A stretch of DNA of 64,000 bases, from contig CM071568.1 of the NCBI GenBank assembly GCA_036426205.1, positions 40,513,221-40,577,220 on the forward strand, in the 5' to 3' direction. The stretch is from Ascaphus truei (Eukaryota; Chordata; Amphibia; Anura; Ascaphidae). Position numbers and translations under genes: made by a program. Under the pieces are notes generated by a model. It made no database searches and was not told the DNA's origin. It saw only the letters and a program-made list of their open reading frames with translations. Positions 1-64,000 of the stretch are shown in pieces. Position 1 is the stretch's first letter. Each line of letters opens with the position of its first letter.

Positions 1-1366
1 CGGTGCCTGGTTCTTAAAGCCTATGGTACCCCTGCCTCCGGAACCAACCAAAGAAGAAGAGGCGCCTGATGGTTCTACCAAGGCGGGTGAAGCCGCTACT
101 AGTTCCCCCACTTCAGCGATGGAGGTGCAGGAGGAGCTGTGTGCCCAATTGGACATTCCAGATCCAGCTCCCAGGCGGGAACCTCTGAGGACAGGACCCG
201 CAGAGGAAGATGCCATCACCCTCTCTGCCTCAACCACGGAGGCGGAGGAGATGAACGACAAAGCTACTCTAGTTCCCCGTTGCAACCAAACGGGAAGAGC
301 CAAGGTCAAGCCAGCCACGAAGCTGAGAGAACCATTGGCGGAAAAGAGCGCGACCGCCGTGGAGGTACCGGAGCATGCCAGCTTCGTACCAACAGCCACT
401 GGTTGCCTCGCAGGAGACCCCGGTGACTCCCTTGTGGAGGATCCGATAGTGATACCCTCCGAGGAAGAGGTTGAAATTCAATCGGTGGCGATGCGCCTGC
501 CGGCGGACCACCCTCGTGAGATCACCAAGCCAACTATCTCGGCAGATGCGGTGAATCCCGATATGGGCCCGTGTGCCCTACCACGGCCACTCCGGCCTGC
601 AGAGGTACCAGCGGTCCCAGGCTTGGGATCAGTACCTGCCCACGACGACGGGGGCAAGTTGACTGCCCCAGGGGTGTCGGGTGTGAGCTCCCCAGTGATC
701 GTGGGGCCTGGTGGCTCCAAAGGTAGGGTCACCTGGGCGATGGGCTCACCCCGTCATCGCGTCCTGGTGGAGGTGTCTCCCCCAGAAGATCTCTGCAGAC
801 CCGGGAGCGGATTTGACCTCATCAAGGTATCCGGTACAGCGGCCCGGAGCGACACTTACTCTTGCACGAGGAATCTCCAAGCTTGGCCTTCTCAAAACAC
901 GGGTCTGCACGAAGAGGTTGTGCTGCCCACAGAAGGTGTCACCGTTAAAGGGATTGCTGGAGCGGACAAAGACTGTGTTGAGACCGCTCTGGTAGTTGTG
1001 GCCTCTCCCATGTGCACGATGGAGCGTTTTGTTCGCCTTGTGGTGGACCGAGGCAAGAGACTGAACCTCCATGTCTCCCGCGAGACTAAACCGGAGGATC
1101 CGGCAAGGGTCAATACCCAGGACCCCTTACTATTTTTTCTACGAGGGGGAGGCGGTGGTTTGGCGGAAGAGACTGATCTTGAGCTCCAAAAGACTCACAG
1201 GAGTCAAGGTGGGATACCCTCACCCAATCAGTTAGGGGCACTCCACTCTGAGACTCAGCTGGCCTCGGGTATCCATGCAAGTATGTCAGATATTGGTGAA
1301 CAAATGCATTTTTCATTATATAATCCTCTGTTGCATGGTTGCTACCCAAGCAAGGTCGTTGGGGTT
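1..1366 (+). mobile_element. 3' internal region of an LTR retroelement with an unassigned ORF
   Basis: One frame stays open from 23 to 1885, 620 codons, and runs on into the LTR that follows, so its natural end is uncertain. The product is hydrophilic and rich in Pro, Glu, Ala and Thr. I see no zinc knuckle, protease, RT, integrase or envelope motif and do not recognise it. It could be the tail of a polyprotein, an extra 3' ORF, or open by chance in CpG-rich DNA. The assignment to an LTR element rests only on the purine tract and LTR directly downstream. The element's 5' part lies left of the window. Confidence 0.5.
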
Positions 1367-1381
1367 CTACGAGGGGGAGAA
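1367..1381 (+). promoter_or_regulatory. polypurine tract before the 3' LTR
   Basis: The run ACGAGGGGGAGAA stands directly before the LTR start TGTAGCCC. This is the usual place for the plus-strand primer of an LTR element. A near-duplicate, CTACGAGGGGGAGG, lies at about 1139-1152, so the tract may have been duplicated. Confidence 0.6.
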
Positions 1382-1624
1382 TGTAGCCCTGGTCTATTTT
1401 TCCCCTCTGACAGCCCCCTCCGCGTGTGCCGAGCGATCGCAGGTGCCGCCGTTGCCACTGACGGACCCGCCGGGAGAACGCGAGGGTGGGGGCTAGTGCA
1501 GGGAGCTGTGCGCTGTTCCCTGATGCGGCCGGTTGCCTGGGACGCGAGCGGCCCGTTGTTAGGGCCGCGATCGCGTTGCCGAGGTCCCGGCGGCTCGGGG
1601 AACAGGGCGCCGCCATTGCGCGAT

Positions 1625-1790
1625 ACTTCGCGCATGCGCAGGGACCCGCAGGAGCATAGAAGGTCCCAGAGAAGTCGCGCGAGGGCAAGGAAAAGGTTGC
1701 GGCGGCCATTGGGCGTTCGCGCATGCGCAGGGCAAGTGCGCATGCGGCCCCAATGCTGTAGCAGCCTCCTGGGAACTACAACTCCCAGGA
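1625..1790 (+). promoter_or_regulatory. LTR promoter block with NRF1-like and ZNF143-like sites
   Basis: GCGCATGCGCAGG occurs at about 1631 and again at about 1719, with a third related GCGCATGCGG near 1737. These match the NRF1 palindrome. ACTACAACTCCCAGGAGGCA at about 1775 resembles the ZNF143 element. A CRE-like AACGTCAG follows at about 1883. Such sites are known from strong vertebrate CpG-island promoters; use here is inferred. Confidence 0.5.
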
Positions 1791-1945
1791 GGCATAGGGA
1801 GACAGGCACCAGGTGCCTGATAGGAGCCAATAGGCTGGAGGATTCCCACACAGGAGAAAGGATACTTTTCGCGGGCTTAGTGTAACGTCAGTCAGGCTGA
1901 GGAGGAGGAAGGGGAAGGAAGGGTGCAGGGAGCGAGTGGCTCCTG

Positions 1946-1958
1946 CACCAGGTAAGGT
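1946..1958 (+). promoter_or_regulatory. possible 5' splice site in the LTR
   Basis: CACCAG|GTAAGG is a near-consensus donor about 70 bp downstream of the likely start region of the LTR promoter. If used, LTR-initiated RNA would be spliced. No acceptor was identified. Confidence 0.3.
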
Positions 1959-2639
1959 TTCCCCAAGTCCCAGGCAGGCCCCAATCCCTGTTAGGGTAGG
2001 GGGTAATTGATAAGGGACGGCCCGAGATAGGGGGGGTTGCCCTTAGGTGTGTTAGTGCTGTGTAATGTTGTTGCATGTTGTTGCTGCATGTACTGAGGGC
2101 AGTGTGTGCAGCGTGTGTTGCTGTCTGCAGGCTGACTGTGTGTGCAGTGTGTCTGCTGCAGGCGCTGTTAGTATTAGCAAGTTATTAGCTAGAGTTAGGA
2201 CTGGGACGAGCGAGGGGAGTGGGGCAGGTTATTAACCCCGCAGGCCCTAGGAGTTTCCCCAAAGCCCCACAGGTTGCTGTACTATAGGGACGGCCTGTAG
2301 TGTAGACATTGGGTGGGGGTATTACCGGACACTGGGTGGGAACACCGATATTGTGTGTAAGGGTATACAGTTATAGTATAAGGTTGTGTTATGTTTTATA
2401 TGTGTGTTAGTAAAGTATTAGTTATTATCCCTACTGTGTATGTGTTTATTGAGTGTCCTGCGAGGAACCACTTCCCCCTTTGGAGGGAGCCATCGCAGGT
2501 GGATGCGCGGCGCATGTAAATATGTAAGTGTTACCCCAGGCTCCCAGCTAGCGGAGGCTCAGATCTCCTGGAGCCGCAGGTGTTATACAGCTACCAGTAG
2601 TCCCTTAGGAAGGTGTTCAGAAAAAGGGCTACATATTTA

Positions 2640-2880
2640 AAGACAATGCATGCATAGTTAAAGATAATATATGTTATAGGCAAATGTAACACTTACAGAC
2701 CAGATTAAAATGTGAGACAGCTTTAGTTTTGAAAGAACTTAGACTGGTGGCGGCTGTGAGAGTCTCAGGTAGATTGTTCCAGTTGTGAGGTGCATGGTAA
2801 GAGAAGGAGGAGCAGACGGATACTTTGTTGAACCTTGGCACCGTACATGCTATGAAGCCGTTTTCCCTATACTAGAGAAG
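2640..2880. repeat. interspersed repeat fragment, class unclear
   Basis: Phrases such as TAGATTGTTCCAGTTGTGAG resemble the block at 12640-13190 and the LINE-tail repeat near 59900. It is probably a piece of a non-LTR retrotransposon 3' region. No coding sequence is seen. Confidence 0.3.
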
Positions 2881-4468
2881 AGATGATCATCATTCAAATG
2901 AATGGGACTATACTATTCTGTAGAATAGTAGTGGAATTACTGTACTGCCCTTTGCAAAGACATTACAATTTGGTGCATGTAAAAAAAAAAACATACAAGA
3001 AACAAACAAATAAAATCCACACTAAACATGTTATATTAAAATTATTATCACAAGCAATTATGTGTGAAGAAAGCGTGGGTGGTACAATTGGAGCTTCCAA
3101 AGTCGTACCCACAGTGAATTGTGTCAGCTGCTGCAAGGCATTGTGGGGTGTGCCTTTGGAAGCTCCTGTGGTGATTGATACCACTAACGCCGCCTTTGCA
3201 CATTGAGATGCGGTTTGGTACCTTACTAAGCGCTCGGTCTTTCCATGAGCTCAGCACATTATACTGCCCTGGTTCAGTCAAACAGTTTTCATAGCTACAT
3301 TGTGGGGAGTCGGCAAAAACATTTATTAATTAGGTGTTCGTGAAACAAATGTAAAAGAAAGTGGGAGCCACTGTTTTAGAGCAATTGATCTTAAAATATT
3401 TTTTTTTTAAAAATACACTGTACCGTCACAATGAATTTTATACGCACATTCGTCATTGTTTATTTAATACAAAATTAGCTTAGTCACTGGTCATTTACAC
3501 TATGGATAACATCAGTTCTACCTGTTTTATTTACAGTTAGTAGATTGATCATGAAGCAGTGTATGCAGCCTCTTTGGGAAAACAAGAACACCAAACAGCA
3601 GCCCAGATCAGAAGACAAATGGGCATGAATTAAAACTAGGCAGACATATTGATTACATCTTTTAATTAGAGCTATGGTAATCAGTATCAAAGCTGCAAAG
3701 GATTACTGCGCATTCCGGTTTCCGGTGTAGATTTATATTCAGCCTACATATCCAAGTAACTGAATCCAATAACAGAGTTCATTTGTAAATGATTGCATTT
3801 ATTCCTTATGATTCAGGTGCTTATGACAATTTACGTAGGTCATTTTGGCAATGTAAATTGTCTTATTCTATACTAATTGACAAATCATTCTAGGGAAGAT
3901 GGGGCATTGGGGAGTCTAACTGCTTTACACAATCACATCTCTAAACAAGGAAAATGTGAAAATGTGATATGCACATACAAAGCAGGCATCGTGCACCTTT
4001 AATTAGGCCAACAATCATTTGTAGAATGCAAGATATTAAACTTATATCTGAGAGAGAATGCTGACATTTGAAGCATGTACTTAGTAAACTACTGGATACA
4101 TATTTTTTAAGTCTCCCTAGGCCAAAAAACTTATGAGTACATTAAATATATTGGCCAGATGTCAGTTTAGTAGTATCTCCAGTTGTGTATATATCCCCTC
4201 AAATGCACCTCCATATAAATTAGGGAGACAAGCCAGTGATAAGAGAGGGGTATACCTGAGGTACCTGGCTGGGAGATTTGCTAATATCTATTCAAAGTAT
4301 ATTTAAGTGAGTCCCATCCCACACGTCATAAAAGGATTTCCATATCAACTATAGTATATAGAGTTGATGAGTCTAAGGCACGAATCTAATGACTGGAATG
4401 GTGTCAGACCCAACAGAACCGACAACCCATGCTTTTCTTGGCCACAGCTCTAGCAGTGTGAGCTAAAC
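2881..4468. other. unassigned AT-rich sequence with one foldback
   Basis: No gene or recognisable mobile element. A foldback lies at about 3077-3186: GGAGCTTCCAAAG on the left and CTTTGGAAGCTCC on the right, with extended arms GTGGTA and TACCAC. It may be a small MITE. The rest looks like unique, non-coding DNA. Confidence 0.4.
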
Positions 4469-5199
4469 TGACAGATAAAAAATTGACAGACAGGCGCACT
4501 AAGGGGCAAAAATGGCTTTAATGTTAAAAGATGAACAAGTATACAATAGGGATAGGGCAATGGGCATCCAAAACAAAATAAAAGAATGGTGAATAAACAA
4601 TAAAACGAGGGTAAAACAAGTATTAGAATAGCTGGCTATACACCAGCAAGGGCGGAGGAGTGAGACAGGTCAATACTACTTCACATAAGCACTAAAGAAG
4701 GGATCCGGAACCGATCTAAGTACATACCCTTGCTGATCAGGGGAAGTGAAGTGTAGGGACCTAGACAGCCTCCAACTGCAAAACTCCACAGGAACAGTCA
4801 CACGTGACCTCTACGCGTTTCGCACTTCCTGACGAAGCTCTACGTGCGAAACGCGTAGAGGTCACGTGTGACTGTTCCTGTGGAGTTTTGCAGTCGGAGG
4901 CTGTGCAGGTCCCTACACTTCACTTCCCTCTGATCAGCAGGGTATGTACATAGATCGGTTCCAGATCCCTTCTTTAGTGCTTATGTGAAGTAGTATTGAC
5001 CTGTCTCACTCCTCCGCCCTTGCTGGTGTATAGCCAGCTATTCTAATACTTGTTTCACCCTCATTTTATTGTTTATTCACCATTGTTTTATTTTGATTTG
5101 GTTTTGGTTGCCCATTGCCCTATCCCTATTGTTCATCTTTTAACATTAAAGCCATTTTTGCCCCTTAGTGCGCCTGTCTGTCAATTGTTTTTCTGTCTG
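4469..5199. repeat. 730-bp palindrome, PLE-like tail in inverted duplicate
   Basis: Two arms of about 355 bp are near-perfect reverse complements around a centre at about 4834. The outer ends share TTGACAGACAGGCGCACTAA and its complement. The centre carries a hammerhead-like core and the ACGCGTAGAG motif on both sides. The arms resemble the noncoding tails of Penelope-like elements elsewhere in the window. No ORF crosses it. Confidence 0.75.
4829..4855 (+). ncRNA. hammerhead-like core at a palindrome centre
   Basis: CTGACGA is followed 12 bases later by GAAACGCGTA. A short stem II (AGC..GC) and a weak stem I (TTC with GAG) can be drawn. The stems are shorter than in the other copies, so activity is doubtful. 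Confidence 0.35.
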
Positions 5200-6308
5200 T
5201 GAGCTCCTTTGCGGGAGCTCACCTTTACAGGGGGTGTGTGGAGTCCCCCAGACTATACTCTAGAGGGACTATACTCAGTGATATCCCTAGCGCGGAGTGA
5301 CATTTCTGCCTTTCGTGTAAACTGGCAGATAGCTAGTATTAGTCACATCCTACTTTTGAGCTGCTCACTGCTCACACATTATGCTAATCTAGCTATTAGC
5401 ATATCTCACGGGTATCCCAGGTGTGCTCCTCAAGGAACATTAAACTGTCAACCAGGAAGTGGAAGTGAAGGTACACTACCAAACATAGTGTAAAAGGGCA
5501 GGCAGGCTGCCTACCAGCACAAGTAGAGATAGGTGAACAAAAAACAAATATTTGCGGTCCAAATTTTTATATATTCACTCTTCTCTACTGGAAGGTGCCA
5601 TAGGGCAGGGGTGCGTAAACTTAAGTCTGCGTCCCCTGCCTGCTCTCCCCCTCTGCTCGTGCCCTCCCCCCCTTACCTGTTCTCTAGTGTCTCCTGAAGT
5701 CACAACGACATTTGACGCCACATTGCCATGGCGACACATCGTCAGAAGCCGCCAGTGACCAGGTAAGCGAATTTACAGAGGTCTCACATGTGCTCCGCGA
5801 TATTTCATTTAAATGCTTTGGGGAAGAGCATGGGGCCTCTGTAAGCACCACCCCCCTGCAATATTTTGCACCCACCAGTTTGCACACCCTGCCTTAGGGT
5901 ACAGACTGCTGAGTAAATATGGCCAATTACCTCTCATGCATCTACTAGGTGGTGCTAAATACAACTTCTGGTCCCAGAAGATTGTCCATTCAAGTCAATA
6001 TGCTGCAAGATGTCTTCCAGCACCACTTAGTAAATATATGCCTTCATCGTTAATCTCTATTTTATTATTTCACGTATCACTGTTAAAGCCAGCACATCCA
6101 TTAACTAGCTTATGTACATTGTAGTTTTCCACAATATATTTCTGTATTGCTGTCACAAATTCCACATTTTAATACAGTACTGTATATTCATTCTGAAATA
6201 TTCACTGTGATACATTCTATTATAGAACAAATACATTGATGAAATGCTTGCCTTTCGTTTTGAAAAGAGCTTTGCATAAGCCATTTGTGTTGCTGATTCC
6301 AGCAAATG
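5200..6308. other. unassigned sequence
   Basis: No gene, LTR or transposon end is recognised. ORFs here are short and without known motifs. The stretch from about 5900 to 6045 has mirrored AGTAAATAT words but no convincing terminal repeats. Confidence 0.4.
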
Positions 6309-6546
6309 ATTCATATTTCACAATAAATATATAATTTTGAAAACAAATTTACATATAAATGTATAATCAGTATCACTTTAGAATGTCAAATGTGCCCTTT
6401 ATAGAAGCTTTTATAGATACCATCTGTTCTTACCAAGTGAATATAATTACAGGTAAAATATTTCCTCTTTATTATATTCATTAAAAAATACCGTATAGCC
6501 TATATTAGATCCAGCTAATAAAGTTTGTTCCCTGCAATTTACAGTA
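6309..6546 (+). repeat. left copy of a diverged direct duplication
   Basis: About 235 bp match 7728-7965 in the same orientation, including AAATATATAATTTTG near the start and GATACCATCTGTTCTTA in the middle. The copies differ by substitutions and small indels. It is either an old local duplication or two copies of an unknown repeat. Each copy carries one private TACAGTA or TACTGTA insertion. Confidence 0.75.
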
Positions 6547-7727
6547 CCAATGCAATATAATATATTCATAACCATTTGTTCCATGACTTGCAAATTTATG
6601 CATGACTGTTTGTACTGTAAATGTGGTCTCCCATTGGAGTTAATGGGTTAATTCCTCAATACAAGTGTATTGTGTCTTCTCCGTAGGATACAGACCTATC
6701 TTAGCTAGGGAGTGTGGCTGCAGGCTAAATTGTAAATGGCAATAAATTCTTAGTCCCTTCCGCTCTTCCCCAACCTCTTCCTTTATTGAAAAACCTCTGG
6801 GCAGGGTGACTTCTTACACACCCAAAACAGGGGTGCCTGAAACAACATGTTGTTCCCCACTTGCAATTGCCGTCGTTCAACACACTCCTCTCACAGAGTT
6901 GGTAAATTGCCAGGTGTGCAGATGAAGGGGCGGGCAGGTAGGGCACGTGCTCAGGGTGCCAACCAAAAGGGGCACAGCTGCCAAATCAAAGGTAAGGGCA
7001 GCACACGCCCTACCAAGTAGCAGTGTCGGCGGTGTAGGGAGAATAGAATTTGTCTTGCTTCTGAAGTCCTAGTATGTAAGGGGTTAACGTTTGTCTTTTA
7101 AGTAAATGCGGATGGTTGCTGTAATAATGCTTACTGTTACTGTAGTCGTGCTTACTGCTGCTGTTATAATCTAAAAGTACCAGTAAATAGTTTGTTGTGA
7201 GTTGTGATAGCATGGATGGAGCCCCTCTACCCCCCTTCCCCTCCCCCCTCCCAACCCCCCCATTTCCTGAGCCTGTTTCCTCACAGTCACACTATATATG
7301 CCTGTCTCGGACACAGGAAAAACAGAACCTCATCCAGGGATAAGGCTAACAGTGAAGCTGTTTGTGTCTGGGACAAAAGCCATTGCAGATAAACAACTTT
7401 AGCTACAGTACCAGGCATCTGAAGAGATGTGGGGCTTCCCCTGGTTAACTGTGTGTGGTATCCTGCCTGCTGTAAGCTGCATATAACAGAAGCCAAGTAC
7501 AGTATTAATAAACAATATTTGACTAACAATTGGTGTGGATGTATCCATGTGTATTCGTTGGTTATATTGACAATCCGAACAAGCATTTCCTGTCAGCACA
7601 GGTGGCGTGTACTGCGCGCCGCGCCGACACAACTGCGGGGGAGGGCGGGGGACCTCACATGAGTGTGCTGGCGTAGTAGGCTCACAAATGGCGACGGCAG
7701 TAGTTTGGGTAGGTTTTGCTGAAGACT
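6547..7727. other. unassigned sequence between the duplicated blocks
   Basis: Includes a C-rich run at 7225-7265. No coding motif or transposon terminus is seen. ORFs are short and unsupported. Confidence 0.4.
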
Positions 7728-7965
7728 CAGATTTCATAATAAATATATAATTTTGATAACAAATTTACATATAAATGTATAATCAGTATAACTATAGCAT
7801 TTTAAATGTGCCCTTTCAAGAAGCTTTTACAGATACCATCTGTTCTTAGCAAGTGAATATAACTACAGGTAAAATATGTCCTCTTTATTATTTATTCTAA
7901 AAAAACATATAGCCTATATTAGATCTACTGTAGCTAATATAATTTATTATGTGCAATTTACCAAC
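7728..7965 (+). repeat. right copy of the direct duplication
   Basis: Partner of 6309-6546, about 1.42 kb downstream. Where the left copy reads GCAATTTACAGTACC, this copy reads GCAATTTACC. Where this copy reads GATCTACTGTAGCTAAT, the left copy reads GATCCAGCTAAT. Confidence 0.75.
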
Positions 7966-8598
7966 ATACTGAAGTTTATGTAAAATGAATGCATTGAGCA
8001 ATGCAATATCCTTTGAAGACAAACCTCATAGTATTGCCACCAGGCAACGCCCCCAAATGTATTAAACGCCTACAATACTGTATCTTGGTACTTAAAAAGA
8101 TGTGGGCATAGGTGACTTTTCTGCTATCAAGCTACTAAGAATAACAAATGCTTCCAGCTAATTCCAAAATGTCCTTGTAATTTGCTTCTCCTTCTCGTTG
8201 TAATTATCATCACTCTTCTTGTCATCTCCTACCAGCAGATCTTTACAAGCCGGAAGCTGCTCTTCTCTTTTGTAGCAAGTGGCAAATGCATAGCAAGCGG
8301 GCTTGCCTTACATGAATAGGCCCCCCCTTACGTCTGTCAATTCCTTAGCTACTTTCACCATTGCAGCAGCCGCCACCTCTTGCAACCCCTAAGGCTACGT
8401 CCATAGCAGGGGAAGCCGCGCTGAGCCGTGCGGACGCTCCACGCTGAGCACCTGCATCCTCAATGAGGATGTCTTTAGAGGGGGCTCATGCGAGCGTCTG
8501 CAGGCGTGCTGAGGCGTTGGGATTTTCAGCCGACAGCAGAGCCTGTTTCTAAGCGCGCTGTCGGCTGAAAACCTCCAATCACAGCAAAGCAGCATCAA
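7966..8598. other. unassigned sequence with a GC-rich hairpin
   Basis: From about 8390 the base composition turns GC-rich. A hairpin at about 8522-8573 pairs TTTTCAGCCGACAGC with GCTGTCGGCTGAAAA, a 15-bp perfect stem with a loop of about 22 bases. It may be part of a DNA-transposon end; no partner terminus was found. Confidence 0.45.
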
Positions 8599-9370
8599 CG
8601 TCACGGCGCTGTGACGTCAGCGCTGTGACATTGACATCGGTGCGTCACCCAAACACGGTGGAGCCTACCCAGCGGGCGATATGGGTCTGGCATTGGGAAG
8701 CCATTGCTGGTAGGCACGGTTCCAATTGGCCAGTTCGAATTTCCCACTTCCTGGCATCCTGAGTTCCCTCGACACACCCCATCCACTGACGCGTAAAGCA
8801 AGACAATCCCCCAGCTCGGATTGGCTGTTACGAGTACGATCCGTGCTCTGATTGGTCAGCAGTCCCTCTTCCATGTTAAACATAGAAGAGCGAAGTCTAT
8901 GTAGGGACTGGCTGATCAGAGAACCAGACGATCTTGAGCTTGGTTCGGTGAAGCGCTGGCGGATTTTCAAAAGTGCGTTGCTCCGAATAGCAAAGCACTC
9001 ATCACGGAGGTGCCGGAGAAGCCTAGCTTAGCTGAGGACAAGTTCTCAGATTGCGGCCATGTTCTAGCTTTTGCCTTTCTCGCGGTTATCGGGTATAGCC
9101 AGGTATCTGTCCCGAAAACAGTACCGTGACGTTCCTGGATGTGGAGTGGAGTGGACAAGGTAAGCATTCTGAAGCAGGCGCCCTGCACCTAGTTGGGTCT
9201 TGAGACTCCTCCCCGAGTCCACCAGTTAAGTGTGTATTTCTTGTATTTTGTATATCATTTTGTGTCTGCTGGTCTCACCAGAATAAACCCATTTTATTCC
9301 ACTATTTTGTCCAGCCTAGTGAATTGATCACAGAAGGTAAAGGTGTTAAAAGTACTGGTCTCCCGTGACA
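8599..9370 (+). mobile_element. LTR-like block with CCAAT boxes and AATAAA
   Basis: Ends are CGTCACGG and CCGTGACA, nearly inverted if the first base has mutated from T. Inside are TGACGTCA at about 8611, three ATTGG/CCAAT-type boxes between 8720 and 8860, a donor-like AAGGTAAGC at about 9159, and AATAAA at 9282-9287 followed by T-rich DNA. The order fits U3-R-U5 of a solo LTR in plus orientation. No target duplication or internal coding region is visible, so this remains tentative. Confidence 0.4.
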
Positions 9371-11415
9371 ATGGACCCCTGCCCTAGACAACCTTCATGG
9401 TAATTACTGGGATCCCTAACCACCCCGTACAGTCCAACCACCCTGGCCCTCACTCCTCCACCTGCATCCACCACAACCATCATCTCTAGGATGCACCAGT
9501 CCCCCCTGTCTTGCCCGCTGTGCCCTTAGGACATACAGTCTTTCAGACCTTCCGTGACTCCTTCCCTCACTTGTTCCTCGAACTTCTGGCAGCCTGGCTC
9601 GCTCTGCCCAATGTTTTGCAGGGAGTGGGGGGCAGTCCGGGGACCTTCTCCTCTATCCTCTTCTACCAGTGCTCCCTCCTCTCACATGACAGCTGCTCTA
9701 GAGGCTGGGCCAGCCTCCTTCGCTTCATTACAATAAAGGCTCTTTGTCTGGTGTGTCTTCTTACCTAAAATCGACGGGGAAGCAGCCAACCACCCCCCTT
9801 CCAGTATTTCCACTTCTGCCGCCGCTATTACACGCTCATACCTGCAGCCACTCAGTTCCGAAACAGTCCCCCCCCTCCTGGATGGCTGCCAGTAGCTGCA
9901 GCTCCGACAGTGGCTTGGAACCTCATTTTTATTTGACTGTCCTGCGGCCTCACAGATGGGCTGAGCTGTACCTGTGATGGACGTGCGACCTTTGGACCTC
10001 TTTAATTGCATTCCTCCCTCTCCTTAATATACCTGCCTTCCCAAACTCGTAACCTTTCCACTGACTACTACTCTTGCCTTAGCCCCTACACTACCTTTTC
10101 AAACTTGGCCTCCACCCTTTTCCCCCACACCATCATGCCCCCTTTCTAAAGGATGCAGGAGGCTACTGTACATGGTATAATAGGTAACAGTGCAGTAGTA
10201 GAAATGTTATGTAAGAAACGGTTTTGCAAAAAACATTACTGGAATACAGTTTTCTACAATGTTCTGAGAAAGCATATTTTATTCTGAATAGAGAAGGGGA
10301 AACAGTTATCTGCTTACAGGGGTTGGAGAGAAAGTAATTAGCATTTTTTAGTCATGGAAGGATGTCAGAAGGGAAAAATAAACAAATACAGGTCTATTAC
10401 AGTAAATGTGAATATTATGTCAGCCTGACAATTAAACCAAGATTCAAATATACAACAGGCCTCAAGGGTGAAATGAAGTAGAGCAGCTGGTGAGATAAAT
10501 AATGTTGTTTTCTATAGATTGCAAGTTCACTAACATGGGTATATGATCTGCAACAGAATCATTTTGTGGACAAATTCACCAGGGAGTCGATCAGAAAAAA
10601 ACTCAGTTGAAAATGATGGCTCTAGAAAAAGATCACATACAGTACTAGGGTCTTTGATGATTGCTGACAACTACTGTACAACAAAAAAGTAACAGGCTAC
10701 CTGATGCCTGATGACTGTAAGGCATGCAATGCGTAGAAACGACACGAATGCCCAGCTAAAGGGCAACATTTTCTTTTTTTATGTGTCACACAAATAAAAA
10801 GAGCCATCAATTGTACAAAATAAAAAAAATGTGCATGGGATTGTAGAAAAATTAGATTATACAGCACTTCACATGATATTTATAGAAAGTCACAAGGTAA
10901 AATCAGATGGATCTATACTGTTGCAAGAGCACACAGACCAAGTTTTCAGAGAGAAAAACATTGGTGCTGAAGCAAGGGTTAAGTGAAATACTGAATGCAC
11001 AATGTTTCTAACCGTATTCCCTGGTAGTCAGTCTAACATCAAATATAACATTCGAATGACTACGTTTGCTCAGAGATAAAAGTGAGACAGGCTATGTGAC
11101 ATGACAAGAGGTTTTGAATTTTTCATTTGTAACCGATAAGGTGGACACTCACACAGACATATACTTTGTGTGAGACCTTTGTGGAAAGGTAATGTAGGTT
11201 CCTGGTTGGAGACTGTGATCATTGAATTATTCTAGTTGGCTGGGAGTGGAACATTATTTCTCTCTGTTGAGGGCATCTGAGAGAAGGAAGTAATATAAGT
11301 TTGAAATATATTTTCAGATTTTAAAATAGTGCTTTCTCTCATAGTTTGCTTGTGAGTAGACCGTAATGAGGAGCCATTACTTTGTGTAGATCCAGAAGCT
11401 TCAATAAACTCTCAG
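9371..11415. other. unassigned sequence
   Basis: 9420-10145 is C/T-rich with short ORFs and no motif. 10150-11415 is AT-rich. A degenerate hammerhead-like word pair, CTGATGA at 10708 and GAAAC at 10736, lies in the latter part and may mark a decayed PLE tail. No gene is supported. Confidence 0.4.
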
Positions 11416-11690
11416 GGCCTCATTCTAGTAGCTGCGATAACCAACTCATCGAGGATTTTGAGCAACTATCACAAAAAATTGATAGGTAGCTATTCAGAAA
11501 GCCTTGATGAGTTGGTGAAATCGTGCACTGAAAACATTTTCTCGGGATCTCTGGCTCCTGGCCAAACATATTGTGCAGGAGCCCCAAACTCGCAACTTTG
11601 ATAAAATCGTGCAATTCTAGTAGCCTCGATAATCTCATCGGGGCTCTGGAATTGCAATTTTATCAAAGATTCTTCTTGCCAGCAAGGTGT
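11416..11690. repeat. foldback repeat, possible MITE
   Basis: ACCAACTCATCGAGG near 11440 is mirrored by CTTGATGAGTTGGT near 11505, and TTTGATAAAATCGTGCAATT near 11598 by AATTGCAATTTTATCAAAG near 11650. These nested inverted segments suggest a miniature DNA transposon or its relic. Termini and target duplication are unclear. Confidence 0.4.
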
Positions 11691-12639
11691 TGCATGTACA
11701 GTAAGCTTGACTATAAACTTGGAGTCAGTTTAAGACCGGTCATTATTATTTTTTTATTTGGTGCCATATTGCAGATGAAACCCTTTTATCCCACCCCTCC
11801 AAAATGAGATGGGGGGGGTACTCTCCTTCTCTGGTTACTCAGGTATAATGGTGCTGCAACCTGCTGGTAACAGGAGGGCTCAGGGCTCCGCGGTGGTGTG
11901 GGGAGAGCCAGGACAGGGACAGGGGACAGATTATCTTGTTCCTTCAGGTGGTGCAGTGCCTCCAGCCAGTGAGGATCCTCTGGGGTCTTCAGGAGATAGA
12001 CCCTCACTGACACTCCTCATGCAGAGACCAGAAAGCCACACAGCAATGTCTTTTTCCTGGCTGCTTAATTGCAGATACTGATACAGCATGTCACATCAGT
12101 TTTGCCTGATCAGTCCTTTGTCTACCTAGTTTAGAGCCCTGACTCTGAGCCCTGATCTTCTTCCCCCCCCCTTCCCCTCAACATGGGGGGGAAGGGAAGA
12201 GACAGCTTTCTTCTGGTGTTGTCTCCTCTATCTCAGCTTCTCAACACACTGACTCACTAACTGAATAACTGACTACTTAATTTAGGAGGTATGTCCCAAT
12301 TTGAACATCTCAGGGGAGTGTCTCTAACTTTGACTCATTACAAGCCAAAGCCGGATACAGATTGGCCCACACACACAGCAGGGGGCGTTCCAACCAATAT
12401 CCACCCCTTTGATTGATAACCTCAGAGTTGCAAGGCCCGCCCTCGAATATTGCTACACATTCAAGGTTGAAATACACATACAGTACAGACCTCTTGAAGG
12501 AATTAACCTTTCCACTGCCTGCTCTAACAGAACTGACAGAGGAAAAGCCCAGAAAAAGAAGTAACTGCCGGGAGGCTATATTACACAGACAATGAAAATA
12601 TGTTTCTTGTGCTGTATAATAATAACTTTATATATACAC
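11691..12639. other. unassigned sequence
   Basis: A G-run and C-run hairpin lies near 12163-12196. No coding motif, transposon end or RNA gene is recognised. Confidence 0.35.
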
Positions 12640-13190
12640 AGCACTTTTATACCAATGGGACTCAATGCTCTTCAGAGTTACAAAAATGAAAAAAAAGAAG
12701 AAAACATTTATAGGTTATAAAAGAAACCAAACACAAGGAAAGATATAATACAGGATGGGACGGCACTGTAGTTAAATATTGGACGTAGGTCTTTAGCCTA
12801 TTTTTATAGATTTCCAGAGAGGAGGCCTCTTGAACTGTACAAGGGAGACTGTTCCAAAAAGTGGGAGCAGCGTGGTTGAAAGCTCAGGCCCGAAAGAAAG
12901 TCAAGGAGATTCTGGAAACTGTTAGGTGTCCTTCATTGGCAGATTGAAGTGAGAGAATTGGAGTACAGGGAACTCAAAGCTCTTTCAAATAGCTGGGACC
13001 CTGGTCATGTAGTGCATGGAATGTCAACAAGTCAAACTTTAAATAAAAATTGCCATTTCACAGGGAGCCAGTGCATGAAGAACAGGTGTCATGCGGCAAG
13101 AATGGGTCTGGTTTGTTAACAACCTGGCTGCAGCATTCTGCAACAGCTGCAGGAGGCAAAGCTCTTTCTCCAGAAGACCCAGGCAGAGTG
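12640..13190. repeat. interspersed repeat, LINE 3'-UTR-like
   Basis: The phrases GACTGTTCCAAAAAGTGGGAG and CTGGCTGCAGCATTCTGCAA are typical of high-copy noncoding tails of fish and frog non-LTR elements. The assignment to such a family is from memory of style, not a search. It abuts the LTR at 13195. Confidence 0.4.
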
Positions 13191-13194
13191 AATT

Positions 13195-13707
13195 TGTCAA
13201 GGATTGGACTTCGGCTGAAGTGGATCCCAGTGGCAGAAACAGCAGGGAGCGTAGTAGGGGTCACAAGCAGAGGTCAGAGGCAGGCAGCAGATAGCGTAGT
13301 CAGGTAACAAGCAGGGGTCAGAGGCAGGCGACAGATAGCGTATTCAGAAAACAAGCAGGGGTCAGAGGCAGGCGGCAGATAGCGTAGTCAGGTAACAAGC
13401 AGAGGTCGGCAACGAGGAGACTGGAACAGGATGATAGCAATAGCTAGCACAGCAGTGAACACAGGAACCTTGCAAGAGCTAAGGAACCAGTATAAACAGG
13501 CAAGGGAGGAACAGGAAAGGGAGGGTTATATATGCAGGCTGAGAGGTAGAGCACACTGCAGAGGTGTCAGATATCAGGGTCTGGAATGTTCCTAGTTTAG
13601 CAGCAATCCCGGTGGACAAGTATAGGTACTGCAGGCTAGAACAAGACTTGAGAGTGGTAGCTGTCCCGGTGGCCAAGCATCGGTACAGCAGGCTAGAGAA
13701 TATGACA
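13195..13707 (-). mobile_element. 3' LTR of the minus-strand chromovirus
   Basis: On the minus strand it starts TGTCATATTC directly after the purine tract GGGAGGGGGGAGTAA, which follows the pol stop. On the plus strand it begins TGTCAAGG and ends TATGACA, so the ends are TGTCA..TGACA. Length is 513 bp. It contains four direct repeats of 44-45 bp. No matching 5' LTR is found beyond gag, so the element is not a complete provirus-like copy. Confidence 0.75.
13251..13412. repeat. 44-bp tandem repeat inside the LTR, four units
   Basis: Units start at 13251, 13296, 13340 and 13384 and share ACAAGCAGGGGTCAGAGGCA. The last is partial. Such minisatellites within LTRs can change promoter strength and are useful for telling copies apart. 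Confidence 0.85.
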
Positions 13708-14682
13708 TTACTCCCCCCTCCCAAGAGCATTCTCCGGACGATCCTTGCTAGGCTTGTCTGGATATCTCCGGTGGAAAGCTTTGACTAGTCGCGGAGCATG
13801 TAGAAAATCTTTGGGTTCCCAAGACCTCTCCTCTGGGCCATAGCCCCCCCAGTGAACCAGGTACTGTAGTTTCCCTCGGTGTAACCTGGAATCCAAAATT
13901 CTCTCCACAATGAATTCCTCTTCGTTATCCACGAGGACAGGTTCAGGGGGAGGAAGTCTCCGTCCAGGAAACGGATTCTCACGGAAAGGTTTCAGCAGAG
14001 AAGAATGAAACACAGGGTGTATTTTGATGGTCTCACGAAGCTCTAATCTGAAGGACACTGGATTTATTATTGCTGAGATGCGAAATGGCCCGATGTATTT
14101 TTGGCCCAATTTAATGGTTGGAACCTTTAAACATAGATTTCTTGTAGAAAGCCAGACTTTATCCCCGACTTGAAATTCTGGGGAGGGTCTGCGGTGTTGG
14201 TCTGCTGCTCTTTTGTACTTTACTTGAGTCTCACGAAGTGTCTCTTTGAGGGTCTCCTGGATGTCTCGCAGAATCTCCAGTTTCTCTGTAACTGCCGGAA
14301 TGGGGCCTGAAGATGGAAAACGAGGAATAAACGTTGGATGAAATCCATAATTTGAGAAAAAAGGACTCTTCTGAGTCGATGAATGATGTGAGTTGTTGTA
14401 TGAAAACTCAGCTAATGGTAGGAAATCAATCCAGTCATCCTGGAGATGACAAACAAAACATCGTAAGTATTGTTCCAAAGTCTGATTGGTCTTTTCTGTC
14501 TGGCCATTGGTTTGTGGATGATAGCCAGACGATAAATTTATACGAATTCCTAGTGGGGAACAGAAGGTCCTCCAAAATTTTGATGTGAATTGTAACCCTC
14601 TATCGGATATGATCTCATCAGGAGCCCCATGAACACTAATAGATACCAGAACAATCTCCTCAGGCAGCTCCAGGACTACCAT
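13708..14682 (-). pseudogene. chromovirus pol: integrase core 3' part and chromodomain
   Basis: Open for 324 codons. The N-terminal part carries the integrase signatures SDRG and YHPQTNGQTEKTNQ, holding the second Asp and the Glu of the DDE centre. A linker with the FxVGDKVWLS type motif follows, then a C-terminal chromodomain (FIVERILDSR..LVHWGGYGPEERSWEP, near residues 255-305). This places the element among Ty3/gypsy chromoviruses, whose chromodomain steers insertion to marked chromatin. Its upstream continuation is at 14765-16282, separated by an insertion of about 150 bp and a frame change. The stop is just before the purine tract and LTR. Confidence 0.9.
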
Positions 14683-14780
14683 TTGGACAATTGTATCAAA
14701 GGTAATTTCTATAAGAATTTATTTGGTTGTTTGCATAAGCGCTGATTTCACACCTAATTTTTTTTCACCTAGGAGCCGCA
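14627..14780 (-). other. about 150-bp insertion inside the integrase
   Basis: The conserved integrase reading is interrupted between FRLH and HGAPDEI. The interruption is bounded by near-identical words AGGAGCCCCATGAA (14622) and AGGAGCCGCATGAA (14772), which look like a target duplication or a slipped duplication. On the minus strand the insert begins CTAGGTGAAAAAAAATTAGG. Its source is not recognised. Confidence 0.55.
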
Positions 14781-16282
14781 TGAAGCCGAAACACCTCTTT
14801 CACAATCAACTTGGCTGTCTGGTCTGCAGAAGGAAGATTCTGTGCTGCAATGAAGTGAGCCATCTTTGTAAGTCGATCCACTACTACCAGGATGGTATTA
14901 TGTCCACTTGATCGGGGCAGGTCAACAATAAAATCCATTGATATGGACCCCCAAGGACGAGCTGGAACCATAAGAGGCTGCAGCAAACCCACAGGTGATG
15001 CTCGAGGGGTCTTGGTCCTAGCACAAGTCTCACAGGAGAGGACATAGTCTTTAACATCTTGTGCTAATTTAGGCCACCAAAAAGAGTGAGACAACAGTTC
15101 CTGTGTCTTGAGGACACCTGGGTGACCAGCGGGTCGGGAGTTGTGCATTAATTGGAGCACCTCTAATCTTACCTCCTTAGGGACGAACAGACGGTCCTTA
15201 CAGTTCCACAGATCATCACATAGAAATAGTTCTGCTTCCGGGGGAGGGTTTTTAAGAAAAGAGTCATTTGAGTAGGCTCCCTTTATTCGTGTGAGGAGAT
15301 CGGCGGAGAATGTGACGCCCAAAAAAATTCTTTTAGGAAGAATATTTTCTTCTTGGTCTTTGTCTGAACTAGGATTAGGCAATGACCGTGACAAGGCATC
15401 TGCTTTCCCATTCTTGGAGCCAGGGCGGTATGAGATGTGGAACTGAAATCTTGCAAAGAAGAGAGCCCACCTGGCTTGTCGCGCAGACAGTCTCTTTGCG
15501 GATCGAATGAATTCTAAGTTCCTGTGATCCGTAAAGACCGTAATTGGGTGATTGGCCCCCTCCAGTAGATGTCTCCACTCAGCGAATGCAGCTTTTATAG
15601 CCAAGAGTTCTTTGTTTCCGATGTCATAATTTCTTTCAGCTGTTGACATTTGGTACGAATAAAAGGCACATGGATGAAGGAGCATCTTGGGTCCAATTCT
15701 TTGTGACAGAATGGCACCAACAGCAGAGTCGGATGCATCCACTTCCAAGATGAATGGTAATTCTGGATTTGGATGGATGAGGATAGGGGCAGATATGAAG
15801 AGTGACTTCAATTGTTCAAATGCCGCATCCGCTTCAGGAGACCATTTGAAGGGGAATTCTTTCCGTGTGAGTCGGGTGATTGGGTTAGGGGTGATTGGGA
15901 TTGGGTTGCCAGAGACATTTTTAATAAAATGTCTATAGAAATTGGCAAAGCCCAAAAATCTCTGAATGTCCTTTTCATTTCGAGGGATTGGCCATTCTAC
16001 CACGGCTTGAATCTTGCCTGGGTCCATACTCAAACCCTCGGGAGAGATGATGTAACCGAGAGATTGCATGCTGGTCTTTTCGAATTCGCATTTTTCTAAC
16101 TTGATGTACAATTTGTACTTACGGAGACGCTCAAGGACAATTCGGACATGTCTCTGGTGATCCATGATGTTATCAGAGAAGACTATGATGTCATCCAGGT
16201 ATGCCACTACAAATTGGTCCAATAACTCTCGGAGGACATCATTGATTAAATGCTGGAAGGTAGCAGGGGCATTACAGTCCAA
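14765..16282 (-). pseudogene. chromovirus pol: RT core, RNase H and integrase N-terminal part
   Basis: Open for 505 codons. Residues 1-90 carry the end of the RT palm with the catalytic YLDD box. RNase H follows near residues 145-270 (EVDASDSAVGAILSQ, VFTDHRNLEFI). The integrase zinc finger lies near 365-415 (HNSRPAGHPG, then CETC) and the first catalytic Asp in SMDFIVDLP. The frame breaks at the 5' end, where the N-terminal RT palm sits in another frame (16272-16526), and at the 3' end by the insertion above. The domain order RT-RH-INT is the ordinary Ty3/gypsy order. The product cannot be made intact. Confidence 0.92.
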
Positions 16283-16822
16283 AAGACATCACCAGATATT
16301 TATAGTGCCCATAACGGGGTTGGAAGGCTGTTTTCCATTCGTCACCGGGTTGAATGCGGACCAAATTATACGCTCCTCTGAGATCTAATTTGGTAAAGAT
16401 TTTGGCTAACCGAATTCTTTCCAATAGTTCAGGAATCAGAGGTAATGGGTACCTGTTCTTCACCGTAATCTTATTTAGTTCCCGATAGTCAATGCAGGGG
16501 CGTAGAGAACCGTCTTTCTTTCCCACGAAGAAGAGCGCAGCGCCTGCTGGATAAGTAGAGGGTCGGATAAAACCCTTTGACAGGTTCTCCTATAGGTAGT
16601 CATTGAGGACCTTCAATTACGGTTCTGAGAGGGAATAGATTCTTCCAAACAGAATGGCAGCACCCGGTAATAATTCAATGGGACAGTCATAAGAGCGATG
16701 TGGGGGAAGCGTATCCGCGTTCTTCTTGTCACACACATCTAAAAACTCAGAGCAGAAGATTATCTTGAGATGAGGAAATCTTATGTATTCCTACACACTC
16801 TGGTATAGGAGTTTTAGGTAGA
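16272..16822 (-). pseudogene. chromovirus pol: N-terminal RT and upstream linker
   Basis: 16526-16272 reads [20 protein letters not shown] and then [14 protein letters not shown], the RT fingers and first palm motif with its catalytic Asp. Upstream to 16822 the frame is broken by stops but still shows the linker expected before RT in chromoviruses, such as PPHRSYDCPIELLPGA and RIYSLSEP. It ends where a foreign solo LTR has landed. Confidence 0.85.
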
Positions 16823-17573
16823 TGTCAGGAATCCACTCCTGGCTTTGGCTGGAGCCCTTCCATCCGGAGCTTTGCCGGCTCCAGACAATCTATTCCCTGC
16901 TTCTGCAATCAGCTTCCTCCTGCTGCCTCCTGTGCAGCTCTGGCCTAATTGGCCTCCTGTGCTATTTAGTGCCTGCCCCGCCCTCAGGAAGTTGCTGGAC
17001 ATAGACTTTGCAATCTATCTTGCAAGTAACTGTGCTTGCCACAGACTCTGTGTTTGGCCTGCTGGGCTCTTTTTGCCTTGTATCCTGCTTCCAGTCCCCG
17101 GCATCCCAAGGCCTTCTTGTATAGCAGCTCCGGCGCTGCTTTCCTTGTTCCCTGCAGACTTCGCCTTCGCCGCGCTGTAGCGGCTACGCTGGTTTCCCCA
17201 GTGTTTCCTGTGGTGTGTCTGTCTCAGTTCCTATCTCTTTGTCTCTTTAGTGATCCCCTTGAGTACCGAACCGGCCTGGCTGTGGATCCGCTCTCGTCTC
17301 CTGCCCTCGGCTTGTATCCTGACCTCCTGGACTTCTCGACCCCTTCACCTCGGTTTGCGGATTCCTACCTACCTCCTGGCTCTGGACCCCAGGCTCTCGG
17401 TACCACCTATCTTCTGGAATCTCCCTTCTCGTCTGGCGAGTATCTTACTTTATCTTATACTCCCAGACGGTTCCAGACGCCTATTTTCCACTTTCCAGGC
17501 GTTTCCCCATAGCTGTGGGTGCAGTTTGTTACCCATCTCACCTCAGTTTCGGCGTCCCTCCTTGTTTGTGACA
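16823..17573 (+). mobile_element. solo LTR nested in the chromovirus
   Basis: The block starts TGTCAGGAATCC and ends TTTGTGACA, with TGTCA..TGACA ends and a length of 751 bp. It lies between the protease and RT parts of the minus-strand element and interrupts pol. The sequence is unlike the host element's own LTR at 13195. A plus orientation is suggested by overall layout only. Flanks GTAGA and GGCAC do not match, so no target duplication is visible. ORFs of 110-158 codons inside are not genes. Confidence 0.65.
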
Positions 17574-17583
17574 GGCACGTACG

Positions 17584-17916
17584 TTACAGTTGACAGGCTA
17601 GCTGACAGTGCTCCGAGGGAAACATGAGGGTCTTTGTCTTCCAGTCAATTAGTGGGTTATGGATCATGAGCCATGGAATTCCCAGAATTACTGGAAACAA
17701 AGGTGATGGAATGAGACCAAATGAAATCTTCTCCTGGTGATTGGGCTCCATGATTAGTGTTAAGTTACTTGTTTCATGGGTAACAGGTCCAGAGCTCAAG
17801 GGAGAACCATCAACGACTTCCATCCTTTCTGGCGATTCCTTGGCTACAAATGATACCGAATTGTTCTTGGCGAATTCTATGTCCTTACAATTCCCTGCCG
17901 TCCCGGAGTCGACCAT
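17584..17916 (-). pseudogene. chromovirus aspartic protease
   Basis: The reading starts with VDSGTAGN, the active-site region of a retropepsin (usual DSGA, here DSGT), and ends with VILGIPWL, the conserved flap-distal motif. About 110 codons remain open. It sits directly downstream of the gag zinc-knuckle remnant and is cut on its far side by the solo LTR. Confidence 0.8.
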
Positions 17917-17951
17917 TGTTGTGGTTGAAAAACTATGTGTTCCTTCCTCGA

Positions 17952-18960
17952 TTATAATTGGAACCAGGAGGTAAGGGTGTAGCGAAGGAGGGTTATCTTT
18001 ACCTTGAGAAGCAGAGAAAACAGTCTTTGAAATAGCGTGCAGCTGATTTCTTCTAGGGCTCTGGTAAGAAGACCGCTGGACTTGTTTGGGTAATCAGCGA
18101 GATAGTGTCCATCGTTTCCGCAATATAAACAGGGATCTTCTGTTCGGCGTCTATTCCTTTCCGCGGTTGAGATAGGTCCCCGCAGTGTATTTACTTGCAT
18201 CGGCTCTTCCTCAGTCTCCATGGAACGTCTTGTGGTACTGACATTCTAAACCCGGGGTTGCTTGGCATGAACCCCTGTCTCTCCAATCGTCTTTCCGTAA
18301 GCCTGCGATCAATTTGGATGCATAAACAGACAAAGTCCTGAAATCTCTCTGTGGGCTCAGCCCGGGCTAGTTCGTCTTTAACTTGCTCCAAGAGACCCTG
18401 CCGAAAATGATATTTCTGCGCGGCCTCATTCCACTCAGTATTGTTAACCCATCTGCGGAATTCAGCGGCGTACTCAGCTGCCGAGTGTCTTCCTTGACGA
18501 AGATTGTTCAGAGTTGCCTCAGCGGTTGCACTACGATTTGGATCATCAAAAATAAGACTCATGGCTTTGATGAACTCCTCCAGATCCCTTAGTAGTGGGC
18601 AATCTTGTTCTAACATAGGGGAGACCCAAGCAAGGGCCTCATCCTTGAGCAGGGTTATGATCAGTCCAACCTGGGCTTCATCGGTATGATAAATGGTGGG
18701 CTGAAGCTTGAACACAAGTCTGCATTGATTAAGAAAATTCCGGAAAGATTGTTTTTTCCCCCCAAAGGTTTGATACAGGCCTGCAATTAGCCATCAACAC
18801 AGCCCTAGGAGAAGATGTGTTGCGACTGGGTCCAAATCATAGGTAGTGAGACTCAACTCCTCAATTGTTTGCACAATGTCTTGAACGTCCAGTTACTCAA
18901 AGCTAGTCCATGAACCCAGACAACCTGCATTTTCATGCCTTGAACCCTGACAATCAATAG
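17952..18960 (-). pseudogene. chromovirus gag (capsid and zinc knuckle)
   Basis: The 18191-18715 frame has the gypsy capsid pattern (DEALAWVSPMLEQ, then AAEYAAEFRRW and QGLLEQVKDELA). The next frame, 17952-18221, has a knuckle CLYCGNDGHYLADYP in which the last Cys is replaced by Tyr. The N-terminal part can be followed in broken frames up to about 18960 (VQDIVQTIEELS). Then the sequence changes to a LINE fragment, so the 5' UTR, primer site and 5' LTR are missing. Confidence 0.85.
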
Positions 18961-18974
18961 ATAGCACTTTTGGC

Positions 18975-19730
18975 CCCCAGCCCGGTTGGAGGTTACAGTA
19001 CTTTATCAGAGATGAAGAGAGCTAAATCATCACAACAGGACTGGGAAAAGGCTTCACCAAACTGCAGACATGCTGGTTTATAGAGCCCCTCAATAGTGTT
19101 GAATAGCTGAGCTGGTCTACTGTCTGCTGCCATGATCTCACATGACAGGAACTCTGACTTCTTACGAGTAATTGTGGACTGGTATTTCGTGATGTGGTCA
19201 ATCAGTTTCAACGTGTCTTCAACCAAGCGAGACCTCCACTAGCACCATTCAAGCCTGTAACCCTTCTTCAATTCCCTAATAGAACTATCAAACCAAGGGG
19301 TGTGTTGGTGTGAGTTGAGTGGTCATATGCGAACAAGAGCAGTAGTATTCATTGCGGCTCTGAAATCTCTATCGTATAAACATTACTGACAAAAACAGTG
19401 GTATCCACGCAGGCACTCAATATGTCAGAGAAATCCAAGTTTGCCATCAGGCCATGGGGGGTTCAGACCCTTCAATAGTCGATACCTGTCACCTCCATGG
19501 GCGATAGTCAAGTTGGGGGTGGGGGGCTGTGATTGAGAACGAAATGGAGTTGTGGTTTGGGCAGACAACTGGGTCTATTGTTACAGTAGGTCAGAGATTT
19601 CTAAACTGGTCTGGAAAACAAGATAGTGTATGTCCACTTTTATGGGTAGCAAAGCAAACAACTTGTGTGAAGCCCAGAGCATTCAATGTGGGGAGGTGAT
19701 CTTAACCAAACTGAGAGAGCGTATCTTCTG
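18975..19730 (-). pseudogene. LINE fragment, endonuclease-RT linker (L2/CR1 group)
   Basis: On the minus strand the reading includes HTPWFDSSIRELKKGYRLEW and, in an open stretch at 18993-19226, ITRKKSEFLSCEIMA followed by QLFNTIEGLYKP. This is the region between the AP endonuclease and the RT of CR1/L2/Rex-type elements. RT motifs are absent because the fragment ends at the chromovirus. The clade is not certain. Confidence 0.65.
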
Positions 19731-19770
19731 TTTCCTTCAAAATAGCCGCCTAACTAAAGCAGTTACGTGA

Positions 19771-19958
19771 CCGCACCGCGATTCTGATCCAGTCCTCAAG
19801 AACCCCCAACAGGTCAGGTTTTGAGGATATCCCTGTCTCAGCATATGTGATGTAGCTAAAATGACTAAGACACTCTTTGAACCACTTGTGCTGAAGCAGA
19901 GATATCCTTAAAACCTGACCTGTTGCAGAGTATTAAGGACTGGAGTTGGGAACCACTG
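19771..19958. mobile_element. hAT-like MITE
   Basis: A palindromic element. The right end reads GGAGTTGGGAACCACTG, that is CAGTGGTTCCCAACTCC inverted, the common hAT start. The halves mirror each other (CAACAGGTCAGGTTTTGAGG and AAACCTGACCTGTTG). The left terminus has decayed and the 8-bp target duplication is not clear. Confidence 0.65.
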
Positions 19959-20029
19959 AGCTAATTAAATAATGGTGCACTACTCATAAAAATAAACTAT
20001 TGAAAATCAGGTTTAAACATTACAAACAG

Positions 20030-20620
20030 CAAGAGGATGGTCCCCGCACTCAAAAAAGTATATTAAGAAAGACCAAAACAAGAAATCTCGGAGGAAATGC
20101 AATAATTTATTAACATAATAGTAATGCATACACTGTGTGACCATGTATATCCAACAATAACTGTCAACATAGTAGGCTATATGTAGAAATAACTACAGTA
20201 GTCCACAAAAAAAAAAATATATATATATACACAACACTAGTTGATAACACATAAGGCTGTAAGTAGAAATAACTAGCACACAGATAGATGAAAAATATCC
20301 CCAAAGGAAAATCTGGACAAGGTAAAAAAACGAAAACCACAAAGGACACTAAAGTCACAAAATGAAAAAAAGGGCAGGGGAAACAAGACCACCACTAATA
20401 ATGACTATACAATGTGAAAAAAATAAACAGACTAGGTAAAAAACATTACAAAAAAAAAAAAAACAGGACAGCAAAGTGAACATCTATATACTGTACAACA
20501 TGAAATGTGTAAGGGGGGCAACATTTCAGGTGTATCCCCTTTCTTCAGGGCCGATCCCACCAAGAAAATGGATGTGGTACTTCCCTTATCTATTGAAATA
20601 AGCACAGAATCACCCATCTA
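20030..20620 (-). mobile_element. PLE-like 3' tail
   Basis: Minus-strand noncoding sequence with a hammerhead core at 20519-20548, then a long AT-rich stretch with an AATAAATTATTG word near 20105. The same arrangement (core, then a tail of a few hundred bases) is seen below a PLE coding region at 36624. No coding part remains. Confidence 0.5.
20519..20548 (-). ncRNA. hammerhead-like motif
   Basis: On the minus strand CTGAAGA, stem II AGG..CCT, then GAAATGTTG. Core positions fit CUGANGA..GAAA. Stem I (GGC with GCC) needs a bulge, so this copy may be weak. Confidence 0.5.
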
Positions 20621-20759
20621 CTGTATGAGACAGCTCAAGGAACCCTGTAGGAGACAGGTATGAGTCTGTGTACATGTCTTTAAACATGTTTAAACATATT
20701 CAAACACAAAATCGTTTTTCTAAATGTCTGTTCTTGATAATAAGAAGTCATATATAGAA

Positions 20760-21000
20760 GCACATGCACACCGCTGGTAGGTGCTGGAGGGGGGTACTTA
20801 TCTGCCGGTGCGCTGCGTCCAGGGAGGTCCAGACATCCCAAAAGTACTTGCGCAAAGGAATGGAAACAGAAACACGGTCTTTCTAAAGGTGCAGTTTATT
20901 GTGCCATCAAAGGTCCAATGTTTCGGCAATAGATTGCCTTTATCAAGGAGAGGGCTACAGAACATACTAAACATACCACTATTTATACACCTTTGCTTGA
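20760..21000 (-). mobile_element. second PLE-like tail, degenerate hammerhead
   Basis: On the minus strand TTGATAA, a perfect stem GGCAA..TTGCC and GAAACATTGG lie between 20915 and 20955. Two core bases are changed, so it is a relic. An AATAAA word follows on the minus strand near 20900. Confidence 0.45.
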
Positions 21001-22555
21001 TAATAAGAAGGGCATAGGTAATGTGAAATGTAGGCTGGCAAAGGATGCGACTGAGATATACTGGAACCAGGAGAGGAAGACTGAATCTACTGTATTTATA
21101 GTGTCACTTACTGTGTTCAAATATTTGGGGCCAAGCTCAGTTTTTCTAGTGGCAGTGGAATTCCAATGTGATCATTCTTAAGAAAATGTAACTGACTTAT
21201 TATATTGCTCTTTCTCACTTGTGCAAACAAGTATTCGTATTGCCTCATCATTTTAGTCTCCTTGTCATTTTCTCCATGTGCACCAAAATAAAAATAGTAA
21301 TAAGCTCTGTGATTTTTGATTTCTGCCTGATATATTGATCATATTCATATAAAGAGATAATGTCAAGCTGAGTCTTATTGATCTCTGGATCCAAAACACA
21401 CAATATTGATCTACAGTATCGGTAGAGACTGCCTCAAACATGGGCCATGTCAAAAATATGATAACAGTATTTCTAAGTTAAACAATTTGTTTATTCTTTA
21501 TTAAGTCTTTAGATTGTTTCAGCATTCATGAAGACACATTTACCTGCATTGTGAGTAGAGACTATTTTTCTAAACTTTGCAATACAGTATGTTGCATTTG
21601 CCCATTTTATTCTTGTGTTTTAGAGTGCTGGCCCGTGACTACATATCTGAGGCAGTCTCTAGATAGATCGACATCCACACCTACACAATGAAATCTACAT
21701 ACAGGTATGTAGTGCCCGTGCAGACAAATCAGAATAGAATTAGAAGTATTTATTGTTGCCATCAGGTTGTTCTTTTATGATTTATATCTTATTTGATAAA
21801 TTAAGTAGGAAGAATGTTCTACCTGGAGTAGGTACGTTAATTACATTTTTGCCCAGTTCTATGCCTTTTCTGATCGATGGTAAATCACCATGTACTGTAA
21901 ATGTCAGTTCATGAGATTCAGAGAAAAAAACAACAAAACTCTAGGTAGTCATGCAACAGGTGGCAAATGTTTGCTTAATATGTGGCAAATGGGTAGCCTG
22001 CAACTTACAGCACATATAACAGTTACAGAGGCTTTCTTTTTGATCCTTGATAAGTATAGAGGGCAAAGTGCAGTAATTTAAAAAGTAGATGTTTCATTGT
22101 TTACTTGGCCATTTATCAAGGTATCCAGGTAGGTGGCACTACTGCTTTAAATGGTGGATCAGCTCAAGATGGCAAAAACAAATGTCCCTTTTCAATATAT
22201 TTCTTTTCAAAGAAGACAAATCACCAGGGACATGGCATATCTAGATATTGCAGTACCTGATTTGCTATGCACTCGGCAATGAACAACTTTCTTCCAATGC
22301 CGCTAACAGTTGAAAAATCAATCATGTAATCTCTGAAACACTACTGATGTCTGTATGTCATTTCAAACTCATCTCTAATACATCAAGCAACTCGTCCTCT
22401 CCATGTAGCACATACCATTATTGCTCCTATTGCTCACAAAGCAAACAGAGATACTGGATCTGCTGCACTTTTTTTTATCATATAAAATGTATTCCTAACG
22501 CAAAATAATTTCAATATTGGTATGTAGTATTATGTATCTATATATACTGTATATA
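21001..22555. other. unassigned AT-rich sequence
   Basis: No gene, transposon terminus or long repeat recognised. Several TACTGTA/TACAGTA heptamers occur here (21088, 21412, 21583, 21893). Confidence 0.4.
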
Positions 22556-22559
22556 TACC

Positions 22560-22850
22560 TACCTATATTACCCTGAGGAAGGTCCCTGTTGAGGACCGAA
22601 ACGTTGGTTTTGGTGTCCTGCGTTATCTTCCATACAGTTTTTTTCTATACCACTGTGTGCTGTCTCTCTGTCACCGGCCCACTGGACCAGTTCTGGCTAC
22701 TCTGGTAACTATACACGTTTATTATCTGTTTTATGGGACAAGCATCAGCATTTTGAGACAGCTAGTGTGCAACACTGTTATGCTATGGACTATATATACT
22801 GTATGTATAAACACACTGATAAATTATATATTATATGAGTATATATGGTT
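22560..22850 (+). mobile_element. PLE 3' tail fragment
   Basis: A hammerhead core is followed by a noncoding tail that shares TGGTAACTAT and TTTATGGGACA with the tail of the PLE at 36470-38150 (there on the minus strand). It ends at a TATC microsatellite. The coding part is missing. Confidence 0.65.
22573..22605 (+). ncRNA. hammerhead motif of a PLE
   Basis: CTGAGGA, stem II GGTCC..GGACC, GAAACGTT. Stem I pairs ACC before the core with GGT after it. Stem III is only the self-complementary AACGTT, so action as a dimer is likely, as described for PLE and newt hammerheads. Confidence 0.65.
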
Positions 22851-22851
22851 C

Positions 22852-22852
22852 G

Positions 22853-22917
<65 letters not shown>

Positions 22918-22920
22918 ATA
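22852..22920. repeat. (TATC)n microsatellite
   Basis: About 16 uninterrupted tetranucleotide units at the 3' end of the PLE fragment. Confidence 0.97.
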
Positions 22921-22929
22921 CACCATACA

Positions 22930-23290
22930 CATTTTAAGTAAACATACCTAGCGTTAAAAATTGCAAAGCCAGTACAACCAACCTCACACTGTCTGTGAGT
23001 GGTTTGACTGGCTTTGCATCTAATCCCATGCTGTGCTTAAAAGCGGTGTGAACAGCAAAAGCATTTGCTTATAAGGGTTTCATGTAAAAATGGATTTCAG
23101 GCAAAAGGTGACACATTGTGTGCTCATTTGCATGTCATTTCCCAGAATCTCTTGCTGCAGTGGAAGCACTGTATGCTAGGTGATAATGGTGAAAGGCAGG
23201 GTTGCAGACCTGCCTAAGACATGTGAATGAGCTCACAAGTGATATTCTTTATTGGCTATTGTGGCAAACAGCTCCCTTTGTGTAGTGCTG
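22930..23290 (+). repeat. copy 1 of the 400-bp hammerhead-bearing family
   Basis: Shares TGTGCTCATTTGCATGTCAT, AGTGGAAGCACTGTATGC and GGGTTGCAGACCTG with copies at 36063, 40446, 40635 and 46165. The hammerhead core is deleted here: CCTCACACTG is joined directly to TCTGTGAGTGG. No ORF. Confidence 0.7.
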
Positions 23291-23690
23291 CCGTATGCCC
23301 AGGCTCTTCGCAACATGGTCCTCTAGGGTTATAAATGAGACAAAAGTATAATACGAAGCATTACATTGCTTAACTCAGGCTTCTGCCTGCTTAATTTCAT
23401 CTCACCAAGGGACTGCAGCTTTAACATATATAATCATTGGAGGCACTCAGCCATTAACCTTCAGCGGTTTACTCATATCAGTGACACTAAACATTTCAAA
23501 CACCGTCACTTTAAGAAACAAAAGAAATCATAAAAATAACACCTATCCCTTCAAGGGATCTAACTATACAGTAGTATAAGCCCTGTTGCTGGGCCAACTA
23601 ACCTGGTTCCCCAGCTTAAACAATACTCTCTCATTTAGGGTCACTGGATACACAATAATATCCACAGTCTTTAGACATAGCTTAACTGAT
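23291..23690. other. unassigned sequence
   Basis: No recognisable feature apart from one TACAGTA at 23567. Confidence 0.35.
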
Positions 23691-23699
23691 AGATGGGAA

Positions 23700-23975
23700 C
23701 ATCGTCCCAAGAGTCCAGGCTAATACCACCCTAACTCCTGTTACTAGTTTTAAATACTTGGGCATATGGTTTGACTCCCATTTAACATTTGGGATGCACA
23801 TTGATACCCTGACATCCAAAACCTATGCCAAACTAGATGTACTATACAGGAACAAATCCTCCGTAAGTCTGCTGGTCATAAAGCGTATCGCACACCAGAT
23901 GCTAATGCCAATTATCGACTATGGGTGCATAGTATACGGCTCGGCACCCCAAACCCACCTTATCCGTTCATGAGC
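23700..23975 (+). pseudogene. LINE RT C-terminal fragment
   Basis: The reading FKYLGIWFDSHLTFGMHID is followed by an open stretch with LMPIIDYGCIVYGSA. This is the connection region after the YADD box in CR1/L2/Rex-type RTs. It is cut off by a Tc1-like piece. About 90 codons survive without the catalytic core. Confidence 0.65.
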
Positions 23976-24125
23976 TGAAGTGAAAGTGGGTCATGTAGCA
24001 AGACAATGATCCTAAATATACAAGCAGATCAAACAAAGAATTACTGCAGAAGAAGAAATTCTGCATTTTAAAACGGCCTAGTCGAAGTCCGGACCTAAAC
24101 CCCATCGAAGTGTTGTGACTGATTC
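23976..24125 (+). pseudogene. Tc1/mariner transposase fragment
   Basis: Broken frames show the QDNDPK type word and [11 protein letters not shown], the region around the second and third acidic catalytic residues of Tc1-like transposases. Frameshifts and stops abound. Only about 150 bp are preserved. Confidence 0.6.
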
Positions 24126-24321
24126 AGTACCCCTTGAGCAACAATTACTTTAACTAAGTGTTTCCTGTAACTGCTGGTCAGGCTCTCACATTGTTTTTGG
24201 GAATTTTGACCCATTCCTCCTTACAAAACTGCTTCAACTCAGTGACATTTGTGGGCTTCCTTGCATGGACAGTTCACTTCAGGTCCTGCCACAACATTTC
24301 CGGACGTTGACTAGGTCATTC

Positions 24322-24322
<1 letters not shown>

Positions 24323-24370
<48 letters not shown>
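24323..24370. repeat. (CA)n microsatellite
   Basis: About 24 dinucleotide units, uninterrupted. Confidence 0.97.
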
Positions 24371-24371
<1 letters not shown>

Positions 24372-24420
24372 TATATAGTAAAGGAGAAAGGACACATAAT
24401 AATAAAAAGCAGGGAGAAAG

Positions 24421-24650
24421 AGTGGCTCAGTGAGTAAAGACACTGACTGGCACTGAGTTTGAAGCAGGGGAACCTCCTTGTGACCTTGGGCAAGTCACTT
24501 TATCTCCCTGTGCCTCAGGCACCAAAAAATAGATTGTAAGCTCCACGGGGCAGGGACCTGTGCCTGCAAAATGTCTCTGTAAAGCGCTACGTAAAACTAG
24601 CAGCGCTATACAAGAACATGCTATTATTATTATTATATTATTATTACAAT
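24421..24650 (+). mobile_element. CORE-SINE (MIR-like)
   Basis: The tRNA-like head begins TGGCTCAGTGAG (A box). The B-box region is deleted in this copy. The core TGACCTTGGGCAAGTCACTT is very close to mammalian MIR. A LINE-like tail TTGTAAGCTCCACGGGGCAG and a (TTA)n end follow. Other copies: 40337 and 56230. Confidence 0.75.
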
Positions 24651-24654
24651 AAAG

Positions 24655-24760
24655 TGCTTCACTATCTCAACATTTCGGCTTTCCAATGGAGACTTTTTCA
24701 AGGCTCTTGAAAAAAGATCCATTGGGAAGCTAAAACAGTGAGCTAGTAAAGCATCATATT
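24655..24760. repeat. short inverted pair of hammerhead-like PLE relics
   Basis: CATTTCGGCTTTCCAATGGA on the left is mirrored by TCCATTGGGAAGCTAAAACA on the right, with TTGAAAAAG on each arm. Core bases have decayed. Confidence 0.5.
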
Positions 24761-25284
24761 ATCTATGTACATCTGTCGATTTCGATTTATCACTATATGA
24801 TGGGAACCAGTATTATTCGTATCTTGATTACTAGAGGCTGTATTATAATTGATGTGTGCTATTGTTTATTCACAGAAATACTGTATTGGTTGTATCGCAG
24901 TGGGTTCATTAAAAAGGGTCCGAAATGTCTTTTTTAGGTTTGCAAACCCATGTACAATTAAAGTGTAGGTAAGGTATAGGTACACACTACTGATGGTTAC
25001 TAATCTGTTACAATTACCTTGTAGCACTTTTGACTGCTCTTTCTCTCTACATTTGCAGAGGTCAGGATTTATAGTGTATAGTTGTGATTTTGTATAGCTA
25101 TGCATGTTTGTCTCTGCTATGACTTTATTTCCATCTGCATACAACTTTTTAAATTATTTATATTGGTAAAATACTTTTTAATAAAAAAAAAAAGCTAAAT
25201 GAAGAGTGCACATCTATGGGAATTTATTTCTCTACGTTGGTTCACATGTTCAATATCTATTCCTTGATTGTGCACCACTCAATT
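24761..25284. other. unassigned AT-rich sequence
   Basis: No gene or terminus seen; one TACTGTA at 24879. Confidence 0.35.
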
Positions 25285-25634
25285 AGCAATTACAGGTAAA
25301 CCCCGTTATAGCGCGGTCCTCGGGGGCCACCCGATCCGACCGTGCTAGACCCGGGGTCTCGCTGATTTAAAAAAAATGGCCGCCGCGCGCCTGATCGGGA
25401 GGGAGGGAGTGAGGAGGGAAGGAAGGAAGGTGGCCGGAAGCCCTACCCGTCCCCTAGCAACGGCGAGTCCAGCCGCGGCATAGCCCACATGGCCCTCCGA
25501 GTCCCAGCCTGCTCCTTACTCACCCCCCCCCTCCTCCCGACACCCCCCTCCTCCCGACAACCCCCCCCCCCTCCTGATGCCAGCTCCGCTCCGATCTCAG
25601 CAGCCGACACCAAAGGTAGGGAGGGGGAGTGGGA
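25285..25634. other. GC-rich, CpG-containing block
   Basis: CGTTATAGCGCGGTCCTCGG, ATGGCCGCCGCGCGCC and poly-C runs make this the most GC-rich stretch of the left half. It leads straight into a minisatellite. It may be a DNA-transposon interior or a small CpG island. No ORF is convincing. Confidence 0.4.
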
Positions 25635-25960
25635 GGTGTGGTGTAGTGTGCTGTGAGTGCTGTGAGAGTGTGCTGTGAGTGCTGTGAGAGTGTGTTGTGA
25701 GTGCTGTGAGAGCTGTGTGCTGTGAGTGCTGTGTGCTGTGAGTGCTGTGTGCTGTGAGTGCTGTGAGTGCTGTGTGCTGTGAGTGCTGTGTGCTGTGAGT
25801 GTGTGCAGTGTGCAGTGTGTGCGTGTGCAGTGTGTGCGTGTGCAGTGTGTGCGTGTGCAGTGTCTGCAGTGAGTGTGTCTGCAGTGAGAGTGTGTGCTGT
25901 GAGCAGTGTGCTGGGAGTGTGTGCAGTGTGCAGTGTGCAGTGTGTGCAGTGAGTGTGTGT
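25635..25960. repeat. GTGAGTGCTGT minisatellite
   Basis: Units of about 16 bp, mostly TGCTGTGAGTGCTGTG, then a GTGTGCAGT subtype, about 20 units. ORFs of Cys/Val/Ser or Thr/His repeats in several frames are artefacts of this array. Confidence 0.93.
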
Positions 25961-26116
25961 ATTTTAAAAGTTTTATGCTTTTAATATATACATCCACTGA
26001 AACGGACTTGTTTTCAGTCATGTACAGTACTAATAACAATGGAAAATATAACAAGCAATATTATAGCCTTCATTCATTTCCCGTAAAATCAGACAAATAA
26101 GCTATTCATGTTTACG

Positions 26117-26206
26117 ATTGGGCGCTTGTAGCAGAATGCTTTGTAGAATATAAAGAATGCAATTGGGCGCTTGTAGCAGAATGCTTTGTAGAATATAAAG
26201 AATCTC
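26117..26206 (+). repeat. 45-bp tandem duplication
   Basis: ATTGGGCGCTTGTAGCAGAA and the next 25 bases are repeated at 26162 without differences, so the duplication is recent. Confidence 0.95.
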
Positions 26207-26749
26207 TCATATCAGAGAAATTCAACTATAATTAAAGTTGTCATACGCCACCTTAGGTCTACATTGTAATTTAAAGAGACTTCAGCTCCAGTGGAGTGGA
26301 CATTTCAGAATGCTTTGGGTTCAGCATCTTTTAAAGTAGTGGGCGAACAAATTCTATTTCACAGCTACTGGCTTCAGCGCAGTTGCCTGGAGTTGTATGC
26401 TGTACTACTCAGTAAGCCAAATTAAAACCGCTGTCATGCAAAATTATCTTATCTTAAACATAGTACTAAAGAAATGTCTTCATGCTAATTTCTGTCATAT
26501 ATTATTCTACAAGTATCCGTAACCTATTTTTAGTCTTTAAATTGAGATCCACTAGCAAGACCAAGCAGTTTTTATTAACACAATGAATATTGATGTGCTA
26601 AATATGCATTATATGCAATGAAAGCAAACATAAAAAGTTTGCATTTCAGTGTGACTAATTTATTTCTGTCTAGGGTATTTTGCCAGTGCCATTTAGCTGC
26701 CGGGACATTTATCACCGGACATTCAGCTGCCAATATATACTGTAACCCC
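26207..26749. other. unassigned sequence
   Basis: AT-rich with no coding motif or repeat recognised. Confidence 0.35.
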
Positions 26750-28408
26750 CTAACCTTACTGTACCAGGATGCCTTCCCTGTCTAAGCAGTTTTGCAGGAA
26801 AACCTGTGTGGAGAGCTTGAGTCTAATACTGAGCAGGTTAATTCTGAGAAAACTGTCCTAATTTAAAAAGCCTGCAGCATTCACTGTATTCACAAGGGGA
26901 TCTCTAGACCTGGTGATAGCCTGGACTGCTGGAGAGATCAGAGCAACTACAGCTCTCTGGCCAGGAAGGTACAGTACTGAACCCTGGACTGGTGTTGAGA
27001 GAAATCCTTCCTGACTCCAAGAATTGGCAATCAGATTACTCTCTGGATCTACATCCTTCCTATGTTTACTTATTAGGTATATCAATGTATAATTTCCTTT
27101 CTAAAAAGATGTCCAACCTTTTTTTGAAGATATCTATTGTATCTGCCATCACAGTCTCCATGGGTAATGAATTCCACATTCTAACTGCCCTTACTGTAAA
27201 CAACCCTTTCCTTTGTTGCTGGTGAAATCTCCTTTGCACTGCCCTTGGGATGAATAATTCTATTGAAAGCTCCTTGTACTGTCCCCGAATATATTTGTAT
27301 ATAGTTATCATATCTCCTCTTAGACTCCTCTATTCTAATGTAAACAAATCTGATTTCATTAGCCTCTCCTCATACGTCAGATTATGCACCCCTTTATTAA
27401 TTTGGTGGCTCTTGTCTGCATTTTTTCTTGTTTCATAGTGTCTTTTCTATTGAGTGGTGCCCAAAATTGTACTCCATATTCAAGGTGTGGTCTTACTAAT
27501 GCTTTATAAAGGGGCATAATTATGTTTACTTCTATTCCATCCATTGCCCGTTCAATGCAAGATAAGATCTTGTTTGCCTGTGCAGCTACTGCATGACTTT
27601 GGGCACTATTGCTAAGCCTGCTGTCTACAAGCACTCCTAAATCCTTCTCCATCAAGGATTCCCCTCATTTACCCCCCTTTAATTTGTAAGTCACCTGTTT
27701 ATTCTTGTTTACCAACTGCATAACCTTACATTTATCCATATTAAACCTCATCAGCCATTTACCTACCTTAAGTTTCCAGTCTCTCCAAGTCCTTCTGGAG
27801 GAAAATTTCATCCTGCTCTGATTCTACTACCGTACACAATTTAGAGGCTTATTCTTTCAACTCTATCAGTGCTTTACCATGCATTGTGCATGGAAATCCC
27901 CATTCAAGTCAATGGGGATTTCTGTGAAGTTCGCTCGGTACAGCGCTAACAGAGCTGAAAGAATAAGCCCCTTAGTGTCATCAACAAAGATGAAGACTTT
28001 GCTCTCGATGCCAACCTCAGGGTCATTAATAAACAAGTTAAAAAGCAGGCGGCCCAGTACCGATCCTTGAGGTACTCCACTTACTGTACAACTTTAGCCC
28101 AACCTAAAACGGATCCATTTATGACAACTCTCTGTTGTCTGTCTTTCAGCCAGATTTCAATCCAGGTGCAAATATTTTTACTGAGTCCAATTTGCTATAT
28201 ATTTGTACACTAACCTTTTGTGTGCAACCGTATCAAAAGCCTATGCAAAATCTAAGTAGACCATATCCACTGAATTACCATGGTTTAAATTCCTACTTAC
28301 AACTTCAAAGAAACAAATAAGGTTAGTTTGGCATGATCTATCCTTCATAAATCCATGCTGACTATTACTAATAATTTTGTTTTCCATTAGATATTCCTGA
28401 ATATTATC
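26750..28408 (-). pseudogene. CR1 LINE: RT C-terminal half and 3' end
   Basis: Minus-strand frames show, in order, NSQHGFMKDRSCQTNL and MVYLDFAKAFDTV (RT palm), KDLGVLVDSRLSNSAQSHA, LVRPHLEYGVQFWAPLN (thumb/connection) and FTVRAVRMWNSLPMET near the C-terminus at about 27120. These are diagnostic CR1 order and spacing. Frames are broken at least three times and a Harbinger-like MITE sits at 27844. The CR1 continues on the far side of the inserted PLE pair at about 29490. Confidence 0.9.
27844..27971. mobile_element. Harbinger-like MITE in CR1
   Basis: Ends GAGGCTTATTC and GAATAAGCCCC are inverted. The flanking TTA is duplicated (27841-27843 and 27972-27974). Removing it and one TTA rejoins the CR1 reading. 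A 3-bp TWA target and GGG-type ends fit PIF/Harbinger. Confidence 0.8.
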
Positions 28409-28513
28409 CTGTGTTAAACACAAAATAGAGGAAAAGAAGGAGCACACAGGAGACTTGTTTTGAGTTTGAAAAAACTTCAATAAAGTATTCACAGCATCAG
28501 AGCTAATAAAGGT

Positions 28514-28545
28514 AACGTTTCAGGACTAATGTGTCCTTTCCTCAG
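28514..28545 (-). ncRNA. hammerhead motif, left PLE arm
   Basis: Minus strand: CTGAGGA, stem II AGGAC..GTCCT, GAAACGTT. Stem I pairs GGT with ACC. Same sequence as the right arm. Confidence 0.65.
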
Positions 28546-29083
28546 ACCCAGTACCTCAAGTGAAGCTAAACAAACAGCTTAAAATACCCCCATAATCACT
28601 CACCCACAGCACCACATGTGAAGGAAGACTGATCCTGCATAACTGTCTAATTACTTCCTGTATGTCAAAAATTGTGCTCCTTCTAACTTCTTCTTATATG
28701 GTTCCTGTCCCGCTGGTTTCCTCTCGTGGGGTCTGCCAACTTGACCATTTATTTAATGCTTCCTAAACTGAGAACTTTGTGATGTGTAAAACATATAGGA
28801 ATACCATATTGAGTGTTGTGATTGTTTGCATACGGTATATAATCAATTTAAAACCATGACTACTTTTAATTTTCAGCTTCACCCTGCACTCTTTGAGACA
28901 ATTGGACTCCTCTAGCTGGCTCAGCTCCTCCCCCTTTGTGCTACAAATACAGCCTTGCCCTAATCATCTAGTTCTGACTTGCCTCCTCCCCTTCAGTGAT
29001 CCAGATTGTGCAGCACTTTTGCTGTGCGATTTTCTAAGTGTTCTCTTTTTTTCCTTTGTTATTGTGTTTGTCTAGGTTGCCTA

Positions 29084-29136
29084 GCGATGTGACGTCATCG
29101 CGTCATGACGTCATTTGCGTCATGACGTCACACCAG
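29084..29136. promoter_or_regulatory. cluster of three CRE palindromes
   Basis: TGACGTCA occurs three times in about 45 bp, spaced by GCG-containing linkers (TCGCG and TTTGCG). These are perfect CREB/ATF sites. Position in the PLE loop suggests a promoter, which is inferred. Confidence 0.6.
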
Positions 29137-29248
29137 GAAGTAATTAGACTGTTATGCAGGATCAGTCTTCCTTCACATGTGGTGCTGTGGGTGAGTGATT
29201 ATGGGGGTATTTTAAGCTGTTTGCTTAGCTTCACTTGAGGTGCTGGGT

Positions 29249-29280
29249 CTGAGGAAAGGACACATTAGTCCTGAAACGTT
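29249..29280 (+). ncRNA. hammerhead motif, right PLE arm
   Basis: CTGAGGA, stem II AGGAC..GTCCT, GAAACGTT; stem I GGT/ACC. This swaps both sides of the stem seen at 22573 (ACC/GGT), so pairing is kept while sequence changes. Confidence 0.7.
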
Positions 29281-29490
29281 ACCTTTATTAGCTCTGATGC
29301 TGTGAATACTTTATTGAAGTTTTTTCAAACTCAAAACAATCTCCTGTGTGCTCCTTCTTTTCATCTATATTGTGCCTATTATCAGGTCCAGCTTTGAGAC
29401 GCCGGGACCATTGGAAGGTAAGCACCAGAAGCATAATAATATTTATATACTCTCTACAAACAGTGGTGTGCCATTTATACCTACTATTGA

Positions 29491-30612
29491 TCCCGTATTA
29501 AACCTTCAAGTAGCTTCCCAACTATTGAAGTCAGGCTTACAGGTCTGTAATTCCCTGGTTGTGATCTAGCTCCCTTTTTAATATAGGCACCACATCTGCT
29601 TTACGCCAATCTTGTGGTACTGAGCCTGTGGAAATGGAGTCCTTGAAGATTAAATTTAATGGTTTGGCTATTACTGAACTCAACTCCTTAAAAACGCTTG
29701 GATGTATGCCATCGGGGCCAGGTGCCTTATCTACTTTAGTTTTATCAAGCCGCCTATGAACTTCTTCCTCAATTAACCAATTGTTCGTTAATATAGAGAT
29801 TGTGACTTCCTCCTGTGGCACTACTATTGAAATTGATTCTTCCCTGGTAAACAAAGAGGCAAATAATTTGTTTAATGCCTCTGCTTTTTTCTTATCCACA
29901 ATAATCTGCCTGCCCATTTGACACTGAAAGGGTCCTATATTCTATTTTCTGATTTTTTTGTTATTAAGGTACTTAAAGATTTTTTTAGGGTTGATCTTAC
30001 TTTCTATTGCAATCATTTTTTCAGTATCCATTTTTGCTAATTTGATTGTCCTTTACCAACTTTTGTTACATTACTTATAATTCTGATATGATGCCTCCAC
30101 CCCTTCTAGCTTTAAGAATCTAAACGCCTGCCTCTTCTTTTCCATTTCCTCCCTACCTGTTTATTTAGTCACATTGGTTTAGACGTATTTCTTTTATATT
30201 TATTACCCAAGGGTATACACTGATAAGTGTGCTTTTCTAGCGATGTTTTAAAGACTGACAATTTATCTTCCACATTTATCTTGCAAAAACATCATCCCAA
30301 TTTATACTTTGTAGATTAGTCCAAAATGTATTAAAATCTGCCTCTCTAAAATGTAAAGTCTTTGTTGAACCCAAGTGATCTGTTTTTTCATAATGTATTT
30401 CAAATGAGACCATGTTATTATCACTGTTACCCAAAGGTTCCTGGACTTGAATATTTGCTATTACTTCTACATTGTTTGATATTACCAAATGCAGTATTGC
30501 CCTCTCCTGGTTGGTTCCTCAATTATTTGAGTCAAGTAATTGTATTTAAGCGCCCCCAAAAACCTGTTTTCTTTCATTGTAATGCTAATCTCATTGTCCC
30601 AGTCTATGTCTG
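29491..30612 (-). pseudogene. CR1 LINE: endonuclease C-terminal part and RT N-terminal half
   Basis: Minus strand: IEEPTRRG and VQEPLGNSDNNMVSFEI near 30435-30530 (endonuclease), FREADFNTFW (linker), then at 29917-29537 a 126-codon open stretch with KAEALNKLFASLFT, KAPGPDGIHPSVFKEL and DWRKADVVPI (RT fingers). Stops separate the pieces. The region 30435-30612 is also the CR1 part of the first tandem unit. Confidence 0.9.
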
Positions 30613-33066
30613 TGTAACCCCCTGTGTCTGCTATCAGCACAGGACATATCCCCTTTAAGAATTACATTCCACTGGACCATGTGAATGTGCTTAGCCCTGT
30701 GGAATGACAGTTGGTGTCTGCTGGAAAGTGATTGCTGAGGGGACTGGTGTGGCAGTTTGTTTTGATATGGTGAGGCTGTTGCAGAACACTCTGCAAGGGC
30801 CTGACCGATACATGGAGTGAGGAGACTGGTGGATTTTGCTGGCCAGTACAAAGTACAGTGACACCTCGGGGGCACAGCAACAGGAAAATGGAAATATCGG
30901 ATTTAACAGCCAGAGGAAAGAAGAGAATCCCCTGTATTGGAACACAGGTTATGTTTCCAAAGGTTCCTGGACTTGAATATTTGCTATTACTTCTACATTG
31001 TTTGATATTACCAAATGCAGTATTGCCCCTCTCCTGGTTGGTTCCTCAATTATTTGGGTCAAGTAATTGTCTTTAAGCGCCCCCAAAAACCTGTTTGCTT
31101 TCATTGTAATGCAATCTCATTGTCCCAGTCTATGTCTGTGTAACCCTGTGTCTGCTATCAGCACAGGACATATCCCCTTTAAGAATTACATTCCACTGGA
31201 CCATGTGAATGTGCTTAGCCCTGTGGAATGACAGTTGGTGTCTGCTGGAAAGTGATTGCTGAGGGGACTGGTGTGGCAGTTTGTTTTGATATGGTGAGGC
31301 TGTTGCAGAACACTCTGCAAGGGCCTGACCGATACATGGAGTGAGGAAACTGGTGGATTTTGCTGGCCAGTACAAAGTACAGTGACACCTCAGGGGGCAC
31401 AGCAACAGGTAAAATGAGAAATATCAGGATTTAACAGCCAGAGGAAAGAAAGAGATCCCCTGTATTGGAACACAGGTTATGTTTCCAAAGGTTCCTGGAC
31501 TTGAATATTTGCTATTACTTCTACATGTATTGATATTCCAAATGCAGTATTGCCCTCTCCTGGTTGGTTCCTCAATTATTTGGGTCAAGTAATTGTCTTT
31601 AAGCGCCCCCAAAAACCTGTTGCTTTCATTGTAATGCAATCTCATTGTCCCAGTCTATGTCTGTGTAACCCCTGTGTCTGCTATCAGCACAGGACATATC
31701 CCCTTTAAGAATTAATTCCACTGGACCATGTGAATGTGCTTAGCCCTGTGGAATGACAGTGGTGTCTGCTGGAAAGTGATTGCTGAGGGGACTGGTGTGG
31801 CAGTTTGTTTTGATATGGTGAGGCTGTTGCAGAACACTCTGCAAGGGCCTGACCGATACATGGAGTGAGGAACTGGTGGATTTTGCTGGCCAGTACAAAG
31901 TACAGTGACACCTCAGGGGCACAGCAACAGTGTAAATGAGAATATCAGGATTTAACAGCCAGAGGAAAGAAGAGATCCCCGTATTTGTGAACAACAGGGT
32001 TATTTTCACAAAGGTTCCTGGACTTGAATATTTGCTATTACTTCTACATTGTTTGATATAACCAAATGCAGTATTGCCCCTCTCCTGGTTGGTTCCTCAA
32101 TTATTTGGGTCAAGTAATTGTCTTTAAGCGCCCCCAAAAACCTGTTTGCTTTCATTGTAATGCTAATCTCATTGTCCCAGTCTATGTCTGTGTAACCCCC
32201 TGTGTCTGCTATCAGCACAGGACATATCCCCTTTAAGAATTACATTCCACTGGACCATGTGAATGTGCTTAGCCCTGTGGAATGACAGTTGGTGTCTGCT
32301 GGAAAGTGATTGCTGAGGGGACTGGTGTGGCAGTTTGTTTTGATATTGTTAGGGGCTGTTGCAGAAACTCTGCAAGGGCCTGACCGATACATGGAGTGAG
32401 GAAACTGTGTGGATTTTGCTGGCCAGTACAAAGTACAGTGACACCTCAGGGGGCACAGCAACAGTAAATGAGAAATATCAGAATTTAACAGCCAAGGAAA
32501 GAAAGAGATCCCCTGTATTGGAACACAGGTTATGTTTCCAAAGGTTCCTGGACTTGAATATTTGCTATTACTTCTACATTGTTTGATTAACCAATGCAGT
32601 ATTGCCCCTCTCCTGGTGTTTCCTCAATTATTTGGGTCAAGTAATTGTCTTTAAGGCCCCCAAAAACCTTTTTGCTTTCATTGTAATGCTAATCTCATTG
32701 TCCCAGTCTATGTCTGTGTAACCCCCTGTGTCTGCTATCAGCACAGGACATATCCCCTTTAAGAATTACATTCCACTGGACCATGTGAATGTGCTTAGCC
32801 CTGTGGAATGACAGTTGGTGTCTGCTGGAAAGTGATTGCTGAGGGAACTGGTGTGGCAGTTTTGTTTGAATATGGTGAGGCTGTTGCAGAACACTCTGCA
32901 AGGGCCTGGCCGATACATGGAGTGAGGAGACTGGTGGATTTTGCTGGCCAGTACAAAGTACAGTGACACTTCAGGGGGCACAGCAACAGGTAAAATGAGA
33001 AATATCAGGATTTAACAGCCAGAGGAAAGAAAGAGATCCCCTGTATTGGAACACAGGTTATGTTTT
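30435..33066. repeat. tandem array, five units of about 526 bp
   Basis: Units begin AGGTTCCTGGACTTG at 30435, 30961, 31489, 32012 and 32542. Each has about 178 bp of CR1 endonuclease (minus-strand IEEPTRRG) joined to about 348 bp of LTR starting TGTAACCC. Units differ by a few small indels, mostly in homopolymers. The array lies exactly at the junction of an inserted LTR and the CR1. Confidence 0.95.
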
Positions 33067-33473
33067 CAAATTAACTGTAAGAAACAGCAGCAGCCTGCAT
33101 CTGTTTCAATCCAGAGTTCCAACGAAAGGTTATTGTACAAATACCTTTGTCTGATCAACAGGGTATGTGAACTAATATGCAGCGACTGTAAAATATATAA
33201 AGACAGAGGTGCAGCGTTAGTCATTTGTTTTAGTAGGATTTCAGAAATACTGTGTGGTTATGTGGTAACCCGTTGTATGTATCCCCGTTCAAAATTATAG
33301 ATAAAGTAATAAAAAGTGTGTTATAATTACTTACAGATTTTGTTGTGTCTAATTACTCCTGCTTTCCACTCTGTGTACCACACACTATAAGAATTAAACC
33401 CAAAGTTACAGGACTTAGGCCCCCACCTCTGTGACAGGTTCTATAGTCTGAGGTAAAGTAAAGAAGGGTTACA
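32717..33473 (+). mobile_element. solo LTR inserted in the CR1 endonuclease
   Basis: Starts TGTAACCC and ends GGGTTACA, 757 bp. TCTG is present just before and just after, a likely 4-bp target duplication. CR1 reading runs to MGDFK on one side and resumes with DIDWDNE on the other. An AATAAA at about 33308 favours plus orientation. Its first 350 bp are part of the last array unit; 33067-33473 is single-copy. Confidence 0.75.
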
Positions 33474-34425
33474 TCTGGTTATTTAAAATCACCCATTATG
33501 CAAACATCACCTAGTTTTGATGCCTTCTCCATTTGCAAAAGTATTTTGGCTTCCTCAATCTCACAGATATTTGGGGGCCTATGCAGAGAGCAGCGCTATT
33601 TCGAAATTCGCCATTTTTTGGAGAAAATCGCGCAGAAAGCAGCAGAAAATGGCGAGTTCCGAAAAACGCGCCAATTTTTCTTTTCTATTTGTAAAACTCG
33701 CCTCGCGGCTGGCGAGAACCTCAATCTCGCCAGTTTTAAAAATATCCGTATGCAGAGAGGCGCGAACGGCATCTAGCGGCTGTTCGCGCCAATAAAATGG
33801 CGCGATTGTCTCCTTTTTGCCTCGCCAGAAAAAACTGGCAAGAAGCTGCCGCTCGCGGCCATTGCAAAGGGAAAAAAAAGGCGCGAATTTGTTTTTACAC
33901 GTTTCTGAAGCGCGCATCTCGCCAATTTAAACTCGCCACACGCATCCATGTTAAACATAGCAGAATTCGCACTTTTCTGCATATGGAGAATAAAACTCTC
34001 CAAAAAAGCTACTTTTTAATAAATTCGCCAATTTTAAAATTCGCTGCTCTCTGCATAGGCCCCAAGGTGTGTTATAGCATATCCCTACAAACATTTTCTT
34101 TGTAATTTAACCTACACTGCTAATTGTTATTCTTAAGGTCTCTACATTTTCATCATACCCTTCATAAACATCTTCCCTTATAATAGGTTTTTGATCCGGT
34201 TTAACATACAAGCATACTCCACAACCTCTTATTTTTTCGATCCTTCCGAAAAAGGGAATAACCCTCTAAATAAACTGACCAGTCTTGAGTTTCATCCCGT
34301 CATGTTTCAGTAATGCCTATGATTTCATACTGCTCCCTTGTAGCTATTAATTCAAGCTCCCCCATTTTATACAGTATGTCAGGCTTCTTGCATTTTGATT
34401 CATGAAGGTTATCCTGGAAAAACTA
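33474..34425 (-). pseudogene. CR1 LINE: endonuclease N-terminal part, split by a MITE
   Basis: Minus strand from 34425: QYEIIGITET (catalytic Glu region), then FVGICYNTP, and after the MITE (33574-34063) EIEEAKILLQMEKASKLGD and IMGDFK, the GDFN active-site motif. Several stops. This is the 5' end of the visible CR1; ORF1 is not recognised upstream. Confidence 0.82.
33574..34063. mobile_element. Harbinger-like MITE, GGGGCCTATGCAGAGAG family, copy 1
   Basis: 490 bp with inverted ends GGGGCCTATGCAGAGAGCAG and CTGCTCTCTGCATAGGCCCC. The interior has many TTCGCCA/TGGCGAA words in both orientations. Target duplication is unclear here but the larger copy at 50909 has TAA. Short ORFs on both strands are not genes. 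Confidence 0.8.
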
Positions 34426-35034
34426 TTGAATTCCCATAATTATCTTTGCGATTCACAAACTTTTTCTCGCCACTTCACATACAAATATATACAACATATA
34501 TTGTTTATGAGGCCATTTGTTAGTCACAAGTTCTTAGGGCCCTTGGCTATATTTTTCTATGACTTTTATGACTTCTATGACTTCTATGACACAATCAAAT
34601 TGCTTTTCCTACATTTCTTTTTTTGACACAAAGCTGATCTAAAGGTATTGAAATATATTCCATAATACTGTCCAGGAATGCATCAATATTATACAATAAT
34701 CAGACATAGCAAATGGGAAGTCAAAATCAAGTACAGTAGATACTGTGCAAAATAATTTTGGTTGAAGTGGAACTCATTACTATAAAAAGGCCTCAGTGTT
34801 GCAGAGATTGAAGTGTATGGAATATGCAGTATAGGTGAAACCATTAATAGTTATTCTCCCCAAGTACCTGTGTTTTTTCCTAACAAATTTGCATATAGTG
34901 TAGGTGTGCTGAATATTATTCTTGATATACTGTACTGTAGCTGAGAAAGATGGGCAGTCACATACTGTAAATATACAGTGCTCACCAATTGAGGATTCAG
35001 TGATTCTGCTCTACGGTTTGATGCATGTATGAAT
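34426..35034. other. unassigned AT-rich sequence
   Basis: Contains five of the TACTGTA/TACAGTA heptamers, including a doubled TACTGTACTGTA at 34928. No gene or transposon end seen. Confidence 0.35.
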
Positions 35035-35420
35035 GTATTTATGTATATCTCTATTTATATAGCCCCATTTATGCACATAGCGCTTCACAGCAGTAATACA
35101 TGTGACATAATAATATAATACTGAATGGGAATAAGCATCAGATATGAAAGTAACATTAAGAAAAGGAGTTCCTGCCCGAAGAGCTTACAATCTAAGTGTT
35201 TTGTAAGAAGAACATAGAGACAGTAGGAGGGTGTTCTGTTAAGTCTGTTAGAGTTTTAGCAGTGAAGCAAAAAAGGAAAGCGCGTATCTTTGCAATGTTA
35301 CGGAGGCATAAACGTGAGGTTTTAGCTACATTGTGAATGTATATCTCTTGGGGGAACAGGTTAATTTTCTGAAAAATACATGTCGGTGTGCATACTCTTG
35401 ATGCCTGCACCTGTGCCTGC
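35035..35420 (-). repeat. LINE 3'-tail repeat (GCGCTTCACAGCAG family)
   Basis: CATAGCGCTTCACAGCAGTA and GAAGAGCTTACAATCTAAG match 48630, 59205 and (inverted) 55925. On the minus strand it ends like an L2/CR1 tail. The interior is deleted compared with 59205-60780. Confidence 0.65.
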
Positions 35421-35832
35421 TAAAAAATTTGACTGATGGACAACTGGTGCCATCTCTATCCAAAAAGGGTAGAATAGGCAGTGTTGACAAGAATGAGATA
35501 TTCTAAACATTGATGTTGGCCTTTGTAAAATAAGTAACCATTATACCATATGATGAAAAGAAGCAACACTGAAAATTCTAAGAGATATAATGTACCACAT
35601 ACATATTTAAAATTTCCGAAACTATGTCTATTGCTCATCTTACATTTGAAAAAGAATTATAAGGTATTTGTCCTGACAGTTTTCAGCAACTAACCAATCA
35701 ATGTTAAATGATTACCAATAGCTGATTCATCTTATAATGAACTCCTTGAAGGTGAACATTTTCTCAAATCCCAATTACAGGTGTAATTAAGAGTTATAGT
35801 TGCCTAAGTTTCAGAGAAGGAGAAATATATAT
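35421..35832. other. unassigned sequence
   Basis: AT-rich; nothing recognised. Confidence 0.35.
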
Positions 35833-36062
35833 ACCACGACTATTAAGGTTATGGTGGGTAAAAAAAAGTGACTAAAACCCTCCACAGTAAGCATAAAGCA
35901 ACTGTAAATATTCCTGTATATTCATTTGCATGTCTTAGACAGGTCTGCAGACCTGTCTAAGACATGCAAATGAATATACAGGAATATTTACAGTTGCTTT
36001 ATGCTTTACTGTGGAGGGTTTTAGTCACTTTTTTTACCCACCATAACCTTAATAGTCGTGGT
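35833..36062. repeat. 230-bp near-perfect palindrome without spacer
   Basis: The centre is CTGCAG at 35945-35950. Arms of 115 bp match except for single-base indels in one A/T run and one T run. The right arm belongs to the 400-bp hammerhead family and its first 47 bases recur at 36352. Confidence 0.95.
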
Positions 36063-36400
36063 GATTACCTACTCTTATCTCATTAGCAAATGTCAGCAAG
36101 CCAACCTCACACTGATGATACCCATCAAGGTTGAAACATGTCTGTGAGTGGGTTAACTGACCTTGCATCTCCCAAGTCCTTGCTTAAAAGCTGTGTTTAA
36201 AGCAGCATGCATTGACTAAGGGTTGCTCATGTAATGTGAGGATGAGATAAAAGGTGGCACTGTGTGCTCATTTGCATGCCATTTCCCAGAATCCCTTGCG
36301 GCAGTGGAAGTGCTGTTTTCTGGGTGATAATGGTGAAAGACAGGGTTGCAGACCTGTCTAAGACATGCAAATGAATATACAGGAATATTTACAGTTGATA
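36063..36400 (+). repeat. copy 2 of the 400-bp hammerhead-bearing family
   Basis: With the right palindrome arm this forms one unit of 404 bp: GACCTGTCTAAGACATGCAA starts at 35948 and again at 36352. It is the only copy here with a complete core. No protein is encoded. The second unit stops at a TA/GA microsatellite. Confidence 0.75.
36112..36142 (+). ncRNA. hammerhead motif with GUC site in the 400-bp family
   Basis: CTGATGA, stem II ACC..GGT, GAAAC, AT, GTC. Stem I pairs CCTCACA upstream with TGTGAG(T)GG downstream. The base pair next to the core in stem II is a T.T mismatch, a weakness. Stem III is two pairs, as in the newt satellite hammerhead, which favours dimers. Confidence 0.6.
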
Positions 36401-36413
36401 TATATATATATAG

Positions 36414-36461
<48 letters not shown>
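36398..36461. repeat. (TA)n then (GA)n microsatellite
   Basis: A TA-rich run leads into 20 GA units. It marks the 3' boundary of the minus-strand PLE and of the 400-bp family copy. Confidence 0.95.
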
Positions 36462-36463
<2 letters not shown>

Positions 36464-36469
36464 CCAGAG

Positions 36470-37373
36470 CCAGTCAGCACACTAATGTAGAGCATGAAGC
36501 AGATGCCTGTCCCATAAAAAAATGCAGCATAGTTACCAGTCCAAGAACCAATAAAAAAGACAGCATACAGCAAGGAGTAATCCAAAAGTGATGTATTAGA
36601 AAACACACTGTTACACGAATGCCAACGTTTCGGTCCCACAGGAAGACCTTCCTCAGGGCCGTGCAACCATCAACTGTGAGTGACCCATATATATACCCCG
36701 ACCACAAGTGCACATAAACCAAATACACCAATCACTAGCACCCAATCAATATCAAAATGCACCTCACCTGGTCATCTCACAGCTCCAACCAATCTCTGCA
36801 AGGAGTTTATGTCTACAACTCCACCAACATAGGGAGTTCAATCCTATAATCAGAACAGTCCGTTCTGACATCATTGCCTGGCATCTAGTGCCGATATTAA
36901 CAGTGCAGTCTCTGTCGCGCATGTGCGAGCAGTAGTGCTGTGAGCCGAGGAGCCAATAGGGCAGACTCCACTGCGAACTGAATATGGACACAGTGAGCGT
37001 CAGTGATTGCCCTGGCAACTTCAGACGCCAGCAGACAGCATTGCGCATGCGCACTAGCACTAATAGGCCACTAGGGACAACACTGCATCATCCAGCATAG
37101 TCAGGCAACGTGATAGTAACCAAATTATTAAGCTGCTAGCATAACTAGAGATCAGAGCAGGAGATATATAGTAGAAAGAAGTAAAATACAGGTGAGGCTA
37201 TATCTTGATACTGGACAGAAAATAAAACACAAAAAACAAAAAAACAACAGGGAAGGTGAAGTTGTGCAAATAAAGTGAAGCTATGGTAAACATTTGGGAT
37301 CACTGATTATCAAGCGGGATGATACAACTAAAAACTAAAAACACACACATGCAAGTCAAGCAATGGGCCTGTA
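36470..37373 (-). mobile_element. PLE 3' noncoding region
   Basis: Follows the GIY-YIG ORF stop on the minus strand and runs about 900 bp to the GA repeat. Contains a hammerhead core at 36624-36656 and a tail with GGTAACTATG and TTATGGGACAGGCATC, shared with 22560-22850. GCGCATGCGC words at about 36918 and 37043 are NRF1-like. Confidence 0.7.
36624..36656 (-). ncRNA. hammerhead motif of the PLE
   Basis: Minus strand: CTGAGGA, stem II GGTC..GACC, GAAACGTT. Stem I pairs GCC with GGC, a different but matching pair from 22573. It lies about 720 bp downstream of a PLE endonuclease ORF, tying the motif to PLEs in this genome. Confidence 0.7.
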
Positions 37374-38150
37374 TCACAAAAAGCACCCCAATTTTAACTC
37401 CTCATTTAGGCCACCGGGTGCCACCGTCCGTAACTCAAAAATGAGTCTGGCCTCTTGCTGTAACAAGGTTTTGCCCCTGTCCCCTCCCCGTGTAGGTACC
37501 GGGACCTGGAGTATAGGCATACACCTAAGTGTGGCTAGAGAATGTCTCTCTTCTTTAAAATGTCTGGCAACAGGAAGACATTTCAGGTTCATGTCACCGG
37601 GCCCACTTGCTAGGGCTTTTCTGATTGTCGTACGATGCATAGCCATTCGTTCTTTGAGCATTCTCACGGTCTTGCCAATGTCCAGGAGTCCGCACAGGCA
37701 TTTGATGTAGTAAATCACAAATTTGGATTCACAATTAAGTGCTTGCTTAATTTTGATGGATCTGCCAGTATGTGGGTGATTGTAGCTCAGTCCTAGCTGC
37801 ATGAACTGGCAGTTTGTGCAGCCATGGCAACGATATGACCCGGGTTTTTTAGCCAACCAGGTTTTGGAGGTAGCATACTTTTCTATAGGGTCTGAACCAG
37901 TAACCATGTCTCCAATACTGGGCCCACCCCGAAAGCAGAACAATGGAGGTTCTTTGGCACACATACCCACTCTCTCAACGTTCTCCAGGATGCGCCAGTT
38001 GTTGCGGATACTTCGCTTGATCCCATTTGAAGCTGTGCTGAAGGTGCTGACAATGTTCAATCTGTTCGTAACCTGCCCAAGGGGTACTGATGTCAATAAA
38101 ACACTCCTGTCAATTTGTGTAACCTTCTGTAACGCATAACGGATATCTTT
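37374..38150 (-). pseudogene. Penelope-like element, GIY-YIG endonuclease end
   Basis: An open frame of about 255 relevant codons. A Cys pair motif RCHGCTNCQFM lies before the endonuclease, as usual in PLEs. The GIY-YIG domain reads VIYYIKCLCGLLDIGKT, then LKERMAMHR (catalytic Arg region) and LLQQEARLIFELRT (catalytic Glu). The usual YVG is DIG here. It ends GGLNEELKLGCFL, the typical PLE C-terminus. The upstream RT is absent: coding similarity stops at a TA repeat at about 38152. The first 30-40 residues of the open frame belong to the neighbouring hAT-like element. PLE proteins combine an RT and this nuclease for target-primed insertion. Confidence 0.88.
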
Positions 38151-38402
38151 ATATATATATACACATACAGTGCTTGACAAATCCGGTCGCCTGGTCGCCA
38201 TGGGTGACCGGATTTTGCCCACTGGTGATCCGTAACCCAAGCAGCACACGCGGTTCTCCTACAATTCCCCTGCTCTGCTGGAAAAACAAAAAATACCCCT
38301 AACTGATTTGTCTGCCGCGCTGTCAGGACTTTTTTTTTCAATCTGACTCTAACTTGAGCAGTGAAGCATGTCTTAACTTTTCAAACCTGCACATAGCAGG
38401 TA

Positions 38403-38935
38403 AGCAATGTTCCATGCCCTCCCTTGCCCTCCATGTTGTCTCCCAAGCCTCACCCCTGGTCTCCCATACCTTACCCCTGCTCTCCCCTGCCCCCTCCCAT
38501 GCCTTAACCATACCACCATTGTCTACCCTGGCTCTCCCCCTGTCCCCCTCCTCCTGGTCTCTGCTTGCCCCTCGCCCCCCCCCCCGCTGGATCTCTCCCC
38601 TGGTCCCCATCTGGTCTCCTCTGGCTCCCCTGGTCTCTCCTCCCCCCCCCCCTGGTCTACCCTGGCTCTCCTCTGGTCCCCCCTGCCTCCCATTGCACCT
38701 CCCTATTACCCCCTCCCCCTCCCCGGGTCTCCCTTAGCCCCCCCATGTCTTCCCTGGCTCCCCTGGTCTGCCCTGATCCCCCTGGACCTCCCCATGTCTC
38801 TCCTGGACACCCCTGGTTTCTTCTGGTGCATCCAGGTCTCCCCTGGCCCCCTCCTGACCCCCTGGATCTCCCCTGCCCCCCTGGTCTGCTCTGGCTCTCC
38901 CCTAGTCCCCCCATGGCTCTCCCCTGGCCCCCTAG
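38403..38935. repeat. CCCCTGGTCTCC-type degenerate minisatellite
   Basis: Irregular units of TCTCCCCTGGTCCCC type. Pro/Leu/Ser-rich ORFs up to 200 codons in several frames are artefacts. Confidence 0.9.
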
Positions 38936-39037
38936 AAAATTGTGAAGCGGGGGCATCCAGACACTGGTTAAGGGATTCAGTCATTCATATCTGGCTTTTT
39001 TTTTTCTAGATAGATGGAGATCATCCCACAATTTTTC

Positions 39038-39042
39038 TCCTA

Positions 39043-39073
<31 letters not shown>

Positions 39074-39243
39074 CACACCACACCACCACACAACACACAC
39101 AACACATCCCACATCACACACACAACACACACACATCACCACACACTCCGCACACCCAGCACAACCCACACACACACTCACACACACACACTCACACACA
39201 CACACACTCACACTCACACTCACACACACACACACACACACAT
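39038..39243. repeat. CA-rich simple repeat
   Basis: Imperfect (CA)n with CT and CC interruptions. Confidence 0.95.
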
Positions 39244-39462
39244 GTAACTATGTAACAAGGACTAATTTTAGTAAAGTATAAATGTAATACAATAAATAAA
39301 CTGTTACGTCAAAAACTAATGTTGTTATTAGTTCTTACTAGGAATTTATTTGATTTCTTTTTTAAAAGGCGGGGCTAGGGGCATGGCTAGGTGGAGAGTA
39401 GATTTTTTGGTACGGCGAGCAGATTTTTGGGTGATTTTTCAAGCACTGTGTGTGTGTGTGTA

Positions 39463-39465
39463 GAT

Positions 39466-39527
<62 letters not shown>

Positions 39528-39567
39528 CATAGATAGATACATAGATAGATACATAGATAGATAGATA
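39463..39567. repeat. (GATA)n microsatellite
   Basis: About 25 units with three CATA variants. Confidence 0.97.
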
Positions 39568-40336
39568 CTCTTAAGTGTTTCCCCAGGATTCAGAGAAAAA
39601 TGTAGGGGCTGCTGATTAGCAAATAATCATCAGACCTATTCCCCTGAAATTGTCTCTTTATTTCTTGACTAACTAAAACTAACTTTTCTTTTAAAGTGTT
39701 TGGGTGGAGAAACACCAAAGAAAATAGCAAAGCTGAGAAAAAATGCCAGAAAAAGTTTTAAAGGGCTTGTACTGTATCTTCTACTATTTTTTCTCTTCAG
39801 TGCCAAATATGTCAGGTGTATATTGATAATATATACTACACCTGTCGTGATCGATATTTAAATATGAATTCAATCCTTTAATAACAATAGTGTTCATGAA
39901 TGCATACATCCAGTATGCTTCATGTTAGCTACTGTTTTTTACCTAAAAAATGTAATACTCCTAATTAACTACCCATTGAACTCTCCAAAGGTTAGTAAGG
40001 GAACTGCTATAGCATACAATGGGTTAACCCACAGCTCTCCCCATGGGGACTGAATTTCTCTCCTTTGGGGCACCTATCCAGACAAGTACTCAAACACAAC
40101 TAACAGCCCCCCTCTACAAGAATGCATTAAAGCTGTATTATACAGTAGCTCAAACTTCATAATAGGACTACAGTACAAATCATTGGGGTAGTACTATGAT
40201 AACATACAAACAAACATAGCAATGCCGTACAAGGCTTTAGGACATGCAATGGGTTAATATTAGAATGGTTTCATATGTTGGGATTTTCTTTGAGCTACAG
40301 TAGTCCAGGGATTACTATTTGGATTAATACAGTATA
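39568..40336. other. unassigned sequence
   Basis: No gene or repeat recognised; five of the TACTGTA/TACAGTA heptamers occur between 39770 and 40334. Confidence 0.35.
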
Positions 40337-40449
40337 TGGCTCAGTGAGTAAAGACACTGACTGGCACTGAATTTGCAGCAAGGGAACCTGGTTCAATTCC
40401 CGGAGTCAGCTCCTGGTGACCTTGGGCAAGTCACTTTATCTCCCTGTGC
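40337..40449 (+). mobile_element. CORE-SINE head, 3' truncated
   Basis: TGGCTCAGTGAG (A box) and GGTTCAATTCCCGG at 40390-40403 (a good pol III B box), then TGACCTTGGGCAAGTCACTT. It stops at TCCCTGTGC where the 400-bp family begins. Confidence 0.8.
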
Positions 40450-40600
40450 ACTGTGTGCTCATTTGCATGTCATTTCCCATAATCCCTTGCTGCAGTGGAA
40501 GTGCTGTGTGCTGGGTGATAATGGTGAAAGGTGGGGTTGCAGACCTGCCTAAGACATGCAAATGAGCATACAGTATATTTACATTTGAGATATATAGATG
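40446..40600 (+). repeat. copy 3 of the 400-bp hammerhead-bearing family, partial
   Basis: Matches the 3' third of the unit, from TGTGCTCATTTGCATGTCAT to GACCTGCCTAAGACATGCAA. It ends near a TA repeat (40609-40634). Confidence 0.75.
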
Positions 40601-40634
40601 TTTATGTTTATATATATATATATATATATATATA

Positions 40635-40915
40635 TCACTTGTGAGCACATTCGCATGTCTTAGGTCTGCAACCCTGCTTTTCACCATTATCACCTAGCAT
40701 ACGGTGCTTCTACTGCAGTAAGGAATTCTGAGAAATTACATGCAAATGAGCACATTGTGTCAAATTTTGCCTGAAACCCATTTTTACATGGAACCCTTAG
40801 AAGCTTAACACAGCTTTTAAGCACAGCATGGAATCAGATGCAAGACCAAAGAAAACACTCACGGTGGAGGTTTCTTGTTGCCTTTTTCACCCACCATAAC
40901 TTAAAATGTGATGAT
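40635..40915 (-). repeat. copy 4 of the 400-bp family, inverted to copy 3
   Basis: Reverse complement of the unit, from the GACCTG..GCAAATG end back to the ACCCACCATAACTT start. Copies 3 and 4 face each other across a TA repeat. The hammerhead region is deleted or changed. Confidence 0.75.
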
Positions 40916-40939
40916 ACACACACACACACACACACACAC
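40916..40939. repeat. (CA)n microsatellite
   Basis: About 12 units between copy 4 and a PLE foldback. Confidence 0.95.
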
Positions 40940-40976
40940 TACCTTTTTTATTTTGACTAACAATTTATGTCATATG

Positions 40977-41001
40977 ACAAGCTTTCGAGAGTCCTCCTCA
41001 G
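40977..41001 (-). ncRNA. hammerhead-like motif, left arm
   Basis: Minus strand CTGAGGA then GGACTCTC then GAAAGCTTGTC. Stem II is shortened by a deletion, so it is probably inactive. Confidence 0.4.
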
Positions 41002-41091
41002 GTCATCAATACTGGTTTACAAGGGAATCTGTGGCTGAAACAGAGGTTTGGAAAGCAGCCATGGATTCCTTTGTTAATCAGTATTGCTGAC

Positions 41092-41125
41092 CTGAGGAAG
41101 AGAGGAGAACTCTCGAAAGCTTGTC
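41092..41125 (+). ncRNA. hammerhead motif, right arm
   Basis: CTGAGGA, stem II AGAG..CTCT, GAAAGCTT. Stem I pairs GAC with GTC. Stem III is the palindrome AAGCTT in place of AACGTT. Confidence 0.6.
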
Positions 41126-41269
41126 CTACAGTATGACAAATTGTTAGTCGAAATAAAAAAAGTATCACCTAATACTGAAGAACTCATTTATTCTACTCTA
41201 TCGCAACTGGACTAACACGCTATTTTCGTTTTATAATCAGCAGACAGGACTCAGGTAAGTCAAGTAAAT

Positions 41270-41710
41270 AGACCGGACGACTGGATTTTGCCTGCTAGCG
41301 ATCTGTCACAGCCACCCAAGAAGCGCACACGGTTCTCTTACAATTCCACTGCTCGCCAAAAAAAAATAATCCCCGTGTCTGATTGGGCTGACGCATGTTG
41401 GCACGCTACCAGGACTTTTTTTTGGCGCACAGCCAGGCTCTATATGAGCTCAAGCAGTGAAGCCCACCCTTCCTTTTGGATCCTTCATTGAGCAAGTTAG
41501 TAGTGCTTCATTGCCTCCCATGGTCTCCCATGCCCCCCCTTGCTTCCAATGCCCCCCACCTCTGATATACCCCCTTGCCTCTGATGGCCCCCTTGCCTCC
41601 GATGGCCCCCCTTGCCTTTGATGGCTCCCCCTTGCCTCAGATGTCCCCCCTACATCCCATGCCCCCCCTTACCTCCCATGTCCCCCCATTACCTCTAATT
41701 AGATGTGATT
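41270..41710. mobile_element. second copy of the hAT-like family, truncated
   Basis: ACCGGACGACTGGATTTTGCC and ACGGTTCTCTTACAATTCC parallel 38190-38270. It leads into CCCCCCTTGCCTCC-type repeats as in the first copy. Ends are not seen. Confidence 0.6.
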
Positions 41711-41931
41711 TGAAAATGACATACATACGTAAAGTTTAACCAATGACAAATTTAGTCGATATACCTTATCCTATATCCTACTTACAATATATTGATCCAG
41801 AGGAAGGCAAACCAAATACCCCTGACACACATTATGCAATGTCATTTCTTTAGGAGAAAAATTAATTCCTTCCGCACTCCAAGAATTGGCATATCAGAAT
41901 GTCACATGGCATATTAGAAAAAGATCGTACA

Positions 41932-41974
41932 TTGCTTAGGAGTGCAGGAATTTTGTGTGTGTGTGTGTGTGTGC

Positions 41975-42017
<43 letters not shown>

Positions 42018-42045
42018 GAAAACCTGCACTCCTAAGCAAAGGTTT
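41932..42045. repeat. (GT)n(AT)n(AC)n palindrome with unique inverted flanks
   Basis: The microsatellite itself is symmetrical. TTGCTTAGGAGTGCAGG on the left and CCTGCACTCCTAAGCAA on the right extend the inversion into unique sequence. Confidence 0.85.
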
Positions 42046-42217
42046 CAGTGTGGTACAGAAGAAAAATAATAGGAATAACTAAACAGGAATCCAGGAACAC
42101 TTGTGTTGATGGAAAAATGCATATTTTATTTGCAGGTAAGATCGATGTTTTTAGCCCCCGTTGAGACTTTTTCTTAATCTTGATAAAGGTTCTCAACAGG
42201 GACCAAAACGTATTTTG
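42046..42217 (+). mobile_element. PLE-like tail relic
   Basis: TTGATAAAGGTTCTCAACAG then GGACCAAAACG at about 42180-42210 is a decayed hammerhead region. It ends at an AT repeat, like other PLE tails here. Confidence 0.45.
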
Positions 42218-42475
42218 TTTTATATATATATATATATATAGTATAATATATATATATATATATATAGCCATGTTTGAGTGCTTTTTAGTGAAAACATGCA
42301 TTACCTCTGTATCTTTTTTTCTTTCCCCACTTCCTCTCTCTCTCTTCTCCATCTTCAGACTCTACTTCCCCCTTCTTTTCCCTCTTCCCCTCCATCTCTC
42401 CCCCCTACTCTCCTTCTCTCTCCCCCCCCTCATATCTCCCTCCCCTTCCCCTCTCCCACTATTCCCCCCATCATT
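42218..42475. repeat. AT microsatellite followed by C/T-rich tract
   Basis: (TA)n at 42218-42266 and CTCTCTCCCCC-type DNA at 42320-42475. ORFs here are low complexity. Confidence 0.85.
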
Positions 42476-44895
42476 ACTTATTATAGTTATTTGTGCTATA
42501 ATCAAGCAATCACAGGCCAAGGGCAACAGAATGTCCTTGATGGGAACTCCATGGTGCCAGCCAGACCTCAAAACATACTGTAGCTATGCAGGAGACGATA
42601 GTCATTAAGAGCCACAGTAAATGTCAGTGACCGTAAAGAAATCAATTAGAAAGATTTTGTTAGTTAGAAACTAAGTAGCTATACAAGTAGTATGACAGAC
42701 TGAATGTAATATTAAGTGGGATATTACATTTTGTTGACAGTTCTCAATAAAAAACCACCAGGCAAGTCCTAATTAGTTTGAGACAGATTTAAATAACCTT
42801 AACACTCTCTATTTAACCGTGTCCGTTCAAAAACAAAAGTTGCTCTTTGGAAATTTACGAGGATAGTGTCAGCACTATCACAGTATTATGAATAATCCTC
42901 TGAAAGCATACCAAATAAGATCTATGGCATCCTCTCTTTCAATAATGGATTATTTATTTGAGACCGTAGAATCACTCATACAAGTACATTGTTCAAATAA
43001 TGAATTTCATGAAATCCATAAACTCCAGTTCCATGTAACCAGACATGTTACGTTTTGTTTTACTTAACTTTACTTCCCCTTTTCCCCATTGCAGTAATTC
43101 ATTGTGAAACAATACAGTTGGTTTTGGAGATATATTTACCCTTTGGGTGCCCTATAGACATCGTTACTATGGGATGGGGTCTGTCACTCCAGAGGCCCCA
43201 TGCTGTAGTGTCTTAATCTTCCTGCTCATTTTTGTAGGACAGATTGTTCCATCATCGGTGATGAAACGGACACATGATCGCAAGTGTGGCAGGCTTTGTA
43301 TTTTTGCCAGATAGATTTTTCTGCCTTAGCTTGAAAATAAATGAACGTCTTCATTTTTTTGTATAAAACAATTATTACATAAAAAATATTAAATATCCGT
43401 TGATATTGGGGCAGTATCTTGTCTATTTCAGTCCATGAGAACACTGATAAAAGAACATTAACCAGTATAAATGATTTTAGCCATAACTTTTACAGCCAAC
43501 ATATTGCAAGAATTGACTTGCTGCTGTTGGCTATTTTCCATATATCTTATGGCTCTATTGGGGCTTTAAATCATCATTATAAACCTGAACATAGCCATGA
43601 ACGATATTCTGAATTGCTGTCTCCTATGAGGGTAAAGTAATGTGTACTGGACTTTGGAAAATAGCCAACGTTATAATATATTTATGAATTGAAAATATAT
43701 ATATACGTTTTGATTATCCAGTCTTAAAGCCTCAGTATAAAAGGGTTTTACTTTCTGCATATGTCCTTTAATTTACAAATCAAGACTTTAGATTTTCAAG
43801 ATTTGTCATGCCGATTTCATGTTCTTGTGGAAGCTATTGATTACTTTCTATTTCTGCTGCTCTCTCTCAAGTGTATTCTTTCTGTTAAATTAAAGGTATA
43901 TGAACATACTATTGCTGTTAGCTAATTAGACTAAGTGATCGTTATTTATATTTTTGTAATATTGAAATTCAAGGTCAAATGAGTGACTTGTTCCATTCCT
44001 TAGGGAAAAAAAATATTTTCCATTTTATTTCAGAAATTCAAGATTTACAATTTACACTTGGGGCTGAAAAACTCGACCACATTAGTTCAAGGCTTGTACA
44101 GTATACTGTATGTGTACTACTATCCAAACTACACTCGGAAAGTCCATAACGACATTGGTTAGCATATACATTTAGGATACTGCTACTCTCTAACCCAAAA
44201 CAAGCTTTTGAAATGACTGATGTCCAAGCACATCTTTGAAAACCATAAAAAAAACATTTATACTATAAAAAAAAATTGCATCTAGGCTTCTGAATATAAG
44301 TTTCAACTGGCCAATGAAAACTTTAACATCAAGGAATTTTGGAATGACCATAGTGGAATAGTATTCCAAAAGATAAAGAGCAGATAGATTTCAGTTTTGC
44401 TGTTTGCCAAGTAGATAGTAAAGATAACTCTCCTCTGATAATAATATCTTTGTTGAATTCTGTACCCGTAGAAATCTGTTACAATGACAGTTCGGTTACA
44501 TTACAGTTACATTTTGAATGTTTCTATTTCTGTGTCTCTATTTCTAGGAGGTAGTTGTGAGAAATCATTGACTCGCAGTCAGTACCATGGAGAGTTCCTG
44601 TGGCAACAAGGGAAGATATCTGTAGGGGTTGCAGATCTCACTACCACAGTGGTCTGTTGCTTATGTTTGTACTGATTAGTGATTAAGTACTGAACTAGCA
44701 GTTTCAGGTGTAAAACAAAATCAGCATGGTTGGCACAGTACAATTTTTGCAGTATGCTGTGTCTATTGTAGATGTTAAGGAAAATGTATTTATATGTATT
44801 AATTTCCTTAAATCAGCTGTCGCAATGCTCTGGAAAAAAACAGACCCAGTATCAAAACAGTCAATAATTAAAAGTGTAATCATAATTTAGAAATA
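42476..44895. other. unassigned AT-rich sequence
   Basis: 2.4 kb with no recognisable gene or transposon. Short ORFs (up to about 70 codons) have no motif. It is probably unique intergenic or intronic DNA. Confidence 0.4.
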
Positions 44896-45262
44896 CAGAT
44901 GCAGCGGCCATTATTTTAACAAATTACGCGTGTATACCTCGGCATACCCATGTTATGGCGCGGGATTTCTTCCAACCGCACCGCCTTAAGACGCGAGTGC
45001 AGGCAAGTGCATAAAATGGCATTTTAGTGTTCTGGCTTTTAAACACCTGAAATTGATACAGTAGCACAGTTGCACAGTACTGTACACATTACAATTCATT
45101 CATTTCATTGCATTTAATTGCACACAATCCACAAAATTCAAACAAAGCAACCACGATAAACACGTGTGCCTGGGGCAATTGGCCGTGTTCATGCCGCGTG
45201 GAATAAAGCAGCGCCCACGAAAACGGCACCGTGATTTCTTAAAATAATGGCCGCTGCATCTG
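44896..45262. mobile_element. TA-flanked MITE, copy 1
   Basis: 367 bp. Ends CAGATGCAGCGGCCATTATT and AATAATGGCCGCTGCATCTG are perfect inverted repeats, flanked by TA on both sides. This fits the Tc1/mariner superfamily. The interior has no transposase. The second copy at 59476 is clearly homologous but diverged. Confidence 0.88.
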
Positions 45263-46164
45263 TATACCAGATGTATATTGGAGTTGCTGCAAACAGAAAA
45301 CAGAGCCATATAATATGTTATACTTTTAGTATTCCTTGTATTTCATAAATTGATGTGTATTGCCATTTAAATCTTTTGCTGAGGCACATTCACATAGTTT
45401 ACTTCTAATCTCCTCTAATCTTCTCTGGACCTAACTTGGAGAAAGTAACTGAGAATCTGTGCAGTCTGAGAGGGAACATACTAAGAATAGAATGAGAGGA
45501 AGCTGTAATTCCAGTCTGATTAGGTCAGTACCCTCACCTGGGAAGGAGATTTACTCCTGGTAATGGTAAGACAAAGGGCATTTTGGGACAGGAAAGAGTG
45601 ACCATGGCTATTATTTTTTATAAAATAATTAGGGAAGTGCTAATGAACAAACAGCCACATTTTCATATTGTATGTTTAGCTCAAAGTTGATGGCAATGCA
45701 TTCACTTAAATATTTCCATAATTGCATACTGCTGTTTCTGACATTTAGGCTGTTACCCGAGGAAGAAATTCTAAGCTGCAATAATGGGCAACAACCACAA
45801 AACTCACAATTACATATGTAGCAGCCTTCATTGTTCCCTTTTGGTGGGATATGTCGTGATATTCTGTGCCAATTCTACAATTGAATCAGATGGAAACAGT
45901 CAGGTCTGCTACATCTGTATTTTAAGTCATAAACATTATACTTTATAGACACTTACTGTACACAACAGTGTTTCATTTATAATATACAGTATTACAGAAC
46001 ATTAGAATATAAAGGCAATTTGTAAGTGAATACGTTTGATTATATATGACTGAATATACATGTATATATATATATATCATGTAGTAACCAGGGAAATCCT
46101 GATGACAGAAGACAACACACCGCAATAGTTGTCCATAGTTTTTTGGACAGGATATATATAGCCA
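45263..46164. other. unassigned sequence
   Basis: No recognisable gene or repeat. Confidence 0.35.
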
Positions 46165-46315
46165 ATAAAGAATATCACTTGTGAGCACATTCACATGTCT
46201 TAGACAGGTCTGCAACCCTGCCTTTCAACCATTATCACCTCGCATACAGTGCTCCCACTGCAGCAAGGGATTCTGGGAAATGACATGCAAATGAGCACAC
46301 AATGTGTCAGAATGT
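46165..46315 (-). repeat. copy 5 of the 400-bp hammerhead-bearing family, partial
   Basis: Reverse complement of the 3' third: CTGCAACCCTGCCTTTCA and GGGAAATGACATGCAAATGA. The core region is not included. Confidence 0.75.
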
Positions 46316-47539
46316 GCTGGTGCTTTATACACCAATTTGACATACAACACTAACTGCTTCACATGTACATTAAAAGATGTGTGTAAATTAGATAGCATCA
46401 AAGTAATTTTACAAATATTTTAGCTACACTTGAACACAATTCCTACTTGAGTAGAAAAAAAATGAGTAATAACACAGCTTTCCTCCCTTATACTGCAGTC
46501 ATACTGACACACACAATAAAAGTCAAACCAACCCAAAGGCATTTCTTGGTTCTTTGGTCTTACTCATGGGTAAAATTCTAAAACAGCAAATAGCATAATC
46601 CATTTATAATGGACAATCGGTCACATAAAAAAGAATCCTGCTTTCCAAAGAGGTTTGAAAAAGTACAAGCAAATGTTACAATAGGAAACAATTTAAACAA
46701 ACAGGATTTACTGTAGGCTAATATAACTTTTAATGGACTAACAGGGTAGGTCTTAATATGTGTGTATGCACAGTTTTTTGTTTACCTCAGGGATGTACAA
46801 TAACAACAATAATACTATGAAAATATAGAAAGGCTATATTAATAATAATAATAATGACCATGCAATACTGTGTATATAAAGCATGAAGACAAGAAATATG
46901 TGCTCATGACTACAACCAAGATAAATGGGATTTCATTTTTCTGATTACTATTTCCAAGGCTGAACTGTCAGTAACTCTCTGCTGAAAACTGATGCAATAC
47001 TATTGAAAAAACAGCCCCACATTTATCAAAGAAAAAATACCAATTGAAAGACTCACTGCTGAAAAGCTGGCAAAGCAATGGTGCAAAGTCAGTCTAAGAT
47101 TTGTCATAAAGTGCTTGTTAAAAGTGTTGGAAATATTTTCTTTGCAAACTATGGTGCTATTTATGTTTGCCACAGATATTGCCCAAGTATTGATAGAATG
47201 GGTTCCTGAATATATTTCACATTATTATTAGTGGGCTTTTGAGTACCCCTTGTGCTTTTGTGTATAATATTTTCAATATTGCCTCTTTCTTACGAATCTG
47301 CATTGCTCCAAATGTGGACATCTGAAAGGGTTCCGCAAGAGCTGTTGCACAGAAACAGCATCCAGCGTGTTTAGAGTTAACATCTGGGACTCATTGCTTC
47401 ACTCATCATCTGAGCCCATAGCCATTTTTATTGCCCTGTGCTTCAGGATTGAAATCCTACAGCTGAATTCAATCAGAACCTCTTCCTCTTAACATCTGCA
47501 CTGGCCCTGCAAACATTCTGAACTGGAAACAATACAACC
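46316..47539. other. unassigned AT-rich sequence
   Basis: No gene or repeat recognised. Confidence 0.35.
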
Positions 47540-48610
47540 TCTTGTAACGTAATGACTTCAGCTCCCTGTAAGGTTTGGACTGCTATTGACTTACTGTCAA
47601 TTCTTTACCTCTGCTCTCTCACTTGCACTTTTGTCTGCATCCCTCACACCCACACTATCTCCCCCAAATTCTCCTTCCCCCTCTTCCATTCATTTACATT
47701 TTCCTCATTCTGCAATCAACTCTATCTGCTTCTCACATCTCACCCCTGTCATACAAAAATTCAGCAGCTCCTTTTCCTATTATTTCTTTCTCTCCCTACA
47801 CCTACTCTACAGCAACATGTCCCCTAATCCTCCACTTACCAATCCTTTCACCTTGCCCGTCCCTCCAACGTTATCCCTATTTCACCTTTTTTCTGCGCCC
47901 TATGAAATGCAATAAACAGACTAATCCATGACATTCATTTTAAACTCTCTCAAACTCCTAGCCATTGCAGAAACCTGACTCAGCCCCTCACATTCCCCCT
48001 CCCCTGCTGCTTTTTCATATAATGGTTTTTCTTTTAGCCCCACCTCAGACATGAGAACAGACAGGAAACACCCTAACCCACTCTAACTCACCTTTTTACT
48101 CTTCTCTGGCACAGAGATCTTTTTTTAAGCCCTCAATAATTCTACCTCCACTCCCTTATATGTCACCCTTTATCTCCAAATACTTACTTAAATGCCCCGA
48201 ACCCTTCTGCACATGACCTTCGTCACTCCTACTCACTCCCGCCTATAAGACTTTTCTCGTGTTGAACCCCTTTCTCTGCAATTCCATACCAGGCACCACA
48301 TTTACTTTTCAAAGATACCTGAAACCTCACCTTTTTTCAGGAAGCCTATCTGACACTCCAAAGATACAGTACACACCATTTGACCCAAATTGGACCAATT
48401 ATGTGGCTGGAGAAACCTCTATATTATCGGATACATCCCTAAAATCAACAAATCTAAACCCAAACTGGACCAACTGGACGGCAAGACAAAACTCCATCCT
48501 GAGGTAATACTTAGTTCCACAGCCACCTTATCATTTGTTTTTCCCCTTATTCGCTCTAGATTGTACACTCTGACAAGTAGGGAAATCATTGCATTTTGTA
48601 TCTGTTTGTT
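47540..48610 (+). pseudogene. L2-like LINE with internal deletion
   Basis: Broken plus frames show an endonuclease N-terminal part (LLAIAETWLSPSHS type reading near 47960-48000, here with a stop) and then jump to the C-terminal end RDFSR..NSIPGTTFTFQRYLK near 48240-48320. The RT between them is missing. A 3' UTR with AGATTGTACACTCTGAC follows. C/T-rich codon usage matches the better preserved copy at 61210. Confidence 0.65.
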
Positions 48611-48629
48611 CTTATTACAGTAGGTATTG

Positions 48630-48815
48630 TATTGTATGTCTTTATTTATATAGCGCCATTAATGTACATAGCGCTTCACAGTAGTAATACATGTGGTAAT
48701 CAAATAAATAACAGATAATATAAATAACAGATCATGGGAATAAGTGCTTTAGACATAACAGTAACATTAAGGAAGAGGAGTCCCTGCTCCGAGGAGCTTA
48801 CAGTCTAATTGGTAG
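48630..48815 (-). repeat. LINE 3'-tail repeat
   Basis: TTTATATAGCGCCATTAATG and CGAGGAGCTTACAGTCTAA; reverse complement of 55965-56150. Confidence 0.7.
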
Positions 48816-49785
48816 GTATGCCATTCTGTTTATGTAATTTGTGTAATTCTGTGCCCCAATTGTAGCACAAGAGAATATTGTGGCAATTTACAAATTAATA
48901 ATAATAATAATAATAACAAAACATTTATTTCTTGGTACTCAATGCTTTGATGCCTACAGACATTTAAAGCAGGATTGTGACTGAGATTCTGACCTACTGG
49001 GGCCTGTGTATCAAGGCAATTGTTAAAGTAACAAAACATTCTGTTCACGAACTTCTGTCTGAGGTTTAATATCCTTGCATTCGGGCAACCGACAAACTTC
49101 AGACAGAAGTTAATCAGCAGAAAAAGTCATAATGAATGCAAGGCTGCGGAGAATAGGGGAACTTGTAAGGCCAGTTCCTCAGAACTCCATTAACTCTGGG
49201 CTGATAATGGTCTGTTATTAAAATTGATCAGAGGCGTTATTTTCCCTGAGGTTAACAGCAATCAACAAAGCTAATTATATGTAAAAACAACTTGCATTTG
49301 GTCTCTTATTAATATAGACTTAACAGCATGTTAGCATGTATTAGCACAGGTGCATTATACATGTTAGCGGTGATACACACGCATTGACTTATATTAAGGT
49401 ACATACGCATTAAACCTGTCACACATGTGCAATGGAAAATATATCACGCATTACCTTTAGAGAACCAAGCCATGCATTCACATTACTAACATCTAATACG
49501 ACCCATGTGCAACAGAAATTAGGGTGCATGCAGGTTAGCATGTCTAACACGCGTGTATGTTACATCAGCGACCAATTGAAAACTTTAAAAAAAAGTTTAA
49601 ATACATGGTAATTACAGTGACATCCATTTCTCAGAGCACAAACCGGCATTCAGAAAGAAGCAAGCATCATGTGTCAGCCTCAGGATGCAGCCCCTGTTCC
49701 TTCTGCACAGGCAGGTAGACTAAGTATATAACACTTCACCGAGGATAAGCTAGACCTGATAATTAAAGGTATTGTAGATGACTTG
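48816..49785. other. unassigned sequence with an (ATA)n run and a foldback
   Basis: (AAT)n at 48895-48916. AACTTCTGTCTGAGGTTT near 49049 is mirrored by AAACTTCAGACAGAAGTT near 49095, beside GGGGCCTGTGTATCAAGG at 48999, which resembles a Harbinger-like end. The second end was not found. Confidence 0.45.
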
Positions 49786-49883
49786 AGGGATGTCTTGAGA
49801 GGGGGAAGGTCCGGTATTATATATACAACCTAATGATGTTAATTGTTGGAAATACCGGACCTTCCCCCTCTCAAGACATCCCT
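49786..49883. repeat. hairpin with a 33-bp perfect stem
   Basis: AGGGATGTCTTGAGAGGGGG and the next 13 bases pair perfectly with the complement ending at 49883. The loop is about 32 bases. Confidence 0.93.
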
Positions 49884-50345
49884 TTGAAAAAGTTAGCCGT
49901 GACTGACGAAACGCGTCAGGGAGCGTCATTACGTCAGACGCATTGACACTGAAGTCCTTACCAAGCGCTGGAGTGGACTAATCCATGCGCGAGTGCAATA
50001 GAGACTTACACTATACGGAGCTACTTTCTTGGATTTCTACACAGCATACCAGCCCTGGAAATCTGCTGGGACGTCGATCCTTCACTATTGGAGTCTGGGA
50101 TTGCCCCAAGATTATGCAGTATAACCGGATGGTGGTGATTATTATCACATATGCTTGATTTTATTGTACTTTTGTAAGTGCGTTTTTTACCCCCCCTCCC
50201 CTCCTTCCCCTCATTAAATCTACAATTTTACGCTATGGGCGTGCGCTCTCTCCTCTTTTTTTCCTTCTAGATACCCTGTGGACGCGGTTTGTCCACATTG
50301 AGAGCTGCCTCCATACCAGCATCCATACATTCTTACTGGAACTAT
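49884..50345 (+). mobile_element. PLE-like tail
   Basis: Starts with TTGAAAAAGTTAGCC..GACGAAACGCG, a decayed hammerhead-type region like that at 4829, and runs into noncoding C-rich sequence with a TTAAATCTAC word. No coding part. Confidence 0.45.
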
Positions 50346-50908
50346 TTGAGACTGGTTTATCACTTTTTTGCTTTTTTCTATATATGTTTTTTTTATTTAT
50401 TATGGGCACTATATGACTTTTAGGTCCTGTTAAATTTTGCTATTGTTATTCAGGTATTCACCCACAATAGTTCACATTTGTTTTAGATTTATCTTTAGCA
50501 ATTTTACATTATTTTTTATGGTTCACTTTATATCAGAGGCGCAGCTTTTTTCTTTTTCGCTTTGTCATATATTTATATATATATATGCATTTATATATAT
50601 ATATATATATTATATATATATATAGTATATATATATTATATACACATACACATAGAACGATAAAATGTTGGCAGTGGAGCATCTGTAAAATGGAGAGTAC
50701 TCATAAGTGGGGAAATGTCTCCCCTCAACAAAATCGGGGGCGACGGATACAGCAGGCATACAGCGGAAGGGGACTGTGGAATCTGCATTGCTTTGAATGT
50801 GAGCAGGATTATTGCTGAAGCAGAGAGTCTACTACCACACGCTGGGAAGCTATCCAAAAACGCTGGTTTTGATCATACTGGCTATAAGTGCAATATTGTT
50901 CTGACTAA
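50346..50908. repeat. AT microsatellite and unassigned flanks
   Basis: (TA)n with interruptions at about 50570-50642. The rest shows no feature. Confidence 0.7.
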
Positions 50909-51254
50909 GGGGCCTATGCAGAGAGCACCGAATACAAGGTGTTCGCCATGTATTCGCCAAATTTGGTTACCTGTATTCAGAAAGGTGTGAGATCGTGGCG
51001 AGTTTTGTGAAATTCGCCAGGAGAATTTCTAGGAGACAGAAATCCGCCGATGCATTGGCGAGAAGTGGTTTTTTCAGCAGATCTCCATTTTTAAATTTTG
51101 TCTATGCAGGGGGCACTTTCAGATGTGTTGCGCCAGATCGGCAGTCCGTTTTAGACGTTTTATACCGCAAATGTGCACGCCACAAAAAAGCGGCGAGTAA
51201 CCGTGCCTTCACATGGCGAGAAGTGCAGCAGTGAGTTTAATAAATAAATAAACT

Positions 51255-51582
51255 GCCCCAAGCCCACAGCTGATCCCGTTGTGAAGCCCGGCACTCCGCA
51301 GCAGTACTCACCCCCCCTCCCTCCCCCCAAGCCCACGCGGCTGATCCCGTTGTGAAGCCCGGCCCTCCGCAGCAGTACTCACCCCCTCCCTCCCCCCAAG
51401 CCCAGCAGCTGATCCGTTGTGAAGCCCGGCACTCCCGCAGCAGTCCTCACACCCCCCTCCCTCCCCCCATCCCAGCAGCTGATCCGTTGTGAAGCCCGGC
51501 ACCTCCGCAGCAGTACTCACCCCCCTCCTCCCCCCAAGCCACAGACTGATCTCTATGGAAGCCCGGCACTCCGCAGCAGTAC
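51255..51582. repeat. 69-bp minisatellite inside the Harbinger-like element
   Basis: GTGAAGCCCGGC recurs at 51281, 51352, 51419 and 51489, with a variant near 51557. Periods are 67-71 bp. The unit includes CTCCGCAGCAGTACTCAC and a C run. Confidence 0.93.
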
Positions 51583-51704
51583 GTGTGTATGTGTGTATGT
51601 TGTGTGTGTGTTGTGTTATTGTGTGGTAGTCATGTGTGTGTGTGTGTGTGTGTGTGTTTGTTTGTGTGTGTATATTATGTGTGTATATATATGTGTGTAT
51701 ATAT

Positions 51705-51758
<54 letters not shown>

Positions 51759-52000
51759 CATGTGTGTGTGCATGTGTGTATATATATTATGTATGTGTGT
51801 GTGTGTGTTGCATGTGTGTGTTTGTGTGTGTGTGTGTGTGTGTGGTGTTTTGCATTGTGTGCGTGTGTGCATATGTGTGTATATATAATGTGTATTTGTG
51901 TGTGTGTGTGTGGTTTTGTTATTATATATATATATATAATATCTTAATATTATATATCTCTTATTATATATATATCATAATGTGTATGTGTGTTGTTTGC
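51583..52000. repeat. (TG)n and (TA)n compound microsatellite
   Basis: About 400 bp of TG- and TA-rich repeats. Cys/Val-rich ORFs up to 224 codons in several frames come from this. Confidence 0.95.
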
Positions 52001-52216
52001 GTGCGTGATATATTTTTCAAAGTAATCTTCGCCAAATCTAGGTACCTCCATTTCTTCATGGCGACATTAGCACAGGGTAATACTCGCCATTAATAAACAT
52101 TGCGATTTTATTGCCACTTTGTCGTTTCTTCTGCATTGGGTACATAAACACGCCAAATTTTTGAGCTTTTGTACAATGGAGACTTTTATTGGGCTTCTCT
52201 CTGCATAGGCCCCTAA

Positions 52217-52955
52217 GTCTTTTGTAATAATTTATTGTCCCATGATCTTTTTCTCTTTTGTTTCCATTGCATACTCTGTCAGCCTGTCTGATTAACCTCT
52301 GAGACTCCAGATAGGAAGAGAACTACAGTACAAGTCATACTCAAATTGTAATGTACCTGTACATGAATAATAATTGCAACATTTTTTTTACCTGGACTAT
52401 TTATAACAAATATACTTGGGTCAACTCGCCAAGGACATTCTTTCTTCTCTGCTCACATTTGGAGGTTAGTGGAACTCTCTACTGGACTCTGGCAGCTGAC
52501 TTTGGTATATCTATATTGGACTCTTTACCTTCCTACATTAACACTTTTAATTTTTATTACACTGTTTTTGTAATATATATTAGTAATAGTAGTTTAGTGA
52601 TAAGCGCTACTTTATCCTTTTTTTTTTTTTCCGCTTCTGAGGAGCCTGAGGTGCTAGATCTCTCGGTGCAGAGCCTCCAGCTATGAGGATCCCACGTAAG
52701 CGGGATTTGCTCCTCATAGGAAACAATATACTCAGCAATAATACTATCACAACGGCTGTGGTGTCACACACGTGTGACGAGCGGATGGGTCTGGAAGCGG
52801 ATAGACCAGAGGGCATACAGTTGTATGGGGCACTACAATCATGGCGATTCGGCTGTTTATACTGTACCATTGTACTACTTTTAAATATATCAAAATAAGT
52901 GTACTGCAACGTATTACTCACTGGCATTGCTGTGTAACTTACAGTGGCGACATTA
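52217..52955. other. unassigned sequence
   Basis: No gene seen. A T run lies at 52618-52630. ORFs are unsupported. Confidence 0.35.
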
Positions 52956-53260
52956 TTTATTCTTACACTTCCCGCACGGCAGATGCGTGCGGGAGCGTGG
53001 TGACGCGGCTTGTTGTGGCGCACTGTGACGTCACAGTCCGTGCTCGCCCGGCTTCCCCGACACCCCTGGAGTTTAAAGTGAGGTAAGCGGGGGTGCGGGG
53101 AAGCAGAGGGGCAGAGCAGGAGCCGGGTTCGGGTCGGGAGGGGGCTAAAATGCACCGAAGTGGAGGGGGGGGGGGGTGCGTGGAGGGAACGCGGCGGCAC
53201 GCGGTCTAGACTGGCGCCAGCCGGAGTAGATCCCGGCATGCCGCCGGTATTGGTGAGAAT
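52956..53260. promoter_or_regulatory. CpG-rich block with a CRE
   Basis: CpG-dense DNA with TGACGTCA at about 53027 in a longer palindrome CTGTGACGTCACAG, a donor-like GAGGTAAGC at about 53080 and a G run at 53165. It could be a promoter of an unrecognised element or a CpG island. No ORF around it has a known motif. Confidence 0.35.
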
Positions 53261-54210
53261 AAAGTATGCCGCTACTGTATGTGCTAACAGCCGGGCAGTG
53301 GTGTGCAGTATATATGTGTGCTATTTGAGCTGCGCTCTTACCCACAATTGTGTGTTCCCCCCTACATCTCCTCATTGGATATACCAATATAGTCTTTTTC
53401 ATTTAGGGGCTAATTTATTATCCACAGTCTTACATTCTGATACCCTTGTCTCGGCTCTGGGGATTTTTTAAGCCCATTTTTAACATTTCACTGTGTAATA
53501 TATGCTCATATCCTATTGCGTTGTTTATTGTATCTTATTTAAGTTTATTATTTTATTTTATATGGATAGAACACTGTTGTTCCTATTTCGTACATGGAGC
53601 AGTCGGTGGATTCAGCCTTTTGTGGGTATACCTGGTTGGGTCTCCCATTGTTGTACCGATTTGATTACACCTATGCAAGCAAGACCCTATTCTTTATGGT
53701 GGCAGGGACTTTGGAGTTCCGTATTGTCTTTAAAGGCGGGCCGCTTACTCTGGTCCCTCACTCCTACACTCTTCACTCTAGAAGGGGTTATATATCACTA
53801 TTTCATTTTATAACCGTGAGTGCATTAACTAGGGACTACTGTGACTATCTGGTTACAGTAGTAGTTTACAAGAAGACCCTAATAGTGTAAAACCTTTTAA
53901 TGAAATGGTAGCCATTAAAACAGTTACAGGCTTTGCAATTACCAAAAGGATTGTTTCTATGTGTTCTCTGTGTTCTATGTGTTCTCTTGTACTCATCCGT
54001 TCTACAGAGCCCCTTCAGATCACAGGAAGTCTGAAACGCACTGAAGAAGCAAGTACCTACCCCTACAAAAACCAACTATGGACTAATATCCAATGTTGCA
54101 GGATTATTTCCCTGTTTTTTCACCATTCTCCTTTATCATTGTTTTAGTGTTACATTGCAATAACTACTTCTTGCTGCTTTGTGGCATTAGCGTATTTTAG
54201 CTCACTCTAC
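53261..54210. other. unassigned sequence
   Basis: Possible decayed PLE tail near 54025-54060 (CTGAAACGCACTGAAGAAGC). Otherwise nothing recognised. Confidence 0.35.
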
Positions 54211-54214
54211 AATT

Positions 54215-55262
54215 ATAGTTGAACTAGATTTTTGTAAGGCCTTTGACACTGTCCAACATAGATGACTGATAAACAAGTTGAAATGCTTGTGACTCGATTC
54301 TAAGGTGGTTGAATGGATAAGTTATTGGTTAAAGGATAGGTGACAGGGGGTTGTACAGTAAATAGAATAAATTCATGGGACAAGATGACCAGTGGATCCT
54401 TAGACAAGTGGGACCTGTGCTTTATTACCGAGTTTCTTGGTTGGTAGCACGTTAGAAAAAAAATTGAAATTAAAAACAAATCATAACTTTAATGAGAAAC
54501 TGTAACAAATGGTCTGCAAATGAAAGTATGCCTTCTTGCAAATTACACAAAGATCTACAACAGGGTTGACACTCCAGGTGTAAAAAAATTATTAATGATT
54601 TAGGTAGATTAGAGAAATGGTCAAGTGTGGCAACTGCAATTAATTTCCAAAATGGGTTAAAATTATGCCCTTGGGTCATAACAATTCAAGGTCAGAAAAC
54701 AAGATTAATGGCACTTTAGGAGATAGAGTCCTGGGAGTCCTTATTTCACCAGACTAAAAAATAGGCGAGCAATATAACAAAGCAGCAAAACCATCAGGGT
54801 GTTAGGTTGTAGGGAGAGGTACTGTATTAGCAGCAGAAAGACAGTGGTCATATAATGCACTTACAGTAATAGATCATTGGCGAGACCTCACCTAAAGTAC
54901 CGTGTTCAGTTCTGGAGACCCTATCTTCAAAAGGACATGAAGTGGAGATTGGAGAAACACAAAGTGGTGCATAGTCTACCACGATACTTATCAGGAAAAA
55001 ATAAATGACCTTAATATGTACAGTTTACAGGATATGCCAGAAATGGTCAAATTCGTAAAAAGGGTATAAACAGAATACAGGAGGGAATCATCTTTCAGAG
55101 AAAAGGAAACGCTCGAACACGAGGTCACGCTCTTAAGAAGGAAGGTTGCAGGCGCAGGGGAAAGCTGAGAAAGTATGTCTTCAGGGAAAGGGTGGTATAT
55201 TTGTGGAATAGCCTCCCCACAGAGCTGATAGAGGCTAATATTGTAAGGCAATTCTAACGACT
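54215..55262 (+). pseudogene. older CR1-like LINE, RT C-terminal part
   Basis: Broken plus frames read DFCKAFDTVQH, LKDR, GDRVLGVLISPD, DLNMYSLQDM and finally VYLWNSLPTELIEANI near 55200-55245. Order and spacing match the minus-strand CR1 at 26750-28408. Many stops and frameshifts show greater age. Three TACTGTA/TACAGTA insertions lie inside it (54354, 54820, 54862). Confidence 0.75.
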
Positions 55263-55924
55263 ATTATAATTTCAAAGGAAAGCCAAGGATTACGTAGGTT
55301 TTACAGCAGATGGGAATTTCTTTTTAGTAATGCCACCTCAAATTAACAGTGAATAGTGCTAGATAAAATTGTATAGGTTTAGCCATTGTACGTCAAATAA
55401 TTGAAGTATATTTATGAATAATTTCAATTATTTTATGTTTTTTTTATTCATAGCATTCATATGACATATCAGTTTCTCGTAGATTTTGATTTAATTCAAA
55501 TGCTTCTAGCATACAGCTACAGTCCTCTCTAATAGAAGCATGCATAAATAAAAAAAGCAATGAACTTCTGCTAAATGTTCACATACAGTGCTGTATAAAA
55601 TATTCATTCATACTGAGAAAACCAAGATACACCTATTGAAGCTAAAAATACACATTTATTATAATTAAATGGATTCTACTCTATTCAACTATGGCGAATG
55701 AGCACTTTACATTTTCAAATGAAAATGTTACAGTATTACGCAATAATGATAGAATTTGGACATGCAATATCTTTATAACTCCATGTTTTATGAATAATAA
55801 AATTTTGTAAATGCCCAAACATGTCGTGGCTTAGGATGGTTCAAAAGAAGACTACTACTGATTTGCTTACAATAGTATATACAGCAATAACTTTTATTTC
55901 ATATAACGCTTTTCTCCCAATGGG
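55263..55924. other. unassigned AT-rich sequence
   Basis: Nothing recognised. Confidence 0.35.
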
Positions 55925-56160
55925 ACTAAAATTACACACCCCTCCTACTGTCTCTGTACGTTCCTCCTACGTACCAATTGGACTGTAAGCTCCTCAGAGC
56001 AGGGACTCCTCTTCCGAAATGTTACGTTTATGTCGGAAGCACTTATTCCCATGACCCGTTATTTATATTATTTGTTATTTATATGATTGTCACGTGGATT
56101 ACTGCTGTGAAGCGCTATGTACATTAATGGCGCTATATAAAGACATACAATACAATACAC
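55925..56160 (+). repeat. LINE 3'-tail repeat, plus orientation
   Basis: GGACTGTAAGCTCCTCAGAG and GCTGTGAAGCGCTATGTACA, ending in ACAATACAATAC. Inverted relative to 35035, 48630 and 59205. Confidence 0.7.
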
Positions 56161-56229
56161 ACACACTTACAGTATAGTGAGTGGTACGCAGCAAATAGGA
56201 TTGTTACAGACACAGTCCCTGCCCAGCTG

Positions 56230-56330
56230 AGCTTACAATCTGTGTGCCTGAGGCACAGGGTGATAAAGTGACTTGCCCAAGGTCACAAGCAGCTGACACT
56301 GGGACTTGCCTTTACTCACTGAGCCACTTC
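56230..56330 (-). mobile_element. CORE-SINE fragment, inverted
   Basis: AAGTGACTTGCCCAAGGTCA and TTTACTCACTGAGCCAC are the reverse complement of the core and head of the SINEs at 24421 and 40337. Confidence 0.75.
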
Positions 56331-56360
56331 TTCAGTCCAGTAGTAAATCCCAGATATACA

Positions 56361-57159
56361 TGTAACCCGTGCCCCCCCCCTCCCCCCCCAACCTCACTTA
56401 GAGGCCAGTGTATGGGAAAGGAGCGCATTACCTCGCTGTTCGGTGCTTCACCTGTTGGTTCGCAGGAGGTCTGAGTGGTCTGCAGATGTTATGAGACTGG
56501 AACAGGACTGGCTCTTACAGGATTCTAGTTCATCTCGGTGTTTCAGCGCCTCCAGTAGCGATGGCTCCCAGAAGTGTAGGTGTCAGCACTCATAACTACA
56601 CTCATACCTTCTCTCAGCCCAGGAACGGACACCTTAGGCTTAGGTATATTTGCAGAGTGTTTATTCATCATCACACAGCTTAGCAACATACTTCTCTGCA
56701 TACGCCCCAGGACTTCTGGGCGGTGCTTTACTTCCACTGCTCCAGGTGGTCTTGACTAGCCAGCCAAGTGAACAAGCTTACCCCGCAATGGGGAAGACTC
56801 ATAGTTCCCACCATCTGTTCTCCCTCCTTCCCCCTAGCCAGGGATCAGGCAGTGACTCACTCATACATCCTCTCTCTCCCATGGGAAGAAGAAGACACCT
56901 CACTCATTGAGGAGCTGGGAAGGACTGCTCCTACCTCCTCACTCCATGAGGAGCTGAGAAAAACTGCTCACTAACTTTAGCCTACTCCCCTTAGAAACTT
57001 CTGGAAGGGGTGGGCTCATGGACTGTACCCACATACAAGGGGCTGTACACAGGCCATGAGACACCACCTACCTTCCTTCACTTTCTGGGGAAGCAGGAAG
57101 GCGGGGGTCAAGGGCCCACAGATTAACCTGCTAATGCCTGGATCTTAACAGGGGTTACA
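56361..57159 (-). mobile_element. solo LTR, TGTAACCC type
   Basis: Starts TGTAACCC and ends GGGGTTACA, 799 bp. On the minus strand AATAAA occurs at about 56665, which favours minus orientation. No internal region or clear target duplication. Short Pro/Ser-rich ORFs are not genes. Confidence 0.65.
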
Positions 57160-57537
57160 TAGCAGATACACTATGTGGGGAGAAACAGGTACGGCTGGAC
57201 ATACCCTGTTACATACAGTATACAGTATTAAAAAGGATCCAATAAAGAAAATATTTGAATATATCTTTTCTATGTAGGTGATTTTCTTAAAAAAGTATAG
57301 GCCCATATTTTCTAAGCAGTCATCATCAGACATCTTCCGGCGCAAGAAACATCTACTGGCCCATTGATTTGAAACCAATGGAAGGTATCTTATGGCAAAA
57401 ATCTCCTTAGTAAATATGGCCCATAATCTTTAAAGTGAACTTGATTCTTTTTAGGAGTCACGGTAGTGCATTGAACATTGCTTTTAATATCCCACCGGTA
57501 TTGCATGAATAAATTAAACATTACTAAACTAAATAAA
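57160..57537. mobile_element. spacer with a possible small MITE
   Basis: At about 57299-57423, GGCCCATATTTTCTAAG and CTTAGTAAATATGGCCC form imperfect inverted ends of a 125-bp element flanked by ATA. The rest of the spacer shows nothing. Confidence 0.5.
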
Positions 57538-58310
57538 TATAACCCATCGATGCCCACCCGGTCGCAGATTGGACCCCCTAAGGTGTTCTATGGTCTGGCT
57601 ATATGTCTGTGTGTGGTGCATACGTGCTGGCAACAGGAGGGCCTGAGTCTCCAGCGATGACATGGGGGACAACAGGAACAGGTTACTGGGGTGAATGCCT
57701 TCGTTCTCGTTCAATGGTGCAGCGCCTCCATCTGTAGTAAGCCCCAGGAATGCGGGGTGGAATCCCTACCACAGAAATCCCCCTCCCAGGGATGAGAGAT
57801 TCCAGTCTCACACAAGGTTCTCTTTAAACAGCAGACTCCTTTATTACTCGGTCTCCCGCAGCAGCAGACAGTCACAGTTGATTTGCAATGCCACCGACTG
57901 TTCTCCTTAGTGATGGTCCCTGCCGCCACTCTGGACCAAAGTGCACCCAGAGTGGGGCTAGCTCTTCCCTCACCCCCTAAGCAGGGGGAGAGATATTTGG
58001 TCCACCTCACTATATCCTATCAGCTCTACTCATGAGCTGCGCACTCCTCTCCTCCCTAATACTAACTAACACACACCTCTGACTCACTGTCAGACTCTCA
58101 CTAAATAGGAAATGCACTGCTCTTTATGATCTCTGCAGGCACCGCCCCTGTGTCTCTTGATTGGGCACAGGGTCAGCTGACCTACCTCCACCATTCAGGG
58201 CAAGTGCTTTAAGTTGGGGAAACCCCTGATAACTCCTGGCAACCTGCCCTTAGCAGGGATTATACCAGGAGGAGGATAGAACTATAGCCCCATTTCTTAC
58301 TAGGGCTACA
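57538..58310 (-). mobile_element. solo LTR, TGTAGCCC type
   Basis: Ends in GGGCTACA; the left end is ATAACCC, probably a mutated TGTAACCC. TAAAT flanks both sides, a 5-bp target duplication. AATAAA on the minus strand at about 57839 favours minus orientation. It is related in ends and layout to the LTR at 56361. Confidence 0.65.
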
Positions 58311-59204
58311 TAAATAATTAGCATTTAAAGATATACCAGTAAGGTAGACATGCTATATATTAAAGAACTGTAGCTGGCATTAAAGTTAAAAATAAAGAAA
58401 CAAAAAAGGAATACTGTACTGTATATTTCCCTTGAGAAAACATCTAGCTTTACACTTGTATGATACATAATAAAAGCTCAAAAAATGTACGCATTTTATA
58501 GCCAGAAAAGTCCCACAAAGGTGTTATAGACGCAGTACTTATGTAAATGCTCAAATAACTGAATGCTGAAAAAGTGGTACATTTGCAAACCAATTTTTAC
58601 AAATGTAACATTCACACATTATTATAACGCAGCCTCTACTTTTATGAGAAATTTGAATGAACTTTGCTGTAAATCATTTTATTCACATGTACTTGATGTA
58701 TATTCTTGTATTAATAAGTTGCTAAAGGCAATCAACACCTACTGTAACAACAAACGGTCCGGTAAATACCCAAACACTAGTGTTAATCTCTTTCCAATAA
58801 ATGGTAATGAATAAAGTTTATTAAGAGATCATATCTCTAAATAAACGTTCACCTTTTACACTAAAAGTCTTCTGAATTGTCGTTTTTTTTTTCCTTCATC
58901 TAAACTCTGCTCCCCGTGGAAGTCCGAGCACTCGTGGCAGATACTACTGGACTACTGTGAGCGCTCCTTTTGTACAGTATTCACAATAAATGTTAATACC
59001 GTTAATTAAGAGGAAATCGGACATATGTGAACCAGATCAAACTCAGTTTATCTCGGGTGTGCTAAGAGCTGTCCAGTTACCATTACTATCAACAGTGTTT
59101 TCATAAATAAATGCACTTGTGTTGGCTATTAAATTAGCTGTATGTCTCAGTTACTGATACAGTGCAATATAGTTGTAAAAAGTAATTATTACAATTGAGT
59201 AAAG
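58311..59204. other. unassigned AT-rich sequence
   Basis: Carries five TACTGTA/TACAGTA heptamers (two in TACTGTACTGTA at 58412). No gene recognised. Confidence 0.35.
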
Positions 59205-60780
59205 GTATGTATGTATGTATGTATAGCTTTATTTATATAGCGCCATTTATGCACATAGCGCTTCACAGCAGGAACACATTTGACATAATAATATAACACA
59301 TAATGGGAATAAACGCCTGAGACATAAAATTAACATTAGAAAAAAGGAGTCCCAGCCACGAAGAGCTTACAATTTATGTGGTGCATAGCAAGAACGTACA
59401 GAGACAGTTGGAGGGTGTTCTGGTAAGTGCATCTGCAAGTGGTCAAGGTTGATGTATGAGATATATACAGTAGTACAGATGCAGCAGCTGTTATTCGAAC
59501 ATTTCACGCGTTGTATACCTTGGAATATCCATGTCATGGCGCGTGATTTCTTCCAACCTTACCGCGTGTTGACTCATTTTTATTGAGTGCAGAAAATGGC
59601 ATTTTAGTGTTTTGGTTTTTAAACACCTGCAAATTGACACAGTAGCACAGTACTGTACACATTACAATTCATTCATTTCTGCCACGATACGCGAAGAATT
59701 GCACCCAAAGAAAACAGAATCCATGAAATTCAAACAAATCAACCACGGTAAACACAGGTGTGAATGCCGCGTGGAATACAGCAGAGCACACGAAAACGGC
59801 TCCGTGAAATGTTCGAATAACGACCGCTGCATCTGTATAAGTCACGGAGCTACCATATGCTTTGTTAAAAATGTGTGTTTTTAAGATGGGTTTTAAAGGT
59901 GGATATAGAGGGTGCTAGTCAGATATTGAGAGGATGGGCATTCAAGAGGTGTGGGGCAGTAAGAGGTTTTAGGGTGGAGAGGGTTTTAGATATAAAAGGA
60001 GTAGACAGAAGACGTCCTTAAGTAGAACGCAAGAGTCAGGATGATGTACAGTCAAAAATTAGGGCTGAGCTGTAAGGAGGAGCAGAAGAGTGTATAGTCT
60101 TAAAAGTGAGGAGAAATTTGTGTGTAATACGGGATTTGATAGGAAGCCAGGAGAGGGATTTCAGCAGGAGAGACGCTGAGACAGATTGAGGAGAGAGGAA
60201 AGTGATTGTAGCAGCAGTGTTTAGGATAGATTGAAGGGGAGACAGGTGAGAGACAGGAGGGCTGGATAGTAGAAGGTTACAATAGTCAGGTTACAATAGT
60301 CGAGACGGGAGAGAATGAGGGCGTATGTTAGAGTTTTAGCAGTAGAGCGACAGAGGAAAGAGTGAATCTTTGCAATTTTCTGGAGGAAAAAATTACATGT
60401 TTTAGATACAGTGGGAATGTGAGAGAAAAATGTGGGGGAGAATTGAAATGGGACACCTAGGCAGCATGGTTGTGATAGTGGGTGTATGATAGTGCTGCTA
60501 CATTAGTGTAGAAGGGGGCAGAAGGGTTTGGCTTGGGAGAAAATATGAGGAGCTCTGTCTTTGTCATGTTATGTTTGAGTTGGTGGAGGACCACCAGTTA
60601 TATGATAATGACCTTACTATGCACCAGATTCTGTATTAAAGCCAGATTTACAGAAATCCAGGACAGAGACTTTCAGAGACTTTGGTCTGTACAGCAGGTG
60701 TAAGGTATGGGGTTAAAAAGTAAATGTGTGTGTCATCAGCATAGAGATGATATCTGAACCTAAGAGATAAGATAAGGTAC
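59205..60780 (-). repeat. long LINE 3'-tail repeat with a MITE inside
   Basis: Begins TTTATATAGCGCCATTTATG and continues through GAAGAGCTTACAATTTATG. After the MITE it runs through a long G/A-rich noncoding stretch to TGTCATCAGCATAGAGATGA at about 60732. The other copies (35035, 48630, 55925) hold only its outer part. On the minus strand it would be the 3' UTR of an L2-like LINE; that is inferred from layout. Confidence 0.6.
59476..59835. mobile_element. TA-flanked MITE, copy 2
   Basis: 360 bp. Ends CAGATGCAGC and GCTGCATCTG, TA on both sides, interior homologous to 44896-45262 (shared GCACAGTACTGTACACATTA). It splits the LINE-tail repeat. Confidence 0.88.
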
Positions 60781-61209
60781 TTGTTACAGTATGTCATATA
60801 AAATGTGAGTTATATAAGAGTTATACAATATAAGAATATTATTATTTGGGTGGATTTTTCAAATTTTAGCATTAGAAATATGGAACTGTACATATGTTGC
60901 GTGTCTCTACCCTGGGTTGGGTTAAGTATTTTGCCTAACAAGCCTCAAAGGAGGACACACTTCCCACAAAAAACCCTGGCCTATCATTTCTCATGTACTC
61001 TTCTCTTCCATCACATTCTGCAGCAGAGATGGTAATCAGGGAATAGACCAGTGAAAAAACTACAGGACCAGTGTATGGACCTATTGCAGGGGATGGAAAT
61101 TATTTTTGCTGGCCTGAGACTTCACAAGCTCTGTGGGCCACACACTTAATGAAGATTAGTCGTGCACTTGAACATGCAAAAAATAAAGAGGATATAATTG
61201 ACATTATTC
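60781..61209. other. unassigned sequence
   Basis: No gene or repeat recognised. Confidence 0.35.
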
Positions 61210-62239
61210 CAACCCCAGACCCTGGCTAAATTCCCACACATGCATGCTGCGTTCCTCCACTCGCTCCTCTGAACGCCTCTGGAGGAAATCTCATACGCTC
61301 GCAGACTTCCTTCACTACAAATTTATGCTGTCCTGTTTCAACTCTGCCCTCTCTCAGGCTAAACAAACCAACTTTTCCTCACTAATCAACACACACAAGT
61401 CTAAACCACGTCGACTCTTTTCTGTCTTTGACTCTCTACTCAGACCACCCTCGGCTGCCTCCTCTTCTTCCTCCATCTCACCTCAGGACTTTGCTGACTT
61501 TTTTAATGAAAAGGTGGAATCCGTACGTCAGAACATCCCATCTGTTGCCTCCTCCTATCCCACATCACTTCCTAACTCCTCCTGCCTTTCTTGACTATTT
61601 TTCTGCTATCTTGGAGGAGGATGTGTCACTGCTGATCTCCTCTTCTCCCTCTACCACCTGCCCTCTTGATCCCATTCCTTCCCATCTCCTAAAACCTCTT
61701 GCTCCTTCTATAATCCCTATGCTCACACAGATTTTTAACTCTTCCCTCTACTCTGGTACCTTTCCATCCTCCTTCAAGCATGCAACCGTTATATCATTAA
61801 TCAAAAACAGCAAGCCTGACCCTACCTGTCCTTCTATCGACCTGTCTCCCTCCTGCCTTTTGCCTCCAAGCTCCTTGAACGTCTTGTTTTCTCTTGCTTG
61901 CTCCACTTTCTCAACACCCATTCTCTCCTAGACCATCTACAATCTGGCTTCCGCACTGCTCACTCTACTGAAACAGCCCTCACTAAAATAACCACCGACC
62001 TCCATGCTGCCAAAGACAGAGGCCATTACACTCTGCTCATATTACTCGACCTCTCTGCAGCATTTGACACCATGGCTCACCCTCTTCTCCTCCACATTCT
62101 CCATACTCTTGGTATTCGTAACAAAGCAGTATCCTGGATCTCCGCTTACCTCTCCCATCGTACTTTCAGTGTCTCTTTTGCTAACACCTCCTTCTCTTCT
62201 ATTGATCTCTCTGTGGGGGTACACCAGAGCTCTGTCCTG
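61210..62239 (+). pseudogene. L2-like LINE reverse transcriptase fragment
   Basis: Starts in the linker (SSERLWRKSHTLADFLHYKF, then DFADFFNEKVESVRQ), continues through the RT fingers (TTCPLDPIPSHLLKPL) and palm ([33 protein letters not shown]) and stops in VGVHQSSVL, just before the region leading to the YADD box. At least two frame changes (near 61590 and 61900). The abrupt end is the insertion of the LTR element at 62240. The 5' endonuclease is missing. Confidence 0.85.
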
Positions 62240-62544
62240 TGACAGGGTGAATGAACGTCACCAGCCATATACCTGGAAAACCTATGTTTAGGCTTGCAGT
62301 GCAGCAGTGACGAGGTTAAGTTGAGAAGGGCTGCTTAATTAGTCTGACCCCAGCTGCATAATCAAGGTGTTAAAACCCCAGGCTGTACACACATGCAAGA
62401 GAGCTGGTGAGGAGACAGGACTGAAAATGCTGAAGACCACAAGCCCTGTCTACTTCCAACCCAGGTTGGGGGAAAAAACGTCCAGGCCCTTGAAGATTCG
62501 GGCTCTGGGAAAACTCTGGTCTTCCAGGGACTGTTACCGCTAAC
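62240..62544 (+). mobile_element. LTR-like start of the right-edge element
   Basis: The LINE reading stops at GTCCTG and new sequence begins TGACAGGGTGAATGAACG (or TGTGACAGG two bases earlier). Only about 300 bp separate this from protease-like coding sequence, so gag is absent. It is either a short LTR plus a deletion, or a chimera of two elements. The LTR's other end is not clear. Confidence 0.4.
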
Positions 62545-62862
62545 ATGTGTTCTTTTGACTCTCCATGGAGCATAGAATGTATACACGGCGATATAAGATG
62601 GTATCTGACGGCCACAATACGGCTACAGGTAAAGGGTCAGGAGGCCTACCTCGAAGTAGGAGTCGCTCCTTGGCTCCCTGTCCCCATTGTGCTCGGCCGG
62701 GACTGTCCTTTCTTTTTGGAACTAATGGCCCCAGTCGCTCACGAGGAGCCTTATTCTGTGGCTCAGGAGAACCCTGGCATACTGTTCCCTTTCTTGGCAG
62801 ACCTTTTCCCCAGCCGACACCGGGTTCCAAAGACTCTGAAGCAAAGACGCTCTGACAAATAG
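62545..62862 (+). pseudogene. retropepsin C-terminal remnant
   Basis: Reads CIHGDIRWYLTATIRLQV and LPVPIVLGRDCPFF, the second half of a Ty3/gypsy aspartic protease ending in the LGRD motif. The catalytic DSG is not present because the sequence starts downstream of it. A single in-frame TAG at 62860 separates it from the integrase frame, which continues in the same phase. Confidence 0.75.
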
Positions 62863-62868
62863 TACTGG

Positions 62869-63879
62869 TTGCAGAAATCTGAGTCTCAAGGTGACCATTC
62901 TAGTAGCCAGAGGTCACAAGTGATGGCTGGAGATGGCCAGAGGGAGGGGGATATGGGCCCTGGAGATTTACCAGACCTATACCTCCCTGACGTTCGCCAG
63001 AGGCAAAGAGAAGACCCAGTCCTTGCTAGACCGTATGACAAGGTGGTAAAAATTGATGAGCAGATTTTAAATGCACAGGGGGTGATAGTATTCCCCCATT
63101 TTGAATTATCAAATGATATCCTGTATAGGGTGAATAGGCAGACACAAACAGGGGAGGTCATCAGACAGAAATTGGTTCCCAAGGCGTTTGTTAAATCTGT
63201 GTTCACTCTAGCCAATACTGTCCCTTGGGGTGGTCACCTGGGCAGGGATAAAACATTGGACCGTATTTTGTCCCGATTCTATTGGCCAGGGATGCATAGT
63301 GATATTGCTAAGTTATGTGCGGCATGTCCGGAGTGCCAGCTAACTAGTCCGAAGGGACAAAAACCATCCCTTTTGGTTCCTCTACCCTTGGTGTCAGTTC
63401 CGTTTGAGAGGATTGGGGTAGACTTGGTAGGACCTCTAGAACCTTCTGCGAAAGGACACAGGTTTATTCTTGTAATAGTTGACTATGCAACAAGGTATCC
63501 TGAGACGTTCCCCCTGAGAACAGCAACGGCGAAGCAAGTAGCCAACAAGTTGTTAGAGCTGTTCTCACGGGATGGACTTCCCCTGGTTATGTTGACAGAC
63601 CAAGGTACAAATTTTATGGCTAAACTGATGCAGGATGTCTTAAAATTATTAGAGGTCAAGTCGGTTCGGACAACGGTCTACCATCCACAGACTGACGGAT
63701 TGGTGGAAAGATTTAACCGAACTCTAAAAGGGATGCTGAGAAAGTTTGTAGATTCAGAGAAGAGAGCCTGGGATGAACTTCTCCCTTTTCTGCTGTTTGC
63801 AGTGCGGGAAGTTCCCCAGGCCTTCACGGGATTCTCTCATTTGAACTGCTGTATGGCCGCCAACCCCGGGGTATCCTAG
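62869..63879 (+). CDS. Ty3/gypsy-type integrase, right-edge element
   Basis: 336 codons. A zinc-binding region lies at residues 116-156: Asn116 stands where the first His is expected (LANTVPWGGHLG), then H123, C153 and C156. The catalytic core is complete: D185 (GVDLVGP), D244 (LTDQGTNF) and E280 (GLVERFN), with 35 residues between D244 and E280. The start Met is arbitrary since the frame continues upstream to the stop at 62860. The frame is lost near 63830 (residue about 320); similarity resumes at once in another frame and runs to the window edge. Integrase joins element DNA to the host genome. No RT lies between protease and integrase. Confidence 0.88.
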   Translation: MQKSESQGDHSSSQRSQVMAGDGQREGDMGPGDLPDLYLPDVRQRQREDPVLARPYDKVVKIDEQILNAQGVIVFPHFELSNDILYRVNRQTQTGEVIRQKLVPKAFVKSVFTLANTVPWGGHLGRDKTLDRILSRFYWPGMHSDIAKLCAACPECQLTSPKGQKPSLLVPLPLVSVPFERIGVDLVGPLEPSAKGHRFILVIVDYATRYPETFPLRTATAKQVANKLLELFSRDGLPLVMLTDQGTNFMAKLMQDVLKLLEVKSVRTTVYHPQTDGLVERFNRTLKGMLRKFVDSEKRAWDELLPFLLFAVREVPQAFTGFSHLNCCMAANPGVS

Positions 63880-64000
63880 ATCTCCTAAAGGAGTCCTGGG
63901 AGGAACAGCGGTCCCCTTCTAAGAATACCCTGCAATATGTACTAGACCTTAGGAGGCACCTAGATGTGTTCGGCCAATTTGCTAGGGAGAATCTAAGATC
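63830..64000 (+). pseudogene. integrase continuation after a frameshift, cut by the window edge
   Basis: In the shifted frame the reading FELLYGRQPRG (the conserved integrase box) and then LQYVLDLRRHLDVF continue without stops to 64000. A one-base indel near 63830 explains the break. RT and RNase H would be expected beyond the edge if this is a Gmr1-like element. Confidence 0.75.

Follow-up and report, generated by a model that had tools for sequence, protein, structure and literature searches.

What accounts for the abundance of the heptamer pair TACTGTA/TACAGTA in this DNA? The sequence-only reading had counted about 75 copies where about 12 were expected, and took them for excision scars of Tc1/mariner elements. 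A direct count across the window (the whole stretch analysed, 64 kb) gave 76, balanced between the strands (36 TACTGTA and 40 TACAGTA). Mono-nucleotide composition predicts 11.3 and a Markov-3 model 15.7, and a dinucleotide shuffle within 2-kb blocks, run 60 times, yielded 10.7 ± 2.9 and never more than 20. The density is 1.19/kb and the excess over expectation 1.01/kb. By count the pair ranks first among the TANNNTA classes of the window, followed by TAATATA (39), and it reaches 6.7 times its expectation, against at most 2.6 times for its one-substitution neighbours. Dating by heptamer decay was dropped, since the neighbour excess (255 observed, 220.5 expected) is too weak for any date. The uneven placement described earlier was also confirmed: there is a single copy in positions 1–6172 (at 2938), one in the chromovirus ORFs (at 13862), none within 60792–64000 and none inside the 526-bp array.

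The excess extends beyond the window. In 23 other stretches, chosen by position and totalling 222 kb on five contigs, 132 heptamers were found against 38.8 expected (0.59/kb; excess over composition about 0.42/kb). The excess is weaker there than in the window, and the earlier figure of about one footprint per kb fits the window but not the other stretches. The single enormous wave of past excision that had been pictured is not borne out. Extrapolation from these 222 kb on five contigs gives about 1.2 million excess heptamers. In 20 stretches the heptamer has the highest observed/expected ratio of all TANNNTA classes (3.25), as it does in the window list; no other such word is equally over-represented, although by raw count TAAAATA, an AT-only word, is ahead of it in the 20 stretches (128 vs 110). 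A one-base neighbour outside the TANNNTA form, TGCTGTA, has a ratio of 3.06 in the same stretches, where it is strongly clustered (chi2 434).

Most of the excess heptamers are very probably footprints left on excision by Tc1/mariner-type DNA transposons and by their MITEs with CAG...CTG ends. To this point the five-base gains at TA, the occurrence of both centres, flanks that fit the target preference of Tc1-type elements, compound words whose centres differ, and the presence of CAG-ended elements in the same genome, all observed here. An element would insert at TA and duplicate it; excision would leave its ends as three-base overhangs, CAG facing CTG; and end joining would pair the outer C and G, with the central A/A or T/T mismatch repaired either way. 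TA would thus become TA-CAG-TA or TA-CTG-TA and be five bases longer than before. Such a scar holds two TAs, so that a second strike is possible, giving TACWGTACWGTA. We infer the overhang and end-joining steps, which are known from Sleeping Beauty, and likewise the germline timing of excision and which element family left the footprints.

Passages of PMC4378557 and PMC3432063 identify TACAGTA and TACTGTA as the footprints of Sleeping Beauty; a passage of PMC2874221, contrary to these, gives TAG(T/A)CTA. The sequence here matches the TAC[A/T]GTA of the former two. The footprints described there from cultured cells and mouse tumours share the identical seven-base word, the five-base TA gain and both centres (PMC3432063, PMC4378557), but they were induced by supplied transposase, whereas those considered here are natural and lie in an assembled genome. 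The mouse genome has over 300,000 such words according to the relevant passage of PMC4378557. At the commonly quoted mouse genome size this is about 0.11/kb, not above chance, in contrast to the densities measured here (1.19/kb for the window, 0.59/kb for the 23 stretches).

Copies of the same repeat were compared at heptamer sites. An empty TA was found in a repeat copy at 7 of 31 heptamer sites, compared with 4 of 397 other TANNNTA sites (Fisher 1.4e-6); 11 of the same 31 sites had a copy bearing the heptamer and none empty, and 13 had neither state. An alternative scoring scheme gave 12/36 against 31/422 controls, four of the 12 being doubtful by eye (L017:8821, L030:4699, L032:4462 and 45057 in the window). 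Two outcomes had been named earlier as fatal to the footprint reading. Neither was obtained: other TANNNTA words are not equally common for their composition, and these plain TAs, like the family A insertions described below (43/47), go against a heptamer already present in the repeat consensus. The six places cited in support of it are all present (6540, 7926, 41127 against 40974, and the doubled forms at 6173, 34928 and 58412). The site at 6540 falls at an alignment end and was left out of both scoring schemes; it was read from a MAFFT alignment and from the sequences as printed. At 34370, the copies shown read TC in place of TA. The gain at 41127, described as clean, is of five bases but needs a nearby 2-base difference too, and the site was counted as empty-TA by one of the two schemes only. 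The site at 45057 was scored as empty-TA against its MITE copy by one scheme (margin 10, one filled copy); judged by eye, it and 40569 look like substitutions.

Table 1. Heptamer sites, compound forms and repeat elements in the window.
Positions	Strand	Feature	Basis or related copies
6173..6184	.	Doubled form TACAGTACTGTA, mixed centres	Sequence
6540..6546	-	Footprint TTTA[CAGTA]CCAA; empty TTTACCAA in duplicate near 7955	MAFFT alignment and eye
7926..7932	+	Footprint GATC TACTGTA GCTAATA; empty GATCCAGCTAATA near 6511 (TA read as CA)	
28082..28088	+	Footprint; 5 bases missing from three homologous copies elsewhere	Both scoring schemes
34370..34376	-	Footprint; 5 bases missing from two or three (by scheme) homologous copies	
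34928..34939	.	Doubled form TACTGTACTGTA	Sequence
40569..40575	-	Heptamer, probably not a footprint	TACAGGAA in two related copies of the repeat
41127..41133	-	Footprint in one foldback arm	Missing from the opposite arm (40970-40980) and from additional copies
44097..44110	.	Adjacent pair TACAGTATACTGTA, as if TATA were hit at both TAs	
44894..45264	.	TA-flanked MITE, perfect terminal repeats beginning CAGATGCAGC	
45057..45063	-	Heptamer, probably not a footprint	Other MITE copy one base different (TA/CA)
45078..45084	+	Heptamer inherited with MITE	Common to copies at 59651 and L029:4810
45811..45919	.	Short TA-flanked MITE akin to CAGATGCAGC family; one CAT end, one CAG end	
48620..48818	+	Family A copy with tested motif CTTTATTTATATAGCGCCATTA	Other window copies 35027, 55940, 59205
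52940..53279	.	TA-flanked MITE, terminal repeats CAGTGGCG/CAGTAGCGGC	
57214..57227	.	Adjacent pair TACAGTATACAGTA	
58412..58423	.	Doubled form TACTGTACTGTA	Sequence
59474..59837	.	Second TA-flanked MITE, CAGATGCAGC family	

Repeat families might instead carry the heptamer, either internally or at MITE ends whose terminal repeats begin with CAGTA, and have multiplied it as they were copied. Some copies do have this origin. The heptamer at 53273 is formed by the right end of a MITE and so is not a footprint, those at 45078, 59651 and L029:4810 represent a single site passed down with the MITE, and the flanks at L017:5336, L017:5579 and L022:9894 are alike, as if they were ends of a MITE beginning CAGTAGTGCCGACG. 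One repeat family accounts for five of the eight triple-footprint loci, so that compound words, the triple word among them, were not tallied as independent events. However, only 7 flank pairs among the 76 window sites matched at ≤4/14 mismatches, and random TA flanks gave a mean of 14.4 (simple repeats included); for the window and 20 stretches together, 19 pairs matched at ≤3/15 mismatches.

The origin of the heptamer within a fixed repeat context was followed by an open search of the whole genome for five-base insertions, whatever their sequence, at two TAs of one high-copy repeat (family A). The empty form of the motif occurs in 15,205 copies, and 43 of the 47 insertions proved to be CAGTA, CTGTA, TACAG or TACTG. 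Both centres were present at each position (16 CAG and 10 CTG at the first TA, 11 CAG and 6 CTG at the next). The first TA had been suggested by L023:358, itself one of the 43, and the second was picked otherwise. In the same search, one non-TA position of family A had no five-base insertions, and a single TA examined in another repeat family had two, neither of them a footprint. Even in a fixed repeat context, then, the inserted sequence is CWG in 43/47 cases, and together with the flank test this rules out repeat hitchhiking as the whole cause. It is retained as a partial cause, and beyond that is an unlikely explanation of the excess. The Tc1/mariner footprint reading is supported by these insertions and by the empty sites (7/31 vs 4/397), but does not extend to every heptamer: some belong to the ends or interiors of MITEs, and others look like substitutions.

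The flanks of the virtual empty sites resemble the Tc1 target consensus CAYATATRTG given in a passage of PMC9635669. With duplicated sites taken in as well, they scored 234 against 187.6 ± 11.3 in the window (z 4.1) and 354 against 285.6 ± 13.3 in the 20 stretches (z 5.2), values reached by none of 2000 control draws in either set. Of the single positions, C at −4 is significant in the window (z 3.1) but not in the stretches (z 1.2), and Y at −2 is clear in the stretches but not in the window. The likeness is to Tc1 insertion sites of C. elegans, with the difference that the element is gone from the sites here.

A TA-flanked MITE ending in CAG had been claimed earlier; MITEs of this kind are present at 44894..45264 and 59474..59837, the former being a possible source type for CAG/CTG footprints. 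Words of the CAGATGCAGC type adjoin TA in 9/9 cases (L005–L035 and the window). The MITEs of the window showed no transposase, so that their superfamily is read from TA sites and ends only, and the scars could in principle stem from another TA-targeting, CAG-ended element outside Tc1/mariner. This is quite improbable, given the fit of the target preference to the Tc1 consensus and the presence in the genome of a Tc1-type relic with CAG ends (L034:1272-2927). The relic is TA-bounded, 1.66 kb long, with inverted ends of about 234 bases that are 70% alike; it matches HTH_Tnp_Tc3_2 above cut-off (3.6e-13) and DDE_3 twice below cut-off (1.2e-5 and 0.0041). With vertebrate Tc1-type elements and MITEs it shares TA sites, CAG ends, inverted ends and Tc3-type transposase domains, which place it by type, not to an exact family. 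Rfam gave no matches at gathering thresholds. A search for the MITE-end pattern in viral contigs returned four matches, taken as chance, and the frog-repeat pattern had none in prokaryote contigs.

Across the whole genome the doubled word TACWGTACWGTA was counted at 85,997 places, and its C/G-swapped control TAGWCTAGWCTA, 218 times rarer, at 394. The triple word was found at 464 places (206+258) and its backwards control at none; eight loci selected for the triple word hold 7 to 24 heptamers per 3 kb. The excess of doubled forms is clear in the genome count, unlike in the window alone, where the local rate of hits at TA predicts 1.25 and 3 are present, no clear excess. Five-base slippage or local sequence bias, acting without a transposase, might also produce repeated units: the pentanucleotide-repeat word TACAATA likewise has five-base offsets (9 pairs), and the centres are equal in 31 of the 50 listed doubled places. 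The other 19 (hand count) have mixed centres, however, which slippage of one unit cannot make, and for these forms it was rejected. The rarity of the swapped control, the finding of insertions at TA but none at the tested non-TA position of family A, and the Tc1-type flank preference also speak against slippage, leaving it very little probability. The adjacent pairs at 44097 and 57214 (Table 1) are absent from the sequence-only reading.

TACTGTA has been seen before in another setting. Passages of PMC2774873 and PMC1904458 describe it as an enriched 3′UTR word in salmon and a candidate word in mammals, assigned to miR-101, miR-144 and miR-199, and selection for targets of these microRNA seeds could be invoked here. 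The two strands are equally represented in the window, however, and the excess is spread across stretches chosen by position, on which grounds microRNA sites were rejected. Selection of this kind also leaves the plain TA of sister copies and the doubled forms unexplained, and deserves almost no credence.

Copy number is silent on how often cut-and-paste elements moved because excision erases the evidence, and scar counting could gauge past transposon jumping that left no other trace. No paper with a genome-wide count of natural excision footprints was found in the literature searched, which excluded preprints and most subscription journals. If excision footprints persist at about 0.4/kb above composition, they would provide a count of hops without a surviving element, would be datable by the age of their host repeats and would reveal how breaks were repaired. 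We suggest tentatively, rating it a little short of an even chance, that something near a million footprints, many at sites struck two or three times, may be the chief cut-and-paste record of this genome. Most insertions would then have been lost before fixation, by excision and end joining in the germ line, so that hops would outnumber surviving copies, and dense clusters would reflect hopping nearby. Repeat annotation does not see footprints, which on that account would form a clock of transposase activity. They would also introduce five-base gains that shift reading frames, as well as microRNA seed matches that arise by chance. The count of TACTGTA in salmon 3′UTRs (90 observed, with genomic and random expectations of 31 and 20, in the relevant passage of PMC2774873) might merit a fresh reading as footprints.

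The heptamer TACWGTA occurs 76 times in the window (36 TACTGTA and 40 TACAGTA), compared with 11.3 expected from composition, 10.7 ± 2.9 from dinucleotide shuffles in 2-kb blocks (maximum 20 in 60 shuffles) and 15.7 from a third-order Markov model. This agrees with the sequence-only reading, which had put the number at about 75 against about 12, and the local cases it listed are all present in the sequence. Equal commonness of other TANNNTA words had been named as grounds for rejecting an excision origin; the heptamer ranks first among them in the window, and the runner-up, an AT-only word, reaches 39. Any single-base change lowers the ratio of observed to expected from 6.7 to 2.6 or less, and TACCGTA/TACGGTA is found less often than expected.

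If the heptamers are excision footprints, homologous copies should show an empty TA, and repeat copies had been said to do so. Among 31 heptamers in usable alignments (window and 20 other stretches), seven lie opposite an empty TA, 11 opposite the same heptamer (nine of these in large duplications or a TA-flanked inverted-repeat element), 11 opposite a substituted word and two opposite something else. Only 4 of 397 other TANNNTA words face an empty TA (Fisher 1.4e-6), in line with that claim. A model comparison over 23 stretches and the window favoured the empty TA for 12 of 36 heptamers, four of them doubtful by eye (L017:8821, L030:4699, L032:4462 and w:45057), against 31 of 422 controls, taken as scored (Fisher 2.5e-5). 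A stricter rule, set after the output had been seen (no filled copy, and a score improvement equal to one five-base gap), left 8 of 36 (L030:4699 included) against 3 of 422. In an earlier pass, with loci selected for triple words included, the counts were 16 of 90 for heptamers and 2 of 402 for controls.

The most telling test of the footprint reading is the search for insertions in family A, a repeat with four copies in the window. Many copies carry CTTTATTTATATAGCGCCATTA, and this exact, empty form occurs 15,205 times genome-wide (7,697 + 7,508). With the triplet between a doubled first TA left free, 28 places were found (CAG 16, CTG 10, CCG 1, TTT 1). With five free bases there were 47, and 43 of these were of footprint type: 26 CWG at the first TA and 17 at the second (11 CAG, 6 CTG); the others were TATAC (2), CCGTA (1) and TTTTA (1). 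The first TA was chosen because of L023:358, itself one of the 26, while the second was chosen without any known case. Five free bases within GCG|CC of the same repeat gave no place genome-wide. Local copying may account for two pairs of these places, whose members are separated by 9 and 12 kb, which would leave fewer than 43 independent events. Only a small share of family A is scarred, 0.17% at the first TA and 0.11% at the second, compared with about 1.4% of TAs in the window (excess over 4,626 TAs); the family A share may be low because exact matching favours young copies. In a second repeat family, five-base insertions at one TA were found at two places, neither a footprint. An overlapping TACAATA run beside a family A copy (L034:5035-5061) is a control case of five-base repeats.

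Target preference was examined at virtual empty sites, made by replacing each heptamer with a single TA, against TAs within 600 bases; the site sets include duplicated and known non-footprint sites. The match to CAYATATRTG, the C. elegans Tc1 consensus (PMC9635669), was 234 against 187.6 ± 11.3 for 71 sites in the window and 354 against 285.6 ± 13.3 for 109 sites in the 20 stretches, with none of 2000 draws as high in either set. At −3, A is strongly preferred in both sets (z 4.2 and 4.0). The preference for C at −4 is confined to the window (z 3.1, against 1.2 in the stretches) and that for Y at −2 to the stretches (z 3.3, against 0.7). The target consensus of Sleeping Beauty is given as ANNTANNT (PMC2756404), and its target in Xenopus as ATATATAT (PMC3271037).

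Overlapping footprints would be expected where one TA was hit repeatedly. The doubled word TACWGTACWGTA is found at 85,997 places genome-wide, against about 1,065 expected from composition; the pattern read backwards has 1,500, and the C/G-swapped control TAGWCTAGWCTA, with identical bases and TAs, 394. In the 50 places listed, which all lie close to an end of contig C1, a hand count gave 31 equal and 19 unequal centres (p 0.12 against the half-and-half expected of re-hits), and slippage cannot produce unequal centres. Copying also multiplies compound words, since five of eight triple-word loci fetched belong to a single repeat family. A family with a built-in triple footprint is present at L007:1546 and in L006, L008 and L012, and one copy shows an extra five-base gain (TTACTGTACTTAAA vs TTACTTAAA). 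L009 and L010, chosen for the triple word, hold 24 and 22 heptamers per 3 kb, with seven inside 74 bases at L010:2644-2717; local hopping or TA-repeat targets are possible causes of this density.

The genome holds five-base gains at TA, almost only CWG, with both centres and Tc1 target flanks, and compound words with unequal centres alongside CAG-ended elements. Sleeping Beauty excision leaves three-base overhangs that are joined end to end, with repair of the central mismatch. By analogy, excision here would leave three-base overhangs, and their end joining and mismatch repair would give a CAG or CTG centre; excision presumably took place in the germ line, and often. The Sleeping Beauty footprint is the same heptamer (PMC3432063, PMC4378557). 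CAG-ended elements are candidate sources of the scars, and all nine CAGATGCAGC words in L005–L035 and the window adjoin TA. The TA-bounded element of L034 carries broken pieces of a Tc-type transposase (HTH_Tnp_Tc3_2 at 3.6e-13; DDE_3 at 1.2e-5 and 0.0041, both under the curated cut-off), and related pieces in L016 and L022 bring these to 3 of 23 stretches.

Locations of family A copies and TA-flanked elements
Feature	Location	Ends	Length
Family A repeat	window 35027, 48620, 55940, 59205		
TA-flanked inverted-repeat element	window 44894-45264	CAG	
TA-flanked inverted-repeat element	window 59474-59837	CAG	
TA-flanked inverted-repeat element	window 52940-53279	CAG	
Short TA-flanked inverted-repeat element	window 45811-45919	one CAG, one CAT	
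TA-bounded element	L034:1272-2927	CAGTTAGG; inverted ends about 234 bases	1,656 bases

The assembly comprises 2.82 Gb (window, G000:C2:40513221-40577220). Twenty stretches of 10 kb from two contigs, picked by spacing (191,964 called bases), hold 110 heptamers against 33.8 expected, a ratio of 3.25 that is the highest among TANNNTA classes; TAAAATA is second (2.09), yet has a higher count (128). The neighbouring word TGCTGTA reaches 3.06; its strong clustering (chi2 434, 23 stretches) is what a local repeat would show. Adding three stretches gives 132 heptamers in 221,964 bases against 38.8 expected. The proposed density of about one footprint per kb holds for the excess in the window (1.01/kb) and not for the 23 other stretches (0.42/kb). 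Extrapolated from the latter, about 1.2 million heptamers lie above composition, which is not the number of independent scars. Density varies across the 23 stretches beyond chance (chi2 61.7, 22 df; five control words 12.4 to 31.5). The mouse genome has more than 300,000 such heptamers (PMC4378557).

Seven regions judged young or coding (the chromovirus, a second gypsy-type element, the 526-base array, foldbacks and others), picked after the heptamer-poor places had been seen, contain one heptamer in 711 TAs, and the rest 75 in 3,915 (Fisher 7e-5). This fits scars older than those insertions. These counts do not demonstrate a single wave of excision. For mouse, the heptamer number is not above chance by our own arithmetic from genome size.

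Salmon genomes are rich in Tc1 elements. TACTGTA occurs 90 times in salmon 3′UTRs, against expectations of 31 (genomic) and 20 (random), and was read there as microRNA sites (PMC2774873, Table 4); footprints may contribute to this count.

Several other features of the window were noted. A foldback element (28419-29374) has arms of 206 bases that are 99% complementary and a core that, by eye, we take to be hammerhead-like; an Rfam search of the window at gathering thresholds gave no match for it. An open frame of 294 residues at 37377-38258 (−) presumably resembles the GIY-YIG end of a Penelope-like element, judged by eye, and matched no Pfam family. The tandem array at 30431-33070, in which the heptamer is absent, has about five units of 526 bases; self-alignment shows them to be about 95% alike. 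Gypsy-type retroelement pieces with integrase-type domains lie at 62863-63876 (+) and 13711-16288 (−); the latter ends in a chromodomain-like stretch, and most of its listed relatives carry PF00385. Among the best 120 matches listed for one chromovirus ORF, the named organisms are the frogs Leptobrachium, Xenopus, Ranitomeya and Ascaphus, which makes the host probably a frog, although identities reach 64% at most.
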